NCBI RefSeq assembly: GCF_041438805.1
Contig: NZ_CP109190.1
Coordinates: 2,170,001 to 2,234,000 of the forward strand
Direction of reading: 5' to 3'
Length of the DNA: 64,000 bases
Origin: Streptomyces sp. NBC_01707
Lineage (GTDB): Bacteria; Actinomycetota; Actinomycetes; Streptomycetales; Streptomycetaceae
Below are positions 1-64,000 of the stretch, piece by piece (the first letter of the stretch is position 1; every line of letters begins with the position of its first letter). Under the pieces are notes generated by a model that saw only the letters and a program-made list of their open reading frames with translations, had not been told where the DNA came from and searched no databases. A program made the translations under genes and the position numbers.

Positions 1-621
1 GCGCTCGATGAACGCGAGGGCGTGGCCGACGGTGGGCAGCAGGATGTCGCCGCGCGGCTCGTTCGGCTTGGGCTCGATCGCGAACCGCAGGTCGTAGCCC
101 TGCTCGACGACGTACTCACCGAGCAGGTCGAAGGCCTCCTTCATCCGGTCCAGCGCGACCCGTACGTCCTTGGCGCCGCCGGACTCCGCGCCCTCGCGGC
201 CGCCCCAGGCCACATACGTGGTGGCGCCGAGCTCGACGGCGAGGTCGATGTTGCGGATGACCTTGCGCAGCGCGTAGCGGCGCACGTCGCGGTCGTTGGA
301 GGTGAAGCCGCCGTCCTTGAACACCGGGTGGGTGAACAGGTTCGTCGTCGCCATGGGTACGACGAGACCGGCCGCGTCCAGCGCCTGCCGGAACCGCTTC
401 ACGAGGCCTTCGCGCTCGGTGTCCGTGGAGCCGAACGGGATCAGGTCGTCGTCATGGAAGGTCACACCGTACGCACCGAGCTCCGCGAGCCGCTGGACGG
501 ACTCGACCGGGTCGAGCGCCGCGCGGGTCGCGTCGCCGAACGGGTCGCGTCCCTGCCAGCCCACCGTCCACAGACCGAACGTGAATCGGTCTCCCGGGGT
601 GGGCGTGAAGCGTTCCGTCAT
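1..621 (-). CDS. xylA: Xylose isomerase, C-terminal part missing at window edge
   Basis: Converts D-xylose to D-xylulose in the cytoplasm, the first step of xylose use. The visible 207 codons start at an ATG (complement of 619-621), giving an N-terminus of [12 protein letters not shown] type ([15 protein letters not shown]) followed by [19 protein letters not shown], typical of actinomycete class I xylose isomerases. The active-site stretch [10 protein letters not shown] and [13 protein letters not shown] are readable, as is the metal-ligand region [12 protein letters not shown] near residues 180-192. The gene runs off the left edge, so about half of the usual 385-390 residues is missing. It diverges from xylB, which makes the pair a xylose unit. 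Identification is very safe; the missing half cannot be judged. Confidence 0.95.
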
Positions 622-901
622 CGTCTGACCACCTTCGGTGCAGTCGGGTCCGCAACCGATCGAGGCCGTCGAACCCCTATTTGTTCAGTGTCATGACTAA
701 TCTTGCACGGCACCCCTCCGCACCGTAACCCCCTGTCACGCATCGCGTTCGCGAATCGGGGGACACCCCTGGTCCGAACGCATGCGATCGCGTAATTTGT
801 TTTCAGCACGACCAAATCGTTCGCACCTGTGCCCACCAGCACACCGGTGCACCCGCACACCCGCACACCCGCACACCCGCACCGCGAGAATGAGGTAACC
901 C
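622..901. promoter_or_regulatory. Divergent xylA-xylB promoter region
   Basis: This 280-bp gap separates the two divergent xylose genes and must hold both promoters. Two AT-richer patches share the core ATTTGTT (around 679-685 and 795-801), each followed within a few bases by TCAG. These are candidate operators for a ROK-family xylose regulator such as Rok7B7, which controls xylose genes in other streptomycetes. That assignment is inference. A GAGG ribosome binding site at 892-895 fits the xylB ATG at 902. Confidence 0.5.
851..882. repeat. Four tandem copies of ACCCGCAC in the xylB leader
   Basis: Four exact head-to-tail copies of the octamer ACCCGCAC lie at 851-882, ending 9 bp before the xylB Shine-Dalgarno sequence. 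On the coding strand the run is C-rich and would give an unstructured leader. Repeats of this kind change copy number easily, so the count may differ between strains. Confidence 0.9.
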
Positions 902-2386
902 ATGCCGCCGCGTACCGTCGTCATCGGCGTGGACAGCTCCACCCAGTCCACCAAGGCGGCCTTCGTCGACGCCGCCACCGGTCAGCTGCTCGCCGTCGGA
1001 CGTTCCCCGCACGTCGTCACGGGTGAGGCGGGGGCCCGCGAGACCGACCCCGAGGTGTGGTGGCAGGCGCTGCGCGACGCCGTCGCCGCCGGGCTGAAGG
1101 AGTCCGGCGTCCCCGCCGAGGACGTCACCGGTATCGCGGTGGCCGGTCAGCAGCACGGCCTGGTCGTCCTCGACCGTGAGGGCCGGCCGCTGCGGCCCGC
1201 CCTGTTGTGGAACGACACCCGCTCCGCCCCGCAGGCCGCCGCCCTCACCGCCGCACTGGGCGGTCCGGCCGCCTGGACCGCCCGCACCGGATCGGTGCCG
1301 GTGGCCTCCATGACCGCGTCGAAGTGGCAGTGGCTGCGCGAGAACGAGCCGGAGACCGCCTCCGCGACCGCGGCGATCCGCCTCCCGCACGACTTCCTCA
1401 CCGAACGACTGACGGGCGTGGCCGTCACCGACCCCGGCGACGCGTCGGGCACCTGCTGGTACTCCACCGCCACCGGTGCGTACGACCCCGAGCTTCTCGA
1501 ACTGCTGGGTCTGGACCCCACGTTGCTGCCCGAGGTGGCCACGACCGGAGCGGCCCTGGCCGGTTCGCTGACCGCCGAGGCGGCACGGACGCTGGGACTG
1601 CCGGCCGGGATCGCCGTGGCGGCGGGCACCGGGGACAACATGAGCGCCGCGGTCGGCCTGGGTCTCGGCGGCGCCGGACTGCTGGACCACCCCGTACTGA
1701 GCCTCGGTACCTCGGGTACGGTCTTCGCCGCCTCCGGGACCCGGCCCGCATCGGCGGCGCTCTCCGGTTTCGCCGCGGCGGACGGTACGTACCTCCCGCT
1801 GGCCTGCACGCTCAACTGCACACTCGCCGTGGACAAGGTCGCCGCCCTGCTCGGCCTGGACCGCAACGACACGGCACCCGGTGGAGAGGCGGTGCTCCTC
1901 CCCTACCTCGACGGAGAACGCACCCCTGACCTGCCCACGGCCTCCGGCCTGCTCACCGGCCTCCGGCACGACACCACCCCGCAGCAACTCCTCGGCGCCG
2001 CCTACGAAGGTGCGGTCGTCACCGTGCTGCGCGCCCTCGACGAGCTGCTGCTGGCCTGCGGGCTCGACCCGGCCGACCCCGAGGTGGCCGCCCGGCCGCT
2101 CCGCCTGATCGGTGGCGGCGCGCAGGGGCACGCCTGGGTGGAGACGGTACGGCGGCTCTCCGGGCGGCCCGTCGTCGTGCCCGGCAGCGGCGAACTGGTG
2201 GCGCTGGGCGCGGCCGCACTCGCCCAGGCGGCGGCCACCGGCCAGGACCCGGTCGCGATCGCCACCGCGTGGGACACCGGTGACGACACCCGACTGCCGT
2301 CCGTCGAAAGGGACACGGAGACCTGGGAGCGGGTCGGCTCGGTCCTGGAGCGGGCCGCGCAGCCGCTGCTGGGCGGGGTCAATTAG
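902..2386 (+). CDS. xylB: Xylulokinase
   Basis: Phosphorylates D-xylulose to xylulose 5-phosphate for the pentose phosphate pathway. The protein has 494 residues, normal for this FGGY-family sugar kinase. It shows the phosphate-1 motif near the N-terminus (VIGVDSSTQSTKA, residues 6-18), the substrate-binding segment GQQHGLV, the central FGGY region with GTGDNMSAAVGLG, and the C-terminal adenosine motif LIGGGAQGHAW. The start is ATG 902 with GAGG about 6 bp upstream. It is divergent from xylA and would receive its product. It could also serve xylose released from xyloglucan by the alpha-xylosidase 8 kb away; that link is inference. Confidence 0.96.
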   Translation: MPPRTVVIGVDSSTQSTKAAFVDAATGQLLAVGRSPHVVTGEAGARETDPEVWWQALRDAVAAGLKESGVPAEDVTGIAVAGQQHGLVVLDREGRPLRPALLWNDTRSAPQAAALTAALGGPAAWTARTGSVPVASMTASKWQWLRENEPETASATAAIRLPHDFLTERLTGVAVTDPGDASGTCWYSTATGAYDPELLELLGLDPTLLPEVATTGAALAGSLTAEAARTLGLPAGIAVAAGTGDNMSAAVGLGLGGAGLLDHPVLSLGTSGTVFAASGTRPASAALSGFAAADGTYLPLACTLNCTLAVDKVAALLGLDRNDTAPGGEAVLLPYLDGERTPDLPTASGLLTGLRHDTTPQQLLGAAYEGAVVTVLRALDELLLACGLDPADPEVAARPLRLIGGGAQGHAWVETVRRLSGRPVVVPGSGELVALGAAALAQAAATGQDPVAIATAWDTGDDTRLPSVERDTETWERVGSVLERAAQPLLGGVN

Positions 2387-2470
2387 CCTGCAGACCACCC
2401 GCGTTCACCGGTTTGCACAGCCCCCGTTCACACATCGGCCGCCCATCGCCGGACGGGCTCGACCGCCGGT

Positions 2471-2500
2471 TTGGGGATGCCATGTGATCTTCACTAGTAT
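2471..2500 (+). promoter_or_regulatory. Sigma-70-like promoter for a probably leaderless mRNA
   Basis: TTGGGG at 2471-2476 and TAGTAT at 2495-2500 resemble -35 and -10 boxes with an 18-bp spacer. The -10 box ends only 6 bp before the ATG at 2507, so transcription would begin at or next to the start codon. No ribosome binding site is visible before that ATG, which fits leaderless translation, a common mode in streptomycetes. Confidence 0.55.
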
Positions 2501-2506
2501 CCGGCG

Positions 2507-3793
2507 ATGATCATAAGAAGAAGGCTGACGGTCGGGGTGGGCATTCTGCTTGCCACCCTGACCGCCGGGCTCGGCACGGCCCTCCCCGCCGCCGCCGACG
2601 AAGCCCCCACCAAAGCCTCCCCCAAGGTCGAGTTGGTACTCGACGTCAGCGGCTCCATGCGGACCCGTGACATCGACGGCCAGTCCCGGATGACCGCGGC
2701 GAAGCAGGCGTTCAACGAGGTCCTGGACGCGGTGCCCGAGCAGGTGCAGCTCGGTATCCGGACCCTCGGCGCCGACTACCCGGGCGACGACCGGAAGGTC
2801 GGCTGCAAGGACACCAAGCAGCTCTACCCGGTCGGCCCGCTCGACCGCACCGAGGCGAAGACCGCGGTCGCGACACTGGCCCCCACCGGCTGGACCCCGA
2901 TCGGCCCGGCCCTGCTGGGCGCGGCCGACGACCTCGAGGGCGGCGACTCCACCCGCCGGATCGTCCTGATCAGCGACGGCGAGGACACCTGCGGCCCGCT
3001 CGACCCCTGCGAGGTGGCACGCGACATCGCGGCCCGCGGCATCCACCTCGTCATCGACACACTGGGCCTGGTGCCGAACGCCAAGATCCGCCAGCAGCTC
3101 ACCTGCATCGCCGAAGCGACCGGCGGGACGTACACAGCCGTCCAGCACACCGATGAACTCTCCGACCGCGTCACGCAGTTGGTGGACCGGGCGGCCGAGC
3201 CCGTCGTCACCCCGGTGGCGACCGAGGGCGCGGCCAGCTGCTCCGCCGCCCCGCAGCTCAAGGCAGGTCTCTACACCGACCGCGAGAAGCTCGGCGAACA
3301 CCGCTGGTACCGGGTGGATGTGCTGCCGGGTCAGGAGCTGCGTGCCTCGGTGAGTGTGTCGGCGGACCGAGCCGTCAACAACGACTACGGCGTGCTGCTG
3401 CGCGCCGTCACCGTGCACGGCCGCGAGATCGTCAGAGGATCGGAGTCCGGCACCGGCCGCACCGACGCGATCTCGTCCGGTCTGCGCTACCCCAAGCCCG
3501 AGCAGGACGACACGGACAGCACGGACAGCGAGGACAAACCGGCCGCGGAGACCGTCTGCCTCCAGCTCAGCAACTCCTTCTCGGCCCCCGCCTCCGTGAA
3601 GACCTCGCCGGGCATGCCGGTCGAGCTGACCGTCGACGTGGTGGACGCGCCGGACGACGCGGCCGACGCCGCGGCGTTCGGTCTCGGCCGCGGCTGGTGG
3701 CTGCTGGGCGTACTCGTCCTGACCGGACTGATCGCGGGCCTGCTCGTCGGCTGGATCTCGCGCTGGCGCATCGCCGTATGGAGGACCAACTGA
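2507..3793 (+). CDS. Membrane-anchored von Willebrand factor A domain protein
   Basis: A 428-residue surface protein. An N-terminal signal peptide (about residues 1-30, ending LPAAADEA) leads into a VWA domain of about residues 40-215. The metal-binding MIDAS motif reads LVLDVSGSM, and LISDGEDTCG supplies the later acidic element. Residues of about 240-385 form a second extracellular region, and one transmembrane helix near the C-terminus (WWLLGVLVLTGLIAGLLVGW) is followed by a basic cytoplasmic tail. Cysteine pairs suggest an exported, disulfide-bonded fold. Translation is coupled to the next gene by an ATGA overlap, so the two probably form a complex. The ligand is unknown. Confidence 0.85.
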   Translation: MIIRRRLTVGVGILLATLTAGLGTALPAAADEAPTKASPKVELVLDVSGSMRTRDIDGQSRMTAAKQAFNEVLDAVPEQVQLGIRTLGADYPGDDRKVGCKDTKQLYPVGPLDRTEAKTAVATLAPTGWTPIGPALLGAADDLEGGDSTRRIVLISDGEDTCGPLDPCEVARDIAARGIHLVIDTLGLVPNAKIRQQLTCIAEATGGTYTAVQHTDELSDRVTQLVDRAAEPVVTPVATEGAASCSAAPQLKAGLYTDREKLGEHRWYRVDVLPGQELRASVSVSADRAVNNDYGVLLRAVTVHGREIVRGSESGTGRTDAISSGLRYPKPEQDDTDSTDSEDKPAAETVCLQLSNSFSAPASVKTSPGMPVELTVDVVDAPDDAADAAAFGLGRGWWLLGVLVLTGLIAGLLVGWISRWRIAVWRTN

Positions 3794-4638
3794 TGGTGCG
3801 TGCAAGACGAGTACTCGCGGGTGCGCTGCTGGCCGGGTTCGCCCTGCTGACGTCGGCGGGGGCGGCCGCGGCCGACGACCCGTCCGCGAGCCCGAGCCCG
3901 AGCGCGTCCGACGGCAGTGCGGGTCCCACCGAGGCGGGCACCACATTCCGTACCGCCACGGCGATCCAGCAGAACCAGCGCGCCACCGCCGGGGCGTCCA
4001 CGGGTGACTACCTGTACTGGGTGTTCCCCGCCGACGCGGGCCAGCGAGCCACCGTCAAGGCGACGGTGACGCTGCCCGAGAGCGCCACCCGGCACGGCGT
4101 GTCGACCTGGCAGGTCGATGTGTACGACGGGCTGCGGCGCCGGCAGGCCTGCATGTACGGCAACCAGACCCGGAAGGCGGCCGCGGACGCGTCGACGGTC
4201 GAACTCTCCTGCGTCCTGCGGACCGTACGCGCCTGGTCCGAGCCGTGGGCCGACGACCCGCTGCCCGGCAGCTACTACGTACGCCTCACCGTCGTCGATC
4301 TGCCGTCGGCGGATCTCGGGCAGCCGGTGCGGACCGAGGTCGAGGTGACGGCGGCCGACAAGGGCGGAGCCCACGACGTCGACGGCGCACTGAGCGAGCC
4401 TCTGGTGCCCGGGGCGTCCTCCGTGCAGCAGACGTCCGGCGACGCGTCCTCGGGCGGCGAGTCCACGACCCGGGTGTCGCTCGGCAGCGAGCCGGACGAC
4501 GGCTGGGCCTCCGGCTGGTGGACGGACCGCTGGATCTGGACCGTCGGCGGTGGCGTCCTCGGCGCGCTCGCGGCCGTGTTCGGCTACTCCCTGACCCGCG
4601 GCAGCGGCCGCCCGTCCCGGGTCCCGCCGGGCGTCTGA
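3793..4638 (+). CDS. Exported membrane-anchored partner of the VWA protein
   Basis: A 281-residue protein of unknown function. The start at 3793 overlaps the stop of the VWA gene as ATGA and has the expected signal peptide directly after it (MVRARRVLAGALLAGFALLTSAGAAAADD). A Ser/Pro-rich linker follows, then an extracellular beta-rich domain of about residues 50-195, a low-complexity Ser/Gly stretch, and a C-terminal transmembrane helix (WIWTVGGGVLGALAAVFGY) with a short basic tail. This layout matches the second half of the upstream VWA protein. Coupling and matching topology suggest one cell-surface complex; no enzymatic motif is seen. The 3' end overlaps the converging thuA-like gene by 55 bp. 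Confidence 0.75.
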   Translation: MVRARRVLAGALLAGFALLTSAGAAAADDPSASPSPSASDGSAGPTEAGTTFRTATAIQQNQRATAGASTGDYLYWVFPADAGQRATVKATVTLPESATRHGVSTWQVDVYDGLRRRQACMYGNQTRKAAADASTVELSCVLRTVRAWSEPWADDPLPGSYYVRLTVVDLPSADLGQPVRTEVEVTAADKGGAHDVDGALSEPLVPGASSVQQTSGDASSGGESTTRVSLGSEPDDGWASGWWTDRWIWTVGGGVLGALAAVFGYSLTRGSGRPSRVPPGV

Positions 4639-5375
4639 CCGCCCTTCGGCCGTACTCCGGCCCGCTCCGCGGCGCCTTCGCCCCTCGTTTCCGGGGCGGG
4701 GGCGCCGTGGCGCGACAGGCCGACATGACGGAGTCCGCCGAGGAGATGGGCGCGGAACGTGGGGTCCCGGTACGCCTCGCGGGTGTGCCCGAGCGCGGTG
4801 TAGAAGACCCGGGCGCCGGCGTGTTCATGGGCCCAGACAAGGGGATGGTCGACTCCCATGCCGCCGCCCTCGTACGTGGACTCGTCGGCGCGGGCCAGCA
4901 CTCGCACACTGCCCCGCGGGTTCGCCCGGAAGTCGTACCACTCGTCCGTGAGCTCCCAGGTGGCACCGAGATGCGCGGTCGCCGGGTGACGGCGGTCCTC
5001 GACGATCACCGTTCCCGGCTGGAGGGCGGGATGGCGGTCGAACCTGGCTCCGAGGAGTTCGCCGTAGAACGGCCAGTCGTACTCCGTGCAGGCCGCGGCG
5101 TGCACCCCCATGAACCCGCCGCCCGCGGCGCAGTACGCCCGAAGTCCGGTGCGTCCGGCAGTGGTGAGGACTTCCCCGCTGGTGGAGAGGAACACCACGG
5201 CGGCGTAGTCGGCGAGCCCGCTCTCGAAGACGTCCGGCGCCTCTGTCGCGTCGACGGCGAAGCCGTGCCCGGCACCGAGTTCACGGAACGCGGTGACTGC
5301 GTCGGGGATCGAGTCGTGCCGGTACGCGGTGGTACGGGTGAAGACGAGGATCTTCGGAAGACTGCGCGACGCCAT
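4584..5375 (-). CDS. ThuA-like domain protein
   Basis: A 263-residue protein of the ThuA (trehalose-utilisation) family, which has a class I glutamine-amidotransferase-like fold. Family features are ILVFTRTTAYRHDSI at the N-terminus, GGGFMGVHAA, the region WELTDEWYDF, and VFYTALGHTREAYRDP. ATG 5375 is chosen because GGAG lies 6 bases upstream on the complement; a GTG at 5378 is possible. The last 40 or so residues (after GGLRHVGLSRH) are Gly/Arg/Pro-rich and unlike the family. They run across a strong hairpin at 4670-4707 and into the converging gene. The native stop may have been lost by a small indel, or the tail may simply be dispensable. Confidence 0.82.
   Translation of the reverse strand: MASRSLPKILVFTRTTAYRHDSIPDAVTAFRELGAGHGFAVDATEAPDVFESGLADYAAVVFLSTSGEVLTTAGRTGLRAYCAAGGGFMGVHAAACTEYDWPFYGELLGARFDRHPALQPGTVIVEDRRHPATAHLGATWELTDEWYDFRANPRGSVRVLARADESTYEGGGMGVDHPLVWAHEHAGARVFYTALGHTREAYRDPTFRAHLLGGLRHVGLSRHGAPAPETRGEGAAERAGVRPKGGQTPGGTRDGRPLPRVRE
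4670..4707. terminator. Bidirectional hairpin between converging genes
   Basis: CGGCGCC at 4670-4676 pairs with GGCGCCG at 4701-4707, and CGCCCC at 4679-4684 pairs with GGGGCG at 4693-4698. A 2-base internal mismatch and an 8-base loop complete the hairpin. It sits just after the stop of the upstream plus-strand gene but inside the 3' end of the thuA-like frame. Confidence 0.6.
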
Positions 5376-5622
5376 CACATGCTCCGGAGGCCGGCTCGGG
5401 CGGGACGCCCTCATCATGCCCGCCGGACGACCACGATCCCACCGGCTCACGGACGGGGCCGGCGACGGTCGGATCCAGCTGCTGGAAAGGGACTTGTGCA
5501 GTTCGTTCCGCCGGGATTCGCTTGTCCCCATGCAGCGAACGGTCTCTTCGCACCACCCTTTTCATGACCACGCATCCCACCGACCGGGCACGCTCGATCA
5601 CCGTTACCGGGGCGAGCACCCG
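5376..5622. promoter_or_regulatory. Divergent gap between thuA-like and ABC transporter genes
   Basis: About 250 bp that must contain both outward promoters. The plus-strand frame is open here from 5293, but its translation (His/Arg-rich after ATG 5530) does not look like coding sequence. I see no clear operator. Confidence 0.35.
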
Positions 5623-7338
5623 GTGCGCACCCTCGGCTATCTTCTGCGCCCCGACCGTCGACGCATCGCGATCGCCGCAGCCGTCTTCGTCGTCAAGCAC
5701 AGCCCCGTGTGGCTGCTTCCGCTGATCACGGCGAACATCATCGACGTGGTCGTCCAGCACCGCCCCGAACAGGAGCTGTGGCTCAACGCGGGCGCACTGC
5801 TGTGCGTGCTCGTACTCAACTACCCGATGCATCTGCTCTACGTACGCCTTCTCGGCGGCAGCGTACGTCGGATGGGCACCGTGCTGCGCGACGCGCTCTG
5901 CCGCCGCATGCAGCAGCTGTCCATCGGCTACCACTCGCGGACGAGCGCGGGCGTTCTCCAGGCCAAGGTGGTCCGGGATGTGGAGAGCGTCGAACAGATG
6001 GTGCAGCAGTCCGCCGACATGGGGCTGGCCGCCGTCATCACGCTGATCGGCGGGCTCACCGTCATCGCCGTCCGTGTTCCGTCCTTCCTGCCGGTGTTCC
6101 TGGTGGTCGTCCCGACGGCCGCCCTGCTGGTCATGCGGCTGCGGGCCCGGCTGCGGAGCCACAACGAGTCGTTCCGCCAGGAGGTGGAACAGCTCTCCGC
6201 CCGGGTCAGCGAGATGACGAGCCTGATCCCCATCACCCGCGCCCACGGCCTGGAGCGCACGGCGCTCGGCCGCGTCGACGGTTCGCTGCGCCAGGTCTTC
6301 ACGGCCGGCCTGCGCCTCGATCTGCTCAACGGCCGCTTCGGAGCGCTCGCCTGGATCCTGCTGAACTCGCTCGGCGTGGCCTGCCTGGCGGGATCGGCCC
6401 TGGTCGCGTACCACGGCTGGCTTCCCATCACGGCGGGCGACGTGGTGATGCTGAGCGCCTTCTTCACCACGCTCACCGGATCGATGACCACGCTGCTCAG
6501 CCTCGCGCCGATCATCAGCAAGGGGCTGGAGTCCGTGCGTTCGGCCGGCGAGGTCCTTCAGGCCCCGGACCTGGAGAGCAACGCGGGCAAGGACCGGGTC
6601 GACGAGGTGCAGGGCCGTATCGACTTCGAAGGGGTCGGCTTCGGTTACGAGGGAGTGGACAGCCCCGCTGTCGAGGACTTCACCCTGTCGGCGCGCCCGG
6701 GCGAGACGGTCGCTCTGGTCGGCGCCTCGGGGGCGGGCAAGTCGACGGTGCTGAACCTCCTCATCGGCTTCATCCGCCCGACGTCGGGCCGCATCCTGCT
6801 GGACGGCACCGACATGGCCACCCTGGATCTGCGCAGCTACCGCCGGTTCCTGTCCGTCGTACCGCAGGAGTCCATCCTGTTCGAGGGCACCATCAGGGAG
6901 AACGTCACCTACGGCATGGGCGAGACCGACGAACGGACGGTCCGTCAGGCGTTGCGCGACGCGAACGCGCTCGACTTCGTCGAAGACCTGCCCGACGGCC
7001 TCTCGACGGTCGTCGGAGAGCGCGGGGCGCGACTGTCGGGCGGCCAGAAGCAGCGACTCGCCATCGCCCGCGCGCTGATCCGCAATCCCCGGGTACTGAT
7101 ACTGGACGAAGCGACGTCGGCACTGGACACCCGCTCGGAGGCCCTGGTCCAGGAGGCGCTCGCCCGGCTGATCGACGGCCGTACGGTCTTCGTCGTCGCC
7201 CACCGGCTCTCCACCATCCGGGCGGCGGACCGCATCGTGGCCATGGACCGTGGCCGTATAGCCGAGGTGGGTACCCATGAGGAGCTGGTGGGGCGGGGCG
7301 GGGTGTACACGGGGTTGCAGCCGGCGAGGTCCGCGTAG
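5623..7338 (+). CDS. ABC half-transporter (membrane domain fused to ATPase)
   Basis: A type IV ABC exporter subunit of about 571 residues that should act as a dimer. The first part carries five to six membrane segments (for example VWLLPLITANII, ALLCVLVLNYPMHLLYV, AAVITLIGGLTVIAV). The second is a complete ATPase: Walker A GASGAGKST, Q-loop SVVPQES, signature LSGGQKQR, Walker B VLILDEATSALD, and switch histidine in VAHRLSTI. I place the start at GTG 5623 (protein VRTLGYLLRPDRRR), where GGGGCGAG precedes it by 6 bases; the family begins at this point. ATG 5530 is in frame but adds an unlikely His-rich segment. The substrate cannot be read from sequence. Confidence 0.88.
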   Translation: MRTLGYLLRPDRRRIAIAAAVFVVKHSPVWLLPLITANIIDVVVQHRPEQELWLNAGALLCVLVLNYPMHLLYVRLLGGSVRRMGTVLRDALCRRMQQLSIGYHSRTSAGVLQAKVVRDVESVEQMVQQSADMGLAAVITLIGGLTVIAVRVPSFLPVFLVVVPTAALLVMRLRARLRSHNESFRQEVEQLSARVSEMTSLIPITRAHGLERTALGRVDGSLRQVFTAGLRLDLLNGRFGALAWILLNSLGVACLAGSALVAYHGWLPITAGDVVMLSAFFTTLTGSMTTLLSLAPIISKGLESVRSAGEVLQAPDLESNAGKDRVDEVQGRIDFEGVGFGYEGVDSPAVEDFTLSARPGETVALVGASGAGKSTVLNLLIGFIRPTSGRILLDGTDMATLDLRSYRRFLSVVPQESILFEGTIRENVTYGMGETDERTVRQALRDANALDFVEDLPDGLSTVVGERGARLSGGQKQRLAIARALIRNPRVLILDEATSALDTRSEALVQEALARLIDGRTVFVVAHRLSTIRAADRIVAMDRGRIAEVGTHEELVGRGGVYTGLQPARSA

Positions 7339-7376
7339 GGAGCGCCGACGAGGTCGGCACGCCCGACCACAGTCCC

Positions 7377-7394
7377 GTAACGTGGCACGGTTAC
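7377..7394. promoter_or_regulatory. Inverted repeat upstream of the P450 gene
   Basis: GTAAC at 7377-7381 and GTTAC at 7390-7394 form a compact dyad centred 130 bp before the P450 start. It may be an operator; no regulator is adjacent. Confidence 0.25.
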
Positions 7395-7514
7395 CCTCAA
7401 CAACTCACGTACCCCACAAGGCAGATGAGCTTTTCGACTCATCGGCCACCATGGAGTCCAGTCATGTCGCCGCGTACCGGATCCGGGTACGCCACCAGCG
7501 AGCGGAGACCTTTC

Positions 7515-8882
7515 ATGTCCACGGAGACCGGCCCGGCCGTCGATGCCGAGCCGAGCGGCCACGTTCCCGTACCGGGCCCCAAAGGGCTACCGTTCCTCGG
7601 GAATCTGCCGCAGTTCGGGAAGAATCCGCTGGCGTTCTTCGAGCGGCTGCGCGGGTACGGGGACATGGTCAGCTGGCGATTCGGCCCCAACCCCTGTGTG
7701 TTCATCGCCGATCCGGAATGCATAGGCGACCTGCTCACCGAGACGGAACGCACCTTCGACCAACCGGCGCTGGGCATCGCGTTCCGCACCGTGATGGGCA
7801 ACGGCGTGGTGGTCGCGCGCGGTCCGGACTGGCGGCGCAAGCGGTCGCTGGTGCAGCCGTCGGTACGGCCGAAGCAGGTGCGGTCGTACGCGGCGACGAT
7901 GGCAGGGAGCACGGTGGAGCTGGCGGACACCTGGTCAGGCGGTGAACGCATCGACATCAAGCGGGAGATGGCCGCGCTGACGCAGCGGATCGCCGTCCGC
8001 ACCATCTTCGGGGTGGACACCCCGGCGGACGCCGAGGCGATGGGCCGGGCGATGGATGTCGCCCAGCAGGAGATCGGCAAGGAGTTCAGCGGCATCGGCG
8101 CGCTGCTCCCCGACTGGGTGCCGACGCCGGGCCGGTCCAGGATCAAGAAGGCCGCCGCGGTCATCGACGCCGAGGTGGGCCGGGTCGTGGCCCGGCACCG
8201 CGACGGGGACGGCGAGCGCCCCGACCTGCTGAGCCGGCTGCTGACCGCGGTGGACGAGAACGGCGCGCAGCTCACGGACGAGGAGATCCGCGACGAGACC
8301 GTCACCCTCTACATCGGCGGGCACGAGACCACCAGCTCCACCCTGGTCTGGGCGTGGTACCTGCTGTCCCGCAACCCGCAGGCGCGCGCCGCACTCACCG
8401 AGGAGCTGGACCGGGTACTCGGCGACCGGGAGCCGGAGTTCGACGACTACGCGCGACTGACGTACACCCAGGCCGTGGTCAAGGAGACGCTGCGGCTGTA
8501 TCCGACGATCTGGCTGGTGACCGGGGTCGCCAAGGAGGGGGCGCGGATCGGCGGCGTGGACATGCCGAAGGGCACCAGGGTGTGGACAAGCCAGTGGGCG
8601 ACGCACCGCGACGAGCGGTGGTTCCCGGAGCCTGAGGAGTTCCGCCCGGAGCGCTGGGACGCCGAGAGCGGCGACGACATCGCGGAGTACGCCTGGTTCC
8701 CGTTCGGCGGCGGGCCCCGGGTCTGCCTCGGTACGCGGTTCGCGATGGTCGAGGCGGTGCTGATCCTGGCCGTGCTGGCGCGCCGGTTCGAACTGGAGGT
8801 GGACGCGGGCGACGTCAACCCCGTGCCCACGCTGACACTCCAGCCGGACCGGGATGTCATGGCGACCGTACGGGCCCGGTAG
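7515..8882 (+). CDS. Cytochrome P450 monooxygenase
   Basis: A 455-residue soluble P450. Conserved elements are a Pro-rich N-terminus (VPGPKGLPFLGNL), the oxygen-binding I-helix motif GGHETTSS, the K-helix ExxR as KETLRLYP, the PERW-type segment RPERWDAE, and the heme loop FPFGGGPRVCLGTRFA with the cysteine ligand. ATG 7515 has GGAGA 6 bases upstream; the frame is open earlier, but the extra residues are not P450-like. The overall pattern resembles the class of bacterial P450s that includes pentalenene oxygenases, but no terpene gene is nearby, so the substrate is unknown. No ferredoxin or reductase gene lies next to it. Confidence 0.9.
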   Translation: MSTETGPAVDAEPSGHVPVPGPKGLPFLGNLPQFGKNPLAFFERLRGYGDMVSWRFGPNPCVFIADPECIGDLLTETERTFDQPALGIAFRTVMGNGVVVARGPDWRRKRSLVQPSVRPKQVRSYAATMAGSTVELADTWSGGERIDIKREMAALTQRIAVRTIFGVDTPADAEAMGRAMDVAQQEIGKEFSGIGALLPDWVPTPGRSRIKKAAAVIDAEVGRVVARHRDGDGERPDLLSRLLTAVDENGAQLTDEEIRDETVTLYIGGHETTSSTLVWAWYLLSRNPQARAALTEELDRVLGDREPEFDDYARLTYTQAVVKETLRLYPTIWLVTGVAKEGARIGGVDMPKGTRVWTSQWATHRDERWFPEPEEFRPERWDAESGDDIAEYAWFPFGGGPRVCLGTRFAMVEAVLILAVLARRFELEVDAGDVNPVPTLTLQPDRDVMATVRAR

Positions 8883-8898
8883 TCCGCCGGGAGCGTGT

Positions 8899-8951
8899 CC
8901 GTATGGCGGAACGGTCGCAGGCGCGGTGTGCAACCGCCTTCCGCCGTACGG
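8899..8951. terminator. Imperfect hairpin after the P450 gene
   Basis: CCGTATGGCGGAA at 8899-8911 can pair with TTCCGCCGTACGG at 8939-8951 with a single wobble pair. The loop is 27 bases. It begins 17 bp after the P450 stop and is a plausible terminator. Confidence 0.5.
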
Positions 8952-9044
8952 CATCCTCGTGCTGAACGAGTAGTCCGGCCCCGGACTCCGTGGGTGATCA
9001 CGCCGGTCCGGGGCCGTACCTGACGGCGGAGGATGCGGAACCCG

Positions 9045-9443
9045 ATGACTGACAACTCCGAGATGGTGGCCTTCGTGCGGGCGCGCCTGGCCGAGGAGGA
9101 ACAGGTTGCACGAGCGGCCGGCGGCCAGAGTTGGCGGTGCCCGGCGGAGACGCCGGGGGAGGTCCATGACCGGACCGGCGCCATCGCGTTCAGCCTACGG
9201 ACCCATGGTTACGACGAGCACATCGCCCTTCAGGATCCCGCGCGCACGCTCCGCCGCGTCGAAACGAGCAGAGTCCTGCTGGACGAGTACGAAGAGGTCG
9301 CGGCCCTGGACATCGACCGCCCCCACCACGACTTCGCCTCCGGCCGCGCGGTCGGACTGGGCTTCGTGGTACGGCAGATGGCCGCGGAGGATGCCGGGCA
9401 CCCCGACTACCAGGCGAAGTGGCTGCCGCGGTTCACCCAGTGA
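9045..9443 (+). CDS. DUF6221 family protein
   Basis: A 132-residue cytoplasmic protein of a small actinomycete family with no known function. The family pattern is visible: MVAFVRARLAEEEQVARAA at the start, ALQDPARTLRRVETSRVLLDEY in the middle, and a short C-terminus ending with the HPDYQAKWLP segment. Such proteins often accompany phage or regulatory genes, which is not the case here. ATG 9045 is preferred; the in-frame ATG at 9033 lies directly on the GGAGG sequence (9028-9032) and cannot use it. Confidence 0.7.
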   Translation: MTDNSEMVAFVRARLAEEEQVARAAGGQSWRCPAETPGEVHDRTGAIAFSLRTHGYDEHIALQDPARTLRRVETSRVLLDEYEEVAALDIDRPHHDFASGRAVGLGFVVRQMAAEDAGHPDYQAKWLPRFTQ

Positions 9444-9861
9444 CCCAGGCGTCCGTGCGACGCGGCGCCACCGGGCACGCCGGGTCGACCGGCCGTCGGC
9501 GTCGGACGGCCGACACGGGGGCGTCCCGCCGAGCGGGACGCCCGCCCTCCGGGCCGCACCCCCGTCGTGCCCACAGTCGGGGACGGGTACATGGACGGAA
9601 TCACGGCTCCTTGCCGGAACCACAATGCGCCGCCCCTCGTGGCGGAGCCCTCCCCCGAGCACCGCGGCCACCACCGGCCGGCCGAGGGCGTCCGACGGGT
9701 TCTCCCCCGCCCCTGCGCTCTCCCGCCGAGGGTTCGCCGTCCTCACAGCGGGCAGGTCGCAACCGGACGGCAGATACTGATCAGGTCTGTCCGCACCGGA
9801 CTTCGCAGGGACACCGGCCGCCCTGCCGCAATCAGGCCGTCGAACAACCGGGAGCACCACC
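9444..9861. other. Intergenic stretch with one hairpin
   Basis: About 420 bp without a convincing gene. Apart from the hairpin at 9519-9543 I see nothing clear. The promoter of the DUF4232 gene should lie in its right part, where an AT-richer patch (around 9770-9790) occurs. Confidence 0.4.
9519..9543. terminator. Perfect 11-bp hairpin after the DUF6221 gene
   Basis: GGGCGTCCCGC at 9519-9529 pairs perfectly with GCGGGACGCCC at 9533-9543 around a 3-base loop. It is located 76 bp after the stop codon and should act as a terminator for the upstream gene. Confidence 0.75.
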
Positions 9862-10410
9862 ATGCGTCTTCGCCGTCCGCCGACCTCCGCATTCGCCGTC
9901 CCGGTCGCCGCAGCTACCGCCGTCCTGCTGGTCACCACCAGCGCTTCGGCCTCGGTGGGCAGCGCACACTCGGCAGGGCTCAGCCGGCTCCGTACGTGTC
10001 AGGAGAAGGCCCTAGGTGTGAAGGCGGCGCCCGGCGGCCCGGCCAACGTGGTGCACATCAGCGTCACCAACCACGGCGGTTCCAGTTGCGTCGTGGACAG
10101 GATCCCGACGATCACTTTCGCCGGGTTGGACGGCTCCGCCCAGACCGTGCCGCCCGCCGAGAGCGGCCCGTACACCCTCGCCCGCGGTGGTCGGGCGTAC
10201 GCCACCCTGCGCACCGCGGACCCGGCGAGCACCGAGGGGCATTTCGTCGGCGCCCTGAGTGTGTCGGCCGATCCCTCGCACCACGGGGTCAGCTTCGGCG
10301 CGGCCGCCGTAGGCATGCCGCAGGGGATCCACGTCTGGGAACCGATCACCACGCTCTGGCACGGTTCGGCGGCGACGGCCTCCTCGGCACTGGCGGACGC
10401 CCTGGGCTGA
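9862..10410 (+). CDS. Secreted DUF4232 domain protein
   Basis: A 182-residue exported protein. A signal peptide (about residues 1-31, ending TTSASASVG) leads into a DUF4232 domain, a beta-sandwich common in actinomycete secreted and lipoproteins. Family features are the early cysteine in LRTCQEKALG, VVHISVTNHGGSSCVVDRIP with the second cysteine, and the late GAAAVGMPQGIHVWEP. There is no lipobox, so the protein is probably released rather than lipid-anchored. The function of DUF4232 is unknown. It is followed by a strong terminator facing the alpha-xylosidase gene. Confidence 0.8.
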   Translation: MRLRRPPTSAFAVPVAAATAVLLVTTSASASVGSAHSAGLSRLRTCQEKALGVKAAPGGPANVVHISVTNHGGSSCVVDRIPTITFAGLDGSAQTVPPAESGPYTLARGGRAYATLRTADPASTEGHFVGALSVSADPSHHGVSFGAAAVGMPQGIHVWEPITTLWHGSAATASSALADALG

Positions 10411-10426
10411 GGGCCGGCCCGCCGGT

Positions 10427-10465
10427 GTGCCCTCAGCCCGCCCCCGTGGCGCGGGCTGAGGGCAC
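10427..10465. terminator. Perfect 15-bp bidirectional terminator
   Basis: GTGCCCTCAGCCCGC at 10427-10441 pairs perfectly with its complement at 10451-10465 around a 9-base loop. It lies between the converging DUF4232 and alpha-xylosidase genes and can serve both. Confidence 0.85.
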
Positions 10466-10488
10466 GTCCGTGCGGGTGTCGTGCCCCC

Positions 10489-12774
10489 TCAGACCGTCGC
10501 CACCTCCACGGTCCCCGCTCCCTGCCCCGTCGCCCCGGTCTCCTCCACGATCACGCGGTACGGACGGTCCGTCCCCTCGGCCGTGACCCACGTCGAGCCC
10601 GAGGCGCTGTCCCGCACGACCCGGAAGACCGCCGCAGCGGTGCCCGTCAGGTCCACCGACGTGACGACCGTGTCGGTCGTCGAGGTCGCCGGGCCGAAAA
10701 CCCGCAACGTCAGACCGTCCAGCCAGTCGCCGTCCGGGCGCTGGTCGTCCGCGCCCCACGGGAGTACCGCGCCGGGACGGACCAGGAGCGGAAGGCTGTC
10801 GTAGCCGTGCGTCTCGTGGCGCCAGGCCGGTCCGGTGACCGATTCGCCGGTCAGGAGGTGGGTCCAGGTGCCTTCGGGGACGTAGTACTCGACCTGGCCG
10901 TCCTCCGTGAAGACGGGCGCCACCAGCAGGTCCGGGCCGAGCATGTACTGGCGGTCCAGCATCCGGGTGGTCGGGTCGGCGGGGAACTCCAGCAGCATCG
11001 GCCGCATCATCGGGATGCCCGTGCGGTGGGCCTCGGCCGCCACCCCGTACAGGTACGGCATGAGGCGGTGCTTGAGGAGGGTGAACTTCCGGGCCACGTC
11101 CACGGCCTCGTCGCCGAACGCCCAGGGCACGCGGTACGACACGTTGCCGTGCAGCCGGCTGTGCGAGGAGAGCAGGCCGAAGGCGAGCCACCGCTTGAAC
11201 ACCGCGGGGTCGGGGGTGCCCTCGAAACCGCCGATGTCATGGCTCCAGAAACCGAAGCCGGACAGCGACAGCGACAGACCACCGCGCAGCGACTCCGCCA
11301 TCGCGGTGAACGAAGCGAAGCAGTCACCGCCCCAGTGGACCGGGAACTGCTGGCCGCCTGCCGTCGCCGACCTGGCGAAGAGCACCGCTTCGCCGTGTCC
11401 GCGCTCCTTCTCCAGGAGCTCGAAGACGGTGCGGTTGTAGATCTGCGCGTAGTAGTTGTGCATCCGCTCCGGGTCGGAGCCGTCGTGCCAGACGACATCC
11501 GTCGGCACCCGCTCGCCGAAGTCCGTCTTGAAACAGTCGACGCCCTGGTCGAGCAGGACCCGCAGCTTGGCGTTGTACCACTCGCGGGCGGCCGGGTTGG
11601 TGAAGTCGACGAGTGCCATGCCGGGCTGCCACAGATCCCACTGCCAGATGTCGCCGCCGGGACGGCGCACCAGGTAGCCGTGCTCGGCGCCCTCCGCGAA
11701 GAGCGGCGACTTCTGGGCGATGTACGGGTTGATCCACATGCTGATGCGCAGGCCGCGTTCCTTGAGCCTGGCCAGCATGCCGGCCGGGTCGGGGAAGACG
11801 TCCGGATCCCACTGGAAGTCCGACCACTGGTACTCGCGCATCCAGAAGCAGTCGAAATGGAAGACCGACAGCGGGATGTCCCGCTCCGCCATGCCGTCGA
11901 CGAACGAGCTGACGGTCTCCTCGTCGTAGGACGTGCAGAAGGAGGTGGTCAGCCAGAGGCCGAACGACCAGGCCGGAGGCAGCGCGGGCCGGCCGGTGAG
12001 TGCGGTGTAGCGGGCGAGGATGTCCTTCGGCGTCGGTCCGGCGACGATGTAGTACTCCAGCGACTGGTCCTCGACGCTGAACTGCACCTGACCGACCGAC
12101 TCCGAGCCGATCTCGAAGGACACCTTGCCGGGGTGGTTGACGAAGACGCCGTAGCCGCGCGAGGAGAGGTAGAACGGGATGTTCTTGTAGGCCTGTTCGC
12201 TGCTGGTCCCGCCGTCCGCCTGCCAGATGTCGACGGTCTGGCCGTTCTTGACGTACGGGGTGAAGCGCTCGCCGAGTCCGTAGACGTTCTCGCCGACGTC
12301 CAGGGCGAGTTGGGCGATCATGTGGTGTGCCCCGTCAGGGGTGGTGGCGAAGGCGGTGCCCTTGCTGTCCACCGCCGTCAGGCGGCTGCCCCGGGCGTCG
12401 AGGAACGTCATGCCCCACGGGCCGTCACCGTTCATGCGCAACGTCAGCGGGCCGCTGGTCAGTTCGGTTGCCGCGCCGTCCCGGCGGGCGCGGGCCGCGG
12501 CGGTCGTGGTGTCGAGTCCGGGGAACTCGAAGTCCGGTCCGTGGTTGACCTTGCCGGCGTGATGGGTGGTGCGTACGCCGATGATCCCTTCGGCCGGGGA
12601 GAAACAATCGACGGTGATGAGAGGGGTGTTGAGGGTGTCGCCGCGCTCGTGCACCTGCTTGACCGCGGCGTAGGCGGTGAACCGGTCGGCGTCGACCCGC
12701 AGGTCGCGGACCTCGGTCGCGTAGCAGGCGCGGACGCCCTCTCGCATCAGCCAGAAGCCGTCGGTGAACTTCAT
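10489..12774 (-). CDS. GH31 alpha-xylosidase (YicI type), cytoplasmic
   Basis: Removes alpha-1,6-linked xylose from the non-reducing end of xyloglucan oligosaccharides. The 761-residue protein has no signal peptide and aligns by eye with E. coli YicI along its length. The GH31 nucleophile is Asp418 in FKTDFGE and the acid/base is Asp484 in VHWGGDCFASF; both lie two residues after the YicI positions 416 and 482. The family segment HFDCFWMREYQWSDFQWD, which marks the xylose-specific subgroup, is also present. AAGGAG lies 5 bases before the ATG. It is 61 bp downstream of the GH3 gene on the same strand, so the two form an operon that probably starts at the operator region near 15.8-16.1 kb. Confidence 0.93.
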   Translation of the reverse strand: MKFTDGFWLMREGVRACYATEVRDLRVDADRFTAYAAVKQVHERGDTLNTPLITVDCFSPAEGIIGVRTTHHAGKVNHGPDFEFPGLDTTTAAARARRDGAATELTSGPLTLRMNGDGPWGMTFLDARGSRLTAVDSKGTAFATTPDGAHHMIAQLALDVGENVYGLGERFTPYVKNGQTVDIWQADGGTSSEQAYKNIPFYLSSRGYGVFVNHPGKVSFEIGSESVGQVQFSVEDQSLEYYIVAGPTPKDILARYTALTGRPALPPAWSFGLWLTTSFCTSYDEETVSSFVDGMAERDIPLSVFHFDCFWMREYQWSDFQWDPDVFPDPAGMLARLKERGLRISMWINPYIAQKSPLFAEGAEHGYLVRRPGGDIWQWDLWQPGMALVDFTNPAAREWYNAKLRVLLDQGVDCFKTDFGERVPTDVVWHDGSDPERMHNYYAQIYNRTVFELLEKERGHGEAVLFARSATAGGQQFPVHWGGDCFASFTAMAESLRGGLSLSLSGFGFWSHDIGGFEGTPDPAVFKRWLAFGLLSSHSRLHGNVSYRVPWAFGDEAVDVARKFTLLKHRLMPYLYGVAAEAHRTGIPMMRPMLLEFPADPTTRMLDRQYMLGPDLLVAPVFTEDGQVEYYVPEGTWTHLLTGESVTGPAWRHETHGYDSLPLLVRPGAVLPWGADDQRPDGDWLDGLTLRVFGPATSTTDTVVTSVDLTGTAAAVFRVVRDSASGSTWVTAEGTDRPYRVIVEETGATGQGAGTVEVATV

Positions 12775-12835
12775 GAGGACTCCTTGCCGGGGGCAACTGG
12801 AGGGAGGTGGGAGTCAGGACGTGGGTACGGCGGGG

Positions 12836-15721
12836 TCACTCGGCCGCTCCTGTGAAGGTGATTCGGGCCAGACGCACCGTGCCCCGCAGCATGACCTGTA
12901 CGTCGCGCACGCCGGAGGCGGTCAGCGGCGTCTCGTGGCCGCGGTAGTCGTAGGGGCCGTCGGTGGCGGGGATGTCCACGGTTGTCGTACGGCCTTCGAC
13001 CGTGATCTCCACCGAGCCCTCCCCCGCCGCGGACACCTCGACGGTGCGGGAACCGGCCGCGAAGTCGCAGCTACGGAAGAGGAGTTCGTTCCCGGGTGCG
13101 GTGGCGGTGACGGCGTCGCCGTCCGTCTTCGTGCGGTCGACGATCTCGGTGCCGAGCTGCTCGTCGTAGTCGGCCGCTTCGAGTCCGTGGTACAGGACGG
13201 GGCGGGGACCGGACCGTTCGCCGTCGACCGTGACCACGGTGGTGAGCCTGATGTCCGTGGCGGAGGCTCCGGCCCGGACTTCGTACGCCCCGGGTTCGAC
13301 GGTCCAGCGGCCGTGCGCCACGTCCCAGTGGCCGAGTTCGGTCACCGGGACGGCGAACTCGATGCGCTGCCCGGCACCCGGCGCGAGGTGCAGGCGTCGG
13401 TGGCCCACGAGCTGACGCAGGGGCCTGACGACGGACGGTGCCAGGGCTCGCACGTAGAGCTGGGCCACCTCGTCGGCGGCAACGACGCCCGAGTTGGTGA
13501 CGGTCACCGACACGCGCAGCCGGTCTCCGTCACGCTCCGCCGTCAGCCCGGTGTACGTGAACGCGCTGTACGACAGTCCGTGGCCGAACGGGTAGAGCGG
13601 CGTGCCCTCGTAGTAGAGGTACGTCTGCCGTGAGCCGATGATGTCGTAGTCGAGCAGACCGGGAAGCTCCGCGTCGGAGGTGTACCAGGTCTGCGGGAGC
13701 CGGCCGGCCGGGGAGACGTCGCCGGACAGGATCCGGGCGAGCGCGGTCCCGGCTGCCTGACCGCCGTGCGCGGTCCAGAGCAGGGCGGGAAGCGCGGCCG
13801 CGGCGTCGGTGAGCGCGTACGGGTAGGCGGAGGTGACCGCCAGCACGGTGCGTGGGTTCGCGGCGTGTGCGGCGCGCCAGATGCGTTCCTGGTGGACGGG
13901 CAGGTCGAGGGTGGTGCGGTCCTCGGTCTCGCGGCCGTTGATGTGCGGGTCGTTGCCGACGACGACGATCACGGTGTCGGCGGCCGCGGCCGCGCGGGCG
14001 ACGGCGTCCTCGCCGCGCTCGACGACCTCGATCTCGAAGACGGTCGCGGCCGGTCCGGCGTCCGCCACCCCGGCGTGTCCGGAATCTTTCTCGTCCACCC
14101 CGGCAACCTTTACGCCGTCGGCGGCAACCGAGACGTACCCACCCGTTCCGATGTGCACAAGGCGGTGCCCCCCGGCGTGACCTTCCACCTTCTCCCAGCG
14201 GAACGTCTCCTGGACGATCCAGCCGCCGGGTTCGTCCGCGGACGCGCGTACGTACCCGTCCTCGGCGACCGACAGATAGCGGCCGTCGGGGTCCCGCAGG
14301 GTGAGCACACCGTTGCCCCAGTCGACGAGTGCCAGCTCGGACGGGCTGTCGCCGCACGTCAGCGGCGGAAGGTCGGTGCGGCCGGTGAGGAGCGCCGGGT
14401 CGAGGGCGCCTTCCGCGCCCTGGGTTCCGGTGCAGGCGTCGGTGTCGGGGATCTGCAGCCAGCCCGCTGCGCACTTCAGGCGGACCAGGTCGGCGCCCTC
14501 CGCGAAGGTCACCCGGTCCGCGCCGAACCGGCTCCGCACTCCGTCGAGCGGGGTGGACCGGTGGATCAGCGTGCCGCTGTACCAGTCGAGCTTGCAGGCG
14601 TCGGCGAGCAGGCCGACGACCGCGATGGTCCCGGGCGCCCCGGGGTCGAGCGGCAGCAGACCGTCGTTCTTCAGCAGGACCACGGCCTGTTCGGCGGCCT
14701 CCTGGGCGAGCGCCCGGTGTTCGGCCGTGTCGAACGCGGTGGTGTCCGCGTGCGGGTCGAGTCCGGGGTCGAACTCCCCCAGCGAGTAGCGCAGTTCCAG
14801 CAGGCGGCGGACTGCGGTGTCGATGTCGATCTCGTCGAGGAGGCCCTGCTCCAGTGCGCGGCGGATACGGCCGGTCATGACGGTGGAGTCCTGGCCGTGG
14901 TCGGTGAAGCTGTCGACTCCGGCCTTCAGCGCGGCGGCCGTGGCCTCTTCGTGGGTGTCGAAGTAGTGCTCGGAGTCGACCAGGTTGGACGGCGCCCCGG
15001 CGTCGGAGCAGACCACGAGCGACTGCTCGGTCCAGCGTCGCAATTGCTGGGACAGGAGGGGCGAGACATGGTTGGGCCGCCCGTTGACCAGGTTGTAGGC
15101 GGGCATGACCCCTGCCACCGCGCCCGCCCGCACGGCCTGGCGGAACGCCCGGAGGTCGTACTCGTGCAGCACCCTCGGACGGACCGACGACGAGGAGGTG
15201 TCCCGGTCGGTCTCGTTGTTGTGGGCGAGCCAGTGCTTGAGCACCGGCGCGGTGCGCCAGTAGTGCGGGTGGTCGCCGCGCAGTCCGCGGGTGTAGGCGA
15301 CGGCGATCGCGGAGGTCAGGGCGGCGTCCTCCGCGTACCCCTCCTCACCGCGCCCCCACAGCGGATGACGCAGCAGATTCACGGTCGGGGCCCAGACGTT
15401 GAGGCCGACCCGGTCGTCCTTGGCCCGCTTGGCCCGGACCTCGTTGCCGACCGCCTCGCCGACCCGGCGCACCAGGTCGTCGTTCCAGGTGGCACCCAGG
15501 CCGACGGCCTGCGGGAAGACGGTCGCGGGGCCCATCCAGGCCACGCCGTGCAGTCCCTCCTGACCGGTGCGGAAGGCACCGATCCCGAGCCGGTCGACCG
15601 CGGGTGCGAACTGGTGCAGCATCGCTATCCGCTCGTCGAGGGTGAGCCGCTGAAGCAGATCGTCGATGCGCCGGGCGAAGGGCAGTTGCGGGTCGCGGAA
15701 GGGCTGCGGATGTTCCGTCAC
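12836..15721 (-). CDS. GH3 beta-glucosidase with inserted fascin-like domain
   Basis: A 961-residue glycoside hydrolase family 3 enzyme without a signal peptide, expected to remove beta-linked glucose (or xylose) from imported oligosaccharides. The N-terminal barrel covers about residues 1-310, with the nucleophile Asp240 in VVCSDAGA. The second domain starts near 340 (VVLLKNDGLLPLD) and is interrupted at about 420-570 by a beta-trefoil segment (GVLTLRDPDGRYLSVAEDG; TGGYVSVAADGVKV) that looks like a fascin domain. The GH3 domain then resumes, followed by a fibronectin-III-like region (LTVSVTV-type, about 715-790) and a CBM6-like C-terminus. The start is GTG 15721 with an AGGGGA sequence upstream. 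It is divergent from the importer operon and shares its operators. Confidence 0.9.
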   Translation of the reverse strand: MTEHPQPFRDPQLPFARRIDDLLQRLTLDERIAMLHQFAPAVDRLGIGAFRTGQEGLHGVAWMGPATVFPQAVGLGATWNDDLVRRVGEAVGNEVRAKRAKDDRVGLNVWAPTVNLLRHPLWGRGEEGYAEDAALTSAIAVAYTRGLRGDHPHYWRTAPVLKHWLAHNNETDRDTSSSSVRPRVLHEYDLRAFRQAVRAGAVAGVMPAYNLVNGRPNHVSPLLSQQLRRWTEQSLVVCSDAGAPSNLVDSEHYFDTHEEATAAALKAGVDSFTDHGQDSTVMTGRIRRALEQGLLDEIDIDTAVRRLLELRYSLGEFDPGLDPHADTTAFDTAEHRALAQEAAEQAVVLLKNDGLLPLDPGAPGTIAVVGLLADACKLDWYSGTLIHRSTPLDGVRSRFGADRVTFAEGADLVRLKCAAGWLQIPDTDACTGTQGAEGALDPALLTGRTDLPPLTCGDSPSELALVDWGNGVLTLRDPDGRYLSVAEDGYVRASADEPGGWIVQETFRWEKVEGHAGGHRLVHIGTGGYVSVAADGVKVAGVDEKDSGHAGVADAGPAATVFEIEVVERGEDAVARAAAAADTVIVVVGNDPHINGRETEDRTTLDLPVHQERIWRAAHAANPRTVLAVTSAYPYALTDAAAALPALLWTAHGGQAAGTALARILSGDVSPAGRLPQTWYTSDAELPGLLDYDIIGSRQTYLYYEGTPLYPFGHGLSYSAFTYTGLTAERDGDRLRVSVTVTNSGVVAADEVAQLYVRALAPSVVRPLRQLVGHRRLHLAPGAGQRIEFAVPVTELGHWDVAHGRWTVEPGAYEVRAGASATDIRLTTVVTVDGERSGPRPVLYHGLEAADYDEQLGTEIVDRTKTDGDAVTATAPGNELLFRSCDFAAGSRTVEVSAAGEGSVEITVEGRTTTVDIPATDGPYDYRGHETPLTASGVRDVQVMLRGTVRLARITFTGAAE

Positions 15722-15800
15722 GTGCGGGTCCCCTTGGAGAGGTGGGAGGTTTTGCGAGGTCCGGGCCTGTTGAGGATCCGTCCAGGCCTCGGAAGATCTT

Positions 15801-15814
15801 TCGAAGCGCTTCGA
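15801..15814. promoter_or_regulatory. LacI-type operator, copy 1
   Basis: A perfect 14-bp palindrome, TCGAAGCGCTTCGA, 80 bp upstream of the GH3 start. The central GCGC with an A/T-flanked symmetric arm is typical for LacI-family operators. The same sequence recurs at 15973 and 30051. Confidence 0.85.
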
Positions 15815-15972
15815 TGCTCTGCGTCAACCCCCGCGGGTGTCAAGGGTGCGGCCTTGTCATTCACGGCCAACCGGGGCTCGATCGCACCGGGAGACGGTTC
15901 GGAAACAGGTCGGAGGAATCTGGAAACGGACTCTTGTGCCTCCGGGACCCTTCACTTAATCTCGCTGCAACA

Positions 15973-15986
15973 TCGAAGCGCTTCGA
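15973..15986. promoter_or_regulatory. LacI-type operator, copy 2
   Basis: Second exact copy of TCGAAGCGCTTCGA, 225 bp upstream of the solute-binding protein gene and oriented to control the plus-strand operon. Confidence 0.85.
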
Positions 15987-16211
15987 CAGAATTTCGATGG
16001 GGTGCCGGTCACCCGCAATCTTCTTCATCTCCTGGGACGGTGACGCGTTCTGTCACCGTGTCACCTTCTTGTTGAACCGCTTCACCTCGGCCGGTCCAGC
16101 CGGTTCCACCGGCCCCTCCGGCCCAGCCAGTAACGCCCCACCTCAGACACAGGAGCCGAACGGCGGTCGCCCGCCGCGTGTCGTCCTGGTGCGCCTCGAA
16201 GGGTTGACGCA

Positions 16212-17882
16212 ATGACGCCGAATTCCTCCCCCGCCTCCACCACCCCGAGCCGACGGAGCTTTCTCGCTTCGAGCGCTGTGGCCGCGGTCGCCGTGGCCGG
16301 CGGGGTGCCGCTGCTCGCCGCCTGCGGCGGCGGCTCCGGTTCCGGGAGCAAGGAAGGTACGACGACGGGCAAGGCGCTCAAGAAGGTCCTGCCGAACTAC
16401 GTCCCGTCGAACCTGGTCCAGCCCGACGTGGCGGGCGTCAACGGCTCGAGCCCCGGTTTCACCGAGCTGCCCGACCCGCTGGCCACCTCGGTGAAGTCCG
16501 CGCCGGGCAAGGGTTCCGCGTTCCGGATCATGACTCCGCTGTGGGGCACCGTCCCGAAGAAGAACAACCCGTACTACACGGCCGTGAACAAGGCGGTCGG
16601 CGCGACGCTGAACTTCGACCCGCAGGACGGCAACACCTACCAGGACAAGATCGGCGCGGTCCTCGCCGGCTCCGACATACCGGACGTCGTGACCATCCCC
16701 GGCTGGAACATGCAGGGCCAGATCCGCAACGCGATCACCGCCAAGTTCGCCGACCTGAGCCCGTACCTGGCCGGTGACGCGATCAAGAAGTACCGGAACC
16801 TGGCCAACATCCCGACCGGTGCCTGGCAGTACTCCGTCTTCGGCGGCAAGCTGCGCGGTCTTCCCATGCCGTCGCCGATCCTCGGCAACGCGATCTTCTA
16901 CCGCAAGGACCTGATCGGCTCCGGCGCCGTCCCGGGCAGCGCCGCCGATCTGCTGGCCTTCGGCAAGGAGTACACGGACGCGAAGAAGAAGGTCTGGGCC
17001 TTCGACGACCTGTGGACCTGCATCCAGAAGATCTTCGGGCTGCTGCCCGACGCCCCGCACTACTGGCAGCTGGAGAACGGCAAGCTCGTCCACAAGATCG
17101 AGACGCAGGAGTACCGCGAGGCACTGGCCTTCGCCCGCAAACTCCATGACGGCGGTTACGTCCACCCGGACGCCGAGGCCGGCAAGGACGCCGACTCCAA
17201 GATCCGCTTCACCGGCGGACGCGTCCTGATGTACAACGACGGCACCGGCGGCTGGAAGGGCATGGTCACCGAGCAGGCCGCCGCCAACCCGAAGTTCGAC
17301 ATGCAGGCGCTGGACTTCTTCAACCAGGACGGCGGAAAGCCGGTCCTGTGGCAGGACGACCCCGCCGGCATCTTCACCTTCCTCAGCAAGACGCTGCCGA
17401 AGGCGAAGATCGAGGAATTCCTCGGTATCGCCGACTTCGCCGCGGCGCCGTACGGCACCAAGGAGTTCATGCTCACCAACTACGGCGTGCAGGACACCCA
17501 CTACACGATCAAGGACGGGGTGCCGACCTTCACCCCGCAGGGCATCCAGGAGGCCCAGCCCTCCACGTTCCTGTTCCTCGCCTCGCCTCCGCACACCATC
17601 GCCTTCCCCGACGAGCCGCAACTGGTGAAGGACTACGCGGGATGGATGGCCCGGCAGGCCCCGAACGTCAAGAAGCCGCTCTTCTTCGGCATGCAGATCG
17701 TCGAACCGCAGCGGTACGCCTCCCTGTACACGCCCTTCGACGACCTGCAGAAGGACATCCGTCGCGGCCGCAAGAAGGTCAGCGACGTCGACGCCGCGGT
17801 CACGACGTGGAAGAACAGCGGCGGCGACAAGTTGCGCGACTGGTACCAGGGCATTCTCGACAAGAACGGCTCCGGCAACTGA
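16212..17882 (+). CDS. ABC importer solute-binding lipoprotein (CUT1 type)
   Basis: Captures the sugar substrate at the outer face of the membrane. The 556-residue lipoprotein has a Tat-like twin arginine (SRRSFLASSAVAAVAVAGG) and a lipobox with LLAAC, so Cys is near residue 37. The mature part has the two-lobe fold of extracellular solute-binding family 1, of the large LipO/YtcQ subtype, with conserved WNMQGQ, LPMPSPILGNAIFYRKDL and YTDAKKKVWAFDDLW stretches. Its size and subtype fit ligands such as branched plant oligosaccharides. The gene opens the operon with two permeases and three hydrolases and is preceded by the shared operators. Xyloglucan oligosaccharides as ligand are inferred from neighbours. 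Confidence 0.88.
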   Translation: MTPNSSPASTTPSRRSFLASSAVAAVAVAGGVPLLAACGGGSGSGSKEGTTTGKALKKVLPNYVPSNLVQPDVAGVNGSSPGFTELPDPLATSVKSAPGKGSAFRIMTPLWGTVPKKNNPYYTAVNKAVGATLNFDPQDGNTYQDKIGAVLAGSDIPDVVTIPGWNMQGQIRNAITAKFADLSPYLAGDAIKKYRNLANIPTGAWQYSVFGGKLRGLPMPSPILGNAIFYRKDLIGSGAVPGSAADLLAFGKEYTDAKKKVWAFDDLWTCIQKIFGLLPDAPHYWQLENGKLVHKIETQEYREALAFARKLHDGGYVHPDAEAGKDADSKIRFTGGRVLMYNDGTGGWKGMVTEQAAANPKFDMQALDFFNQDGGKPVLWQDDPAGIFTFLSKTLPKAKIEEFLGIADFAAAPYGTKEFMLTNYGVQDTHYTIKDGVPTFTPQGIQEAQPSTFLFLASPPHTIAFPDEPQLVKDYAGWMARQAPNVKKPLFFGMQIVEPQRYASLYTPFDDLQKDIRRGRKKVSDVDAAVTTWKNSGGDKLRDWYQGILDKNGSGN

Positions 17883-17984
17883 CGCGTACGACGGACACGG
17901 ACCCGTACGTACGACAGCGAGACGGCCGCCGGGCACAGGGATCCCCGGCGGCCAGGGCGGAGAGCACGACATGGGGAGCACACG

Positions 17985-19076
17985 GTGAAGCCACGGGCCA
18001 CGGTTGCGACCGAGACGGACCGAGCGGCCAACCGGCCGACGGGCCCGCTCGGCGACGGCGGGAGCGAGGACAGCGGAGGCGGAGACAGCAACGGCACCGC
18101 AGGCGTCAGGGACAGCGGCAGGAAGCCCCCGGCCGCGGACAGCACCCCACCGGTGGCGGGCGGCATCACCTGGCGCCTGCGCCTGCGCCGGGACCGCACG
18201 CTGGTCCTGATGACACTGCCCGCCATCGCTCTGCTGCTGATCTTCAACTACATCCCGCTGCTCGGGAACATCGTGGCCTTCCAGGACTACGACGTGTACG
18301 ACCTGGGCATCACCGGCAGCCCCTTCGTGGGCTTCGACAACTTCACCCGGATATTCGAGGACTACCGCTTCTGGCAAGTCCTCATCAACACGCTGGTCAT
18401 CTTCCTGACCCAGCTGCTCCTCTTCTTCCCCATCCCGATCGCCATCGCCCTGCTGCTCAACACGATCATGAGTGCGCGGGTACGGGCCTGGGTGCAGGCC
18501 GTCGTCTATCTGCCGCACTTCTTCTCCTGGGTGCTCGTCGTCACCGTCTTCCAGCAGATGTTCGGCGGGGCCGGCCTGGTCGCGCAGTGGATGCGCGAAC
18601 ACGGCCATGAGGGCTTCGACCTGATGACCAATGCGAGCTTCTTCAAGTTCCTGGTCACCGCACAGGCCGTGTGGAAGGACGCCGGGTGGGGCGTGATCGT
18701 CTTCCTCGCCGCACTCGCCGCCGTCAACACCGATCTGTACGAGGCGGCGGCCGTGGACGGTGCGGGGCGCTGGCGCCGCATGTGGCACGTCACTCTGCCC
18801 GCGCTGCGTCCGGTCATCGCGCTGCTGCTCGTCCTTCGGGTCGGCAGTGCGCTCAACCTCGACTTCGAGCAGATCCTGCTCCAGCGCGACCAGGTGGGTC
18901 CGGGCGCTTCCGAAATCCTCGACACCTACATCTGGTGGACGGGCATCAAGACCGGCGACTTCGGCTACGCGGCCGCCGCCGGAATCTTCAAGGGACTGTT
19001 CAGCGTCGCCATGGTGCTGGGTGCGAACAAGGTCGCTCACATGCTGGGCGAGCAGGGGGTGTACTCCAAGAAATGA
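17985..19076 (+). CDS. ABC importer permease, LplB type
   Basis: Integral membrane subunit of the CUT1 importer, 363 residues. A long disordered N-terminus (about 60 residues rich in Gly/Ser/Asp) precedes six predicted membrane helices, beginning with LVLMTLPAIALLLIFNYIPLLGNIVAF. The coupling EAA motif is EAAAVDGAGRWRRMWHVTLPALRPV. NYIPLLGNIVAFQDY and the SPFVGFDNFTRIFED segment are typical of the LplB/YteP branch. The start is GTG 17985 with GGGGAG upstream. The stop overlaps the next permease start as ATGA. No ATPase gene is linked, so the shared ATPase MsiK is the probable energiser. Confidence 0.9.
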   Translation: MKPRATVATETDRAANRPTGPLGDGGSEDSGGGDSNGTAGVRDSGRKPPAADSTPPVAGGITWRLRLRRDRTLVLMTLPAIALLLIFNYIPLLGNIVAFQDYDVYDLGITGSPFVGFDNFTRIFEDYRFWQVLINTLVIFLTQLLLFFPIPIAIALLLNTIMSARVRAWVQAVVYLPHFFSWVLVVTVFQQMFGGAGLVAQWMREHGHEGFDLMTNASFFKFLVTAQAVWKDAGWGVIVFLAALAAVNTDLYEAAAVDGAGRWRRMWHVTLPALRPVIALLLVLRVGSALNLDFEQILLQRDQVGPGASEILDTYIWWTGIKTGDFGYAAAAGIFKGLFSVAMVLGANKVAHMLGEQGVYSKK

Positions 19077-20056
19077 CGACTCTCCTGGAAACGGACAAGG
19101 ACAACCGCCGGACGGAGCAGCCCTCCACGACACCGGAGGAGTCACCGCTCAAGCGCGCACTGCGGATCGAGCCCCGCCCCGTGTGGGAGGAGGAGCCCAC
19201 CAAGGTAGGTCTCGCCTTCAAGGGCTTCGGTCTCGTCACCATCTGCGCGATCGTGCTCGTACCTCTGTGGGTGGTGGTCGTCACCAGCCTCTCCGACACG
19301 AAGACGATCAACGACGCGGGAGGTCTGGTCGTCTGGCCGAGGACCGTCACCTTCGTCGCGTACAAGGAGCTGCTCGGCGGCGGCGCCGTCACCCGGGCGG
19401 CCCTGGTGAGCGTCGGCCTGACCCTCGTCGGTACGGCGTTCAGCATGGTGGTCTCGGTACTCTGCGCATACGGGCTGAGCCGGCGGGACTCCTTCGCGCA
19501 CAGCAAGCTGCTGATGACGCTGATGGCGACGATGTTCTTCGGCGCCGGGCTCATCCCCACCTATCTGCTGGTCACCGGCATCGGACTGAGCAACAGCTAC
19601 TGGTCGATGATCCTGCCCAGCGCGATCAGCGTCTTCAACATCCTGGTGCTGCGCGGCTTCTTCATGGACACCGCGCCCGAACTGATCGACGCGGCCCGTA
19701 TCGACGGCGCGGGCGAGTGGCGGATCCTGCTGCAGATCGTCATGCCACTGTCCCGAGCGGTGATCGCCGTGATCTCGCTGTTCTACGCGGTCGGCTACTG
19801 GAGCCAGTGGTTCAACGCGATGCTCTACATCCAGGACAGTGACAAGTACCCGCTCCAGATGATCCTGCGCCAGCTCGTCCTCCAGCACCAGGTGCCGCCC
19901 GGCGCCATGGGCGCCGCGGTCAGCAGCGGGGCGATCAACAGTCTCGCCGTGCAGATGGCGGTCATGGTGCTGGCGCTGATCCCGGTCGCCGTGCTGTCGC
20001 CGTTCGTCCAGAAGCACTTCCAGAAGGGCATGCTCACCGGCGCCGTGAAGGGCTGA
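19073..20056 (+). CDS. ABC importer permease, YtcP/LplC type
   Basis: Second membrane subunit of the importer, 327 residues. ATG 19073 overlaps the upstream stop. After a cytoplasmic N-terminus of about 50 residues, six helices follow (LVTICAIVLVPLWVVVVTSL; VGLTLVGTAFSMVVSVLCAY). The EAA motif is DAARIDGAGEWRILLQIVMPLSRAV. The features FFGAGLIPTYLL and SQWFNAMLYIQD are characteristic of LplC/YtcP-like permeases. Its partner is the permease encoded just upstream. Confidence 0.9.
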   Translation: MTTLLETDKDNRRTEQPSTTPEESPLKRALRIEPRPVWEEEPTKVGLAFKGFGLVTICAIVLVPLWVVVVTSLSDTKTINDAGGLVVWPRTVTFVAYKELLGGGAVTRAALVSVGLTLVGTAFSMVVSVLCAYGLSRRDSFAHSKLLMTLMATMFFGAGLIPTYLLVTGIGLSNSYWSMILPSAISVFNILVLRGFFMDTAPELIDAARIDGAGEWRILLQIVMPLSRAVIAVISLFYAVGYWSQWFNAMLYIQDSDKYPLQMILRQLVLQHQVPPGAMGAAVSSGAINSLAVQMAVMVLALIPVAVLSPFVQKHFQKGMLTGAVKG

Positions 20057-20132
20057 CACGCACCGCACGCTCCGGACCTCACCACTTCCTCCGCTCTCTC
20101 CCTCTCCTTTCCTCCACCGGAAGGTGTTCGCC

Positions 20133-22403
20133 ATGCGCGCTTCGTCCGCGCCCACGCCCAGTCGTCGCAACGTGCTGGCGGGAGCAGCCGTCGCGGCTGC
20201 GGCCGTCGCTCTCCCGGTCGCGGCTCCCGCCGCCGCCCACGCCACGAGCCGGCGGACGCCCCATGGCGTGCGGGGGGCTCAGGCATACCGCTGGCGCACG
20301 GCGGCGCTCGGCGGCACCGGCTTCGTCACGGGTCTGCTGTTCCACCCGTCGGTGAAGGGACTGGCCTACGCCCGTACCGACATCGGTGGCGCCTACCGCT
20401 GGGACGACGCGCGGTCCCGCTGGACCGCGCTCACCGACCAGTTGGGCTGGGACGACTGGAACCTGCTGGGCGTGGAGGCGCTGGCCGTCGACCGGGCCCA
20501 CCCCGACCGGCTGTATCTCGCGCTCGGCACGTACGCCCAGTCGTGGGCCGGACCCGGTGCGGTGCTGCGGTCCGAGGACCGGGGAGCGACCTGGGCCCGT
20601 ACGGATCTGACGGTGCGGCTCGGGGCCAATGAGGACGGCCGGGGCGCCGGTGAGCGGCTGCTCGTCGACCCGTGCGACAGTGAGCGGCTCTGGCTCGGCA
20701 CCCGCCACGACGGGCTGCTGCGTTCCACGGACCGGGGTGCCACCTGGGCGTCGGCCGACTTCCCTGCCACACCGGCGGCGAACGGCCAGGGCATCATGTT
20801 CCTCGTCGCCGCGGGCCGTGCGGTGTACGCGGGCTGGGGAGACGGCGGGACGCCGCTCTACCGTACGAACGCTTCCGGCGGCTGGGAGGCGGTGCCCGGT
20901 CAGCCGTCGGGCGGTGTCGCGGCGTCGAAGGTACCGATCCGGGCGGCTTACGACACCAATGCCCGTGCCCTGTACGTCACTTACGCGGACGCACCCGGCC
21001 CCAACGGGCAGGCCGACGGTTCGGTGCACCGCCTCGACACGGTCACCGGCAGCTGGACGGACGTCACTCCGGTGGCGCCGAACTCCGGCGCCGGGGACGG
21101 CTTCGGGTACGGCGGGGTCGCCGTCGATGCCGGGCGGCCCGGCACGGTGGTCGTCACCACCAACAACCGGTGGGCGCAGGTCGACACCCTGTTCCGGTCG
21201 ACCGACGGCGGATCCACCTGGACATCGCTCAAGGACACGGCGGTCCTCGATGTGTCGGAGACGCCGTATCTGCGCTGGGGCGGGGACACGGCCAAGTTCG
21301 GCTGGTGGATCCAGGCCCTGGCCGTCGATCCGTACGACTCGCACCACATCGTGTTCGGCACGGGCGCCACGGTCTTCGGGACCCGCGATCTCGTCCACTG
21401 GGCGCCACAGATCCGCGGTCTGGAGGAATCCGCGGTCAAGTTCCTGATCGCCCCGCCGACGGACGGTGCACGACTGCTCAGCGGACTGGGGGACATCGGC
21501 GTGATGTATCACGAGTCGCTGACCACGTCCCCGTCGCGCGGTATGGCGTCGAACCCGGTCTTCGGCACCGCGACCGGCCTGGCGCTGGCCGCGCTCGAAC
21601 CGTCCTATGTCGTACGTACGGGCTGGCCGTCCGGCTCCGGTGCGGCCGGGGCGTACTCCGAGGACGGCGGCAGGAGCTGGCAGCCGTTCGCCGCGCAGCC
21701 GGAGATCGCGGCCGCGGCCCCGGGACCGGTCGCCGTCGGGGCGGACGGGGCGACTCTGCTCTGGTCGTTCATCCACTGGGACGGCACGAAGTATCCGGCG
21801 CACCGCTCCACGGACGACGGCGCGACCTGGACCGAGGTGGCCACCTTCCCCAAGGGCGGCACACCGCTGGCCGACCCGCTCGACCCGACGCGGTTCTACG
21901 TGTACGACACGGACACCGGGACGGTGTTCCGCTCCACCGACTCCGGCACGACCTTCACTCCGGGCGCCACTCGACTCCCCTCCGGTGACGTCCAGTTCAA
22001 GATGGCCGCCGCTCCCGGCCGCAGCGGTGACCTGTGGCTGTCGGCAAAGGACAACGGACTGTTCCGGTCCACGGACGGTGGACTGACCTTCGACGCCGTG
22101 GCGGGCTGCCAGGCCTCGCACGCACTGGGCTTCGGCGCGGCCGCGCCGGCCGGCCCCAGGAAGTCCGGCCGCCGGGTCCGCGACCCCTACCCGGCGATCT
22201 TCCAGACCGGGCGGGTCTCCGCCACCTTCGACGGGGTGGCGGTGCTGCGCTCGGACGATGCCGGCGCCACCTGGGTCCGGATCAACGACGACAGCCATCA
22301 GTGGGGCTGGACCGGCGAAGTGATCACCGGCGACCCCCGCGTCCACGGCCGTGTCTACCTGGGCACCAACGGCCGCGGCATCCAGTACGCAGACCCGGAA
22401 TGA
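20133..22403 (+). CDS. GH74 endo-xyloglucanase, Tat-exported
   Basis: Cuts the beta-1,4-glucan backbone of xyloglucan outside the cell. The 756-residue protein starts with a Tat signal (SRRNVLAGAAVAAAAVALP, cleavage near AAAHA). It then shows the two-propeller layout of GH74 with repeated BNR-type Asp boxes (STDRGATWASAD, STDGGSTWTSL, STDDGATWTEV, STDGGLTFDAV). The two catalytic aspartates are probably Asp83 in ARTDIGGAYRW and Asp454 in LGDIGVMYHES. GGAAGG precedes ATG 20133 by 8 bases; a GTG at 20124 is too close to it. No carbohydrate-binding module is attached. The gene lies 76 bp after the permease, in the importer operon. Confidence 0.92.
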   Translation: MRASSAPTPSRRNVLAGAAVAAAAVALPVAAPAAAHATSRRTPHGVRGAQAYRWRTAALGGTGFVTGLLFHPSVKGLAYARTDIGGAYRWDDARSRWTALTDQLGWDDWNLLGVEALAVDRAHPDRLYLALGTYAQSWAGPGAVLRSEDRGATWARTDLTVRLGANEDGRGAGERLLVDPCDSERLWLGTRHDGLLRSTDRGATWASADFPATPAANGQGIMFLVAAGRAVYAGWGDGGTPLYRTNASGGWEAVPGQPSGGVAASKVPIRAAYDTNARALYVTYADAPGPNGQADGSVHRLDTVTGSWTDVTPVAPNSGAGDGFGYGGVAVDAGRPGTVVVTTNNRWAQVDTLFRSTDGGSTWTSLKDTAVLDVSETPYLRWGGDTAKFGWWIQALAVDPYDSHHIVFGTGATVFGTRDLVHWAPQIRGLEESAVKFLIAPPTDGARLLSGLGDIGVMYHESLTTSPSRGMASNPVFGTATGLALAALEPSYVVRTGWPSGSGAAGAYSEDGGRSWQPFAAQPEIAAAAPGPVAVGADGATLLWSFIHWDGTKYPAHRSTDDGATWTEVATFPKGGTPLADPLDPTRFYVYDTDTGTVFRSTDSGTTFTPGATRLPSGDVQFKMAAAPGRSGDLWLSAKDNGLFRSTDGGLTFDAVAGCQASHALGFGAAAPAGPRKSGRRVRDPYPAIFQTGRVSATFDGVAVLRSDDAGATWVRINDDSHQWGWTGEVITGDPRVHGRVYLGTNGRGIQYADPE

Positions 22404-22417
22404 GGAGCGTGAAGTCC

Positions 22418-24394
22418 ATGCCGTCCCTGCGCGACGCAGCCCGTGGCCGCATCCTCTTCGGCGGCGACTACAACCCCGAGCAGTGGCCCGAGGAGGTGTG
22501 GGAGGACGATGTACGGCTGATGAAGGACGCCGGGGTCAACTCCGTCACCCTCGGGGTGTTCTCCTGGGCGAAGATCGAACCACGCCCGGGCGCCCGGGAA
22601 TTCGGCTGGCTGGATCGTCTGATGGACCTGATGCACACCCATGGCATCGGGGTCGTGCTCGCCACACCGACCGCTTCCCCGCCGCCGTGGATGGGGGCGG
22701 AGCACCCCGAGACGCTGCCGCGTGGCGAGGACGGCTCGGTCGTCTGGTACGGATCACGGCAGCAGTTCTGCGCCAGTTCGCCGGTCTACCGGCGTTACGC
22801 GGCGTCCCTCACCGAGGACCTGGCGGCGCGGTACGCCGATCACCCGGCGCTGACCGTGTGGCACATCAACAACGAGTACTGCACGCACTGCTGGTGCGAC
22901 GGGACCGCCGCGCACCTCCGCCGGTGGCTCCACGCTCGATACGCCACCGTCGAGGCACTCAACGAGGCCTGGGGAACGGCCTTCTGGAGCCAGCGCTACG
23001 AAACGTGGGAGCAGATCCTGCCCCCACGCAAGGCGCAGTACATGAAGAACCCGACGCAGGTGCTGGACTTCAAGCGGTTCACGTCCGACGCGCTGATGGA
23101 GTGCTATCTGGCCGAGCGCGACATCGTCGCCCGGCACACCCCTCAGATCCCGGTGACCACCAACTTCATGCCGTTGTGGTCGGGGCAGGACGCATGGGCG
23201 TGGTCGGCCCAGGAGGACATCGTCTCCGTCGACGTCTATCCCGACCCGAAGGACCCGCAGGCTGCCCAGTACAACGCGATGCTCGCCGACATGACACGCT
23301 CCCAGGCGGCCGGGCCATGGATGCTGATGGAGCAGGCCGCGGGGCCGGTGAACTGGCGGGGTGTGAACCATCCGAAGCCGGCCGGCCTCAACCGGCTCTG
23401 GTCGCTCCAGTCGGTCGCGCGCGGCGCCGACGCCGTCTGCTACTTCCAGTGGCGGCAGTCCCGCCAGGGAGCGGAGAAGTTCCACTCCGGCATGCTCACG
23501 CACGCGGGCGAGAACGGCCGCACGTTCCGGGAGGTCAAGCAGCTCGGCGCCGAACTGGCCACGATCGGGGCGGCGGTGAGCGGTGCGGACGTGCCGTCCG
23601 AGGTGGCGATCCTGCACGACTGGGACTCCTGGTGGGCGGGCGCCCAGGAGGGCAGGCCGTCCAGGCTCCTCGACTACACGGAAATCGTGCAGAGCTGGCA
23701 CCGGGCCCTGTGGGAATCAGGCATCAGCACGGAATTCGCCCGCCCCGAGGGCGACTTGACCGGGTTCCGGATGGTGGCCGTACCGCAGCTGTATCTGCTG
23801 ACGGATGCCGCGATCGACAACCTGGTCGCCTACGTACGGGGTGGCGGGACTCTCGTCTGCGGCTTCTTCAGCGGGATCGCCGACGCGGACGACCGGATCA
23901 GGCCGGGCGGCATGGACGTGCGGATGCGTGAGCTGTGCGGCATCCGTACGCTCCACGAGTGGTGGCCGCTCGACGCGGACACCACGGTGGAGTGCGACGG
24001 CTTCCGGGCCTCGGTCTGGTCGGAGGAGCTGGAAGCGGATCCGGGCGCGGAGGTCGTCTCCGCGTACCGGGGCGGCGAGCTGGACGGGCTGCCCGCCGTA
24101 GTCCGCAACGACCGTGCGTACTACGTCTCGACGCTGCCCGAACCGGAGGCGCTGCGCGCCCTGCTCGGCCGGGTGGCGGCCGAGGCCGGGACGGCGCCCG
24201 TGCTGACCGGGCTGCCCGAGGGTGTGGAGGCCGTCCGCCGCGGCGATCTGCTGTTCCTGCTGCACCACGGCCGGAGCAGCGTCACCGTACCGGTGCCCGG
24301 TGCGCAGGTGGATCTGCTGACCGGGGCGGCGGTCAACGGCTCCGTGGAGCTGGGCCGCTACGGCGTGGCCGTGCTGCGCGGCGCAACCCTGTGA
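22418..24394 (+). CDS. GH42 beta-galactosidase, cytoplasmic
   Basis: Removes the beta-1,2-linked galactose of xyloglucan side chains. The 658-residue protein has no signal peptide. GH42 hallmarks are ILFGGDYNPEQWPEEVWEDDV, the acid/base Glu153 in WHINNEYC, the nucleophile Glu305 in MLMEQAAGPVNW, and the zinc-type cysteine cluster CTHCWC right after the acid/base. A trimerisation domain and a short C-terminal beta domain follow (DLLTGAAVNGSVELGRYGVAVL). ATG 22418 has GAGGAG about 10 bases upstream; an in-frame ATG at 22400 overlaps the GH74 stop and is also possible. Its 3' end overlaps the GH95 start as GTGA, so the two are coupled. Confidence 0.93.
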   Translation: MPSLRDAARGRILFGGDYNPEQWPEEVWEDDVRLMKDAGVNSVTLGVFSWAKIEPRPGAREFGWLDRLMDLMHTHGIGVVLATPTASPPPWMGAEHPETLPRGEDGSVVWYGSRQQFCASSPVYRRYAASLTEDLAARYADHPALTVWHINNEYCTHCWCDGTAAHLRRWLHARYATVEALNEAWGTAFWSQRYETWEQILPPRKAQYMKNPTQVLDFKRFTSDALMECYLAERDIVARHTPQIPVTTNFMPLWSGQDAWAWSAQEDIVSVDVYPDPKDPQAAQYNAMLADMTRSQAAGPWMLMEQAAGPVNWRGVNHPKPAGLNRLWSLQSVARGADAVCYFQWRQSRQGAEKFHSGMLTHAGENGRTFREVKQLGAELATIGAAVSGADVPSEVAILHDWDSWWAGAQEGRPSRLLDYTEIVQSWHRALWESGISTEFARPEGDLTGFRMVAVPQLYLLTDAAIDNLVAYVRGGGTLVCGFFSGIADADDRIRPGGMDVRMRELCGIRTLHEWWPLDADTTVECDGFRASVWSEELEADPGAEVVSAYRGGELDGLPAVVRNDRAYYVSTLPEPEALRALLGRVAAEAGTAPVLTGLPEGVEAVRRGDLLFLLHHGRSSVTVPVPGAQVDLLTGAAVNGSVELGRYGVAVLRGATL

Positions 24395-26700
24395 CCGCGG
24401 CAGGTACGGAGGCCGGCGCCCCGGGCCGCGACGGCACGTGGGAGCCACACCCCGCCGCCCGCTGGGAAGACGCCTTCCTCGGCGGCAACGGCCGGCACGG
24501 AGCCATGGTGTACGGAGATCCGGCCGACGACCGGGTCGTCGTCAACCATCACACCCTCGTCCGCCCCAACGGCAGCGAGCACGCCGGACCGCCCCTGCTC
24601 GCAGACCGGCTGGAGCAGCTTCAGGACGCGCTCCTCGCCGGGGACACGACGGCGGCCGAACAGTTCGGGGCGGAACACCCGCTGCTGTGGGTCCAGCCGT
24701 TCCACCCCGCCTTCCAGACCCGGGTCCGCCGCCTGCCGTCGACCGTCGACCGTCGCGCGGGGACGGCCGGCTACCGCCGCTCCGTCGACTTCGCCACCGG
24801 GGAGATCTGCGCCTCACACAAGGACTGGCGGAGCCGGGTCTTCGTCTCACGGGCCGACGACGTCATCGTCCAGTGCATCACCGGGTTCGGGCTCGCCGTG
24901 GAGCTCACCCTGGACCACGCACTGCCGGGTGCGCCCCCGCGTCTCGCCGTCGGCCGCAGCACCGCACTGACGGCCGACGGCGCCCGGCTGGCCCTGCGGG
25001 CCGGCTACCCGTCCAGTGATCTGGCCTACACGGGCGTCACCGTGGCCCGGGTGGACCGGGGATCCGTGACCGTGTCGGGCGAGGGCATCCGTATCGACGG
25101 CGCGCGGACTCTGCTCCTGCTGACCCGGGTACGGCGTCATACGGGCGACCTGGACCTCGCCGAGGAATGGGAAGCCCTGCCGTACGCCGACTACGAGACG
25201 CTGCTCGCCCGGCATCGGCCCCTGCACCGCACCGCCTACGAGCGCGCCACCCTCACCCTGCATGCCGAGGCGAAGGAACGCGCCTTGCCGGGAAGTGAGT
25301 TGATACGTCGCCCCGAGAGCCCCGCGCTCCTGGAGCGGCTGTTCGCAGCGGGCCGCTACCACCTGCTCTCCGCCGCCGGGGTGCTGCCGCCACGGCTGAC
25401 CGGTCTCTGGACCGGCGACTGGGACACCGCCTGGTCCGGTGCGTTCACCACCAATGCCAATCTCAATCTCCAGATCGCTTCGGCCGCCGCCGCGGCACTG
25501 CCGGAGGTGTCCGAAGCCCATGCCGGTCTGGTCCGCGGCCAGCTGGCCGACTGGCGGGACAACGCCCGCGCGATCTTCGGCGCCCGGGGCATCGTCGCCC
25601 CGACCCACACGGACGGCGAGTCCGGCCACAACCACCACTTCCAGCGCGCCTATCCGCACCATCTGTGGACCGCGGGTGCGGACTGGCTGCTGCAGCCCCT
25701 TCTGGAGCACGCCGAGACCACCGGCGTGACGGACCGCTGGCTGACCGACGCGCTCACCGAAGTGGCGGAGTTCTACGAGGACTTCCTCACCCGGAACGCC
25801 TCGGACGGCACGCTCGCCATCGTCCCCTCGTACTCACCGGAGAACCGTCCGGCCAACGCGAGCTGGGGGACGATCAACGCCACCATGGACATCGCGGCGT
25901 CCCGTCACGCCCTGGCCACCGCAGCCGGGCGCTCCCCCGGCCATCCGGCCGCTGGCCGCTGGCGCGCGCTCGCCGACCGGCTCCCCCGGTACCACGTCAA
26001 CGAGGACGGCGCGCTCGCCGAATGGGCCTGGCCGGGCCTGCGGGAGACGTACGACCACCGGCACCTCAGTCATCTCTACCCGGTGTGGCCGCTTGGCGTG
26101 ATCAACCCGTACGACACCCCTGATCTCGCGGACGCCGCACACCGCGCACTGGAGCTGCGCGGCGCGGAGAACGACTCCGCGCACGGCCATCTGCACCACG
26201 CCCTGATCGCTGCACGGCTGCACGACGGTACGCGGGCCCTGGACGCACTGAACGCCGTGCTGGCGGGCGACTTCTTCCACCGCTCGCTGATGTCCTCGCA
26301 CTATCCGTCCCGCGATGTCTACAACGCGGACGCCGCCCATGCACTGCCCGCGGCGGTCATCGAGATGCTCGTCCAGTCCACCCCGGACCGGCTGGTGCTC
26401 CTGCCCGCGCTCCCCAGCACGTTTCCGTCCGGCGAACTGCGCGGGGTGCGCACCAGGTTCGGCGCCCGCGTGGATCTGTCCTGGTACGAGGACGGTCACG
26501 CCACGGCCGTCCTGCACCCCACCCGTGACGCCCGTGTCGATGTACGCACGGGCGGCGGGCTCACGCTCACCGACACCGCGACACGGCGCTGCACCGACAC
26601 CCCTGCCGAGCCCCCCACCGAGACCTCCGCCGGAACTCCCGTAGCTCTGCTGGACCTGACGGCCGGCGTGGACCGCGTCCTCACTCTGAGGCAGCGGTAG
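24391..26700 (+). CDS. GH95-like alpha-L-fucosidase/galactosidase, cytoplasmic
   Basis: Expected to take the terminal alpha-1,2-L-fucose (or L-galactose) off xyloglucan side chains. The 769-residue protein starts at GTG 24391 overlapping the GH42 stop. Family features are WEDAFLGGNGRHGAMVYGDPADDRVVVNHHTL at the N-terminus (positions 16-47), an (alpha/alpha)6 barrel with LTGLWTGDWDTAWSGAFTTNANLNLQ, GTLAIVPSYSPEN, and a late RDVYNADAAHALPAAVIEML. The usual GH95 motif around the first catalytic residues (N-x-N, then E-M-N-Y-W) appears here as NANLNLQ, so this is a divergent member. No signal peptide is present. Specificity for fucose is inferred from the locus. Confidence 0.82.
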   Translation: MTAAGTEAGAPGRDGTWEPHPAARWEDAFLGGNGRHGAMVYGDPADDRVVVNHHTLVRPNGSEHAGPPLLADRLEQLQDALLAGDTTAAEQFGAEHPLLWVQPFHPAFQTRVRRLPSTVDRRAGTAGYRRSVDFATGEICASHKDWRSRVFVSRADDVIVQCITGFGLAVELTLDHALPGAPPRLAVGRSTALTADGARLALRAGYPSSDLAYTGVTVARVDRGSVTVSGEGIRIDGARTLLLLTRVRRHTGDLDLAEEWEALPYADYETLLARHRPLHRTAYERATLTLHAEAKERALPGSELIRRPESPALLERLFAAGRYHLLSAAGVLPPRLTGLWTGDWDTAWSGAFTTNANLNLQIASAAAAALPEVSEAHAGLVRGQLADWRDNARAIFGARGIVAPTHTDGESGHNHHFQRAYPHHLWTAGADWLLQPLLEHAETTGVTDRWLTDALTEVAEFYEDFLTRNASDGTLAIVPSYSPENRPANASWGTINATMDIAASRHALATAAGRSPGHPAAGRWRALADRLPRYHVNEDGALAEWAWPGLRETYDHRHLSHLYPVWPLGVINPYDTPDLADAAHRALELRGAENDSAHGHLHHALIAARLHDGTRALDALNAVLAGDFFHRSLMSSHYPSRDVYNADAAHALPAAVIEMLVQSTPDRLVLLPALPSTFPSGELRGVRTRFGARVDLSWYEDGHATAVLHPTRDARVDVRTGGGLTLTDTATRRCTDTPAEPPTETSAGTPVALLDLTAGVDRVLTLRQR

Positions 26701-26764
26701 CGCATCCCCCACCCCGACTCCCCGCACCGTGACTCCTCCTCGGCGTGAACGCCGGGGCTTCTCG
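26701..26764 (-). ncRNA. Candidate omega RNA / right-end region of the tnpB element
   Basis: In TnpB elements the guide scaffold RNA covers the 3' end of tnpB and the right end of the element. The 64 bp after the stop contain a conserved-looking hairpin on the minus strand (AGCCCCGGCGTTCACGCCGA). The guide itself would be the sequence just beyond the element end. The RNA limits are inferred from the family. Confidence 0.4.
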
Positions 26765-28110
26765 CTAAGCCGTGTCGGCGTTGCGACGGACCAGCCCGGC
26801 CCGTAGTACGTTCAGGGCGCCCACCGTGTCGGCGTGCGCGGTGTGGCCGCACGCGGTGCAGTGGAACTTCTCCTGTGTGGGCCGGTTCTCCTTCGCGGTG
26901 TGCGCGCATTCGGGACACCGCCGGGAGGTGTTGCGGGGGTCCACGGCCATCACTTCCCGTCCGGCACTCTCAGCCTTGGCATTCAGGATCGCGAGGAACA
27001 CCCCCCATCCGGCATCTGTGATGGAACGGTTGAGTCCGGCCTTGGCGGCGGCCCCGTTGGGCAGGAAACTGCTCGGCTTCTCGGGGTCGGGTTTCGGTGC
27101 GGGGGTTTTGCTCATGTTGCGGATCTTGAGGTCTTCGTGCGCGATGAAGTCGTGCTCACGGACCAGGTGGAGGGCGGTCTTGTGCGCGTGGTCGAGCCGC
27201 TGACGGCGAACCTTGCCGTGCAGGGACACGACCTTCTCCGCCGCACGCTGGTGGTTGCGGGTACGGTCCTTCGCCTTGCGCCGCGGGAACCGGGACAGGG
27301 CCTGCTGCGCGGCCTGAAGCTTCGCAGCGGCCTTGCGGGCGTGCCTGGGGTTGGGCACGAACCCGCCGCCCGAGTCGGCGAGGAAGTTCGCGATGCCCAG
27401 GTCGATGCCGACCATGCTGCCCGTTGCCGGGAGCGGTTCGGGCTGGTCCTGTTCGGCGGTCAGCACGACGAACCACTTGCGGCCTTCACGCTTGACCGAG
27501 ACGGTCTTGACCTTGCCGGCCACGGGCCGGTGCTGGTTGACCTTGACGTGTCCGATGCCCTGGAAGCGGACGCGGGTGACCCGGTCGTGCGGGGTGGAGT
27601 CCCATCGGACCCCGTCGCCGTCCTTCGGGAACTCCACCGTGTCGAACCAGTTCACCCCACGAAAACGCGGATACCCCGGCGCCAGACCGGCTGCGACCCG
27701 GCGGAAGAACGCGGCGAACGCCTTGTCCAGACGGCGCAGCGTGGCCTGCTGCGAGGAGAACGACCAACGCCCCTGACGCTCCGGATCGAACGCCCTGATG
27801 TCCTTGAGCTGGGCGGACTGCTGCCCGTACCTGATGCTCGTCTTCGAGGGATGACGGTAGGCATCGCGCCGTTCCTCTAACGCCCCGTTGTACAGGGAGC
27901 AATGATCGCGCAGCATCTCACCGAGCGCGACCGACTGCCGGGCGGTGGGCCGCATCAGAAACTTGTACGCACGAATCATCCAACCCACCCCCCTTTGCGG
28001 TCAGTACGGTCAACATAGCTGGCGCCACTGACAACGCAGGGCACTCCGGCGCTCCGCGCCTCCGGGCCGAGGATCGCATTCCCGCCCGGCCGGAAGGCCG
28101 GGATTCCCTG
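26720..28110 (-). mobile_element. IS200/IS605-group element of the TnpB-only (IS1341) type
   Basis: A single tnpB gene flanked by small hairpins. The right end, just after the tnpB stop on the complement, holds a CGGCGT-TC-ACGCCG hairpin at about 26741-26754. The left end holds a CCCGGCC-TTCC-GGCCGGG hairpin at about 28086-28103. No tnpA gene is present, so mobility would need a TnpA in trans. Exact ends are uncertain to tens of bases because this group makes no target duplication. The element separates the GH95 gene from the GH12 gene. Confidence 0.7.
26765..27979 (-). CDS. tnpB: TnpB RNA-guided nuclease of an IS1341-type element
   Basis: A 404-residue TnpB, the ancestor of Cas12, which uses an omega RNA from the element end to cut DNA. 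The domains are an N-terminal HTH (RAYKFLMRPTARQSVALGEML), a split RuvC with Asp in VGIDLGIANF and Glu in AHEDLKIRNM, a zinc ribbon (CPECAH and CTACGH), and the last RuvC Asp in HADTVGALNVL. All three catalytic acids are present, so the nuclease looks intact. ATG 27979 has AAGGGG upstream; GTG 27988 is an alternative. The gene faces away from GH12 and toward the GH95 gene. Confidence 0.9.
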   Translation of the reverse strand: MIRAYKFLMRPTARQSVALGEMLRDHCSLYNGALEERRDAYRHPSKTSIRYGQQSAQLKDIRAFDPERQGRWSFSSQQATLRRLDKAFAAFFRRVAAGLAPGYPRFRGVNWFDTVEFPKDGDGVRWDSTPHDRVTRVRFQGIGHVKVNQHRPVAGKVKTVSVKREGRKWFVVLTAEQDQPEPLPATGSMVGIDLGIANFLADSGGGFVPNPRHARKAAAKLQAAQQALSRFPRRKAKDRTRNHQRAAEKVVSLHGKVRRQRLDHAHKTALHLVREHDFIAHEDLKIRNMSKTPAPKPDPEKPSSFLPNGAAAKAGLNRSITDAGWGVFLAILNAKAESAGREVMAVDPRNTSRRCPECAHTAKENRPTQEKFHCTACGHTAHADTVGALNVLRAGLVRRNADTA

Positions 28111-28122
28111 CGAAGATCAGCG

Positions 28123-28830
28123 ATGGCACGACGCATCCTCAGCAGGTTCGTACTGGCGCCGGCGGCCGCGGTCGCCGCCCTGATCGGCTTCGCCGCCGCA
28201 CCTGCCCAGGCCGCGATCTGGTCCTCCTCGGACCAGTGGGGCAACTACACCACCAGCGACGGATACACCCTCTACAACAACATCTGGGGATCCGGCGCGG
28301 GCTCCCAGACCATCTGGGTCAACTCCTCCAGCAACTGGGGGGTCTGGGCCAACCACCCGGACACCGGCGGCATCAAGTCGTACCCCAACGCCAAGAAGGT
28401 CGTCGGCAGGTCCATCACCTCGCTGACGTCGCTCGCCAGCAGCTACAACGTCACCGTCCCGTCGACCGGTGACTACAACACGTCGTACGACATCTGGGAC
28501 ACCGACTACGACTACGAAGTGATGCTCTGGGTCAACTACAACGGCGATGTCGGCGCGCTCGGCACCCCGCAGGGAACGGCGACACTCGGCGGCCACACCT
28601 GGACCGTCTACAAGGGCGACAACGGGTCCAACCAGGTCTTCTCGTTCCTGCGCACCTCGGACTCCTCCTCGGGCACGGTGAACATCCTGCCGATCCTGAA
28701 GTGGATCAAGGACACCAAGGGCTGGTGGGGCAACGAGACCATCGGTGACGTCCAGTTCGGCTACGAGATCACTTCGTCACCCGGCGGCCTGGACTTCACG
28801 ACGAACGGGTTCAGCGTCTCGTCGAGCTGA
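28123..28830 (+). CDS. GH12 endoglucanase, secreted (probable xyloglucanase)
   Basis: An endo-beta-1,4-glucanase of 235 residues; in Streptomyces loci of this kind GH12 enzymes often act on xyloglucan. A signal peptide (residues 1-30, ending APAQAA) precedes a single GH12 jelly roll. The two catalytic glutamates are Glu132 in DYEVMLWVNY (nucleophile) and Glu215 in FGYEITSS (acid/base). The aromatic cleft stretch SNWGVWANHPDTGGIKSYPN is clear. There is no binding module. The ribosome binding site before ATG 28123 is poor. The promoter region is shortened by the tnpB element, whose left hairpin is about 20 bp away, so expression may have changed after the insertion. Confidence 0.92.
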   Translation: MARRILSRFVLAPAAAVAALIGFAAAPAQAAIWSSSDQWGNYTTSDGYTLYNNIWGSGAGSQTIWVNSSSNWGVWANHPDTGGIKSYPNAKKVVGRSITSLTSLASSYNVTVPSTGDYNTSYDIWDTDYDYEVMLWVNYNGDVGALGTPQGTATLGGHTWTVYKGDNGSNQVFSFLRTSDSSSGTVNILPILKWIKDTKGWWGNETIGDVQFGYEITSSPGGLDFTTNGFSVSSS

Positions 28831-28843
28831 CCCGCACAGGAAG

Positions 28844-28869
28844 GAGCCGGCCCCTCACGGGGCCGGCTC
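28844..28869. terminator. Perfect 11-bp terminator between GH12 and lacI
   Basis: GAGCCGGCCCC at 28844-28854 pairs perfectly with GGGGCCGGCTC at 28859-28869 around the loop TCAC. It serves the converging GH12 and lacI genes. Confidence 0.85.
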
Positions 28870-28884
28870 GTTCACTGCGTGACG

Positions 28885-29895
28885 TCAACGCACGGGGGCC
28901 GGGCCGCTGCTCGCCCGAACCGTCAACTCCGGCGCCAGCAAATCGACTTCGTCCGTGCCGCGACCACCGAGCTTCGCGACGACCTGCTCGACGGCGCGTC
29001 GCCCCATCTCCTGCGCCGGTATGGCGACCGAGGTCAGCCGCACGGATGCCTCGGAGGCGAGCTGCTGGGGACAGATGGCGACGACCGACACGTCCTCCGG
29101 CACCGCACGCCCCTGCTGACGCAGCAGATTGAGCAGCGGCTCGACCGCCGACTCGTTCTGCACGATGAACCCGGTGGTGCCCGGCCGCTCGTCGAAGATC
29201 CGGGCCAGCGTCCGCTCCATCGCCGCGTACCCGCCGTCGCAGGGCCGGTGCAGCACCCGCACCCCGGTCTGCTGCGCCTTCGTCCGCACGCCGTCCATCG
29301 TCCGCTCGGCGAAGCCGGTGTGCCGCTCGTACACCGCGGCCGCCTCGCCGATCACCGCGATCTCACGGTGGCCGAGCCCGGCGAGGTGCTCCACACAGAG
29401 CGCCCCGGTGGCCTCGAAGTCGAGGTCCACGCAGGTCAGTCCGTCGGTCTCGGCGGGCAGACCGATCAGCACGGCGGCCCGGTCGGTCTCCAGGAGCAGC
29501 GGCAGGCGTTCGTCGTGCAGCTCCACATCCATCAGGATCATGGCATCGGCGAGCGAACTGCCCGCGATCCGCCGAACGGCCGCCGGACCTTCCTCCCCGG
29601 TCAGGAGCAGGACGTCGTAGCCGTGCGCGCGTGCGGTGGTGGCGACGGCGATGGCGATCTCCATCATCACGGGCACATACATGTCGGTGCGCAGCGGCAC
29701 CATGAGTGCGATGATGTTGGACCGGCTGCTGGCGAGTGCGCGGGCTCCGGCGTTGGGGTGGTATCCGAGTTGCTGAATACTTCGCTCCACCCGCTCGCGG
29801 GTGGACATGGAGATGGACCGCTTCCCACTGAGGACGTAGCTCACCGTGCTCGCGGAGACTCCGGCATGCTGGGCGACCTCGGCAAGGGTGACCAT
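28885..29895 (-). CDS. LacI-family transcriptional repressor
   Basis: Sugar-responsive repressor and the likely regulator of the locus. The 336-residue protein has an N-terminal HTH and hinge (VTLAEVAQHAGVSASTVSYVLSGKRSIS, about residues 2-29; ALASSRSNIIAL at the hinge end). A periplasmic-binding-protein-like effector domain follows, with VDLDFEATGALCVEHLAGLGHREIAVIG. ATG 29895 is selected because GGAGA stands 5 bases upstream; ATG 29907 and GTG 29910 lack one. Two palindromes of the class found at the GH3-importer region lie 66 and 156 bp upstream of its start, which suggests autoregulation. The inducer is probably a xyloglucan-derived sugar; that is inference. Confidence 0.9.
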   Translation of the reverse strand: MVTLAEVAQHAGVSASTVSYVLSGKRSISMSTRERVERSIQQLGYHPNAGARALASSRSNIIALMVPLRTDMYVPVMMEIAIAVATTARAHGYDVLLLTGEEGPAAVRRIAGSSLADAMILMDVELHDERLPLLLETDRAAVLIGLPAETDGLTCVDLDFEATGALCVEHLAGLGHREIAVIGEAAAVYERHTGFAERTMDGVRTKAQQTGVRVLHRPCDGGYAAMERTLARIFDERPGTTGFIVQNESAVEPLLNLLRQQGRAVPEDVSVVAICPQQLASEASVRLTSVAIPAQEMGRRAVEQVVAKLGGRGTDEVDLLAPELTVRASSGPAPVR

Positions 29896-29960
29896 TCGGC
29901 TCTCCATCACAGGACGACGGCGGATTCCGGCACAGGCGCTGACACGTGCCGACAGGGTTG

Positions 29961-29974
29961 GCGAAGCGCTTCGA
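29961..29974. promoter_or_regulatory. LacI-type operator, copy 3 (one mismatch)
   Basis: GCGAAGCGCTTCGA differs from the 14-bp palindrome in the first base only. It lies 66 bp before the lacI start codon and is placed to repress lacI. Confidence 0.8.
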
Positions 29975-30050
29975 TTCCGACTTACTCGCCTGCGACGTGT
30001 ACGGACAGTGCGAGCCTAGACCGACTCACCCAGCGAGTCCAGAGCATGCG

Positions 30051-30064
30051 TCGAAGCGCTTCGA
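30051..30064. promoter_or_regulatory. LacI-type operator, copy 4
   Basis: Exact copy of TCGAAGCGCTTCGA, 90 bp from copy 3 and 156 bp upstream of the lacI start. Confidence 0.82.
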
Positions 30065-30108
30065 CTGCCTGACGCGGAGCGACCAAGGAAGCCTACGACG
30101 TCCGGTCA

Positions 30109-30154
30109 CGCAATCGCCGGACAGGCTCGGGTTCGAGCCTGTCCGGCGATTGCG
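30109..30154. terminator. Perfect 21-bp hairpin, strong terminator
   Basis: The arms 30109-30129 and 30134-30154 are exact reverse complements around the loop GGTT. The core CAATCGCCGGACAGGCT resembles a sequence repeated between genes in many Streptomyces genomes. It lies 34 bp after the last gene of the second importer operon (minus strand) and isolates it from the lacI promoter. Confidence 0.9.
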
Positions 30155-30187
30155 GGCCGACGGCCGCCGGGCGCACCCGGCGCTGCG

Positions 30188-31042
30188 TCACTGCCCCGCG
30201 AGACCCGTGTGCGCGACCCCGCGGACGATCTGGCGCTGGAAGAGCACGAAGACGATCAGCAGGGGCAGCCCGGCGATGACGACGGACGCCATCATCTGCG
30301 CGTAGCGGAGTCCGTACGAGGTCTGGACGTTGACCAGCCCGACGGGAAGCGTCATACCGTTCGGGTCGGTGGTGACGAGGAACGGCCACAGGAAGTTGTT
30401 CCACGTCGAGATGAAGGTGAAGATCGCCACGGCCGCCAGCACCGGTCGTGACAGGGGCATCACGATGGTCCAGAAGACCCGCCACCGCCCGGCGCCGTCC
30501 ACGAACGCCGCCTCCTCCAGCTCCCGCGGCACCCCTTCGAAGAACTTGACCAGGATGAACACCATGGCGGGGACGGCCACCTGGGGCAGGATCACACCCC
30601 AGTACGTGTCGACGAGACCGAGCTGCAGCATCTCCGCGAACAGCGGAGCGATGAGAACCTGCGGAGGCACCATGATCCCGGCCAGCACGATGCCGTAGAG
30701 AACCTTCCGCCCACGGAAGTCGGTGCGCGCGAATCCGTACGCCGCCATCGCGCACAGCGTGACGGTCAGCAGCGTCGTCATGACCGAGATGTACGCCGTG
30801 TTGAACAGCCAGCGCCCGAGGTCCCCGGCCGCCCACACCTGCCGGTAGGCGTCGAAGGTGATCTTCGATCCGATCCACTCGAGCGGGGTCCTCGTCGTCT
30901 CGCCCTCGGGTTTGAGCGACGTGGCGAACGCCCAGGCCAGGGGCAGCAGCCAGGCCACGGCCAGCACTGCGGCCGCGACCAGCATGGCGATGCGCCCCGG
31001 GGTCCAGCGGGCCTTGCGTCCTGCTTCGGCTGCGGCACTCAC
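30188..31042 (-). CDS. Second CUT1 ABC importer, MalG-type permease
   Basis: Membrane subunit of 284 residues with six helices (MLVAAAVLAVAWLLPLAWAFATSL first). The EAA motif is EEAAFVDGAGRWRVFWTIVMPLSRPV, and the MalG signature NNFLWPFLVTTD is present. GTG 31042 overlaps the upstream permease stop as GTGA. The operon order on the minus strand is binding protein, permease, permease, and all three joins overlap, so the subunits are made in step. There is no ATPase gene. The substrate is unknown; a sugar linked to the adjacent LacI regulator is likely. Confidence 0.9.
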   Translation of the reverse strand: MSAAAEAGRKARWTPGRIAMLVAAAVLAVAWLLPLAWAFATSLKPEGETTRTPLEWIGSKITFDAYRQVWAAGDLGRWLFNTAYISVMTTLLTVTLCAMAAYGFARTDFRGRKVLYGIVLAGIMVPPQVLIAPLFAEMLQLGLVDTYWGVILPQVAVPAMVFILVKFFEGVPRELEEAAFVDGAGRWRVFWTIVMPLSRPVLAAVAIFTFISTWNNFLWPFLVTTDPNGMTLPVGLVNVQTSYGLRYAQMMASVVIAGLPLLIVFVLFQRQIVRGVAHTGLAGQ

Positions 31043-31989
31043 TTGGACTCCTCACCGTTGCGCCGGGACAGCCGTAGCTGCACCAGTGAAACGATCACGA
31101 TCAGGGCGAAGAAGATGTACGAGACGGCGGACGCGTAGCCGATGCGGTAGCCGGTGAACCCCGCCTGGTAGACGTACTGGAGGATCGGCCGGGTGGATGC
31201 GTCGGGGCCGCCGCCGGTCATGATGTAGACCTGGTCGAAGATCTTCAGCGAGGCCAGGACCTGGAGCACGACCACGACACCCGTCGTCCGTCGCAGCATC
31301 GGCAGGGTGATGCGGAGCAGTCGCTGCCGGGCCCCCGCGCCGTCGAGCTCGGCCGCCTCGTAGAGGTGCTGCGGGATCGACTGGAGCGCGGCCAGGTAGA
31401 GCAGGAAGTTGAAGCCGACCGTCCACCACACGGTGGCAAGGACGATCGACAGCATCGCGTACCGCTCGTCGGTGAGCCACCCGATGCCGGGGTGCAGGCC
31501 GAAGGAGGCGAGCAGCTGGTCCGCGAAGCCGAAGTCGGACGGGAAGATCACCCAGAGGAAGAGCAGTCCGACCACGCCGGACGGGAGAAGGAACGGCGCG
31601 AACCACGACAGACGCCACAGCCACTGGACGACACGGAGGTGGTGGGCGAGCAGCGCGAGGACCATTCCGGTCAGGACGAGCGGGACCGTGGACAGGATCG
31701 TGAACCAGACGGTGTTCCACATCGAGGACCAGACGTTCGGGTCCCGCAGCGCCTCCGCGTAGTTGTCGAAGCCGATGAACTCGCCGCCGGCTCCGCTGAT
31801 GTTGTCGCTGCTCAGGCTCATCCCGACACCCGAGGCCAGCGGCCAGATAAGGAAGAGCGCATAGACGAGGAGGAACGGTGCGATGAAGAGGAGTCCGTGC
31901 TCGGTCCAGCGGCGGCGCACACCCACGGCGCGGGGCGCGGCAGCCTCGTCCGGCGCGGCGGGAGCGGCGACGGTGGTGGTGGCGGTCAT
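31039..31989 (-). CDS. Second CUT1 ABC importer, MalF/UgpA-type permease
   Basis: A 316-residue permease starting at ATG 31989, which overlaps the binding-protein stop as ATGA. The Ala/Pro-rich cytoplasmic N-terminus is followed by six helices (LLFIAPFLLVYALFLIWPLASGVGMSL). The EAA motif is EAAELDGAGARQRLLRITLPMLRRTT, and the C-terminal VYIMTGGGPDASTRPILQYVYQ is typical of MalF/UgpA-like proteins. It pairs with the permease at 30188-31042. Confidence 0.9.
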   Translation of the reverse strand: MTATTTVAAPAAPDEAAAPRAVGVRRRWTEHGLLFIAPFLLVYALFLIWPLASGVGMSLSSDNISGAGGEFIGFDNYAEALRDPNVWSSMWNTVWFTILSTVPLVLTGMVLALLAHHLRVVQWLWRLSWFAPFLLPSGVVGLLFLWVIFPSDFGFADQLLASFGLHPGIGWLTDERYAMLSIVLATVWWTVGFNFLLYLAALQSIPQHLYEAAELDGAGARQRLLRITLPMLRRTTGVVVVLQVLASLKIFDQVYIMTGGGPDASTRPILQYVYQAGFTGYRIGYASAVSYIFFALIVIVSLVQLRLSRRNGEESK

Positions 31990-33332
31990 GTGGCGCCTCC
32001 GTTTCCGAGCGGGTTCCGGGTGTCCAGAAGCTTGCGCAGACGGTTCTTCGCCTCGCGCAGGGCGCCGCCGGGGGTACGGGATCCGGTGAGCACTCCGGAG
32101 AAGACGGCACCGAGCTCGATCCACATGGGCGAGGCCGAGCCGGCGAACCAGGCGGGCTGGTCGAGTGCGACGTCGTCGATGACGTCGCGGTACGCGGACT
32201 GCGGCTGGAGGGCCAGATAGTCCGGGTCGGACAGCGTGGGCAGATAGGCGGGCACGTGGCCGCCTCTGGCCCAGTCGACGGAGTGCTTGAGCATCCAGGC
32301 GACGAACGTGTGGGCGGCCTCGTCGGAGGCGGAGCCGGTACGGTCCTTGCGGTGGGGCAGGACGAAGGAGTGGCAGTCGGCCTGGGCGGTGGGCCGGCCG
32401 AAGAGGGCGGGCACCCGGGTCATGGAGAACGGCAGTTTGGAGTTGGTGAAGGTGGACACCTCCCACTCCCCGTTGAGATGGAAAGCCGTCTTGCCGCCGT
32501 TGAACACGCCGATCGCACCCGGGTAGTCGGTGCGGCGCACCATCAGTCCCTCGCTGGTGAGAGTCGCCATGTAGTCGAGGACCTTCAGCGCCTTGGCGTC
32601 GTCCAGGGCGAGGCCCTTGCCGTCCTCGGTGAGGACGGTGCCGCCGGTCTGCGAGTAGAAGGTGGCGAAGAGACGCCAGGGAGTGATGCAGTCGGGGCCC
32701 AGGGTCTCGGCGGTCAGAGCGGGCGCACCGGTGGCCTTCTTCGCAGCCCGCAGGGCGTCGGTGAACTCCGCGGCGCCGGTGATGGACCGCAGCTTCCCCG
32801 ACCCGTCGAGCAGTCCTGCCTTCTTGCAGACCTCGGTGTTGTAGTAGAGAACCATCGGGTGGGTGTCGAGCGGGATGGCGTACTGCTTGCCGTCGACCGC
32901 GCCCCGCTGCCAGACGTCCGAGGGGAAGCGGTCCGGGGTGATCCCCGCATCGGCGAGCCGGTCCAGGTCGAAGGGGTCCAGCAGTCGGCCTGGGCCGAAG
33001 CCGGCGAGCCGGGCCAGGTGCAGCACCGCCACATCGGGCGCCCGTCCGCCGGCGCCGGCCATGGCGAGCTTGGTGTAGTAGGGCGTGCCCCACTGGAGTT
33101 GGGTCGCCTCGGTGTCGATGTCGGGGTGTTCCTTGCGGAAGGCATCCACGAGCGCGGCCATGTTGACACCGTCGCCACCTCCGAAGAGGTGCCAGTACCG
33201 CAGACCGGTCTTGCCTGCGGTGGCACTCGCGGGAGCCGCACAGCCCGCCGCCCCGAAGCCGACGGCTCCGGCAGCGGCCAGGCCGCCCAGACCCGCAAGT
33301 GCCTTCCTGCGGTCAAGAGAAGGTTGGTTCAC
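31986..33332 (-). CDS. Second CUT1 ABC importer, solute-binding lipoprotein
   Basis: A 448-residue extracellular solute-binding protein, family 1. The start is GTG 33332 with GAGG 6 bases upstream. An N-terminal RR (DRRKALAGLGGLAAAG) and a lipobox around FGAAGC, Cys near residue 31, indicate a Tat-routed lipoprotein. The mature part shows LRYWHLFGGGDGVNMAALVDAFRKEHP and IPLDTHPMVLYYNTEVCKKAGL, both typical of this class. It begins the operon that ends at 30188. The lacI gene is beyond the operon end, so control by that repressor is only suggested by proximity, not by a palindrome in front of this gene. Confidence 0.9.
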   Translation of the reverse strand: MNQPSLDRRKALAGLGGLAAAGAVGFGAAGCAAPASATAGKTGLRYWHLFGGGDGVNMAALVDAFRKEHPDIDTEATQLQWGTPYYTKLAMAGAGGRAPDVAVLHLARLAGFGPGRLLDPFDLDRLADAGITPDRFPSDVWQRGAVDGKQYAIPLDTHPMVLYYNTEVCKKAGLLDGSGKLRSITGAAEFTDALRAAKKATGAPALTAETLGPDCITPWRLFATFYSQTGGTVLTEDGKGLALDDAKALKVLDYMATLTSEGLMVRRTDYPGAIGVFNGGKTAFHLNGEWEVSTFTNSKLPFSMTRVPALFGRPTAQADCHSFVLPHRKDRTGSASDEAAHTFVAWMLKHSVDWARGGHVPAYLPTLSDPDYLALQPQSAYRDVIDDVALDQPAWFAGSASPMWIELGAVFSGVLTGSRTPGGALREAKNRLRKLLDTRNPLGNGGAT

Positions 33333-33507
33333 ACCCCACCTCAGCGTTCTTGATCGTTTCCGGATTGTTCGACATATCGGATGGCGCTCGTAACTTCGAA
33401 CGGGACCGTAGAGTCGAACAGACCTTGCGTCAACGCATCGCGCACGCATATCTCGGAGACCTCTGTGCGGATACCCGCGGGCATCCGCCGCCTACAGGCC
33501 TCACGCG
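33333..33507. promoter_or_regulatory. Upstream region of the second importer operon
   Basis: The promoter should lie here. TGTTCGAC at 33366-33373 and GTCGAACA at 33413-33420 are exact reverse complements 39 bp apart, with a TTCGAA element between them. They may bind a regulator other than the one reading the 14-bp palindrome, which is absent here. Confidence 0.35.
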
Positions 33508-33860
33508 ATGCCGCCTCGGGTACGCCGTGGGCGCACAGATCGTGCGCGTCGTGCCATCGACCCCGATCGTCAGCTCCGGACGGCCACGACGCCGTCGTCC
33601 AGCACCGCCATCACGTCCAGCCGGGTGGAATCGATCGACACGATCTCTCCGGGCCGGGGGCCATGGACGGAGTGAACGGGCCTGCAGGGCGAAGTGCCCA
33701 CCGAGGGCGCACCGTTGCCGAGCCGAAGAGCTCGTCGTTCTTGGCGACGTCGTTCACGAGCCGGTAGAAGGTCGCCCTCTTCGGCAGTTCACTGTCCCTC
33801 GCCGTGGTTCTGGGCCAGGACCTGCTCGGTCTGCATCATCAGCCGCTTGGCAGTGTCGCA
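33508..33860 (-). pseudogene. Decayed Mu-type integrase/transposase fragment
   Basis: On the minus strand, four short coding-like pieces follow each other in changing frames: MMQTEQVLAQNHGEGQ, then LPKRATFYRLVNDVAKNDEL, then RPGEIVSIDSTRLDVMAVLDDGVVA, then RPELTIGVDGTTRTICAP. Together they read as the middle of an integrase-core (DDE, RNase H fold) transposase, with a catalytic Asp in SIDST. At least three frame changes and missing ends make it non-functional. It abuts the start of the LRV-repeat gene and points to old transposition at the right edge of the importer region. Confidence 0.7.
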
Positions 33861-33887
33861 TCGAAGCCCGCCTGGCATCCTGGCCGC

Positions 33888-35360
33888 ATGGACGCTGAAG
33901 CCCTGACACCGGTCCACCTCGACAGGGTGATGGACGGGTTGGCGATGAACTCCGCCTTGCCGGCTCCCATGGTCCGGCGACTGTTCGCATGGCGGCGAGG
34001 TGGGGGAAAGGTGGCGAGCCGTCCGGACCTTACCGAGGACATGCTCGCCGAGATCATCGCGATCGACGACCACTGGCTCCTGCACAGCCTGGCTCTCAAC
34101 GACCGACTGCCGGACCGGTTTCGCATCCGTCTGGCCACCCACCGGGACAAGGCGGTTCGGTCCGCGCTCGTTGTCCACGCCGCGACGGCACCGAGGGAGA
34201 TGCTGGAACAGCTCATCGACGATCCCGATCCACAGGTCCGCCGATACCTGGCCCAGGGCCATCACACGCCGCCCGACCTCCGGGCCCGCCTCGCCACCGA
34301 CTCCGACCCCGCGATCCGCGCCACGCTGGCCGAGCGCTGGACACAAGCGCCCGAAGCGGTCCGCCGGATCCTGCTGACCGATCCCGAGGCCAAGGTCCGC
34401 GCCGCAGCCTGTTCGACCTACTTCGCGCATCGGCCGCACCCGATACCGCCCGCGGACCTGCTGCCGGCACTGCTGGCGGACCCCGTGACCCGGGCGGGCG
34501 CGGTGATTCACGCCGTTCTCGACGCGAACACCGTCCAGCGGCTCGCCGAGGATCCGGACAGCGAGGTACGCGCTGAGCTCGCCCGGCATCCCGATCTGCC
34601 GCCATCGGTCCGCGAGGTCCTTGCCGTCGATCCGGCCTTGAGCGTGCGGGTGCAGGTCTTCGCCCGGCCTGACACGCCGGAACACGTGCGGGCCCAGATC
34701 CACGCCTCGGTCCATGAAATTGCTCGTTCGATGGCCGACCCGGGCCCCGACGCCGACGACGAAACAGTCCTGCAGTGGTATCAAGGCGTCGCCGCACCTA
34801 TGGAGTTGCGGATCCTGCGCCTGGACTGGGTTACGGCCGATCCGCTGCCGCACATCGACTCGCCGTATGTCAGCTTCCGCGTCTCGGCGGCAGCCAGCAA
34901 GGCCGTTCCCGCCAACGCGGTGGCCCGGCTGCTCGACGACGAGGAGGAGATGGTTCGCCTCACCATGGCGCGCACCGCCCCGCACCTGGTTGATCCGGCG
35001 ACCGCGGAGAGCATCGAGCGCCGCTACCGCCCGCGGGACAAGTTCACATTCTGGTGGGACGAAAGGGAGGTCTTGACATTCGCTTCAGACGTCCTGCGCC
35101 GCTTCGCCACGGACCGTGAGCCCCGGCTCCGCTCCTTCGCGCCCCGCGATCCGGATCTACCCTCGGAACTCGCCGAGAAGCTGGCCTCCGACCCCGATGA
35201 CCGTGTCCGCCGCGCGGTCGCGCCCCACCGCAATCTCCCGCTCCCTTCCCTGTTCCGACTCCTCACCGACTCCTCGGAGCGCGTCGCGGAGTCCGCCGGG
35301 GCCTCGCCGTTCCTTCCCGTCGAGCGCATGGAGTGGCTGCTGACCCGGGCAGGCCTGTAG
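33888..35360 (+). CDS. LRV/HEAT-repeat protein
   Basis: A 490-residue cytoplasmic protein made of about ten helical repeats with a consensus of the type LA-DPDP-VR--LA-H--LP---R--LA (for example LIDDPDPQVRRYLAQGHHTP, LAEDPDSEVRAELARHPDLP, LASDPDDRVRRAVAPHRNLP). These are leucine-rich variant (LRV) repeats that form curved solenoids for binding proteins or nucleic acids. No catalytic domain is visible. ATG 33888 has no good ribosome binding site; the frame is open further upstream over the decayed transposase. A remnant with the same repeats lies at 54746-55075. The role is unknown. Confidence 0.8.
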   Translation: MDAEALTPVHLDRVMDGLAMNSALPAPMVRRLFAWRRGGGKVASRPDLTEDMLAEIIAIDDHWLLHSLALNDRLPDRFRIRLATHRDKAVRSALVVHAATAPREMLEQLIDDPDPQVRRYLAQGHHTPPDLRARLATDSDPAIRATLAERWTQAPEAVRRILLTDPEAKVRAAACSTYFAHRPHPIPPADLLPALLADPVTRAGAVIHAVLDANTVQRLAEDPDSEVRAELARHPDLPPSVREVLAVDPALSVRVQVFARPDTPEHVRAQIHASVHEIARSMADPGPDADDETVLQWYQGVAAPMELRILRLDWVTADPLPHIDSPYVSFRVSAAASKAVPANAVARLLDDEEEMVRLTMARTAPHLVDPATAESIERRYRPRDKFTFWWDEREVLTFASDVLRRFATDREPRLRSFAPRDPDLPSELAEKLASDPDDRVRRAVAPHRNLPLPSLFRLLTDSSERVAESAGASPFLPVERMEWLLTRAGL

Positions 35361-36020
35361 CCGTCAAATCCTTGGGTCAGGTCCCCCGACTGTCCGAATC
35401 TTTCGGATCACGGGCTGAGTCCCGGTGCAGGATGTGGCGCTGAGACAGCCGCAGCTCGACCATCGCGGAAACGATGAGACCGTGCGCCTGGCTGAACGAT
35501 CCAGCTCAACCGGATTCTTCCGGCGCTCTTCCTGCCTGGGTGCGGTTCACCGGTCAGGGTCGTACGGCGGGATGGTCCAGCGCAGTACCGCTTCGCCGGC
35601 GCGGGCTTCAAGAGTGGCAGGGTAGACCTGACCGTATGCCCGCTCACCGTGGTGCCGTACGGAGTGGTCCCCGGGGTCCCAGACGAGACCGAGCACCGGG
35701 CAGCCGTCGAGGTCGATGGCACCGACCAGCAGTGGGTGGCTCCACCCGGCCCGGTTGAATCGGTGGAAGTCAGGATGCGGACCCGAAACCCCCGGCCAGC
35801 AGGCCGGACTCCCTCTAGCGCTCAGGGGAACTCACGGGATGTCTCACCGAAGCCCGTCCATCTACCCTCCACGACTGGGGAGTTGACGTCGCCCGGTTCG
35901 GATCCAAGCAGACCCGCGAGGCAGCGGCGCGACTCATTCGGTCTCCCTGAGCCGCGGCCACGGTCGCGAGCCGACCGGCCCGGTACGGGGGCCGCTCGAC
36001 ACCGCGGCCCCCGTCGTGAC
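35361..36020. other. Intergenic stretch with coding-like remnants
   Basis: 660 bp without a complete gene. On the minus strand 35554-35840 is open and reads like protein (for example HPLLVGAIDLDGCPVLGLVW and RWTIPPYDPDR before a stop) but has no start or known domain. On the plus strand 35819-35953 reads LTEARPSTLHDWGVDVARFG before a stop. Both look like fragments of lost genes. Confidence 0.4.
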
Positions 36021-37274
36021 TCATCCGTTCAGCAGAACCGGGAAGGCCTCCATGTCGTTCTGCGTCATCACCGGCAGCTTGCGGATCTCCTCGTCCGGCA
36101 CGGCAAGCCGCAGCCCGGGAAAGCGCCCGAACAGCGCAGGCAGAGCGACCCCGGCCTCCACCCGCGAGAGTGCCGCTCCCGGGCAGATGTGCGGGCCGTG
36201 ACCGAAGGTCATGTGGCGGATCGGAGTCGGCCGGGTGATGTCGAAGGCATCGGCATCCGGTCCGTGCTGCTCGATGTCACGGCCGATGACCCGGTAGGAG
36301 ATGACGACACCCTCCCCCTTGGCGATCACGTCGTCGCCGACCTGAATGTCCTCCGTGGCGAACCGCATCAGCAGATGCGTGGTGGGGGTGTCCCAGCGCA
36401 GCGTCTCCTCGATCACCGTCTCCCACGGGATCTCGCCGTCGAGAACCAGGCGCAGCTGGTCGGGATGGGCGAGCAGGGCCCGTACCGCATTGAGGATCAG
36501 CCCGATGGTGGTCTCGTGCCCCGCCGCCACCATGGCCTTGAGATTGCCGACCACCTCTTCCTCGGTGAGCGGGTCCCCACCCTCCTCGGCAAGGATGAGC
36601 GCACTGGTGAGATCGTCCGTCGGCCGAGCGGTCTTCTCGCGGACGAGTCCGGCGTAGAAGACGTCCAGCTCGGCGAGCAGGGCCATCCGTTCCTCGTGCG
36701 GGGTGAGCATGGAGAAGAAAGCCTTGTACTTCTTCGTCAGCATGGCGTGCTCGGACTCTTCGACGCCCATGAGCATGCCGACCACCCGCATCGGCAGCGG
36801 CTGCGCGAACACGGACTTGAGGTCGACCACGCCGTCCTTGCCCTGTTCGGCCAGAGCGTCCAGCAGCTCCTCGGTGAACTTCTCGATGTTCGGCCGTATC
36901 GCTTCGAGCCGGCGCGGTGTGATCGCCTGGGAGGTCTTGGTGCGCAGCCGCCGGTGCTCCTCGCCGTCCACGGTGAACATGGAGCGCCCGGCATCGATCA
37001 TGCCGATCAGCGGCCAGGCGTGCGTCACCGCTCCGCTCTGCCAGAGCCCCCACGCCTCGATGTCCTTCACCAGGCGCGGGTCGACCAGCAGTTGACGGGC
37101 CTCGGCATGCCGGGTGACGGTCCAGGCCGGCACACCGAGCAGCTCGATCCTGGCGAGCGGTCCGACATCGCGCAGCCGCGCCGTCTCACCGTCCAGGTCC
37201 TGGACCATGGGGTCGATGACCACGGTCGCGCCGGCCGAGGCTGCCTCGTGGGCAGCGGCGTGAGGGCAGTTCAA
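36021..37274 (-). CDS. Cytochrome P450, CYP154-like
   Basis: A 417-residue P450. The start is TTG 37274 with GGAG 7 bases upstream, overlapping the stop of the neighbouring P450 as TTGA. It has the I-helix motif AAGHETTIG, ExxR in EETLRWDTP, and the heme loop FGHGPHICPGAALS. The N-terminal half (DGETARLRDVGPLARIEL; DPRLVKDIEAWG; WPLIGMIDAGRSMFTVDG) matches the CYP154 family of streptomycetes, which oxidises steroid- and macrolide-like substrates in vitro. CYP154 genes typically stand next to a CYP157 gene at the end of a conservon (cvn) operon; here no cvn genes are seen. Confidence 0.88.
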   Translation of the reverse strand: MNCPHAAAHEAASAGATVVIDPMVQDLDGETARLRDVGPLARIELLGVPAWTVTRHAEARQLLVDPRLVKDIEAWGLWQSGAVTHAWPLIGMIDAGRSMFTVDGEEHRRLRTKTSQAITPRRLEAIRPNIEKFTEELLDALAEQGKDGVVDLKSVFAQPLPMRVVGMLMGVEESEHAMLTKKYKAFFSMLTPHEERMALLAELDVFYAGLVREKTARPTDDLTSALILAEEGGDPLTEEEVVGNLKAMVAAGHETTIGLILNAVRALLAHPDQLRLVLDGEIPWETVIEETLRWDTPTTHLLMRFATEDIQVGDDVIAKGEGVVISYRVIGRDIEQHGPDADAFDITRPTPIRHMTFGHGPHICPGAALSRVEAGVALPALFGRFPGLRLAVPDEEIRKLPVMTQNDMEAFPVLLNG

Positions 37275-38569
37275 GAGAAGTCTCCTGTCGTACGTACGGG
37301 GCTGAACCGGACGGGCAGCGATTCCATCCCGCGCAGAAAGGCGGACCGCCGCCGGACGAGTGTCTGCGCGGCAACCGCCAGGGCGAGATCGGGCAGCCGG
37401 TCGAGGAGCACCTCGATTCCGGTACGGGCGATGGTCTCGGCGATCTCCTGGGCGGGGAACGGGCAGCGGTACTCGCCGTAACTGAACGCCAGATGTGAAC
37501 TGTTGCCGCCCTGGCCGGACGGGTGGCCGGTGGAGAGATGCTGCCGCACATGCGGATCGGAGTTGGCCGCGCCCAGGCCGAGCAGCAGCATGTCCCCGGC
37601 CCGGATCGACCGGCCGGCGAGCCGGGTGTCCCGGGCCGCCCAGCGACCGGCCAGGATCTGGGTCGGGCTCTCCTCCCAGAGAACCTCGTTCATCGCTTCG
37701 GCGACACTGTGCCGGCCGCCGGAGAGGGAGTCGGCGAACTGCTCGTCGGTGAGCATCAGCCGCAGGGAGTTGCTGATCCAGTCGGCGGTGGTCAGGTGCC
37801 CGGCGGCCGTGATGGCCATCAGGTCGAGGGCGAACTCCTCCTCGGTGAACGGCTCGTGGTACGTAAGCATCCGAGAGGTCACGTCGTCCCCGGGCGCCGC
37901 CCGCTTGGCCGCGACCAGCCGCTGCATGTGTTCGCCGAACCTCGCATACGCGCTCTGCGCGTCGGGCCCGCCGTCGGCCAGGTCCTTCAGCACCCGGGCG
38001 ATGTCCGCCCCTTCCGCGTCGGGGAAGCCGACGAGTCGGGCGAGGACCAGCACGGGCAGCGGCTCGGCGAAGTCCGCGACCAGATCGGCGGTGCCGCGTG
38101 TGCAGATGCCGTCGATGAGCCGGTCCGCCAACTCCTCGCAGTGGCGCCGGATTTCGAACGGGTCCGCGCCCTCCAGGGCGGCGCCCACCATTTCGGCGTG
38201 GCGGCGGTGCTCGGCGCCCGCGGTGAAGTAGATCGAGGGCATCGGGCGCCCGACCATCGGGAGCAGTGGCCAGTCGTCGGGAATGTGCGGCCACTGGTTC
38301 CAGAGGCCGACGTCCCGGGGGAACAACTCGCCGTCGCTGGTGACCTGGTGGAGTTCCCGGTAGCCGATCACCAGCCAGGCGGGGAACCCGCCGGGCAGCT
38401 CGACGGGCACGACGGGACCGTGTTCGCGCCGCACGGTGCGGTAGAGGGTCTGGGGCTCGGTATGGAACTCGGGGCCGCTGAGGGGCACTGCGCCCGCGCC
38501 GTGCCGAACGGGGCAGCCGGCGCCCCGTGGTTCCGCGGGCGTGGGTTCGGTGGTTGAGGGGCGCGTCAT
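37271..38569 (-). CDS. Cytochrome P450, CYP157-like, lacking the ExxR arginine
   Basis: A 432-residue P450 with the I-helix segment AAGHLTTADW and a heme-binding loop FSYGEYRCPFPAQEIA that keeps the cysteine. The K-helix, which normally reads ExxR, reads NEVLWEESPTQ: the arginine position is Trp. Loss of ExxR is the mark of the CYP157 family (an EQSLW-type motif in S. coelicolor). The family is usually co-encoded with CYP154, exactly as here. AAGGAG precedes ATG 38569 by 8 bases. The biochemical role of CYP157 is unknown. Confidence 0.87.
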   Translation of the reverse strand: MTRPSTTEPTPAEPRGAGCPVRHGAGAVPLSGPEFHTEPQTLYRTVRREHGPVVPVELPGGFPAWLVIGYRELHQVTSDGELFPRDVGLWNQWPHIPDDWPLLPMVGRPMPSIYFTAGAEHRRHAEMVGAALEGADPFEIRRHCEELADRLIDGICTRGTADLVADFAEPLPVLVLARLVGFPDAEGADIARVLKDLADGGPDAQSAYARFGEHMQRLVAAKRAAPGDDVTSRMLTYHEPFTEEEFALDLMAITAAGHLTTADWISNSLRLMLTDEQFADSLSGGRHSVAEAMNEVLWEESPTQILAGRWAARDTRLAGRSIRAGDMLLLGLGAANSDPHVRQHLSTGHPSGQGGNSSHLAFSYGEYRCPFPAQEIAETIARTGIEVLLDRLPDLALAVAAQTLVRRRSAFLRGMESLPVRFSPVRTTGDFS

Positions 38570-38839
38570 CGAGCTGACTCCTTCGGTGGCGGCGACTCGC
38601 GTTGCGTACCCACGATCAACGCGGCACCACTATAGGGATGCGGAGTGAAACTTCGATGCCAATCGCGATCACTCTCTCCACAACTCTGATCACAACACCC
38701 TCCGAGTTGCTCCGGACCCTGCAACCACCCGTTGACATGCACCTGCGTAATGGTGAATCCTCGCGCGAGAAGTTGCGCGATCTGACGCATGTTCGAGCAT
38801 TTGCAAACATCCAGTGCTTGTTTCGAAGGGATGTATCCC
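38570..38839. promoter_or_regulatory. Divergent gap between P450 pair and secreted GH31
   Basis: 270 bp containing promoters for both directions. It is relatively AT-rich near 38641-38700 and 38789-38830. A loose dyad ATGTT-N11-AAACAT (about 38789-38810) lies just before the GH31 gene. None of the 14-bp palindromes is present. Confidence 0.35.
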
Positions 38840-41512
38840 GTGCGAAGACTTCACCAACGAGCCCGCCGCCCGGCCTTGGCCGCGGCAGGACTCGCCGCCG
38901 CTCTGGCCGCCGCTCTGCTCGGCGCCCCCGCCGAACCCGCCCACGCGGCGACCCCCGCGAGTGCCGTGCTCGATGACGCCCACGGAAGCGTGACGTGGCA
39001 GAGCCCCGTCTATCCCAAGGGAACGGTCGGCGGCCCCGACGACTGTCCGCCGGCCGCCGAGGACCCGGACAACAAGGTCTGCGACCGCTTCGACCTCACC
39101 GTGTCGACCCCCGACGGCTACTGGGACGACAACCCGGAGGGTGGTGTGCCGATCTCCATCGAGTGGCAGAAGCCCGCCGAGGACTTCGACATGTACATCT
39201 ACGACTCCGCCGGCAAGCAGGTCGCCTCCAGCGCGGGCACGGCCGACCCCGAGGCCACGGTGATCCCCCGGGCCGACGGTACGTACCACGTGATCGTCGT
39301 GCCGTACGACGTCACCGACAACTCGTTCACGGGTAAGGCCTATCTGCCGGAGACCACCGACTCGGGAAACCTGACCTCCTTCAGCGGGGGGCACGGCAGC
39401 TACTCCATCGAAGCCGGAGAGCTCAAGGCAAAGGCAGACTTCCTCACGGATGGCCAACTCCGCCTCCAGGCATCCCCCTCGGGTGAGTTCACCGACCCGG
39501 CCGGCTCGGCGATCATCCGCAAGCAGCCCACGGTGCAGAAACACACCAGCACCTTCGACAAGGGCGACTACTACGGCATCCGCTCCCCCGACGCCGTCCT
39601 GCGTGTCTACAAGAAGCCACTGCGCTTCGGCCTCTACAAGGCCGACAACCGCACCCGTATCTGGCAGGAGGACAAGCCCCTGCGCTGGTCCACCGGCGGT
39701 ATGCGGCAGAGCCTGGAGCGCGGCGCGGACGAGCAGTTCTTCGGCGGTGGCGAACAGAACGGCAGCTTCTCGCACCGCGACAAGACGGTCTACGTGGCCA
39801 ACAACACCAACTGGAACGAAGGGGGCTACAACAACTCCCAGCCCTTCTACCTCTCCAGTGCGGGCTACGGCGTCTACCGCAACACCTTCGCGCCCGGCGT
39901 CTACCACTTCGGCTCCCCGGTCCAGACCGGCCAGCAGGAACGGCGCCTCGACGCGTACTACTTCATCGGTGACGCGAAGAAGGTGATCGGCAAGTACACC
40001 TCCCTGGTCGGCAAGCCGTTCATGCCGCCGGTGTACGGCCTCGAACCGGGTGACGCCGACTGCTACCTGCACAACGCCAACCAGGGCGAGCGCCACACCC
40101 TGGACGCCCTGAAGGTCGCCGACGGCTATACGCAGAACCAGATTCCGCTGGGCTGGATGCTCGTCAACGACGGCTACGGCTGCGGCTACGAGAACCTGCC
40201 GGAGACCGCCAAGGGCCTCCAGGACCACAACGCCCAGCTGGGACTCTGGACCCAGAACGGCCTCGACCAGCTCGCCGACCAGGTGAAGGCGGGGCAGCGG
40301 GTCGCCAAGCTCGACGTCGCCTGGGTCGGTCAGGGGTACGGCATGGCGCTGGACGCCTGCGACGACGCCAAGGCCGGCATCGAGGACAACAGCGACGCCC
40401 GCGGCTTCGTCTGGCTGCCCGTCTCCTGGGCAGGCGCGCAGCGCTGCGGCGTCCTGTGGAGCGGCGACCAGTCGCTGTCCTGGGACTTCGTGCGCTGGCA
40501 GATTCCCACCTACGCCGGCGCCACCATGTCCGGCATCGCGTACAACACCGGTGACGTCGGCAGCATCTACCGCCACGACGCCAAGATGTACGCCCGCGAT
40601 CTGCAGGCCAAGTCGTTCCTCCCGGCCCTGATGACGATGGACGGCTGGGCGACGGACCTGACGACCAAGCAGAAGATCAACCAGCAGCCCTGGGTGGACG
40701 GCGAGCCGTACACCTCCATCAACCGCAAGTACCTCCAGCTGCGGGAGCGGCTGCTGCCGTACCTCTACACCCTGTCCGCCGAGGCCACGAAGACCGGCGT
40801 GGGCTCGGTGCGCCCGCTGTGGCTGGAGTACCCGGACGACCCCGAGACCCTGGGCGCGAACGCCAAGTACGAGTACCTGGCGGGCTCCGACTTCCTGGTG
40901 GCCCCGGTCTACGAGGACTCCGACACCCGCAACGGCATCTACCTGCCCAAGGGCACCTGGACCGACTACTGGACGGGGAAGACATACCAGGGCCCGACCA
41001 CGGTCAACGGCTACCACGCGCCCATCGACACCCTGCCCCTGTTCGTCAAGGGCGGCTCCATCGTGCCGATGTGGCCGAAGGGCACGACGTCCTGGCAGAC
41101 CCGGGACCGGCACGAGCTGGACTACGACCTGTACCCCCAGGGCACGAGCACGTACACCCTGTACGAGGACGACGGCGTGACCCGGAAGTTCACCGAGGGC
41201 GCCTCGGCGACGCAACAGGTACGCGTGCAGGCACCCACCCACGGAAAGGCGAGCACCACCATCGAGGTCGGTGCGAGTGTGGGGAGTTACGAGGGCAAGC
41301 CTGCCACCCGGGCGTACCGATTCACCGTGCACGGCAAGGACGCACCGTCGCAGGTGGTCCTGAACGGCAGCCGCCTCCAGCGGCTGACCTCCGCAACGGC
41401 CCTCGCCTCGGCCGCGTCGGGCTGGTACACGGACCCCGCGACCGGGATCACGGAGATCAAGACGCCGTCGGTCTCCACGGGGCGCGGCTTCACGGTCGAA
41501 CTGCGCAAGTAG
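38840..41512 (+). CDS. Secreted GH31 alpha-glycosidase with PPC-like N-terminal domain
   Basis: An 890-residue exported glycosidase. I choose GTG 38840, with GAAGGG 9 bases upstream; ATGs at 38789 and 38831 are in frame but poorly placed. The signal peptide ends around PAEPAHAAT. Residues of about 40-160 (IEWQKPAEDFDMYIYDSAGKQV; GTYHVIVVPYD) resemble a bacterial pre-peptidase C-terminal (PPC) domain. A GH31 barrel follows, with nucleophile Asp492 in KLDVAWVGQGYG and acid/base Asp572 in NTGDVGSI, then beta-sandwich domains. It is not close to the YicI-type enzyme of this window, so its substrate is a different alpha-glycoside, still unknown. Confidence 0.88.
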   Translation: MRRLHQRARRPALAAAGLAAALAAALLGAPAEPAHAATPASAVLDDAHGSVTWQSPVYPKGTVGGPDDCPPAAEDPDNKVCDRFDLTVSTPDGYWDDNPEGGVPISIEWQKPAEDFDMYIYDSAGKQVASSAGTADPEATVIPRADGTYHVIVVPYDVTDNSFTGKAYLPETTDSGNLTSFSGGHGSYSIEAGELKAKADFLTDGQLRLQASPSGEFTDPAGSAIIRKQPTVQKHTSTFDKGDYYGIRSPDAVLRVYKKPLRFGLYKADNRTRIWQEDKPLRWSTGGMRQSLERGADEQFFGGGEQNGSFSHRDKTVYVANNTNWNEGGYNNSQPFYLSSAGYGVYRNTFAPGVYHFGSPVQTGQQERRLDAYYFIGDAKKVIGKYTSLVGKPFMPPVYGLEPGDADCYLHNANQGERHTLDALKVADGYTQNQIPLGWMLVNDGYGCGYENLPETAKGLQDHNAQLGLWTQNGLDQLADQVKAGQRVAKLDVAWVGQGYGMALDACDDAKAGIEDNSDARGFVWLPVSWAGAQRCGVLWSGDQSLSWDFVRWQIPTYAGATMSGIAYNTGDVGSIYRHDAKMYARDLQAKSFLPALMTMDGWATDLTTKQKINQQPWVDGEPYTSINRKYLQLRERLLPYLYTLSAEATKTGVGSVRPLWLEYPDDPETLGANAKYEYLAGSDFLVAPVYEDSDTRNGIYLPKGTWTDYWTGKTYQGPTTVNGYHAPIDTLPLFVKGGSIVPMWPKGTTSWQTRDRHELDYDLYPQGTSTYTLYEDDGVTRKFTEGASATQQVRVQAPTHGKASTTIEVGASVGSYEGKPATRAYRFTVHGKDAPSQVVLNGSRLQRLTSATALASAASGWYTDPATGITEIKTPSVSTGRGFTVELRK

Positions 41513-41522
41513 CGAGCACGAG

Positions 41523-41552
41523 GTCAGGGGTTGTCTTCGGACAGCCCCTGAC
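41523..41552. terminator. Terminator with UUCG tetraloop after secreted GH31
   Basis: GTCAGGGGTTGTC at 41523-41535 pairs with GACAGCCCCTGAC at 41540-41552 (one G-U pair) around a TTCG loop. It stands 10 bp after the stop. Confidence 0.85.
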
Positions 41553-41756
41553 GCGTGTCAACGACGCGCAGCGTGAATCGGCCCGACAAGGGCCTCCAGT
41601 CCGCCCTGAACCGCGGCGCCTTCCGCACCGCGTGGCGGATACTCGGCCGTCATCCGTAATGAGGAAGGGGACGACCCAGCCTGATGGCTCGGGCCAGACA
41701 TACGCGTGGGACCCGACGCGGCGGTGCGCGGCAGGTCCCACGAGGTTGCGCCCTGC

Positions 41757-41969
41757 TCAGACCGACCGGTCGGCGGCCAATCCGACGAACCCGGCCCACG
41801 CGTGAGGAGAGACGGTCAGGACCGGTCCGGCGGCGACCTTCGAGTCCCGGATGTGTACGGCTCCGGGGGCGTTGGCGACCTCCACGCACTGACCGCCCTC
41901 GGCACCGCTGTAACTGCTCCTGAACCAGGTGAGTTCCTGAACGGCACCCGGGGTCTCTGCGGTGTTCAT
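41757..41969 (-). CDS. DUF397 small acidic protein
   Basis: A 70-residue DUF397 protein (LTWFRSSYSGAEGGQCVEVANAPGAVHIRDSK, WAGFVGLAA). In Streptomyces these proteins are encoded beside WhiJ/Scr1-like HTH regulators and counteract or modulate them. ATG 41969 overlaps the stop of the HTH gene as ATGA, so the two are coupled and made together. No other domain is present. Confidence 0.88.
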   Translation of the reverse strand: MNTAETPGAVQELTWFRSSYSGAEGGQCVEVANAPGAVHIRDSKVAAGPVLTVSPHAWAGFVGLAADRSV

Positions 41970-42838
41970 AGCTCTCCCAGCAACTTCTCGATGTATCCCA
42001 GGGTCTCTCGCGGAGTGAGAGCCTGGGACCGGATGATCCCATAGCGCGCAGCGGCGAGACGGACCTCTTCGCGATCCGTCAACAGACTGCTTCGGCCTTG
42101 GACCTCCATGTACGTGAGCTGCTCGCCACCCTTGCGCGTGATGACGGTGAATGGGCCGTCCACTCCCGCGTTGTCCTCACGGTCGAGCGGCATGACCTGA
42201 ATCTCCACATTGCGCTTCCTGCCGATGAGAAGCAGCTGTTCGAGCTGACCTCGCAGCACCGCCTTCCCACCAAGGCACCTACGCACAACTGACTCTTCGA
42301 GAACGAAGCTCAGCAGTGGCGCGGGCCAGCGGTTGAAGATCTCTTGTCGGGCGAGGCGTGCCGCCACTCGCAGCTCGATCGTCTCCTCATCCAGCAGAGG
42401 GCGACGCATCGCGAGCAACGCACGCGTGTACTCCTCGGTCTGCAACAACCCGTTGACAACGTGGGTGTCGTACACACACAGCTCGACCGCCTCCGCCTCC
42501 AAGCGCGCCATATCCCGGAAGAAGGCGGGGTACTGCGCCCGCCCGATCTCCTCCTTCAACGCCTTGAGGACGCCCCCGGCATCCAGCACCTCGTCCGCCC
42601 GGTCGATGAACCTCGGCGGCGGGATACGCCGCCCCTGCTCGAAGGACGCGACCGACTGTCCGGCGTACCCCACGCGCTCCCCGAACTCGGGCCGCTCCAG
42701 CCCCGCTCGAATCCGCAGCAGCTTCAGCTGTCTGCCGAACGCGGTCACCACGCCCGATCCCGGTTCGTCCTCCGGCCGGGTCCCGGCACCATCCCGTACA
42801 CCCTGCTCGCCCTTGTCCATCGGCTCCGAAGAGTCCAT
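41966..42838 (-). CDS. HTH regulator with DUF5753 (Scr1/WhiJ-like)
   Basis: A 290-residue regulator. After a Gly/Glu-rich N-terminus, an XRE-type HTH spans about residues 32-90 (FGRQLKLLRIRAGLERPEFGERVGYAGQSVASFEQGRRIP). The rest is a DUF5753 domain (ARLEAEAVELCVYDTHVVNGLLQTEEYTRAL; GQLEQLLLIGRKRNVEIQVMPL). ATG 42838 follows GGTGGGG. Together with the DUF397 partner and the divergent ATPase gene it is one of the paralogous sets that influence aerial growth and antibiotic formation in streptomycetes. The signal is unknown. Confidence 0.9.
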   Translation of the reverse strand: MDSSEPMDKGEQGVRDGAGTRPEDEPGSGVVTAFGRQLKLLRIRAGLERPEFGERVGYAGQSVASFEQGRRIPPPRFIDRADEVLDAGGVLKALKEEIGRAQYPAFFRDMARLEAEAVELCVYDTHVVNGLLQTEEYTRALLAMRRPLLDEETIELRVAARLARQEIFNRWPAPLLSFVLEESVVRRCLGGKAVLRGQLEQLLLIGRKRNVEIQVMPLDREDNAGVDGPFTVITRKGGEQLTYMEVQGRSSLLTDREEVRLAAARYGIIRSQALTPRETLGYIEKLLGEL

Positions 42839-42940
42839 CGGCCCCACCACCTCACCGGCCCAACGCCGCGCCCCGAACTTCGTCACGCGGCGCGCCTCGT
42901 ACACACCGCACGCCGTCGCGTACAACCGACACCCGACGGC

Positions 42941-42978
42941 GCGTCACCGCTGGTCACGCTACGCCACCGAGCGTCACC
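42941..42978. promoter_or_regulatory. Repeated GTCAC elements in the HTH/ATPase divergent promoter
   Basis: GCGTCACC at 42941-42948 and 42971-42978, and GGTCACGC at 42952-42959 in reverse sense, sit in the 148-bp gap between the divergent genes. The first pair makes a nearly symmetric 19-bp dyad. These are candidate binding sites for the HTH protein; the second copy overlaps the leader of the ATPase gene. Confidence 0.4.
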
Positions 42979-42986
42979 ATGAAGGC

Positions 42987-43457
42987 ATGACGAGCAAGCA
43001 GCCACTCCCCGCACGTCTCACCCGCACCAGCCAACCCCTCTTCCCCTGGCGTCACTTCACGATGTGCTTCAGTTCCACCCCACGCGGCGCCCGTCTCGCC
43101 CGACGCCTGGCCGGGGAACGCCTCGAAGCCTGGGGAATCCCTTACGGAAGCGACGCCCACGACGTGCTGACTCTGATCGTGGCGGAGCTCAGCGCGAACG
43201 CCGTACGCCACGGGCGCGTACCCGGCCGCGACTTCCGCCTCCGCCTGTCGGCCGAGGGTGCGAGCCTGCGCGTGGAGGTCACCGACTCACGCGGCGAGAG
43301 CGTCCCGGCCCTGGCCGACCCGTCCAGAGACCTGGACGGACGTCGCGGCCTCCTCCTGGTGGCCGCACTCACCGACCGCTGGGGTTGGTATCCGAGCATC
43401 GACGGGCCCGGCAAGACGGTGTGGGCCGTTCTGGACCCCGACCTGGGCCTGTCGTAG
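42987..43457 (+). CDS. ATP-binding (HATPase_c) protein, anti-sigma-like
   Basis: A 156-residue single-domain GHKL ATPase resembling RsbW-type anti-sigma factors. The N-box reads LIVAELSANAVRHGRVPGRDF and the G1 box VTDSRGESVP; LDGRRGLLLVAALTDRWGW gives the G2 region. Such proteins stand beside HTH/DUF397 pairs in streptomycetes. The function may be phosphorylation of an anti-anti-sigma protein, but none is encoded nearby. ATG 42987 has GAAGG only 1-2 bases upstream, a weak site. Confidence 0.85.
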   Translation: MTSKQPLPARLTRTSQPLFPWRHFTMCFSSTPRGARLARRLAGERLEAWGIPYGSDAHDVLTLIVAELSANAVRHGRVPGRDFRLRLSAEGASLRVEVTDSRGESVPALADPSRDLDGRRGLLLVAALTDRWGWYPSIDGPGKTVWAVLDPDLGLS

Positions 43458-43689
43458 TCGCTCATCCCGACCCCTGCCCCCGCTGCCCTCTCACCGTCAG
43501 GTGATCGACACGATCCGGCCGGGCGATTCGCACCGGATCCCCGGGAGCACCCATGTGCGGAGCTCCACAAACGGAGGCCCCCATGATTCTTGACCTTGCC
43601 CGAAGGGGAAGGCCGACAGTGTCTGGGGGTGACCAAGCCGACGAGCTGAGCGCTTACCTCTGGCCGAACCGGGATGCGAGGAACCTGCA

Positions 43690-44346
43690 TTGGATGACGA
43701 CGCTCTCCTGACGGAACAGATGGCCTACTACAGGGCCGGTGCTGCCGAATACGACCAGCCCTATGCGGAGTACGAAGACCTGCAGAGGTTACTGGCTGTC
43801 GTCGATGAGCTCCCGATTGCCGGGGATGTGCTGGAGCTGGCCTGTGGAACGGGCCAGTGGACCAGTCTGCTCGCCGCGCGGGCACGTTCGGTGACGGCTG
43901 TCGACGCGGCAGCCGAAGTATTGGCCCTCGCTCGTGCACGTACCGCCTCCCCGACCGTCCAGTTCCTCCAGGCCGACCTGTTCGAGTGGCAGCCATCGCG
44001 ACGCTACGACACCGTGTTCTTCGCCTTCTGGCTCTCCCATGTCCCGCCGACGCGGCTGCCCGACTTCTGGAAAACCGTCGCTGCCGCGCTCGCGCCCGGC
44101 GGCAAAGCAATCTTCATCGACGACGGCCCCGCCGCAGCCGCATACGAGGAGGTCCTCACGAACCAGCCGACCCCCACGGCGCTGCGCCGGCTCGATGACG
44201 GCAGCCGGTACCGCATCGTGAAGGTGTTCCACGATGCCCGGACCCTCACGGACCACCTCACAGCACTGGGCTGGTCGGTCCGTATCCGATCCATGGCCGG
44301 GAACTTCATCGGCACTGCGGAACCACCGACCGACGCCGGTCGCTGA
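43690..44346 (+). CDS. SAM-dependent methyltransferase
   Basis: A class I methyltransferase of 218 residues. Motif I is VLELACGTGQWTSLL, motif II has TAVDAAAEVLALAR, motif III FLQADLFEW, and motif V is around APGGKAIFIDDG. The frame has no early ATG; TTG 43690 is taken as the start because GAGGA lies 7 bases before it and the N-terminus (DDDALLTEQMAYYRAGAAEYD) fits the family. The family includes enzymes acting on small molecules; the substrate is unknown. It converges with the epoxide hydrolase gene. Confidence 0.85.
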   Translation: MDDDALLTEQMAYYRAGAAEYDQPYAEYEDLQRLLAVVDELPIAGDVLELACGTGQWTSLLAARARSVTAVDAAAEVLALARARTASPTVQFLQADLFEWQPSRRYDTVFFAFWLSHVPPTRLPDFWKTVAAALAPGGKAIFIDDGPAAAAYEEVLTNQPTPTALRRLDDGSRYRIVKVFHDARTLTDHLTALGWSVRIRSMAGNFIGTAEPPTDAGR

Positions 44347-44398
44347 TCGGCCGACTGTCCGCACCCACCGACCCACTGGATCGAATCCGACCAGAAGG

Positions 44399-45724
44399 TC
44401 ACTTCCCGACCGACCTCTGTGCATCGGGGCGTAGTGACCTGAATGCGGACCTCAGTTCGCTGGTGAAGATGTCCGGCACTTCCCACGCCGCGAAGTGACC
44501 GCCGTTGTGGACCTTGTTGAAGTAGATGAGGTTGTGGTAGCTACGCTTCGTCCAGCTCAGCGGTGCCTGGTAGATCTCGCCGGGGAATACCGTGACGGCG
44601 GCCGGGATGGAAACCGAAACGGCGTTGAAATTGTTGGCGTTGTTCTCCCAGTAGAGACGGGCGGAAGAAACGGCGGTGTTCGTGACCCAGTAGAGCGTGA
44701 TGTCGTCGAGCATCTCGTCCTTGCTGAGCACACGCTCGGGATGACCGTTGCTGTACGTCCAGGCGGCGAATTTGTCGTACATCCAGGCGGCCAGTCCGAC
44801 CGGCGAGTCCGACAACCCGTATCCCACGGTCTGGGGACGGGTGACCATCATGGCGGAGTAGCCCGATCCCGTCTTGTAAAAAGCAGCAAGCTTGTTGTAG
44901 GCCCGCTTCTCATCGGCGGACAGGCCGGCCGGGGCCGGGTCTCCGCAAGTGAGTTTCTTCGCGATGTCCGCGGGCACCGTGGCCGGAAAATTGACGTGGA
45001 TGCCGAGCAGGCCCGCGGGTCGCTGTATCGCCATCTTGTCCGAGATCACCGCCCCCCAGTCGCCGCCCTGGGAAACATAGTGCGTGTATCCCAGACGCTC
45101 CATCAGCACGGCCCAGGCGCGCGCGATACGGTCGGGACCCCACCCGACGCTCGTCGGCCTTTGGGAGAATCCGTAGCCCGGCATCGACGGTATGACGAGA
45201 TGGAAGGCATCCTCCGCACGCCCGCCATGCGCGGTGGGATTCGTGAGCGGGTCGATCACCTTGAGGAATTCCAGAATGGATCCCGGCCAGCCGTGAGTCA
45301 AGATCAACGGCAGCGCGTTCGCATGACGGGAGCGAACGTGAATGAAATGAATGTCGAGTCCGTCGATCTTGGTCAGGAACTGCGGCAAGGAATTCAACCT
45401 TGCCTCGATCCTCCGCCAACTGTAGTCCGCACCCCAATAGCGAGCCAGTTCTTTGATGGTCGCCAACTGGACGCCCTGCGACTGATCCCGGACGGTCTCC
45501 CGGTCTGGCCATCGCGTCGCAATGATCCGCCGACGGAGATCAGCGAGATCCGACTCCGGAACATCGACGCGGAATGGCCGGATGCTCTCGACGCTCTCGC
45601 TCCCGTTCACACCGACCGGCTTCTCGGGCAGCCGGCTGAAGGCTCCCGCGGTTGCCGCCGTCGTCGCAGCGGCCGAAGCGAATAGAAGCTTTCGTCGCGA
45701 GAGCCATCGGGACGTCTCGGGCAT
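44399..45724 (-). CDS. Exported epoxide hydrolase (Tat signal)
   Basis: An alpha/beta hydrolase of 441 residues with an N-terminal epoxide hydrolase (EHN) domain. A Tat signal (LSRRKLLFASAAATTAATAG) is followed by the EHN region (FRVDVPESDLADLRRRIIATRWPD). The oxyanion motif is HGWPGSILEF, the nucleophile is the Asp of QGGDWGA, and the catalytic His is in NGGHFAAWE. ATG 45724 has GAGGAG 6 bases upstream. The size and order match juvenile-hormone/microsomal-type epoxide hydrolases. Export by Tat is unusual for the family and suggests a role outside the cytoplasm. Codon use is a little more AT-rich than in neighbours. Confidence 0.88.
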   Translation of the reverse strand: MPETSRWLSRRKLLFASAAATTAATAGAFSRLPEKPVGVNGSESVESIRPFRVDVPESDLADLRRRIIATRWPDRETVRDQSQGVQLATIKELARYWGADYSWRRIEARLNSLPQFLTKIDGLDIHFIHVRSRHANALPLILTHGWPGSILEFLKVIDPLTNPTAHGGRAEDAFHLVIPSMPGYGFSQRPTSVGWGPDRIARAWAVLMERLGYTHYVSQGGDWGAVISDKMAIQRPAGLLGIHVNFPATVPADIAKKLTCGDPAPAGLSADEKRAYNKLAAFYKTGSGYSAMMVTRPQTVGYGLSDSPVGLAAWMYDKFAAWTYSNGHPERVLSKDEMLDDITLYWVTNTAVSSARLYWENNANNFNAVSVSIPAAVTVFPGEIYQAPLSWTKRSYHNLIYFNKVHNGGHFAAWEVPDIFTSELRSAFRSLRPDAQRSVGK

Positions 45725-46316
45725 GAATGTCTCCTCAGGCCATTTCCGCATTTTCGGGCGACCGGTTTCCTCGTCGTCGGCAGTCGAAATCCGGCACGCA
45801 ACCCCGGCGGCCCGGGGAAATATTCAACCCGGGTTCGAGTCGGAAACAGGGGGCATCGAGATGCCGGTGTTCACATTCTGGGCATTGCGACCGAATGTCA
45901 CGTTATTCACCCTCATGTGACCTCGCAACTCGGAGCGGGACAGCGCGTCCTGGCAGTCGCGGGCGAACTGTGGACCGACTCGCCGTGCGTCTCCATCACC
46001 CGCCACGGCACGCCGATCGCATCGACCGGCACCCACGCGTTCGGCGCAGCAACTGCGCCGAACGCCGCATCACCCGTGGCCGATTCGCCCGCAGTGTGCC
46101 AGGTCCTCGGGCCGCCAGGGCATCACTCCGGGCGTCCACGTGCGCGCTCGGGGCTCGGGCCGAGTGTCGATGGCAGGTATGAACTCCTACACGCCGGGTG
46201 AGCGGTCCCGTCCGAATCTGCGCGATCTTCCAGGTTCTCCGGGCGCGTGTGCCACCACGGTTCGTGGCAGGGCCGTCGGTCAACCCGCGGCCGGCCTTCG
46301 GCAGCTTCGGGGGCCG
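45725..46316. other. Intergenic stretch, no convincing gene
   Basis: 590 bp between two minus-strand genes. The upstream region of the epoxide hydrolase gene (about 45725-45930) is AT-richer. The remainder carries only the hairpin at 46037-46065. Frames that are open here lack protein-like composition. Confidence 0.4.
46037..46065. terminator. Perfect 13-bp hairpin
   Basis: GCGTTCGGCGCAG at 46037-46049 pairs exactly with CTGCGCCGAACGC at 46053-46065 around the loop CAA. It is 250 bp past the FG-GAP gene stop (minus strand) and about 310 bp before the epoxide hydrolase start. It may terminate FG-GAP transcripts. Confidence 0.6.
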
Positions 46317-47768
46317 TCACCGACCGCTGAGATACCTGCCGTACGCGAGCGCGCTCGACGGGGAGGGCAGGCCCAGCTTGGCAGGTGTGAAGGCGAAGGA
46401 GCCGTTGACGCTCGCCCGGGGCAGCAGCCACACACCACCCGAACCGACGTTCTCACCCGGGGAGCCGACCGCCACGTCCGCCCTGCCGTCGTGGTCGTAG
46501 TCGCCGGTCGCGACGGCGGTACCGAAGGCGTCGGCGGCTTCCGCGGCACCCGGCACGCGCGGGGTGTCCTGCTGGAACCCGACGGAGTGGCCCTCGCCCC
46601 ACGCGTCGACGAGGCCGGTCGGGCCGCCGAACAGGAGGGTCGCGGCGCCCGCACCCGCGCGGGTACCGATCGCCTCGCCGGGGGCACCGGCAATCAGGTC
46701 GTCGCGGCCGTCGTTGTCGATGTCGGCGACGGCGAGAGCGGCGCCGAAACGGTCACCGGCCTCCGCGACGCCCGCAACGCCGACCGTGTCCTGGTCGAGG
46801 GTCTGCTCGCGGGACCCGAAGCTGCCGGGTGTGGTGTTGCCGTAGTGGACGTGGATGGCACCGCCCTTTGCCATCTCCTCGGGGCCGCACGGGTCGTCCA
46901 CGTTCTCGTCGGCGATCTCCCGGCACTCGCCGAGCGCCAGATCGTCGTGGCCGTCACCGTCGAAGTCGCCCGCGGCGAGGGCGGAGACCCCGGCGTTGTC
47001 GGTGTTCCAGGTGTTGGCCATGGCTTGCTCGGTCGCGTCCCAGGCCCACAGACGTACGTGCGACTGGGTGAACGGGGTGTTCGTCCAGTACCCGACGGCC
47101 AGGTCCGCCGTGCCGTCCCCGGTGAAGTCACCACTGGTGAGGACGGGGGAGCGGCCGCCCATCGGGGCGGTGAGGACGGTGGTGTAGATGCCGTCGGCGG
47201 TGCGCAGGACGACCTTGTCCTTGCCACCGACCACGATGTCCCTGCTGCCGTCGCCGGTCAGGTCGGCCGAGGCGACCGCGAGGCCGAAGGCCGCCGACGC
47301 CGACGGGCCGTTGAGGACCACGGAGCCCGGGCCCGGACCGCCCTTGGCGCCGCCCACCGCGGTGACCGAGCCCGCGTCCGTGCCGCGACCGGTGACGTCT
47401 TCGCCGGGGGCGCCGACGAGGAGTTCCGCGACGCCGTCCCCGCTGGTGTCCACCAGTGCCACGGAGGCACCGAAGCGGTCACCCGGCTCGGGGGTGCCGG
47501 GGACCTCGGCGGTGGCCTGGCTGATGCGGATGCTTCCGTAGGCTCCGATTCCCTTCGGGCCGCCCCAGACGATGTTGACGTAACCGGCCCTCGCCTTGCC
47601 GCTGACGGCGCCGTCCGGTACTCCGACGGCGAGGTCCGCGTACCCGTCGGCGTTGAAGTCGCCGACGGTCCGCGAGGGAGCGGCAGCCGAGGCCGGGAGG
47701 TTCAGCCCGGCGGTGGCCGCAGCAACGACGGTGGCTGCTGCGGCGTACGTCCGTATCCGTGTGCGCAC
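46317..47768 (-). CDS. Secreted FG-GAP (integrin-alpha-like) beta-propeller protein
   Basis: A 483-residue exported protein. The signal peptide (about residues 1-30, LPASAAAP) precedes seven FG-GAP blades, each with a calcium-type loop: DFNADGYADLAVG, DTSGDGVAELLVG, DLTGDGSRDIVVG, DFTGDGTADLAVG, DFDGDGHDDLALG, DIDNDGRDDLIAG and DYDHDGRADVAVG. The fold is an integrin-alpha-like seven-bladed propeller, generally used for binding. No catalytic or anchor domain is present. The start is GTG 47768 with GGAG 8 bases upstream. The ligand is unknown. Confidence 0.9.
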   Translation of the reverse strand: MRTRIRTYAAAATVVAAATAGLNLPASAAAPSRTVGDFNADGYADLAVGVPDGAVSGKARAGYVNIVWGGPKGIGAYGSIRISQATAEVPGTPEPGDRFGASVALVDTSGDGVAELLVGAPGEDVTGRGTDAGSVTAVGGAKGGPGPGSVVLNGPSASAAFGLAVASADLTGDGSRDIVVGGKDKVVLRTADGIYTTVLTAPMGGRSPVLTSGDFTGDGTADLAVGYWTNTPFTQSHVRLWAWDATEQAMANTWNTDNAGVSALAAGDFDGDGHDDLALGECREIADENVDDPCGPEEMAKGGAIHVHYGNTTPGSFGSREQTLDQDTVGVAGVAEAGDRFGAALAVADIDNDGRDDLIAGAPGEAIGTRAGAGAATLLFGGPTGLVDAWGEGHSVGFQQDTPRVPGAAEAADAFGTAVATGDYDHDGRADVAVGSPGENVGSGGVWLLPRASVNGSFAFTPAKLGLPSPSSALAYGRYLSGR

Positions 47769-48048
47769 GGGGGGGCTCCAAGGGTGTCCGAGGTCCGTAG
47801 TTCACCTGTGGGACATCCGGAGGGCGCCGAGGGTTGTGCCGGCGCGGGACAGTACGCGCCCGGCGCAGGTCGTGTCCGGGCGGTCGGCCGCTGTCCAGGC
47901 CCTTGCCTCTGCGCTCGGCCCGCCAAGGAGTGAGCTCGTGCGACGACCTCGCGTACGAGCGGCAAGGGCGGGCTCATACCCTTTTCCTACCGTTCGCGAG
48001 ACAACTCCGGGCGGGCAAGGACACGCCTCATACAAATAGGGAGCACCG

Positions 48049-48960
48049 GTGGGCAAGGAACTCGGCTCGCTCGCACTCGACCCCAGGACGGGAAACCTCG
48101 TGATCCCGGCGGGGGAATCGAAGTTCGCGCTCGGTGTCGGGCTCTGGGACGACACGGTCGACACTTATCAGCGCTTCGTCCAGCGCGAACTGTCCGCCGC
48201 CGAGAAGCGCGGAACGGTGAGCACCAGGGGTTCACGACCGGGGGATGAAACAGTCCTGCCGGTAAAGGTGCAGATCGTCCTGCGCCCCGACAACACCTAC
48301 AACCCGAACGCCATCAGCGTGGCCGCACCCCCGGAGCACGCAGGGACGGACATCGAACGGCACCTCGGCTACATGTACGACCGGAACCTGGTGTCACTGG
48401 GAGGTCCGCTTCGCGGCCTGGTGTCCGTTTCCGATCACCCCGTGTGCTGCCACGCCTTCATCGAGCTCACCGCCCCCTTCGAGGAGCAGCTCGAGGACGA
48501 GGCGGACGAGTTGGGCTCCGACTCCCTTCGTGTGCAGGACACGAACGGCACGGTGTACTGGGCCGCCCCGCCCCGGTTGATGCTGCCGTGGTGGGAGGAC
48601 CTCCAGGCGGTCGTCGTCGCCTACTCACGGCAGCGCCGGCCAGACAGGATCCTGCCGTTCGTCGGCCACTGGGCCCCGTGGAATCCGGGCGCCCGTGAAG
48701 AACTTGTCCGTCGTACCGAGGAGAAGTCGTTCGCCATCACTCTCCGCGCCGACGGGAACAGCCTCGCCGCCTGCTACGAGGACATCCGACTGGCCGAACT
48801 GATGCCGTCCTCGCGTGACTTCTTCGACCACACGATGCAGCGGGTGCGGGAGCTGGGCGGCACGGCCACGGCGCACGCCGAGGAGCACCAGGGCGCATTG
48901 AAGGTTTTCGTGGAGAGCCACGCTCCCCTGATCAGCCCGGACAACTCGACTATGCGGTAG
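48049..48960 (+). CDS. Hypothetical protein with HIRAN-like region
   Basis: A 303-residue cytoplasmic protein. Residues of about 70-115 (VKVQIVLRPDNTYNPNAISVAAPPE, then IERHLGYMYDRNL) match the pattern of HIRAN domains, which bind DNA ends in helicases such as HLTF (R-PDN-YDPNAI-V...GY). The remaining 190 residues have no recognised motif, and there is no helicase domain. GTG 48049 is preceded by GGGAG at 6 bases. It stands alone, divergent from the FG-GAP gene. A DNA-related role is inference from the HIRAN resemblance. Confidence 0.65.
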   Translation: MGKELGSLALDPRTGNLVIPAGESKFALGVGLWDDTVDTYQRFVQRELSAAEKRGTVSTRGSRPGDETVLPVKVQIVLRPDNTYNPNAISVAAPPEHAGTDIERHLGYMYDRNLVSLGGPLRGLVSVSDHPVCCHAFIELTAPFEEQLEDEADELGSDSLRVQDTNGTVYWAAPPRLMLPWWEDLQAVVVAYSRQRRPDRILPFVGHWAPWNPGAREELVRRTEEKSFAITLRADGNSLAACYEDIRLAELMPSSRDFFDHTMQRVRELGGTATAHAEEHQGALKVFVESHAPLISPDNSTMR

Positions 48961-49152
48961 GGACTTCGGCGCTGCGCGCCTTCCCGGAAGGCACGGGAGC
49001 GGTGTGCCGCCGACAGCCGCGTTCCGGCGCTTCCGGTCGACGCGGCCGCTCACCTCCCGCAGGGCGTCGGAGCTTCTGTCCGACGAGGTCTGAGGGCGGG
49101 CCGGGAACGACCGGACCGGCTCCGAAAGCCCGGCAAGCGGAGACCGTCACCC

Positions 49153-50262
49153 TCACGTGGCGTTGCGCTCACTCGCCTCGCGCCGGTCGCGCTCCACGGC
49201 CCGGTGGTACGGGGCGTCCAACTCCCCCGCCCCGCTGCTGGGCCGTCCCACCCGCAGCAGCTCACGCCATCGTTCCTGGCTCCAGTCGGCCGGGGCCGTG
49301 GTGCGGATGAAGTCCTCGACCAGCGCTCGGAAGCGCGCGGGGTCGCTGTGGAAGGGGAAGTGGCCGGCGCCCTGGAAGATCTCCAGGCGGCTGCCGGGCA
49401 TCGCCGCGTGCGCGCCGTAGGCATGCCGGACCGGCACCACGCTGTCCCGCGATCCCCACAGCAGCAGCGTGGGCATGCCCTCCGCGAGATAGCAGCGGTC
49501 GAGCATCGTCACGACCTGGCCCCGCCAGTCGACCACGGACCGCAGGGTGCTGATGAACGCGCTGCGCGACGTGGCGTCGGGGAGGGCGTCCACCACGTTG
49601 AGCAACTCTGCGGCATCCTGGCCCAGGTCGGTGTCGAGAAGCTTGATCAGTCGGGTGAAGAGGTCGACCTGGCTGCGCATGCCGGGCAGTCTCAGCGAGG
49701 ACAGCATGAGGTCTGCGCCCGGCAGCGACACCGCCCGCAGGACGGGGTTGACCTCGCGCCCCACACCGCCTGTGCTCACCAGGATCAGCCGGTCGGTCCG
49801 CTCGGGGAACTGGTACGCGAACTGCATGGCCACGCCACCGCCAAGCGAGTGACCGACCAGGGTGGCACGCTCGATGTCCAGCACCCCGAGCAGGTCGCGG
49901 ATGCCGTTCGCGTATGCCGCCACCGAGTAGTCGGCCCGCGGTTTGTCGGAGGCCCCGTGGCCCAGGAGGTCGGGGGCGATGACGGTGTAGCTGCGCGCCA
50001 GGTCGGGGATCAGATCCGCCCATGTCGCGGAGGAGTCGCCGATGCCGTGGATGAGCAGGATCACGGGACCGTCCCCGGCGATCCGGTACGCACGACGGTA
50101 GCCGTGCACCACGTGGTGGCGCAGCGGTACGTCCTGCCCGGACACCGAGCGCAGGCGGCCCGCTCCGGGCGGGCTCGGTTCAGGTTCTGGGGCGCCGACC
50201 ACAGGCTCGTCTCCCGTCTGCTTCTCCCCGCTTCTTCCTCGAGCGTAGAGGTTTTGGCGCAC
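49153..50262 (-). CDS. Alpha/beta hydrolase
   Basis: A 369-residue hydrolase. The N-terminal 45 residues are Pro/Gly-rich and probably disordered. The fold begins at LRHHVVHGYRRAYRIAG. The oxyanion motif is LIHGIGDSSATW, the nucleophile Ser is in LVGHSLGGGVAMQ, the acid in WGSRDSVVP, and the catalytic His in GAGHFPFHSDP. These are features of the C-C hydrolase/lipase-like group. GTG 50262 has a weak ribosome binding site; a later GTG near residue 20 is possible. The substrate cannot be told from the sequence. Confidence 0.88.
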   Translation of the reverse strand: MRQNLYARGRSGEKQTGDEPVVGAPEPEPSPPGAGRLRSVSGQDVPLRHHVVHGYRRAYRIAGDGPVILLIHGIGDSSATWADLIPDLARSYTVIAPDLLGHGASDKPRADYSVAAYANGIRDLLGVLDIERATLVGHSLGGGVAMQFAYQFPERTDRLILVSTGGVGREVNPVLRAVSLPGADLMLSSLRLPGMRSQVDLFTRLIKLLDTDLGQDAAELLNVVDALPDATSRSAFISTLRSVVDWRGQVVTMLDRCYLAEGMPTLLLWGSRDSVVPVRHAYGAHAAMPGSRLEIFQGAGHFPFHSDPARFRALVEDFIRTTAPADWSQERWRELLRVGRPSSGAGELDAPYHRAVERDRREASERNAT

Positions 50263-50445
50263 AGGGGATTTCCGGGACGTTTCAGGCGGCGCGTGTCTGC
50301 TCGGCGAATTCGACCGGGTGGAAGGCCGCGGGACTCCCGTCGAATCGGCATGAGACCACGTGCCCGCGAATTCCGTGACACGGACGTAGCAGTCGAGTGG
50401 TTCTGCGCACCCTGTGCACGTTGAGCCCCGACCTTTCGTGACGGT

Positions 50446-50480
50446 GCGGGAGCGGGCCGACGGTCTCGGCCCGCTCCCGC
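50446..50480. terminator. Perfect 15-bp terminator after the sugar dehydrogenase
   Basis: GCGGGAGCGGGCCGA at 50446-50460 and its exact complement at 50466-50480 form a hairpin with a 5-base loop, 4 bp after the stop at 50485 (minus strand). Confidence 0.88.
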
Positions 50481-50484
50481 GTGG

Positions 50485-52602
50485 TCAGTCGTCGGCCCGA
50501 GTGCCCGTCACCTTCAGGTGGCGGACGCGGCCCGCGTTGTCGAAGGATCCGAAGCCCACCCGGCCCGAAGCGAAGACCGGGTCGGTCGCCGTGATCAGCG
50601 GGTTGCGGCTGCCGTCCAGGTAGACGGCGGTCTCACCGGTGTCGGCGCAGTGGGTGAGCCGCACCTTGTGCCATCCGTCGTCCTTGATCGCCGGAGGTGC
50701 GCCGTAGGTTCCGTTCCACTGGTCGTCGATGCGCAGCCGGTCGGCGTCGTCGACGGTGAACAGACCGTTGTGCGGGTAGATGGTGTTGTCGCTCGACAGG
50801 TGTGCGTACTGGAACCGGGTGTCCGACCGGTAGTCCCAGATGAGGATGACGTCACGGTTGGTGATCTCGACGGGGGTGTCGATCCGTACCTCCGCCTCGA
50901 TGGTGACGGACGAGTAGCGCGGGCCCGCGGTCAGGACGGCGTACTCGAAGGGGCGGCGCGGTCCCGGGCGGGCGACGCCCGGCTCGGTCATGATCGTCTC
51001 CCTTGGTGTGTATGCCCACTTGGCCGGGGTGACCGGCGCCCAGTTGCCGGGACCGGTGGTGTGGGTGGTGGGGGTGTTGCCGATCTCGCAGTCGGCGAAG
51101 GTGCGGGTCCCGGTCACCTTCCAGACCTTGCCGTTGGCCTTCGAGACGATGTACAGGCCGCCGCTGCGGTCGGTGCCGAAGCGCAGGTCGACACGCTGGT
51201 CACCGGCGAGGTCGCGCATGGTGACCGTCTTTCCGGTGGACTTGTCGAAGAGCATCAGCTGTTCGAGCGGCGCGAGTTCGCCGCCGCGGTGCATGTCGCG
51301 GGTGTCCGCGGCCAGGATCCGGCCGTCCACGAGGTCGCCGAAGATGTACTTTCCGCGCAGCGCCGGCGCGTCCTTGCCGCGGTAGACGGAGCCTCCGGCG
51401 ATGGCGCGGCCCACATCGGACCGGCAGTTCCAGTCGGGTCCGGGGTCATGGTCGTAGGCGGCGACCGGATAGGTGTAGCCGTACTGGGCGTCGTCGGCGG
51501 GGAGGGGAAGGATGCGGGCGCACGGGTCGGTGGCCTGCTTGTCGAACACGAAGGGGCCCTCGCGTTCGCTCCAGCCGAAGTTGTCACCGGCCTTGACCTC
51601 GTACACCGACTCGATGGCGTGCTCGCCTATGTGACCGAGATACATACGGTGGCTGCCGCCCGCGTCCCAGCTGAAGCGGTGCGGGTCCCGCATGCCTATG
51701 GCGTAGATCTCCCCGAGTACACCGGGCTCACCGACGAACGGGTTGGACCTGGGGATGCCGTACCGGCCGTTGGCGCTGTCACGGCCCGCGGGGTCGATCC
51801 GCAGAAGTTTGCCGTGCGGGAGCGCGAGGTTCTGCGGCTCGCTGTTGCCGACGCCCTGCCCTCCGTCGCCGACCGCGAGGTAGAGGAGGCCGTAGTCCTC
51901 GTCGTGAGGCTTTGCGGTCGGGTTGAAGTCGATCTGCTGGATGCCGTGGACCTGGCCGGTGAAGCCGATACGCAGCACCTCGCGACGGGTGCCGTGGAAG
52001 ACGGCCGCGGAGGGGTCGTCGGCAGTCCACTCGGTGATGATGCCGTGGTAGGTGAGCGTGCCGGCCTGCCGGTAGTCGGGAGTCTCGGTGGCCTGCGAGG
52101 CGAGTTCGGTGTGGATGGTGTAGAAGCGCCCGTTCGTGCCGAACTGCGGGTGGAATGCGGCGTACCCGAGGCCCTGACCGAGGCCGCGGCCCGAGAAGAA
52201 GTGCGGGAATGCCGCCTTGACGTCCAGATAGGGGTGCGGGGTGCCCCCTGAGGTGCGCGTCGCAGTGCCGGGGTCGGTGAGGTACAGGGTTCCGTTGAGG
52301 TCGGGGGTCGCCATCCGGCCGGAGCCGTCGGGGAGTTCGTTGATGGTGTTGATCCGGGCGTGGCGCATCAGGCGGGGATCCGTCGGCGCCGGCACGGGTT
52401 CCGACTTGGGGAACTGTGCGAACTCCTGCAGGACGAGGCCCGTCCTGGACTGGACGGGCCTCTGCGGAATGGGGTCGGTCAGGGCGGCTGTCGCCGCGGC
52501 GGGCTCGTCGGCGTGGGAAGGCGCGGCGAGACCGCCCAGTGCGAGGGCTGCGCTGACGGCCACGGCCGCCCAGTGCCTTCGGTATGTACGTCGTGACGCC
52601 AT
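50485..52602 (-). CDS. Secreted PQQ-type sugar dehydrogenase with C-terminal lectin-like domain
   Basis: A 705-residue exported protein. The signal peptide (about residues 1-31, APSHADEP) is followed by a six-bladed propeller of the soluble glucose/sorbosone dehydrogenase family, about residues 45-480 (GQGLGYAAFHPQFGTNGRFYTIHT; LYLAVGDGGQGVGNSEPQNLALPHGKLLRIDP; AIGMRDPHRFSWD). Residues of about 510-705 form a concanavalin-like jelly roll (YSSVTIEAEVRIDTPVEITN; HKVRLTHCADTGETAVYLDG). The enzyme would oxidise aldose sugars outside the cell with PQQ. ATG 52602 has AAGGGA 6 bases upstream. It follows the LamG gene by 59 bp, so both are in one operon. Confidence 0.86.
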   Translation of the reverse strand: MASRRTYRRHWAAVAVSAALALGGLAAPSHADEPAAATAALTDPIPQRPVQSRTGLVLQEFAQFPKSEPVPAPTDPRLMRHARINTINELPDGSGRMATPDLNGTLYLTDPGTATRTSGGTPHPYLDVKAAFPHFFSGRGLGQGLGYAAFHPQFGTNGRFYTIHTELASQATETPDYRQAGTLTYHGIITEWTADDPSAAVFHGTRREVLRIGFTGQVHGIQQIDFNPTAKPHDEDYGLLYLAVGDGGQGVGNSEPQNLALPHGKLLRIDPAGRDSANGRYGIPRSNPFVGEPGVLGEIYAIGMRDPHRFSWDAGGSHRMYLGHIGEHAIESVYEVKAGDNFGWSEREGPFVFDKQATDPCARILPLPADDAQYGYTYPVAAYDHDPGPDWNCRSDVGRAIAGGSVYRGKDAPALRGKYIFGDLVDGRILAADTRDMHRGGELAPLEQLMLFDKSTGKTVTMRDLAGDQRVDLRFGTDRSGGLYIVSKANGKVWKVTGTRTFADCEIGNTPTTHTTGPGNWAPVTPAKWAYTPRETIMTEPGVARPGPRRPFEYAVLTAGPRYSSVTIEAEVRIDTPVEITNRDVILIWDYRSDTRFQYAHLSSDNTIYPHNGLFTVDDADRLRIDDQWNGTYGAPPAIKDDGWHKVRLTHCADTGETAVYLDGSRNPLITATDPVFASGRVGFGSFDNAGRVRHLKVTGTRADD

Positions 52603-52661
52603 GCGGGTCCCTTCGGGCTGGCGTGACAAGTAGGGAAAGGACGATCCGGGGGCGAGAAGGG

Positions 52662-53624
52662 TCAGTGGCCCCGCGTCATGCGCCGGTACTCCGCCGCCAC
52701 CGCTCCGGCCGACACCGAGCGGTTCAGGAACAGGAGATCGTCCATGCGGCAGTCGCAGGCGTTGTTCTCCCGGGTGTTCTGGGGGAAGCTGCCGCCGATC
52801 TTGATGCCGCGGGGATCGGTGGGTGAGGCGCGGTGTGGCGCCGGCGTGGTGGCCAGTTCCCAGGGGTCGCCCGGCGTGACGTAGAAGCCGTCCAGGGGCT
52901 TGCCGTCGCGGTAGAGGGCGAGGGTGCCGTCGCGGAAGTCGAACGTCGCGGCCAGGTGGACCCATTCACCGAGGGGCAGCAGCTCCTGCCAGGGCAAGTC
53001 GGCTGCGAAGGTCTGGGAGGCACCGCTGTCCAGCCGTCTCCCCAGCGCGACCAGCTTCAACTCACCGTTGACCTGGATGAGTTCGAGAAGCGCGCGCACC
53101 GCGTGACCGTCGGAGGTTCCGGACAGTACGCCGGCCAGCCCGATCGCGTTGTAGCGGTCGCTCGGATCGGCCGTGTTGGAGTTGAGGGCGGGGTTGTCGC
53201 CCGTCATCTTGAACCAGCCCATGACGGTGGCGCCCCGGGCACTGCGGAAGGCGTCGAGGGACGACATGCCCTCGGCGTCCCAGGCGCCGGCCTTCCAGTC
53301 GTCGTTGCCCGCAGTTGCAGGGTTCTGCTGGCGCACCTGCAGGGCAGGCGAAGCTCCCGGGTACGCCTCGTCGGCGACGCGCATCGCGGAGCCGCCGTTG
53401 ATCAGGTTGAGCGCGGTGCCGGAGCGTCCGATGTCGCGCTCGCGACCGGGATCGGTGGGGTACGGGTGCCCGAAGTCGTACGCCGCCACGGCCTGGGCTC
53501 GCAGCGGAGTGTGGAGGGGTGAGGGGCGCGCCGCCTGGGCCGGAATCGTGGCGGCGGCGAGCGAGGCGGTCGCGGCGAGTGCAGCGACGGCGAGTGAGTA
53601 GCGTCTGGTGCGGGGCGGTGTCAT
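52662..53624 (-). CDS. Secreted LamG-like (concanavalin-fold) protein
   Basis: A 320-residue exported protein. The signal peptide (residues 1-32, IPAQAAR) leads into one LamG/concanavalin-A-like jelly roll (ATVMGWFKMTGDNPAL; ELLPLGEWVHLAATFDFRDGTLALYRDGKPLDG; RENNACDCRMDDLLFLNRSVSAGAVAAEY). Such domains bind carbohydrates or matrix glycans. GGGAGG stands 5 bases before ATG 53624. It is the first gene of the two-gene operon with the sugar dehydrogenase, whose own C-terminus has a similar fold, so both probably act on one surface-bound glycan or sugar polymer. Confidence 0.85.
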   Translation of the reverse strand: MTPPRTRRYSLAVAALAATASLAAATIPAQAARPSPLHTPLRAQAVAAYDFGHPYPTDPGRERDIGRSGTALNLINGGSAMRVADEAYPGASPALQVRQQNPATAGNDDWKAGAWDAEGMSSLDAFRSARGATVMGWFKMTGDNPALNSNTADPSDRYNAIGLAGVLSGTSDGHAVRALLELIQVNGELKLVALGRRLDSGASQTFAADLPWQELLPLGEWVHLAATFDFRDGTLALYRDGKPLDGFYVTPGDPWELATTPAPHRASPTDPRGIKIGGSFPQNTRENNACDCRMDDLLFLNRSVSAGAVAAEYRRMTRGH

Positions 53625-53677
53625 ACAGCCTCCCAGCGGCAGCGAAGGGGCAGTCGACCGGGGTGTCCCGGACGACA

Positions 53678-53689
53678 GAAAGCGCTTTC
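53678..53689. promoter_or_regulatory. LacI-type operator before the LamG-dehydrogenase operon
   Basis: GAAAGCGCTTTC is a perfect 12-bp palindrome 54 bp upstream of the LamG start. It shares AAGCGCTT with the xyloglucan-locus operator but has different outer bases, so either a related LacI protein or the same one with lower affinity may bind it. Confidence 0.7.
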
Positions 53690-54355
53690 GTCCGCGTGCA
53701 GGGACCATGTAACTCCTTCGTCGCGACCCTGACAATGAGCGTGTACTCGCCAATTTCCTTGGCGCCTTCAGCAGCGGCGCGGACCTTCTTGCGGGCAAGG
53801 ACACGGATCCGCGAGCGGCCCATCGGGGTGCGGACGGCACCGGCTCACGGCGGCCTGCAAACACCTCGCTCCGGGTCCCGAAGGGTACGACGGGTGCGTG
53901 GAGCAGTCCGGTGGCCGACCACGCAGGTACCGGTTCACCCGCCGGGACCGCATCGCTCGGTGGCCTCAAGTCATCTCAGAAATCCGTCAGTCGGCCCAGG
54001 GCCGACCACGGCCGCCGCCTCGCCCGTGACCCCGCGCTCGCGCTCACCAACCATCGCGCCCACACAACCCGAGCGTGCCACGCGGTCGTCACCGGACCGC
54101 GAACGCCGCGCCCGGTGGCACCGCGCCGCAGCAGCGGACGGGCTCACCCTCCGTCACGACGGCAGCGGCCTCCGCCGTCCCCTCGAAGTCCCCCTGCGGC
54201 AACTCTGCGGGGGTACCCAGGGGCTGCCCCCAGGGGACAGCTGGGGGATACCCCCCAGCGAAGTCGGGGACAAGCCCGGTCGCTCGGACGACGCCCGGTC
54301 CGTAGGTTCCGGGGTGGAATCGAAACACCGTTCCGACCAGCCCACGGAGGCCCTC
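53690..54355. other. Long intergenic region with structured GC-rich core
   Basis: About 670 bp without a safe gene. On the minus strand a protein-like piece (RIRVLARKKVRAAAEGAKEIGEYTLIV..., about 53710-53823) is open but overlaps the operator; I do not call it. The stretch 54185-54259 holds several interlocking G/C-run hairpins. Confidence 0.4.
54185..54259. repeat. Cluster of G/C-run inverted repeats before the GtrA-like gene
   Basis: Runs of five or more G or C alternate here. The clearest hairpin is GCTGGGGG at 54240-54247 with CCCCCAGC at 54252-54259. CCCCTGC near 54192 can pair with GCGGGGG near 54207, and AGGGGCTGCCCCC near 54219 folds back on itself. The whole could be a multi-hairpin leader or terminator, 97 bp before the GtrA-like start. 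Confidence 0.6.
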
Positions 54356-54829
54356 GTGACCGCCCCTTCGCGTCCGCGGACGCGCACTCCTCATCCGCTC
54401 GTCGCGGCCTTCGTGCGGTTCGTCGTGTGTGGTGGCGGTGTCGGGCTGGCGTCCAGCGGGGTACTCGTACTGCTCAACGACCGGATACCGATGGCCGTCG
54501 CCAACGCGTTGGTCACCGTCGTTTCCACGGTCGTCGCCACCGAATTGCACGGGCGGGTCTCCTTCCGGAGCGGGCGGAAGGGATGGGGGGTCCATCTTCA
54601 GTCCGGGGTGACCGTCGCCGTGAGCTACGCGTTCACGACAGGGGCGCTGTTCTGCCTGTACGCCGTCCGGTCCGAGCCCTCGGCCCTGGTGGAGCAGGCG
54701 GTCTATCTTTCGGCGTCCGCTCTGGCGGGGATCGGACGGTTCGCGCTACTGCGGGTTGTCGTCTTCGCCGACCGGGCCCCGGCGCCTGACGCCTCGCTCA
54801 GCAAGACCGCGGTGGCGATGGCCGCGTGA
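54356..54829 (+). CDS. GtrA-like small membrane protein
   Basis: A 157-residue integral membrane protein with four helices (FVRFVVCGGGVGLASSGVLVLL; MAVANALVTVVSTVVATEL; LQSGVTVAVSYAFTTGALFCL; VEQAVYLSASALAGIGRFALL). The layout and the basic elements after helices two and four (ELHGRVSFRSG; LLRVVVFAD) are those of GtrA family proteins, which flip or assist undecaprenyl-linked sugars. GTG 54356 has GGAGG 5 bases upstream. No glycosyltransferase partner gene is adjacent. Confidence 0.75.
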   Translation: MTAPSRPRTRTPHPLVAAFVRFVVCGGGVGLASSGVLVLLNDRIPMAVANALVTVVSTVVATELHGRVSFRSGRKGWGVHLQSGVTVAVSYAFTTGALFCLYAVRSEPSALVEQAVYLSASALAGIGRFALLRVVVFADRAPAPDASLSKTAVAMAA

Positions 54830-55075
54830 GGTCGACGTCTTTCCGGGCATCGTGGAGTGTGTCGCTGCGTGACGGCCCTGGAGTCCTGGCTCGGACACCA
54901 GGGAGCAAGCCAGCCGGACCTTCGGGTCAGGGTCCGCGGCGAGCGCGTGGCGCTCGGCAGGTCCGAGGTCCGCGCGGTGGGCAATTCTCTCGCGCACCGC
55001 CGTGTCCGGATCGGTGGACAGGAGGGCCACCACGTCGGCGTGCAGGCTGGGGCTGCCGACGATCGCCGCGCTCAG
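54746..55075 (-). pseudogene. LRV-repeat fragment
   Basis: On the minus strand a frame without a good start reads VGSPSLHADVVALLSTDPDT, then AVRERIAHRADLGPAERHAL, then AADPDPKVRLACSLVSEPGL. These are LRV repeats of the same kind as in the protein at 33888-35360. The frame then runs on over the antisense of the GtrA-like gene with no domain. A GTG at 55033 could start it, but no ribosome binding site is seen. It directly follows the large gene ending at 55072 and probably is the remnant of a longer LRV protein. Confidence 0.5.
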
Positions 55076-57159
55076 TGCCGCCGCCTGCCGTCCCTGCCCC
55101 TGCCGCTTGCGCCCGGTAGGCGCCGCTGATGGCTGCGGCCGAGATGCGCGGCCGGCCGCCGACGGGCCTGCTCGGCGACCGTCCTCAGGTCCGCCAGACC
55201 TGCCTGGTCGGGGTGACCGGATGCGAGGGCGGCCTCAAGAGCCTTGTGGGCAGAGAGTTCCCGGCCTCCCAGGATTTCGAGCAACCCTTCCGGGCCCGCT
55301 GTCTCCAGGAGCTGGAGGAGACTCTCGGCGACCATCACGAGGCTCTCGGGCTCGTTGAGGTCCTCGGCACCGAGGACATCCCGGCGCACCAGGACACTCA
55401 GGGCGGTGGGGCCGAGGAGCGGGTCGCCGCGCAGGCCGCGCAGCAGGGCTTCGCCGTCGGGGTACGCGTCGACGAGTGCGTCCAGCATCGCTTCGGCACG
55501 GGTACGGAACGGGGTCGCGCGCACCGCGTCGGTCAGCTTCTGCAGCGCCTCGGCGGGGCTCTCCCGGGCAGCGACCCAGGCGGCGAGTTCGGTGCGGGCG
55601 GCGTCCGGGTCGTAGTGCTCGGCGATGACACCGAGGAGCCCGGCGGCGGAGGCATGGGCGAGTTCACCGACCCGCGGGGCATCACGTCCCTCGGCGAGCA
55701 GCCGGCGACGTACGGAGTCGTGACCGAGGGCCGTGAGACGGATCAACTCGACGGGGCCATCGGTCAGTTCCGCCCGCTGCACCTTGCTCCGCTCTGCGGC
55801 GTCCTCGCTGTCCCCGTGTCCACCGGCAACGGCGCCGAAGAGTTCGGCGAGCTCCGGCGGCATCCCGGCGGGCGGCAGCACGGATTCCTCGAGCGGTATG
55901 TCGAGGAAGACCGGGTCGGCCATCCCGTCGTGCCGCTTGATCGCGCCCAGGTCCTCCAGCACGTCCAGTGCGGTGCGCAGATCACGGTCCGCGTGTCCGA
56001 GTTCCGTCTGCCAGGCGTAGCGGCCGGTCAGTTCGTGCTCGGCGCGGTAGCGCAGGTGCAACGAATCGCGCAGCCGGGGCCAGGGCATGGCGTGCGGCAG
56101 GCTGTAGAGGGTGCTGAGGACATCGGGCACGGTGTCCTCGAAGCTGTCGAAGAGCAGCGACCCGGCGTGTCGGCCGCTGCGGGTGCCCAGCAGCGGCACG
56201 CGCAGCTCGGGGAAGGTCTCGAAGGCGTGCCGCCACAGCGCGAGCGGGTCCCGCAGCAGGGGCTGCGCCTTGGCGACCGCGTACAGCCGACCTTTGGCCA
56301 CCCGTACCAGCCGGGCCTTCTTCGCCCACTCGACCGCGAGCCCAAGCCTCGGCAGCTGCGTGGAGGAGCGCACCGTATCCACCACATCGCCTGTCCCCAG
56401 CTCGGCGACGAGGGTTCGAGCGTCCGACATTCGCAGGTTGCCCTTGGCGGTGAGCACGCGCCCCTCATGGCCCGCCCAGTCGGCGATCCCTCGCAGCCAC
56501 CGCAGCGCGGGGGACATCTCGGCGCGTGCCCGCAGTTCCTTCTCCGCGGGCAGCAGGACCGGCAGCTGCGGTTCGGCGCGTGTCACCTCTGACGGGCCGC
56601 GTGTCAGGTGGTTGCGCAACACCTCGTCCAGTACGTCCTGGTCGTACGGCGCCTCGCCTTGCTGAGCCTGCTCCACGAAGCTTTCGAGCGCCGCCGGATC
56701 CCGGACATCGATCCCCTGCTCGGCAGCGGTGACCGCCCAGAACTTCGCCATTCCCCAGCGGCCTCGGTCAGCCATCGCGGGGGCGTACCGAGGTGCGAGG
56801 GTCTCGATCGCAGCAAGGTTGTCGGCCGACGAGGCCCCGCGCGGGTCGCTGAGGCCCATCGCGTCGAGGTAGCGCAGCAGGGCCGCGAGCGTGCCGGGCG
56901 CATCCGCCGGCTCTTCGCCGGGCAGCACGGTGACCGTGCGCGGCAGCCAGTCCAGCAGATACTCCTCGATGTGCCGGGGCTCCCAAAGCCCCAGCCGCCC
57001 GTCGCGGGTACCTCGGTGGCGATAGTCGAGCGCCGTCTCGACGACGAAGGGGTCCATGCTCTCGCCCCGTTCGCGGGCCCACTGAACCGTCCGACGGATC
57101 AGCAGCGAACGCGCTGCCTCGAATTCCTCGGACTCCTCGGGCGCGAAGAACGTCCTCAT
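55072..57159 (-). CDS. Large cytoplasmic protein of unknown function
   Basis: A 695-residue protein with no signal peptide or membrane helix. I do not recognise its family. It is mainly helical, and a segment of about residues 225-320 (LRWLRGIADWAGHEGRVLTAKGNLRMSDARTLV, then GLAVEWAKKARLVRVAKGRLYAV) resembles winged-helix-like modules found in helicase-associated proteins. A second similar module appears around 395-440 (LRTALDVLEDLGAIKRHDG). The C-terminus is very basic (RRRPAAHLGRSHQRRLPGASGRGRDGRRR), which fits nucleic-acid binding. ATG 57159 is chosen over an upstream in-frame start because the protein becomes regular there. Confidence 0.7.
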   Translation of the reverse strand: MRTFFAPEESEEFEAARSLLIRRTVQWARERGESMDPFVVETALDYRHRGTRDGRLGLWEPRHIEEYLLDWLPRTVTVLPGEEPADAPGTLAALLRYLDAMGLSDPRGASSADNLAAIETLAPRYAPAMADRGRWGMAKFWAVTAAEQGIDVRDPAALESFVEQAQQGEAPYDQDVLDEVLRNHLTRGPSEVTRAEPQLPVLLPAEKELRARAEMSPALRWLRGIADWAGHEGRVLTAKGNLRMSDARTLVAELGTGDVVDTVRSSTQLPRLGLAVEWAKKARLVRVAKGRLYAVAKAQPLLRDPLALWRHAFETFPELRVPLLGTRSGRHAGSLLFDSFEDTVPDVLSTLYSLPHAMPWPRLRDSLHLRYRAEHELTGRYAWQTELGHADRDLRTALDVLEDLGAIKRHDGMADPVFLDIPLEESVLPPAGMPPELAELFGAVAGGHGDSEDAAERSKVQRAELTDGPVELIRLTALGHDSVRRRLLAEGRDAPRVGELAHASAAGLLGVIAEHYDPDAARTELAAWVAARESPAEALQKLTDAVRATPFRTRAEAMLDALVDAYPDGEALLRGLRGDPLLGPTALSVLVRRDVLGAEDLNEPESLVMVAESLLQLLETAGPEGLLEILGGRELSAHKALEAALASGHPDQAGLADLRTVAEQARRRPAAHLGRSHQRRLPGASGRGRDGRRRH

Positions 57160-57858
57160 CACACCGGCCCTGCCTGTCCTGTCGTACGGCCGCCGTGCCA
57201 CGCCATGCCGGCGGCCCCGGGCCCGATGGAGATCGCGGTTCCGCGGGACCAGGCGGTCACTATTGAACCGTAACCGCTCCGCCGCCGGGCGCAGAGGCCG
57301 ACGGGGAGGACGAAATGATTCTGAACTGCCGGTAACGCTTCCCCGTCGGGTTCAGGGCGCTGCGAAAAGCGCGGGATGCGGGAGCGAGGGCCTGGCTCGG
57401 GTGTGCGATGTGGCCCCGAACGACGGCGCCCCACGGGTCGCAGCGGCCAGTGGGTCCCGGCGATCGGACAGCAGCGGGCGGCGGGCGCGTGCTCGCCCTG
57501 CCCATTCCACTCTTCGCCGCCGCCTCCACGCACTGCGCGACGGCAGCCGGCGAGCTGTGCGCCGCGCCGGGGCTGCGGATGTCACGTCTCGGTGCGCGGC
57601 CGTCTGCGGCCTCGGCCCGCACGGTGCCCGGGTCGTACGCGGACCGACCGGTCGATGGAGGTGTTACCGAAGTCGCCGTGTGGGGCGGCGCGTTGACCGC
57701 CCGTCGACCGGAACCGGCAGCGACGCGCGCCGGATCCCCCACACCATTGGTACACCGATGGAGAGAATCCCGACACCCGGCGTCTACCCATGAGTAACTC
57801 CCGCTGATTTGATGTGGGTTGCTCGAACCACCCCCCATCAGCAGAAGCAGGAGACCCC
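57160..57858. other. Intergenic stretch without a recognised gene
   Basis: About 700 bp. Frames are open on both strands because of the GC bias, but none gives a domain-like product. The final 100 bp before 57859 are AT-richer and should contain the promoter of the phosphodiesterase gene. Confidence 0.4.
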
Positions 57859-58839
57859 GTGCCGCTCACCGCGCTCCGTCGTACCTCCGGCGTAACTCTG
57901 TCCGCCGCGCTCGTCGCCGTCACGCTGGCCGCACATGCTCCTCAGGCGGCGGCCGCCGACACCCCGTCGCTGAGGGTTCTCACCTACAACACGTTCCTGA
58001 TGAGCAAGAACCTGTATCCGAACTGGGGTCAGGACCACCGGGCGACGGAGATCGCGCGGGCATCGTTCTTCCAGGGCAATGATGTCGTGGTGCTCCAGGA
58101 GGCCTTCGACAACTCCGCCTCCGACGCGCTGGCACAGAACGCGTCCGCCCAGTACCCGTATCGGACGCCGGTGGTGGGCCGGAGCAAGAGCGGCTGGGAC
58201 GCCACCGGCGGTGCCTACTCGGCCGTCACTCCGGAGGACGGCGGTGTCACCGTACTGAGCAAGTGGCCGATCGTCCGCAAGGAGCAGTTCATCTACAAGG
58301 ACGCCTGCGGCAGCGACTGGTGGTCCAACAAGGGCTTCGTCTATGCCGAGCTGAACGTCAACGGCACGAAGGTGCATGTGGTGGGAACCCACGCGCAGTC
58401 GACCGACTCCGGATGCGCGACGGGTGAGGCGGCGCAGATGCGCAGCCGCCAGTTCAAGCAGATCGACGCCTTCCTCGACGCCAAGAACATTCCCGCGTCC
58501 GAACAGGTCATCGTGGCAGGCGACATGAACGTCGACTCCCGCTCGCCCGAGTACGCATCGATGCTCGCCGATGCCGGACTTGCCGGAGCCGATGCCCGCA
58601 CCGGGCACCCGTACTCCTTCGACACCCAGGACAACTCGATCGCCTCGTACCGCTATCCCGACGACCCTCGCGAGGATCTCGACTACGTCCTCCACCGCGC
58701 CGGGCACGCGAAGCCGTCCGGGTGGACCAACAAGGTGGTCAAGGAGCAGAGCGAGCCCTGGACCGTCTCCAGCTGGGGCACGGACTACACGTACACGAAT
58801 CTCTCCGACCACTACCCGCTGATCGGCTCCGTCGGCTGA
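57859..58839 (+). CDS. Secreted sphingomyelin phosphodiesterase-like protein
   Basis: A 326-residue exported enzyme of the endonuclease/exonuclease/phosphatase fold, sphingomyelinase C branch. The signal peptide ends near PQAAAAD. Catalytic elements are LTYNTFLMSKNLYPNWGQDHR with the metal-binding Asn, VVVLQEAFD with Glu, VVGTHAQSTDS, VAGDMNVDS with the Asp/Asn pair, and a terminal SDHYPLIGSVG with Asp-His. GTG 57859 has AGGAG 5 bases upstream. It should hydrolyse sphingomyelin or a related phospholipid outside the cell; a DNase role is less likely given the STDSGCATGEAAQMRSRQF segment usual in bacterial sphingomyelinases. Confidence 0.88.
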   Translation: MPLTALRRTSGVTLSAALVAVTLAAHAPQAAAADTPSLRVLTYNTFLMSKNLYPNWGQDHRATEIARASFFQGNDVVVLQEAFDNSASDALAQNASAQYPYRTPVVGRSKSGWDATGGAYSAVTPEDGGVTVLSKWPIVRKEQFIYKDACGSDWWSNKGFVYAELNVNGTKVHVVGTHAQSTDSGCATGEAAQMRSRQFKQIDAFLDAKNIPASEQVIVAGDMNVDSRSPEYASMLADAGLAGADARTGHPYSFDTQDNSIASYRYPDDPREDLDYVLHRAGHAKPSGWTNKVVKEQSEPWTVSSWGTDYTYTNLSDHYPLIGSVG

Positions 58840-59280
58840 GGGCTGTCACGTAATCCCTGGCGGATCGGCGCGCGGCGTCGGATGCGGTGCATCGCAAGGC
58901 GGGCGTCATCGCACCGGGCGCATTCCGGCGTTCCGACGACGCAGCGAGGTGCTCTAGCTGTCGTCGCGCGCCCGCCAGGGATTTCAGCGGGGCCGTGCCG
59001 ACCGGCCGGCCGGCCGGGGAATCGTCCGCGTCGCATGTCGTGCCGACCGGCGCCCCGGAATCGTCCGCGTCGTACGTCGTGCCGACCGGTGCCGCTTCGA
59101 CCGCAGCCACGGGGTGGGGGTGCGCCACGGGTGGGGGCGTGCCGTCGGTGGCTGTGGGAGCGGCGGTCGTGGGCAGGCCGGTCGTGGGGACGCGGCCTGC
59201 GGTTCTGCGCCCGGTGGTTCTGTGCGGGGTGCTGGTCGCCCGGGACGTGCTGGGCGACCGGGGTGGTTCGTCGGGCCGGA
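58840..59280. other. Intergenic, strand-biased and repeat-bearing
   Basis: 440 bp between converging genes. It includes the 39-bp tandem repeat (59019-59096) and, at 59100-59270, a strongly G-rich plus strand. Minus-strand translation gives a Pro/Thr/Val-rich low-complexity product with no start. Confidence 0.45.
59019..59096. repeat. Two tandem 39-bp repeats
   Basis: Units 59019-59057 and 59058-59096 both begin GAATCGTCCGCGTCG and share GTCGTGCCGACCGG, with about five mismatches; a partial third copy (GCCGTGCCGACCGG) starts near 58993. The length is 13 codons, and on the minus strand each unit reads APVGTTYDADDSG or APVGTTCDADDSP, so the repeat may be a relic of a repetitive coding sequence. 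Confidence 0.8.
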
Positions 59281-59748
59281 TCAGTAGGCCGAGTTGACGT
59301 TGTCGATCGAGCCGTAGCGGTGCGCGGCGTAGTTGGCGGAGGCCGTGATGTTGGCGACCGGGTCGTAGATGTTCGTAGAGGTGCCGGCGACGTGGTACGC
59401 GTTGAAGGTGGGGTCGATGACCTGCATCAGGCCCTTGGAGGGGATGCCCTTCATGGCGTTGGAGTCCCAGTTGTTGATGGCCTGGGGGTTGCCCGAGGAC
59501 TCACGCATCAGGTTCTTGCGGATGCCCTCGTAGGTGCCCGGGATGCCCTTGGCGTGCATGACCTTCAGCGACTCCTTGATCCAGGCGTCGACGTTGCCGC
59601 CGGACTGGGCGGGAGTGGCGGCCGAGGCGGCCGGGGCGCTGACGACGGTACCGGCCACGACGGCGGCACCGGCCGCGACCATGCCCAGCGAGATCTTCTT
59701 GGTCTTGGTCATGCGAGCGAACTTCTTGGGCATCGTGGTGATCCGCAC
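59281..59748 (-). CDS. Secreted lytic transglycosylase (SLT domain)
   Basis: A 155-residue cell-wall enzyme that would cleave peptidoglycan glycan strands. A signal peptide (about residues 1-44, VVSAPAASAATP) precedes one SLT fold with the catalytic Glu in LMRESSGNPQAINNWDSN, and GLMQVIDPTFNAYHV plus NITASANYAAHRYGSID in the usual order. GTG 59748 has AGGA 8 bases upstream; ATG 59733 is an alternative. The upstream region to about 60005 is long and carries repeats, so the gene may be tightly regulated, as is common for muralytic enzymes in streptomycetes. Confidence 0.9.
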   Translation of the reverse strand: MRITTMPKKFARMTKTKKISLGMVAAGAAVVAGTVVSAPAASAATPAQSGGNVDAWIKESLKVMHAKGIPGTYEGIRKNLMRESSGNPQAINNWDSNAMKGIPSKGLMQVIDPTFNAYHVAGTSTNIYDPVANITASANYAAHRYGSIDNVNSAY

Positions 59749-59918
59749 GTGGTAATTCCTGTTCTGTCGGGGGGTGATGCCAAGAATTGTTAATCAGGAG
59801 GGAATCCCTGGTCAATGACCACCTCTTACTATGGGGTTTAGTACCGGGTGTCGGAATTGATTCACGGAGCACCGTCGGGGCCCGGATACGCCCGTTGATC
59901 GACCTACTACCCACCTTC

Positions 59919-60004
59919 AGAGTGACGCGGGCCATATGGCTCACCCCACACGGCAAATGCCTCAAAACGGCACAAGAGTGACGCAGATCATGTGGCCTGC
60001 GTCA
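59919..60004. promoter_or_regulatory. Direct and inverted repeats upstream of the transglycosylase gene
   Basis: AGAGTGACGC occurs at 59919-59928 and 59975-59984, 56 bp apart. The second overlaps the inverted repeat TGACGCAG-N10-CTGCGTCA at 59979-60004, and the first is followed by the palindrome GCCATATGGC. These lie 170-256 bp upstream of the SLT start and are candidate operator or activator sites. Confidence 0.5.
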
Positions 60005-60421
60005 TATCGAGGGCACTGAATTCACTCACCGTAATAGCAGGAAAGCGTTCCGAATTCATGGCCGGGCGACAGATTATGAGCGCGCGCCCACAGGGAATCC
60101 GGGGCGGTGTACGACCAGTCCATCGATGACACGCGGCCTCGAAACCGGTGCGCACGAACCTCGGCGCAACAGGTCTCATTCAGCGCCGCACGACCGCTTG
60201 AACGGGACGGCCGCGGACAAGCCGACAGAGTGTACGGCCGGACAGGCCCCGGTCCGGGTGGCCGGGAGGCGCCGGAGGGAGTTCAGCCGCTGACAGGGAG
60301 CCGGGCCCTGACAGAGGAGGGAGACCGGGCGGGCTGGGAACGGCCGCGGCCGACGACCCTTATGGGAAGCGGACCGCGGCAAGGTCGTACTGCACACGGA
60401 TGATCTCGGTAGATCGACCGT
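60005..60421. other. Intergenic, no gene seen
   Basis: About 420 bp. The first 80 bp are AT-rich. No frame has a plausible product and no strong hairpin was found. Confidence 0.35.
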
Positions 60422-61072
60422 CTATGCGGTCGTGCGCCTGCGAATCGATTCCCTGTCCTCTTCGGGCAGCGCGTCGGCGACCAGCAGGCGCGGCAGGAGT
60501 TCCGGTTCACGTGTCATCGCACGGAACGAGAGAGCGACAGTCACATCATGGGCGGGCCGGTGCACGATCTCGACCGGGTCACCGGCGCGAATGGCTCCCG
60601 GCTCCATGACCCGCAGATACGCGCCCGGCAACGCGGCCTGCGTGAACCTCTTGATCCAGCCGTCGCGCTCCAGCCATCCCTGGAACGTCGCGCACGGGAT
60701 CCGGGCGCACGACACCTCGAGGACCACCTCGGGTCCGATGCGCCACCGCTCACCGATCAGCGCACCGTTGACGTCGAGGCCGACGGTCGTGAGGTTCTCC
60801 CCGAAGACACCGTTGTCCAGCGACCTGCCCAGCTCGGCCTCCCAGCCGTCGAGGTCCTCGCGAGCGTAGGCGTAGACCGCCTGATCGGAACCACCGTGGT
60901 GTTTCACGTCATAGACACGGTCACCCGCGAGGCCGACCGCGCCGGTGCCCTTGGGGCCCGGGGCAGTGACGGCGACCGGACCATGAACGGGCCGCTTGTC
61001 GATCCCTGTCGCGCTGAGCCCCTTCCAAGGGTTGGACCGGGGCTTGCCCACATTGACGGAGAGCAGCTTCAT
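60422..61072 (-). CDS. MOSC domain protein (YiiM-like)
   Basis: A 216-residue MOSC protein, relatives of which use molybdenum cofactor to reduce N-hydroxylated bases. The N-terminus MKLLSVNVGKPRSNPWKG, the segment GLAGDRVYDVKHHGGSDQAVYAYAREDL, and GVFGENLTTVGLDVNGALIGERWRIG are typical of YiiM-type MOSC. The candidate cofactor cysteine lies in VSCARIPCATF. A TACTAT box ends 7 bp before ATG 61072 and no ribosome binding site is visible, so the mRNA may be leaderless. It is 71 bp downstream of the lysR-like gene on the same strand. Confidence 0.88.
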   Translation of the reverse strand: MKLLSVNVGKPRSNPWKGLSATGIDKRPVHGPVAVTAPGPKGTGAVGLAGDRVYDVKHHGGSDQAVYAYAREDLDGWEAELGRSLDNGVFGENLTTVGLDVNGALIGERWRIGPEVVLEVSCARIPCATFQGWLERDGWIKRFTQAALPGAYLRVMEPGAIRAGDPVEIVHRPAHDVTVALSFRAMTREPELLPRLLVADALPEEDRESIRRRTTA

Positions 61073-61143
61073 GCGCGCGATAGTACGGTCCACAACGCAC
61101 CGCCGCAGACAGATTTTCCCGTCTGCTCTTGGGGGTGGATCGG

Positions 61144-62049
61144 CTACGGACAGTCCGGCAGGTGGTCGACGGTTGCCAAGAGGCGTGCGACCAGGGGGTT
61201 CGGGTCGTCCTTACGCCACGCGACGGCGACGCGTGTGCGGGCGTCATCGGGATCGATCCTGCGGAAGGCGACGCCCTTGAGACGGATGCGCCGGATACTC
61301 GCCGGGGCCAGTGACACCCCCAGGCCGGTCTCCACCAAGGCGCAGACGGTCTGCCATTCCACCGCTCGCTGGGTCACACGGGGTGTGAAACCTGCTGCGG
61401 TGCACAGGCCGGTGATCCGGTCGTGCAACTGCGGTCCGACCTCCCTGGGCAGCGAAACGAAGGGGGAGTCCGCCAACTGGCCCAACCGGACCGTGCGTTG
61501 GGCGGCAAGGGGGTGTGCGGCCGGCAGGACCGCCACGAAGGGTTCGGTCAGCACGGTCTTGAGGGCGAGCTCCGTTTCACCGGCGGAGGGCTCGCGCAGC
61601 AGGCCGATGTCGATCGTGTTGTCGTGCAGTGCAGCGACCTGCGGCACGGTGGTCATCTCGTGTATGTCCAGATGCACATCGGGGTGCCGGTCCCGGAAGG
61701 TGCGCAGCATGCCGGGCAGCACGGTCAGGGCAAGCGAGGCGGCGAAACCGATCCGCAGACGGCCGGCCCGGCCGCTGCCGACAGCCCGGGCCGCGCTCAG
61801 GCCGTCGGCGAGATCGGTGAGGGCCCGCCGGGCGGCGGGCAGGAGCTCACGGCCTGCCGGGGTGAGGGTGACTCGTCCTGGTTCACGGGTGAACAAGGCG
61901 TGGCCGACCTTGTCCTCGAGGCGGCGGATCTGCTGGCTCAGCGGCGGCTGGGCGATGCCCAGACGGGCGGCCGCGTGGCCGAAGTGGAGTTCTTCGGCGA
62001 GCACCGTGAAGGCGTGCAGTTGCGGCAGGGGAAGTTCGGGGCGCTCCAT
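61144..62049 (-). CDS. LysR-family transcriptional regulator
   Basis: A 301-residue LysR regulator. The winged HTH spans residues of about 8-66 (LHAFTVLAEELHFGHAAARLGIAQPPLSQQIRRLEDKVG). The effector domain has RLRIGFAASLALTVLPGMLRTF and IDIGLLREP. It is divergent, by 73 bp, from the ridA-like gene, the usual arrangement for a LysR protein and its target. The gap holds ATATCAGG and TATTAGACGTAT stretches that could include a T-N11-A site. The effector is unknown. Confidence 0.92.
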   Translation of the reverse strand: MERPELPLPQLHAFTVLAEELHFGHAAARLGIAQPPLSQQIRRLEDKVGHALFTREPGRVTLTPAGRELLPAARRALTDLADGLSAARAVGSGRAGRLRIGFAASLALTVLPGMLRTFRDRHPDVHLDIHEMTTVPQVAALHDNTIDIGLLREPSAGETELALKTVLTEPFVAVLPAAHPLAAQRTVRLGQLADSPFVSLPREVGPQLHDRITGLCTAAGFTPRVTQRAVEWQTVCALVETGLGVSLAPASIRRIRLKGVAFRRIDPDDARTRVAVAWRKDDPNPLVARLLATVDHLPDCP

Positions 62050-62122
62050 ACGCCTAGAGATATCAGGTCATGCCCGTGGCTGTATTAGACGTATCACTGT
62101 CGGGCCCCCTAGCGTTCAGCGC

Positions 62123-62512
62123 ATGAGAGAGCGACATGCGATCCTCAGCGGCTCGACGTTCGAGGAGCAGATCGGCTACGCCCGTGCCGTGGTCGACGGC
62201 GACCGGGTTCACGTGTCCGGGACGACCGGCTTCGACTACGCCACCATGACGATCTCGGACGACGTGGTCGACCAGGCCGAGCAGTGTCTGCGCAACATCG
62301 AGGCCGCTCTGGTCGAGGCGAAGTGCACCTTCGGCGACGTGGTACGGGTTCGCTACCTACTGCCCGACCGCGAGGACTTCGAGCGCTGCTGGCCGGTCCT
62401 GCGCCGCTGCTTCGGCGAAGTCCGGCCGGCCGCGACGATGCTCATGTGCGGCCTCTCGGACCCCCGTATGAAGATCGAGATCGAGGTGTACGCGCGGCGG
62501 GCCGTGGCATGA
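62123..62512 (+). CDS. RidA-family protein
   Basis: A 129-residue member of the RidA/YjgF family, which hydrolyses reactive imines or enamines or binds small molecules. It shows the typical YARAVVDGDRVHVSGTTG start, QAEQCLRNIEAALVEAKCTFGDVVRVRYLL in the middle, and a C-terminal PRMKIEIEVYA. In the RidA fold an Arg near position 105 binds carboxylates; here the nearest are in VRPAATMLMC (with Arg) and DPRMKIE. It is divergent from the lysR-like gene. The start ATG 62123 has only a weak ribosome binding site. Confidence 0.9.
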   Translation: MRERHAILSGSTFEEQIGYARAVVDGDRVHVSGTTGFDYATMTISDDVVDQAEQCLRNIEAALVEAKCTFGDVVRVRYLLPDREDFERCWPVLRRCFGEVRPAATMLMCGLSDPRMKIEIEVYARRAVA

Positions 62513-62657
62513 ACGGGTCCCGTTCCTCGCGATTGCACAGAGGGCGAGGCCGACTTCGCAGACAATCAGGTAGGGCGCATCGGGAGCTCACGAACGGTAT
62601 TCCGCCTCGCCCACGCCCGCACCCCTGACCTGAGCCACTCCGAAGGAACCCTTCCCC

Positions 62658-63482
62658 ATGGGCCACGCCCTCCCGCCGTTCCAGCTTCTGCCCGGCGCGC
62701 CCGCGTCACCGGTCCTACTGCACGTACCGCACTCGGCACGTGTCCTCCCCGATCACGTACGCGCCGCCATCGAGCTGGACGACAAGGCCCTGGAACTCGA
62801 ACTCGACCACATCACGGACTCCCACACGGCCGAGTTGGCCGCCGAGGCAGCCGCGGCCGCGCCTCTCACGCCGTGGCGATTCGTCAACGGCCTGTCGCGG
62901 CTCGTCATCGATCCCGAACGGTTCCCCGACGAACGCGAGGAGATGCTGGCCGTCGGCATGGGCGCGGTCTACACACGGACCACGCACCGCGAGCCGCTTC
63001 GCCCACCGCACGTGGATCCGCAGCCGCTGATCCACCGCTACTTCCACCCGTACGCGGCAGCAATGACCGCCGCTGTCGACGCACGCCTGGCGGCCACCGG
63101 ACGCGCGGTCGTCATCGACGTCCACTCCTATCCGTCGGCTCCGCTCCCCTACGAACTCCACGGCACCGGGCTGCGCCCACCGATCTGCCTCGGCACCGAC
63201 GCCTTCCACACACCGCCGGGTCTGCTGGCCCAGGCCGAGGAGGCGTTCGCCGGGTTGGGGGGCACGGGCATCAACAGCCCCTTCTCCGGTACGTACGTGC
63301 CGCTGAAGCATTACGGCGTGGACCCGCGTGTCAGCGCGCTGATGATCGAAATCCGCCGGGACTTGTACATGCCCGAACCGGGTGGCGCCGCCCACCCCGC
63401 CGGATCGACCGCACTCGCGTCGGCGCTGGCCGCCCTGGTCGGCGTGCTGTCCGGTCCGAGCGAACAGGAAGCACGGGCCTGA
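62658..63482 (+). CDS. N-formylglutamate amidohydrolase-like protein
   Basis: A 274-residue enzyme of the N-formylglutamate amidohydrolase family (last step of one histidine-degradation route; some members act on other N-acyl amino acids). Visible are VLLHVPHSARVLPDH with metal-binding His, LVIDPERFPDEREE, IDVHSYPSAPLPYE, and the C-terminal LMIEIRRDLYM. GAAGGA lies 8 or more bases before ATG 62658. No hut genes are nearby, so participation in histidine use is only the family default. Confidence 0.88.
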   Translation: MGHALPPFQLLPGAPASPVLLHVPHSARVLPDHVRAAIELDDKALELELDHITDSHTAELAAEAAAAAPLTPWRFVNGLSRLVIDPERFPDEREEMLAVGMGAVYTRTTHREPLRPPHVDPQPLIHRYFHPYAAAMTAAVDARLAATGRAVVIDVHSYPSAPLPYELHGTGLRPPICLGTDAFHTPPGLLAQAEEAFAGLGGTGINSPFSGTYVPLKHYGVDPRVSALMIEIRRDLYMPEPGGAAHPAGSTALASALAALVGVLSGPSEQEARA

Positions 63483-63585
63483 CACCCCGCCGAAGGCTCT
63501 TCACACCGCCTCGCGAGCCCTCGTGCGGGAACAGACAATGGTGACCAGGGCAGCAGCTCCGTGCCCGTCCCTCGAGGAGGTAGCG

Positions 63586-64000
63586 ATGCGTCCGACCAAT
63601 CTCACCGGGGAGTCGGCCGAACACGTCAGCGCCCGGGAGGAGCTGCGCCTGGCCGAGATCGAGCTGATGCGCCACCGCGAACGCGTCGCCGACCGGCGCC
63701 GCCGGCTGCCGCTGGGGCCCGTCGTCGACGACTACGTATTCGAGGAAGGCCCCCCGGATCTCCACTCGGACGATGCGCCGGTGCAGGCCGTGCGACTGAG
63801 TGAGCTGTTCACCCGGCCCGGGCGAGACCTCGTCGTCTATCACTTCATGTACGGCAAGCAGCAGACGCAGCCTTGTTCCATGTGCACGATGTGGATCGAC
63901 GGGTTCAACGGAATCGCCCACCATGTCGCGCAGAACGTCGACCTCGCAATTGTCGCCGCAGCCGACCTGCCCGCACTCCGCGCGCACGCACGAGACCGGC
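63586..64000 (+). CDS. DUF899 family thioredoxin-fold protein, C-terminal part missing
   Basis: The 138 visible residues match DUF899 (a thioredoxin-like fold related to AhpC/TSA). The N-terminus (HVSAREELRLAEIELMRHRERVADRRRRLPLG) and YVFEEGP are followed by LSELFTRPGRDLVVYHFMYG, and CSMCTMWIDGFNG holds the CxxC pair. GAGGAGG 5 bases before ATG 63586 fixes the start. The window edge removes about half the protein. Redox function is inferred from the fold. Confidence 0.9.
   Translation, partial: MRPTNLTGESAEHVSAREELRLAEIELMRHRERVADRRRRLPLGPVVDDYVFEEGPPDLHSDDAPVQAVRLSELFTRPGRDLVVYHFMYGKQQTQPCSMCTMWIDGFNGIAHHVAQNVDLAIVAAADLPALRAHARDR

What the first reader, a model, noticed from the sequence alone, without database searches (positions are those of the whole stretch)
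10489..28830. Complete xyloglucan degradation and import set, partly in one operon
The window holds one enzyme for each bond class in fucogalacto-xyloglucan: GH74 and GH12 (secreted, backbone), GH95-like (fucose), GH42 (galactose), GH31 YicI-type (xylose) and GH3 (glucose), plus a CUT1 importer. Export signals are present only on GH74 and GH12. So polymer cutting is outside and side-chain trimming inside, a selfish-uptake logic better known from Bacteroides xyloglucan loci but with ABC import instead of SusCD. The gene order GH42-GH95 with coupled starts places the two terminal-sugar enzymes in fixed ratio. Xylose processing genes are 8 kb away.
Basis: partly seen in the sequence, partly recalled or inferred. 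Interest (0 to 1): 0.85.

Follow-up and report, generated by a model that had tools for sequence, protein, structure and literature searches.

The report
Streptomyces xyloglucan cut-import-digest locus
A soil Streptomyces carries a compact gene set that probably cuts a plant cell-wall sugar polymer outside the cell, imports the pieces and finishes digesting them inside, a strategy already known from other Gram-positive bacteria, here with a predicted repressor and an importer that seems to be swapped as a block between strains.

Summary
The gene set is real, and homology supports a xyloglucan (XyG) locus: divergent operons GH3-GH31 and SBP-permease-permease-GH74-GH42-GH95, with GH12 and LacI downstream. 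The strategy (exported endo-xyloglucanase, CUT1 ABC import, cytoplasmic trimming) is known from Ruminiclostridium cellulolyticum and proposed for Anaerocellum bescii, so this is a Streptomyces member of a known kind. The GH95 is divergent, its fucosidase activity unproven, and GH3 could be glucosidase or xylosidase. Binding, induction and growth were not tested.

The parts
10489..12774 (-). GH31 alpha-xylosidase, YicI type, cytoplasmic
   Evidence: Pfam GH31; NCBIfam NF007940 alpha-xylosidase 1217 bits, cut-off 606; YicI structures E 2.6e-282 with shared motifs
12836..15721 (-). GH3 beta-glucosidase or beta-xylosidase with Fn3-like and CBM6 domains, cytoplasmic; 61 bp before GH31 on the same strand
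   Evidence: Pfam; no export signal; no NCBIfam equivalog reached its cut-off, the best three being xylosidase models; solved relatives are both glucosidases and xylosidases
15801..15814 (.). predicted LacI operator TCGAAGCGCTTCGA (GH3 side of divergent promoter region)
15973..15986 (.). predicted LacI operator TCGAAGCGCTTCGA (SBP side)
16212..17882 (+). large solute-binding lipoprotein, CUT1, AlgQ-like (cluster G type)
   Evidence: PF13416; profile hit to AlgQ1, E 2e-4; Foldseek first 13 places are AlgQ1/AlgQ2 and glycosaminoglycan SBPs, but on a low-confidence model with TM-scores of 0.41-0.49
17985..19076 (+). CUT1 permease 1
   Evidence: PF00528
19073..20056 (+). CUT1 permease 2, ATGA overlap with permease 1
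   Evidence: PF00528, 25.6 bits against a cut-off of 26.4, in the longer ORF 18671-20056; overlap
20124..22403 (+). GH74 endo-xyloglucanase with Tat-like export signal
   Evidence: solved GH74 xyloglucanases, best E 1.4e-133; TAT_signal 21.5 bits, cut-off 22.7; only GH74 match in the genome
22400..24394 (+). GH42 beta-galactosidase, cytoplasmic, ATGA overlap with GH74
   Evidence: PF02449/PF08532/PF08533 in the longer ORF 22034-24394; overlap
24391..26700 (+). divergent GH95 (putative alpha-L-fucosidase or related), cytoplasmic, GTGA overlap with GH42
   Evidence: PF22124, PF14498, PF21307 in the longer ORF 23935-26700; 7kmq E 2e-54; motif conservation
26729..28122 (-). tnpA-less IS200/IS605-type element (tnpB 26765-27988) at the GH12 start
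   Evidence: Pfam OrfB/TNB; three other long copies in the same genome have a tnpA-like frame; not seen at this place in relatives
28123..28830 (+). GH12 endo-xyloglucanase, exported
   Evidence: PF01670; best solved relative is a GH12 reported as a xyloglucan hydrolase, E 7e-46 against 7e-21 for the next
28885..29910 (-). LacI-family regulator, predicted repressor of the locus
   Evidence: PF00356, PF13377; orthologues visible in relatives are mostly 72-94% identical although their SBP can be near 50% (part of the output cut)
29961..29974 (.). predicted operator (1 mismatch) before lacI
30051..30064 (.). predicted operator (exact) before lacI

Best explanation
A LacI-controlled xyloglucan utilisation locus. 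GH74 (and GH12 where it is expressed) is exported and cuts the glucan backbone into short oligosaccharides. The lipoprotein SBP and two CUT1 permeases, powered by a shared MalK/MsiK-type ATPase encoded elsewhere, import them with side chains on. Inside, GH95 probably removes a terminal sugar, GH42 removes galactose, and GH31 and GH3 then alternate from the non-reducing end to give xylose and glucose. Without inducer, LacI sits on paired TCGAAGCGCTTCGA sites and shuts the two divergent operons and its own gene. Shown by computation: gene content, order, export-type N-termini, motif conservation, operator conservation. Inferred: substrate, import size, order of trimming (by analogy with R. cellulolyticum), inducer, repression, ATPase partner. 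In this genome GH12 is probably weakly or not expressed, because a TnpB element separates it from the operon promoter and lies where relatives have a ribosome-binding sequence.
For: Families and export-type N-termini. GH31 is YicI-type. GH74 aligns with solved xyloglucanases. The GH12 is far closer to a reported xyloglucan hydrolase than to cellulases. 42 of 98 fetched relative loci carry a different GH31, and the one examined (L141) has alpha-xylosidase MeXyl31 as best solved relative, E 1.6e-207; two distant alpha-xylosidases in one locus point to the substrate. The SBP is cluster-G-like, as is the xyloglucan SBP Athe_2052 (PMC12710961). R. cellulolyticum uses GH42, GH31 and GH3 in the cytoplasm and a CUT1 importer for XyG (PMC4780118). 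Paired operators in 97 of 97 loci with at least 800 bp upstream (98 fetched; 96 with both copies exact, 1 with one mismatch in one copy) and exact in 31 of 31 named loci, an overlapping set; 57 of 59 lacI genes (both sets together) have a site with at most 1 mismatch within 300 bp. Four of six newly described Streptomyces isolates grew on tamarind XyG (PMC11475409, passages). MalK-type OB domains in 3 places elsewhere in the genome.
Against: No binding, induction or growth data for this strain. The SBP has no close solved relative by single sequence and its model is weak (mean pLDDT 59; TM-scores below 0.5 to the best PDB matches). A shorter sugar SBP scored slightly better than AlgQ1 in the profile search. 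The GH95 has lost parts of the usual motif surroundings. The best NCBIfam models for the GH3 are beta-xylosidases, all below cut-off. 36 of 91 loci lack an intact local GH74 and 26 lack GH95, so the full set is not required to keep the locus. Other genome sites with the same palindrome lie by a GH43 and by an SBP in a locus with an acetyl-xylan esterase and its own LacI-like gene, so other LacI proteins may read it too. The count of loose matches in the window (7 at up to 3 mismatches) is not unusual by itself.
Confidence: 0.85

Rival explanations
1. The locus serves another plant glycan (cello-oligosaccharides, pectic side chains, xylan-derived or mixed beta-glucans), and XyG is a side substrate.
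For: GH3, GH42 and GH12 families are broad; no NCBIfam family was hit by GH42, GH95 or SBP; the best models for the GH3 are beta-xylosidases, below cut-off; GH42 is listed under pectin in a Streptomyces CAZyme table (PMC11475409, passages).
Against: An alpha-xylosidase-type GH31 (either of two types) beside a GH74 in one regulated unit is hard to explain otherwise; the GH12 is closest to a xyloglucan hydrolase.
Confidence: 0.1
2. The GH95 is not a fucosidase but removes another terminal sugar (for example L-galactose) from XyG.
For: Best solved relative only E 2e-54; the sequence around the putative catalytic Asp is VYNADAAHAL where the solved GH95s shown have FQIDGNFG or similar; the first Asn of the N-x-N pair is N in 47 and D in 43 of 90 loci.
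Against: The second Asn, the SPEN motif and the Asp are kept in 90 of 90, 90 of 90 and 88 of 88 loci examined (overlapping sets); it travels with GH42 in the operon. Which residues are catalytic is recalled, not from a call.
Confidence: 0.3
3. Some carriers are scavengers: they keep the importer and inner enzymes while the secreted enzymes decay; the uncoupled GH12 here would be a step that way.
For: Of 17 genomes whose fetched locus lacks both intact enzymes, 3 have no full-length GH74 match (G043, NBC_01669, A0958) and two of these, NBC_01669 and A0958, have no GH12 match either; GH12 is uncoupled here.
Against: 14 of the 17 have another GH74 match over at least 85% of the query, in at least two cases (70-73% identical) probably from a second locus of this kind; cytoplasmic GH95 is missing often too; GH5, GH9, GH16 and GH44 xyloglucanases were not searched; drafts may be incomplete; the window's own GH74 is intact and a second GH12-like DNA match exists in its genome that was not examined.
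Confidence: 0.2

Closest known systems
Xyloglucan-oligosaccharide locus of Ruminiclostridium cellulolyticum (PMC4780118; abstract, sections 8 and 9 and passages read)
   Same: Extracellular GH74 and other xyloglucanases; CUT1 SBP plus two permeases; cytoplasmic GH42, GH31, GH3; alpha-fucosidase genes drawn in some clusters (figure legend).
   Different: Cellulosomal enzymes and a two-component regulator there; here GH74 in the operon, GH12 next to it, and a LacI regulator with conserved operators.
Athe_2052-2054 of Anaerocellum bescii (PMC12710961; abstract, first part of Results, Discussion read)
   Same: Large cluster-G SBP, two permeases, shared ATPase elsewhere, GH31 nearby; the authors say it could be considered selfish uptake.
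   Different: GH74 lies in a multidomain cellulase elsewhere; the putative GH42 lies elsewhere and the putative fucosidase only near the locus.
Bacteroidetes XyGUL (mostly recalled; mentioned in the papers read, own papers seen as listings or references only)
   Same: Endo-xyloglucanase at the surface, side-chain enzymes behind a membrane.
   Different: SusC/SusD there; none among the locus genes here.
CebR regulon of cellulolytic Streptomyces (PMC4898821; passages read)
   Same: LacI-family repressor and a 14-bp palindrome with the same central AGCGCT (TGGGAGCGCTCCCA).
   Different: Different flanks (TCGAAGCGCTTCGA here) and a different regulon.

Membership tests
Gram-positive ABC-type xyloglucan-oligosaccharide utilisation locus | CUT1 SBP and two permeases without an ATPase of their own | tested here: met
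   no ATPase among the locus genes scanned; MalK-type OB domains only elsewhere in the genome
Gram-positive ABC-type xyloglucan-oligosaccharide utilisation locus | Cytoplasmic alpha-xylosidase, beta-galactosidase and beta-glucosidase | tested here: inconclusive
   GH31, GH42 and GH3 present without export signals; GH3 could be glucosidase or xylosidase; activities not tested
Gram-positive ABC-type xyloglucan-oligosaccharide utilisation locus | Exported endo-xyloglucanase | tested here: met
   GH74 and GH12 by family and export-type N-terminus; activity not tested
Gram-positive ABC-type xyloglucan-oligosaccharide utilisation locus | SBP binds XXXG-type oligosaccharides; genes induced by xyloglucan | not testable with these tools
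   needs ITC and RNA-seq
R. cellulolyticum Fig. 12a subtype | Two-component regulator genes in the cluster | tested here: not met
   the genes identified by Pfam between 10489 and 29910 include no sensor kinase; a LacI is present; so it is not filed under this subtype
Bacteroidetes XyGUL | SusC/SusD pair | tested here: not met
   none among the locus genes scanned
YicI-type GH31 alpha-xylosidase | Curated model cut-off and active-site motifs | tested here: met
   1217 bits against 606; DCFWM and FKTDFGER identical to YicI and kept in 44 of 44 and 46 of 46 loci examined; the role of these residues is recalled
GH95 alpha-L-fucosidase | GH95 catalytic domain | tested here: met
   PF22124 212 bits
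GH95 alpha-L-fucosidase | Canonical catalytic surroundings and fucose specificity | tested here: inconclusive
   activity untested
IS200/IS605 element | tnpB with ends shared with other copies | tested here: met
IS200/IS605 element | own tnpA (autonomous) | tested here: not met
   three other long copies in the genome have a tnpA-like frame (judged by eye, no family search); this one does not

The most novel reading that the evidence does not exclude
The Streptomyces xyloglucan locus is a modular unit under one conserved operator code. The three-gene importer cassette and the alpha-xylosidase are exchanged wholesale between lineages, and the secreted 'public' enzymes are often lost or displaced (here by a TnpB element) while the private import-and-trim core and the operators stay. 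Importer type may set which side-chain variants, or whose leftovers, a strain can use.
Probability: 0.35. Interest if true: 0.62.

Novelty: new member of a known kind. Interest (0 to 1): 0.42.

Why it matters
Xyloglucan is a main polymer of growing plant cell walls, and Streptomyces are abundant on roots and litter. A locus with a predicted repressor, an exact operator and a natural series of variants (importer type 1 or 2, alpha-xylosidase type A or B, with or without GH74, GH12 or GH95) gives directly testable predictions about who degrades and who scavenges. A tomato QTL study lists variants in a xyloglucanase and an alpha-xylosidase, apparently of its Streptomyces bin, linked to host loci (PMC9203511, passages only).

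Tried and rejected
Rejected: the second GH31 (38789-41512) as a second alpha-xylosidase of the system; its three best solved matches are one alpha-N-acetylgalactosaminidase and its variants. Not tied in: the second importer region (30188-33449), whose conservation in relatives was not tested. Rejected as general: the scavenger reading, since 14 of 17 genomes whose fetched locus lacks both local secreted enzymes have another near full-length GH74. Outside Streptomyces: of 396 phylum genomes 10 had an SBP match at E <= 1e-100, 8 in the genus (own genome included); around the 2 others the window's enzymes gave no match at E 1e-8 and the palindrome none at up to 2 mismatches in the 20 kb taken. 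Weak: the SBP model (pLDDT 59) supports at most the fold class. Rfam found nothing in the window at gathering scores. I saw no paper on a Streptomyces xyloglucan locus of this kind in the searches, and the palindrome was found in no paper; lists were capped (20 of 39, 15 of 21, 12 of 832), supplements were not searched, and most subscription papers are not held.

Rows dropped before counting: one search lists 100 SBP places at E <= 1e-149 outside G000 (in 97 genomes); 98 were fetched (95 genomes). G120 (starts at a contig start) and G198 (not checked) were left out, and weaker matches were not fetched. Downstream counts use the 91 of 98 loci with at least 11.5 kb after the SBP start. 'Fragment' calls for permease 1 (23 of 91) probably reflect its variable N-terminus. 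The named set (31 loci, 27 with 11.5 kb) was found by SBP similarity, is biased to type-1 importers and overlaps the unnamed set. Part of the printed output was cut; the counts use the saved file. Exchange trees: 42 of 110 usable loci plus the window, 31 plus the window. In one search two rows labelled B (L028, L029) fell on the type-1 importer side, two labelled A (L111, L113) fell with B rows in the enzyme tree, and the program warned of long branches; these four and some other B rows were left out. The groups were named after the trees had been seen, which the AU test does not allow for.
Full report
Place and organism. The window is G000:C1:2170001-2234000 of a 9.9-Mb genome. All 31 named loci found with its SBP are Streptomyces (nearest NBC_01669 96%, NBC_00154 95%, JH14 94%).

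What is there. On the minus strand GH3 (15721 to 12836) is followed after 61 bp by GH31 (12774 to 10489). Divergently on the plus strand run SBP, permease, permease, GH74, GH42 and GH95, with stop-start overlaps at permease/permease, GH74/GH42 and GH42/GH95. A TnpB gene on the minus strand separates GH95 from GH12. LacI follows on the minus strand. A hydropathy check finds export-type N-termini on SBP (with an LAAC lipobox), GH74 and GH12, and none on GH31, GH3, GH42 or GH95.

Specificity clues. The GH31 scores 1217 bits against NCBIfam alpha-xylosidase (cut-off 606) and E 2.6e-282 against YicI, with shared stretches HFDCFWM, CFKTDFGER (one Ser/Thr in 3 of 46 relatives at the first position) and HWGGDC. 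The GH74 aligns along its length with solved xyloglucanases, and its ARTDIGG and GDIG aspartates are kept in 73 of 73 and 71 of 71 loci; that these are the catalytic pair is recalled. Where 4lgn has a double Trp (SWWPDT) the query has NRWAQVDT, with one invariant Trp in 71 of 71; from recalled work on processive GH74 this suggests a less processive enzyme. The GH12 is closest to a GH12 whose paper reports xyloglucan hydrolase activity (E 7e-46; next best 7e-21; PMC7303141, listing only). The GH95 is real but divergent, so 'fucose' is a guess. The GH3 is not settled: solved relatives include glucosidases and xylosidases and its best NCBIfam models are beta-xylosidases, far below cut-off (436 of 1250 bits). 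No solved protein is close to the SBP by single sequence (one irrelevant hit), but its family profile finds AlgQ1 (E 2e-4; a smaller sugar SBP scored 4e-5), and Foldseek on a weak model ranks AlgQ1, AlgQ2 and glycosaminoglycan SBPs in the first 13 places, with TM-scores of 0.41-0.49 to the query length and rmsd above 11 A. The xyloglucan SBP Athe_2052 is described as belonging to the same cluster G (PMC12710961).

Conservation. In a draw of 199 genomes of the genus, own genome included, 107 had an SBP match at E <= 1e-60, some of them paralogues near 30% identity; 98 of 199 (own included) have one at E <= 1e-149. Of 98 fetched loci, 91 reach at least 11.5 kb past the SBP start. Among these GH42 is intact in 81, GH12 in 73, GH95 in 65 and GH74 in 55; the GH74-GH42-GH95-GH12 row is intact in 43. 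GH3 is upstream in 89 of 92. A YicI-type GH31 is seen in 22 of 98 loci and a second type in 42 of 98; in 34 neither was seen, in an uncounted share because the stretch ended. The second type, from L141, has alpha-xylosidase MeXyl31 as best solved relative (E 1.6e-207); second-type enzymes are about 30-33% identical to the first.

Regulation. TCGAAGCGCTTCGA occurs exactly at 15801, 15973 and 30051 and with one mismatch at 29961. The window count at up to 3 mismatches (7) is not unusual (7 of 100 shuffles reach it); the force lies in the exact copies, their places and their conservation. The whole genome holds 6 exact sites and 12 at up to one mismatch, against 4 for the reversed control. Two sites upstream of SBP are present in 97 of 97 loci with at least 800 bp upstream (96 with both exact), though the SBPs themselves fall to about 47% identity. 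Site spacing varies, 109-223 bp, median 171, over 127 loci of both overlapping sets. Before lacI, 57 of 59 loci have at least one site with at most one mismatch. Other exact sites in the genome lie by a GH43, by an SBP in a locus with an acetyl-xylan esterase and its own LacI-like gene, and between a xylose-isomerase-like gene and a second YicI-type GH31 that is 77% identical to the one in the window. The simplest reading is autoregulated repression of both operons by this LacI, with some overlap with other LacI proteins.

The TnpB element. Four long tnpB copies and two fragments exist in the genome; the three other long copies carry a tnpA-like reading frame next to tnpB, this one does not. 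Homology to the other copies runs from 26729 to the GH12 ATG at 28123. Among the 30 best GH12 loci only the window's own has the element, and in 76 loci with GH95 and GH12 on one strand (both sets, overlapping) the gap is 17-209 bp with no such TnpB. The close relative L091 shows the uninterrupted site: the same flanks with a 15-bp stretch bearing a GGAAGG ribosome-binding-type sequence where the window has the element; 65 of the 76 loci have GGAAGG near the GH12 start. In the window a GGAAGG also occurs, but 25 bp before the ATG inside the element end, farther than usual for a ribosome-binding site. So GH12 has lost operon linkage and probably its usual ribosome-binding site; whether it is still expressed is unknown. 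GH74 is the only GH74 match in the genome; a second GH12-like DNA match in it was not examined.

Exchange of parts. Of 15 unnamed loci whose GH42 is at least 78% identical to the window's, eight have the window's importer type (SBP 86-89%) and seven (L144, L157, L164, L168, L172, L174, L178) do not: they keep close flanking enzymes (GH31 86-89%, GH74 80-82%, GH42 79-83%) but have SBP at 50-52%, permease 1 at 60-69% and permease 2 at 68-71%. The importer tree puts the seven with other type-2 importers (SH-aLRT 100), the enzyme tree with the window's clade (100). Forcing either tree to follow the other is rejected (p-AU 4e-7 and 1e-5), with the caveats that the groups were chosen after seeing the trees, that quick trees without bootstrap were used, that long branches were flagged, and that four discordant rows were left out (L028 and L029 fall on the type-1 importer side; L111 and L113 have type-1 importers but enzymes nearer the B rows). 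Those rows suggest still more exchange. A block replacement of the importer is the plain reading.

Loss of secreted enzymes. Ten of 91 unnamed and 7 of 27 named loci lack both intact GH74 and GH12. In those 17 genomes a GH74 match over at least 85% of the query exists in 14, two of them at 70-73% identity and probably second loci of this kind; G043 and A0958 (G394) have no match and NBC_01669 (G392) only fragments. GH12 matches exist in 10 of 17; NBC_01669 and A0958 have none. These two are candidate oligosaccharide scavengers, not proof of a trend. The number of independent losses was not counted.

Known or new. R. cellulolyticum imports XyG oligosaccharides by a CUT1 importer and degrades them with GH42, GH31 and GH3 in the cytoplasm (PMC4780118). 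A. bescii's SBP binds XXXG with a Kd of 14 nM, and the authors use the term selfish uptake (PMC12710961). Four of six new Streptomyces isolates grew on tamarind XyG (PMC11475409, passages). I saw no paper that describes this Streptomyces locus or its palindrome in the held library (lists capped). It is therefore a new member of a known kind; the operator code, the importer exchange and the two alternating alpha-xylosidases are the parts that may be new.

Limits. Everything is sequence inference. Relatives are mostly unnamed and many are drafts, counts depend on contig ends, and the protein homolog database could not be used.

Noticed in passing
38789-41512 +: GH31 with DUF5110 and export-type N-terminus, closest solved relative a GH31 alpha-N-acetylgalactosaminidase; not an obvious part of the XyG system.
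   Followed up: partly
30188-33449 -: A second binding-protein-dependent importer region (one permease confirmed by Pfam) just beyond the lacI operators, with no visible tie to the XyG genes.
   Followed up: no
L088 3661-7550: A second YicI-type GH31 (77% identical to the window's) divergent from a xylose-isomerase-like gene (89% identical over 207 aa to the one at window 1-621), with an exact operator between them.
   Followed up: partly
12836-15721 -: Cytoplasmic-looking GH3 carries a C-terminal CBM6, odd for an enzyme without export signal.
   Followed up: no
L053 about 3290-3300: The IS605-type copy seems to end inside what reads as the tnpA of another copy, a nested insertion (by eye).
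   Followed up: no
L113, L114, L116: In three Streptomyces (71% SBP) the lacI and the type-B alpha-xylosidase sit on the GH3 side of the locus instead of after GH12.
   Followed up: no
L086 7594 and 7737: Two operator-like palindromes (one exact) by a GH43 with a beta-xylosidase C-terminal domain, possibly another regulon member.
   Followed up: partly
36021-38294 -: Cytochrome P450 gene near the locus.
   Followed up: no
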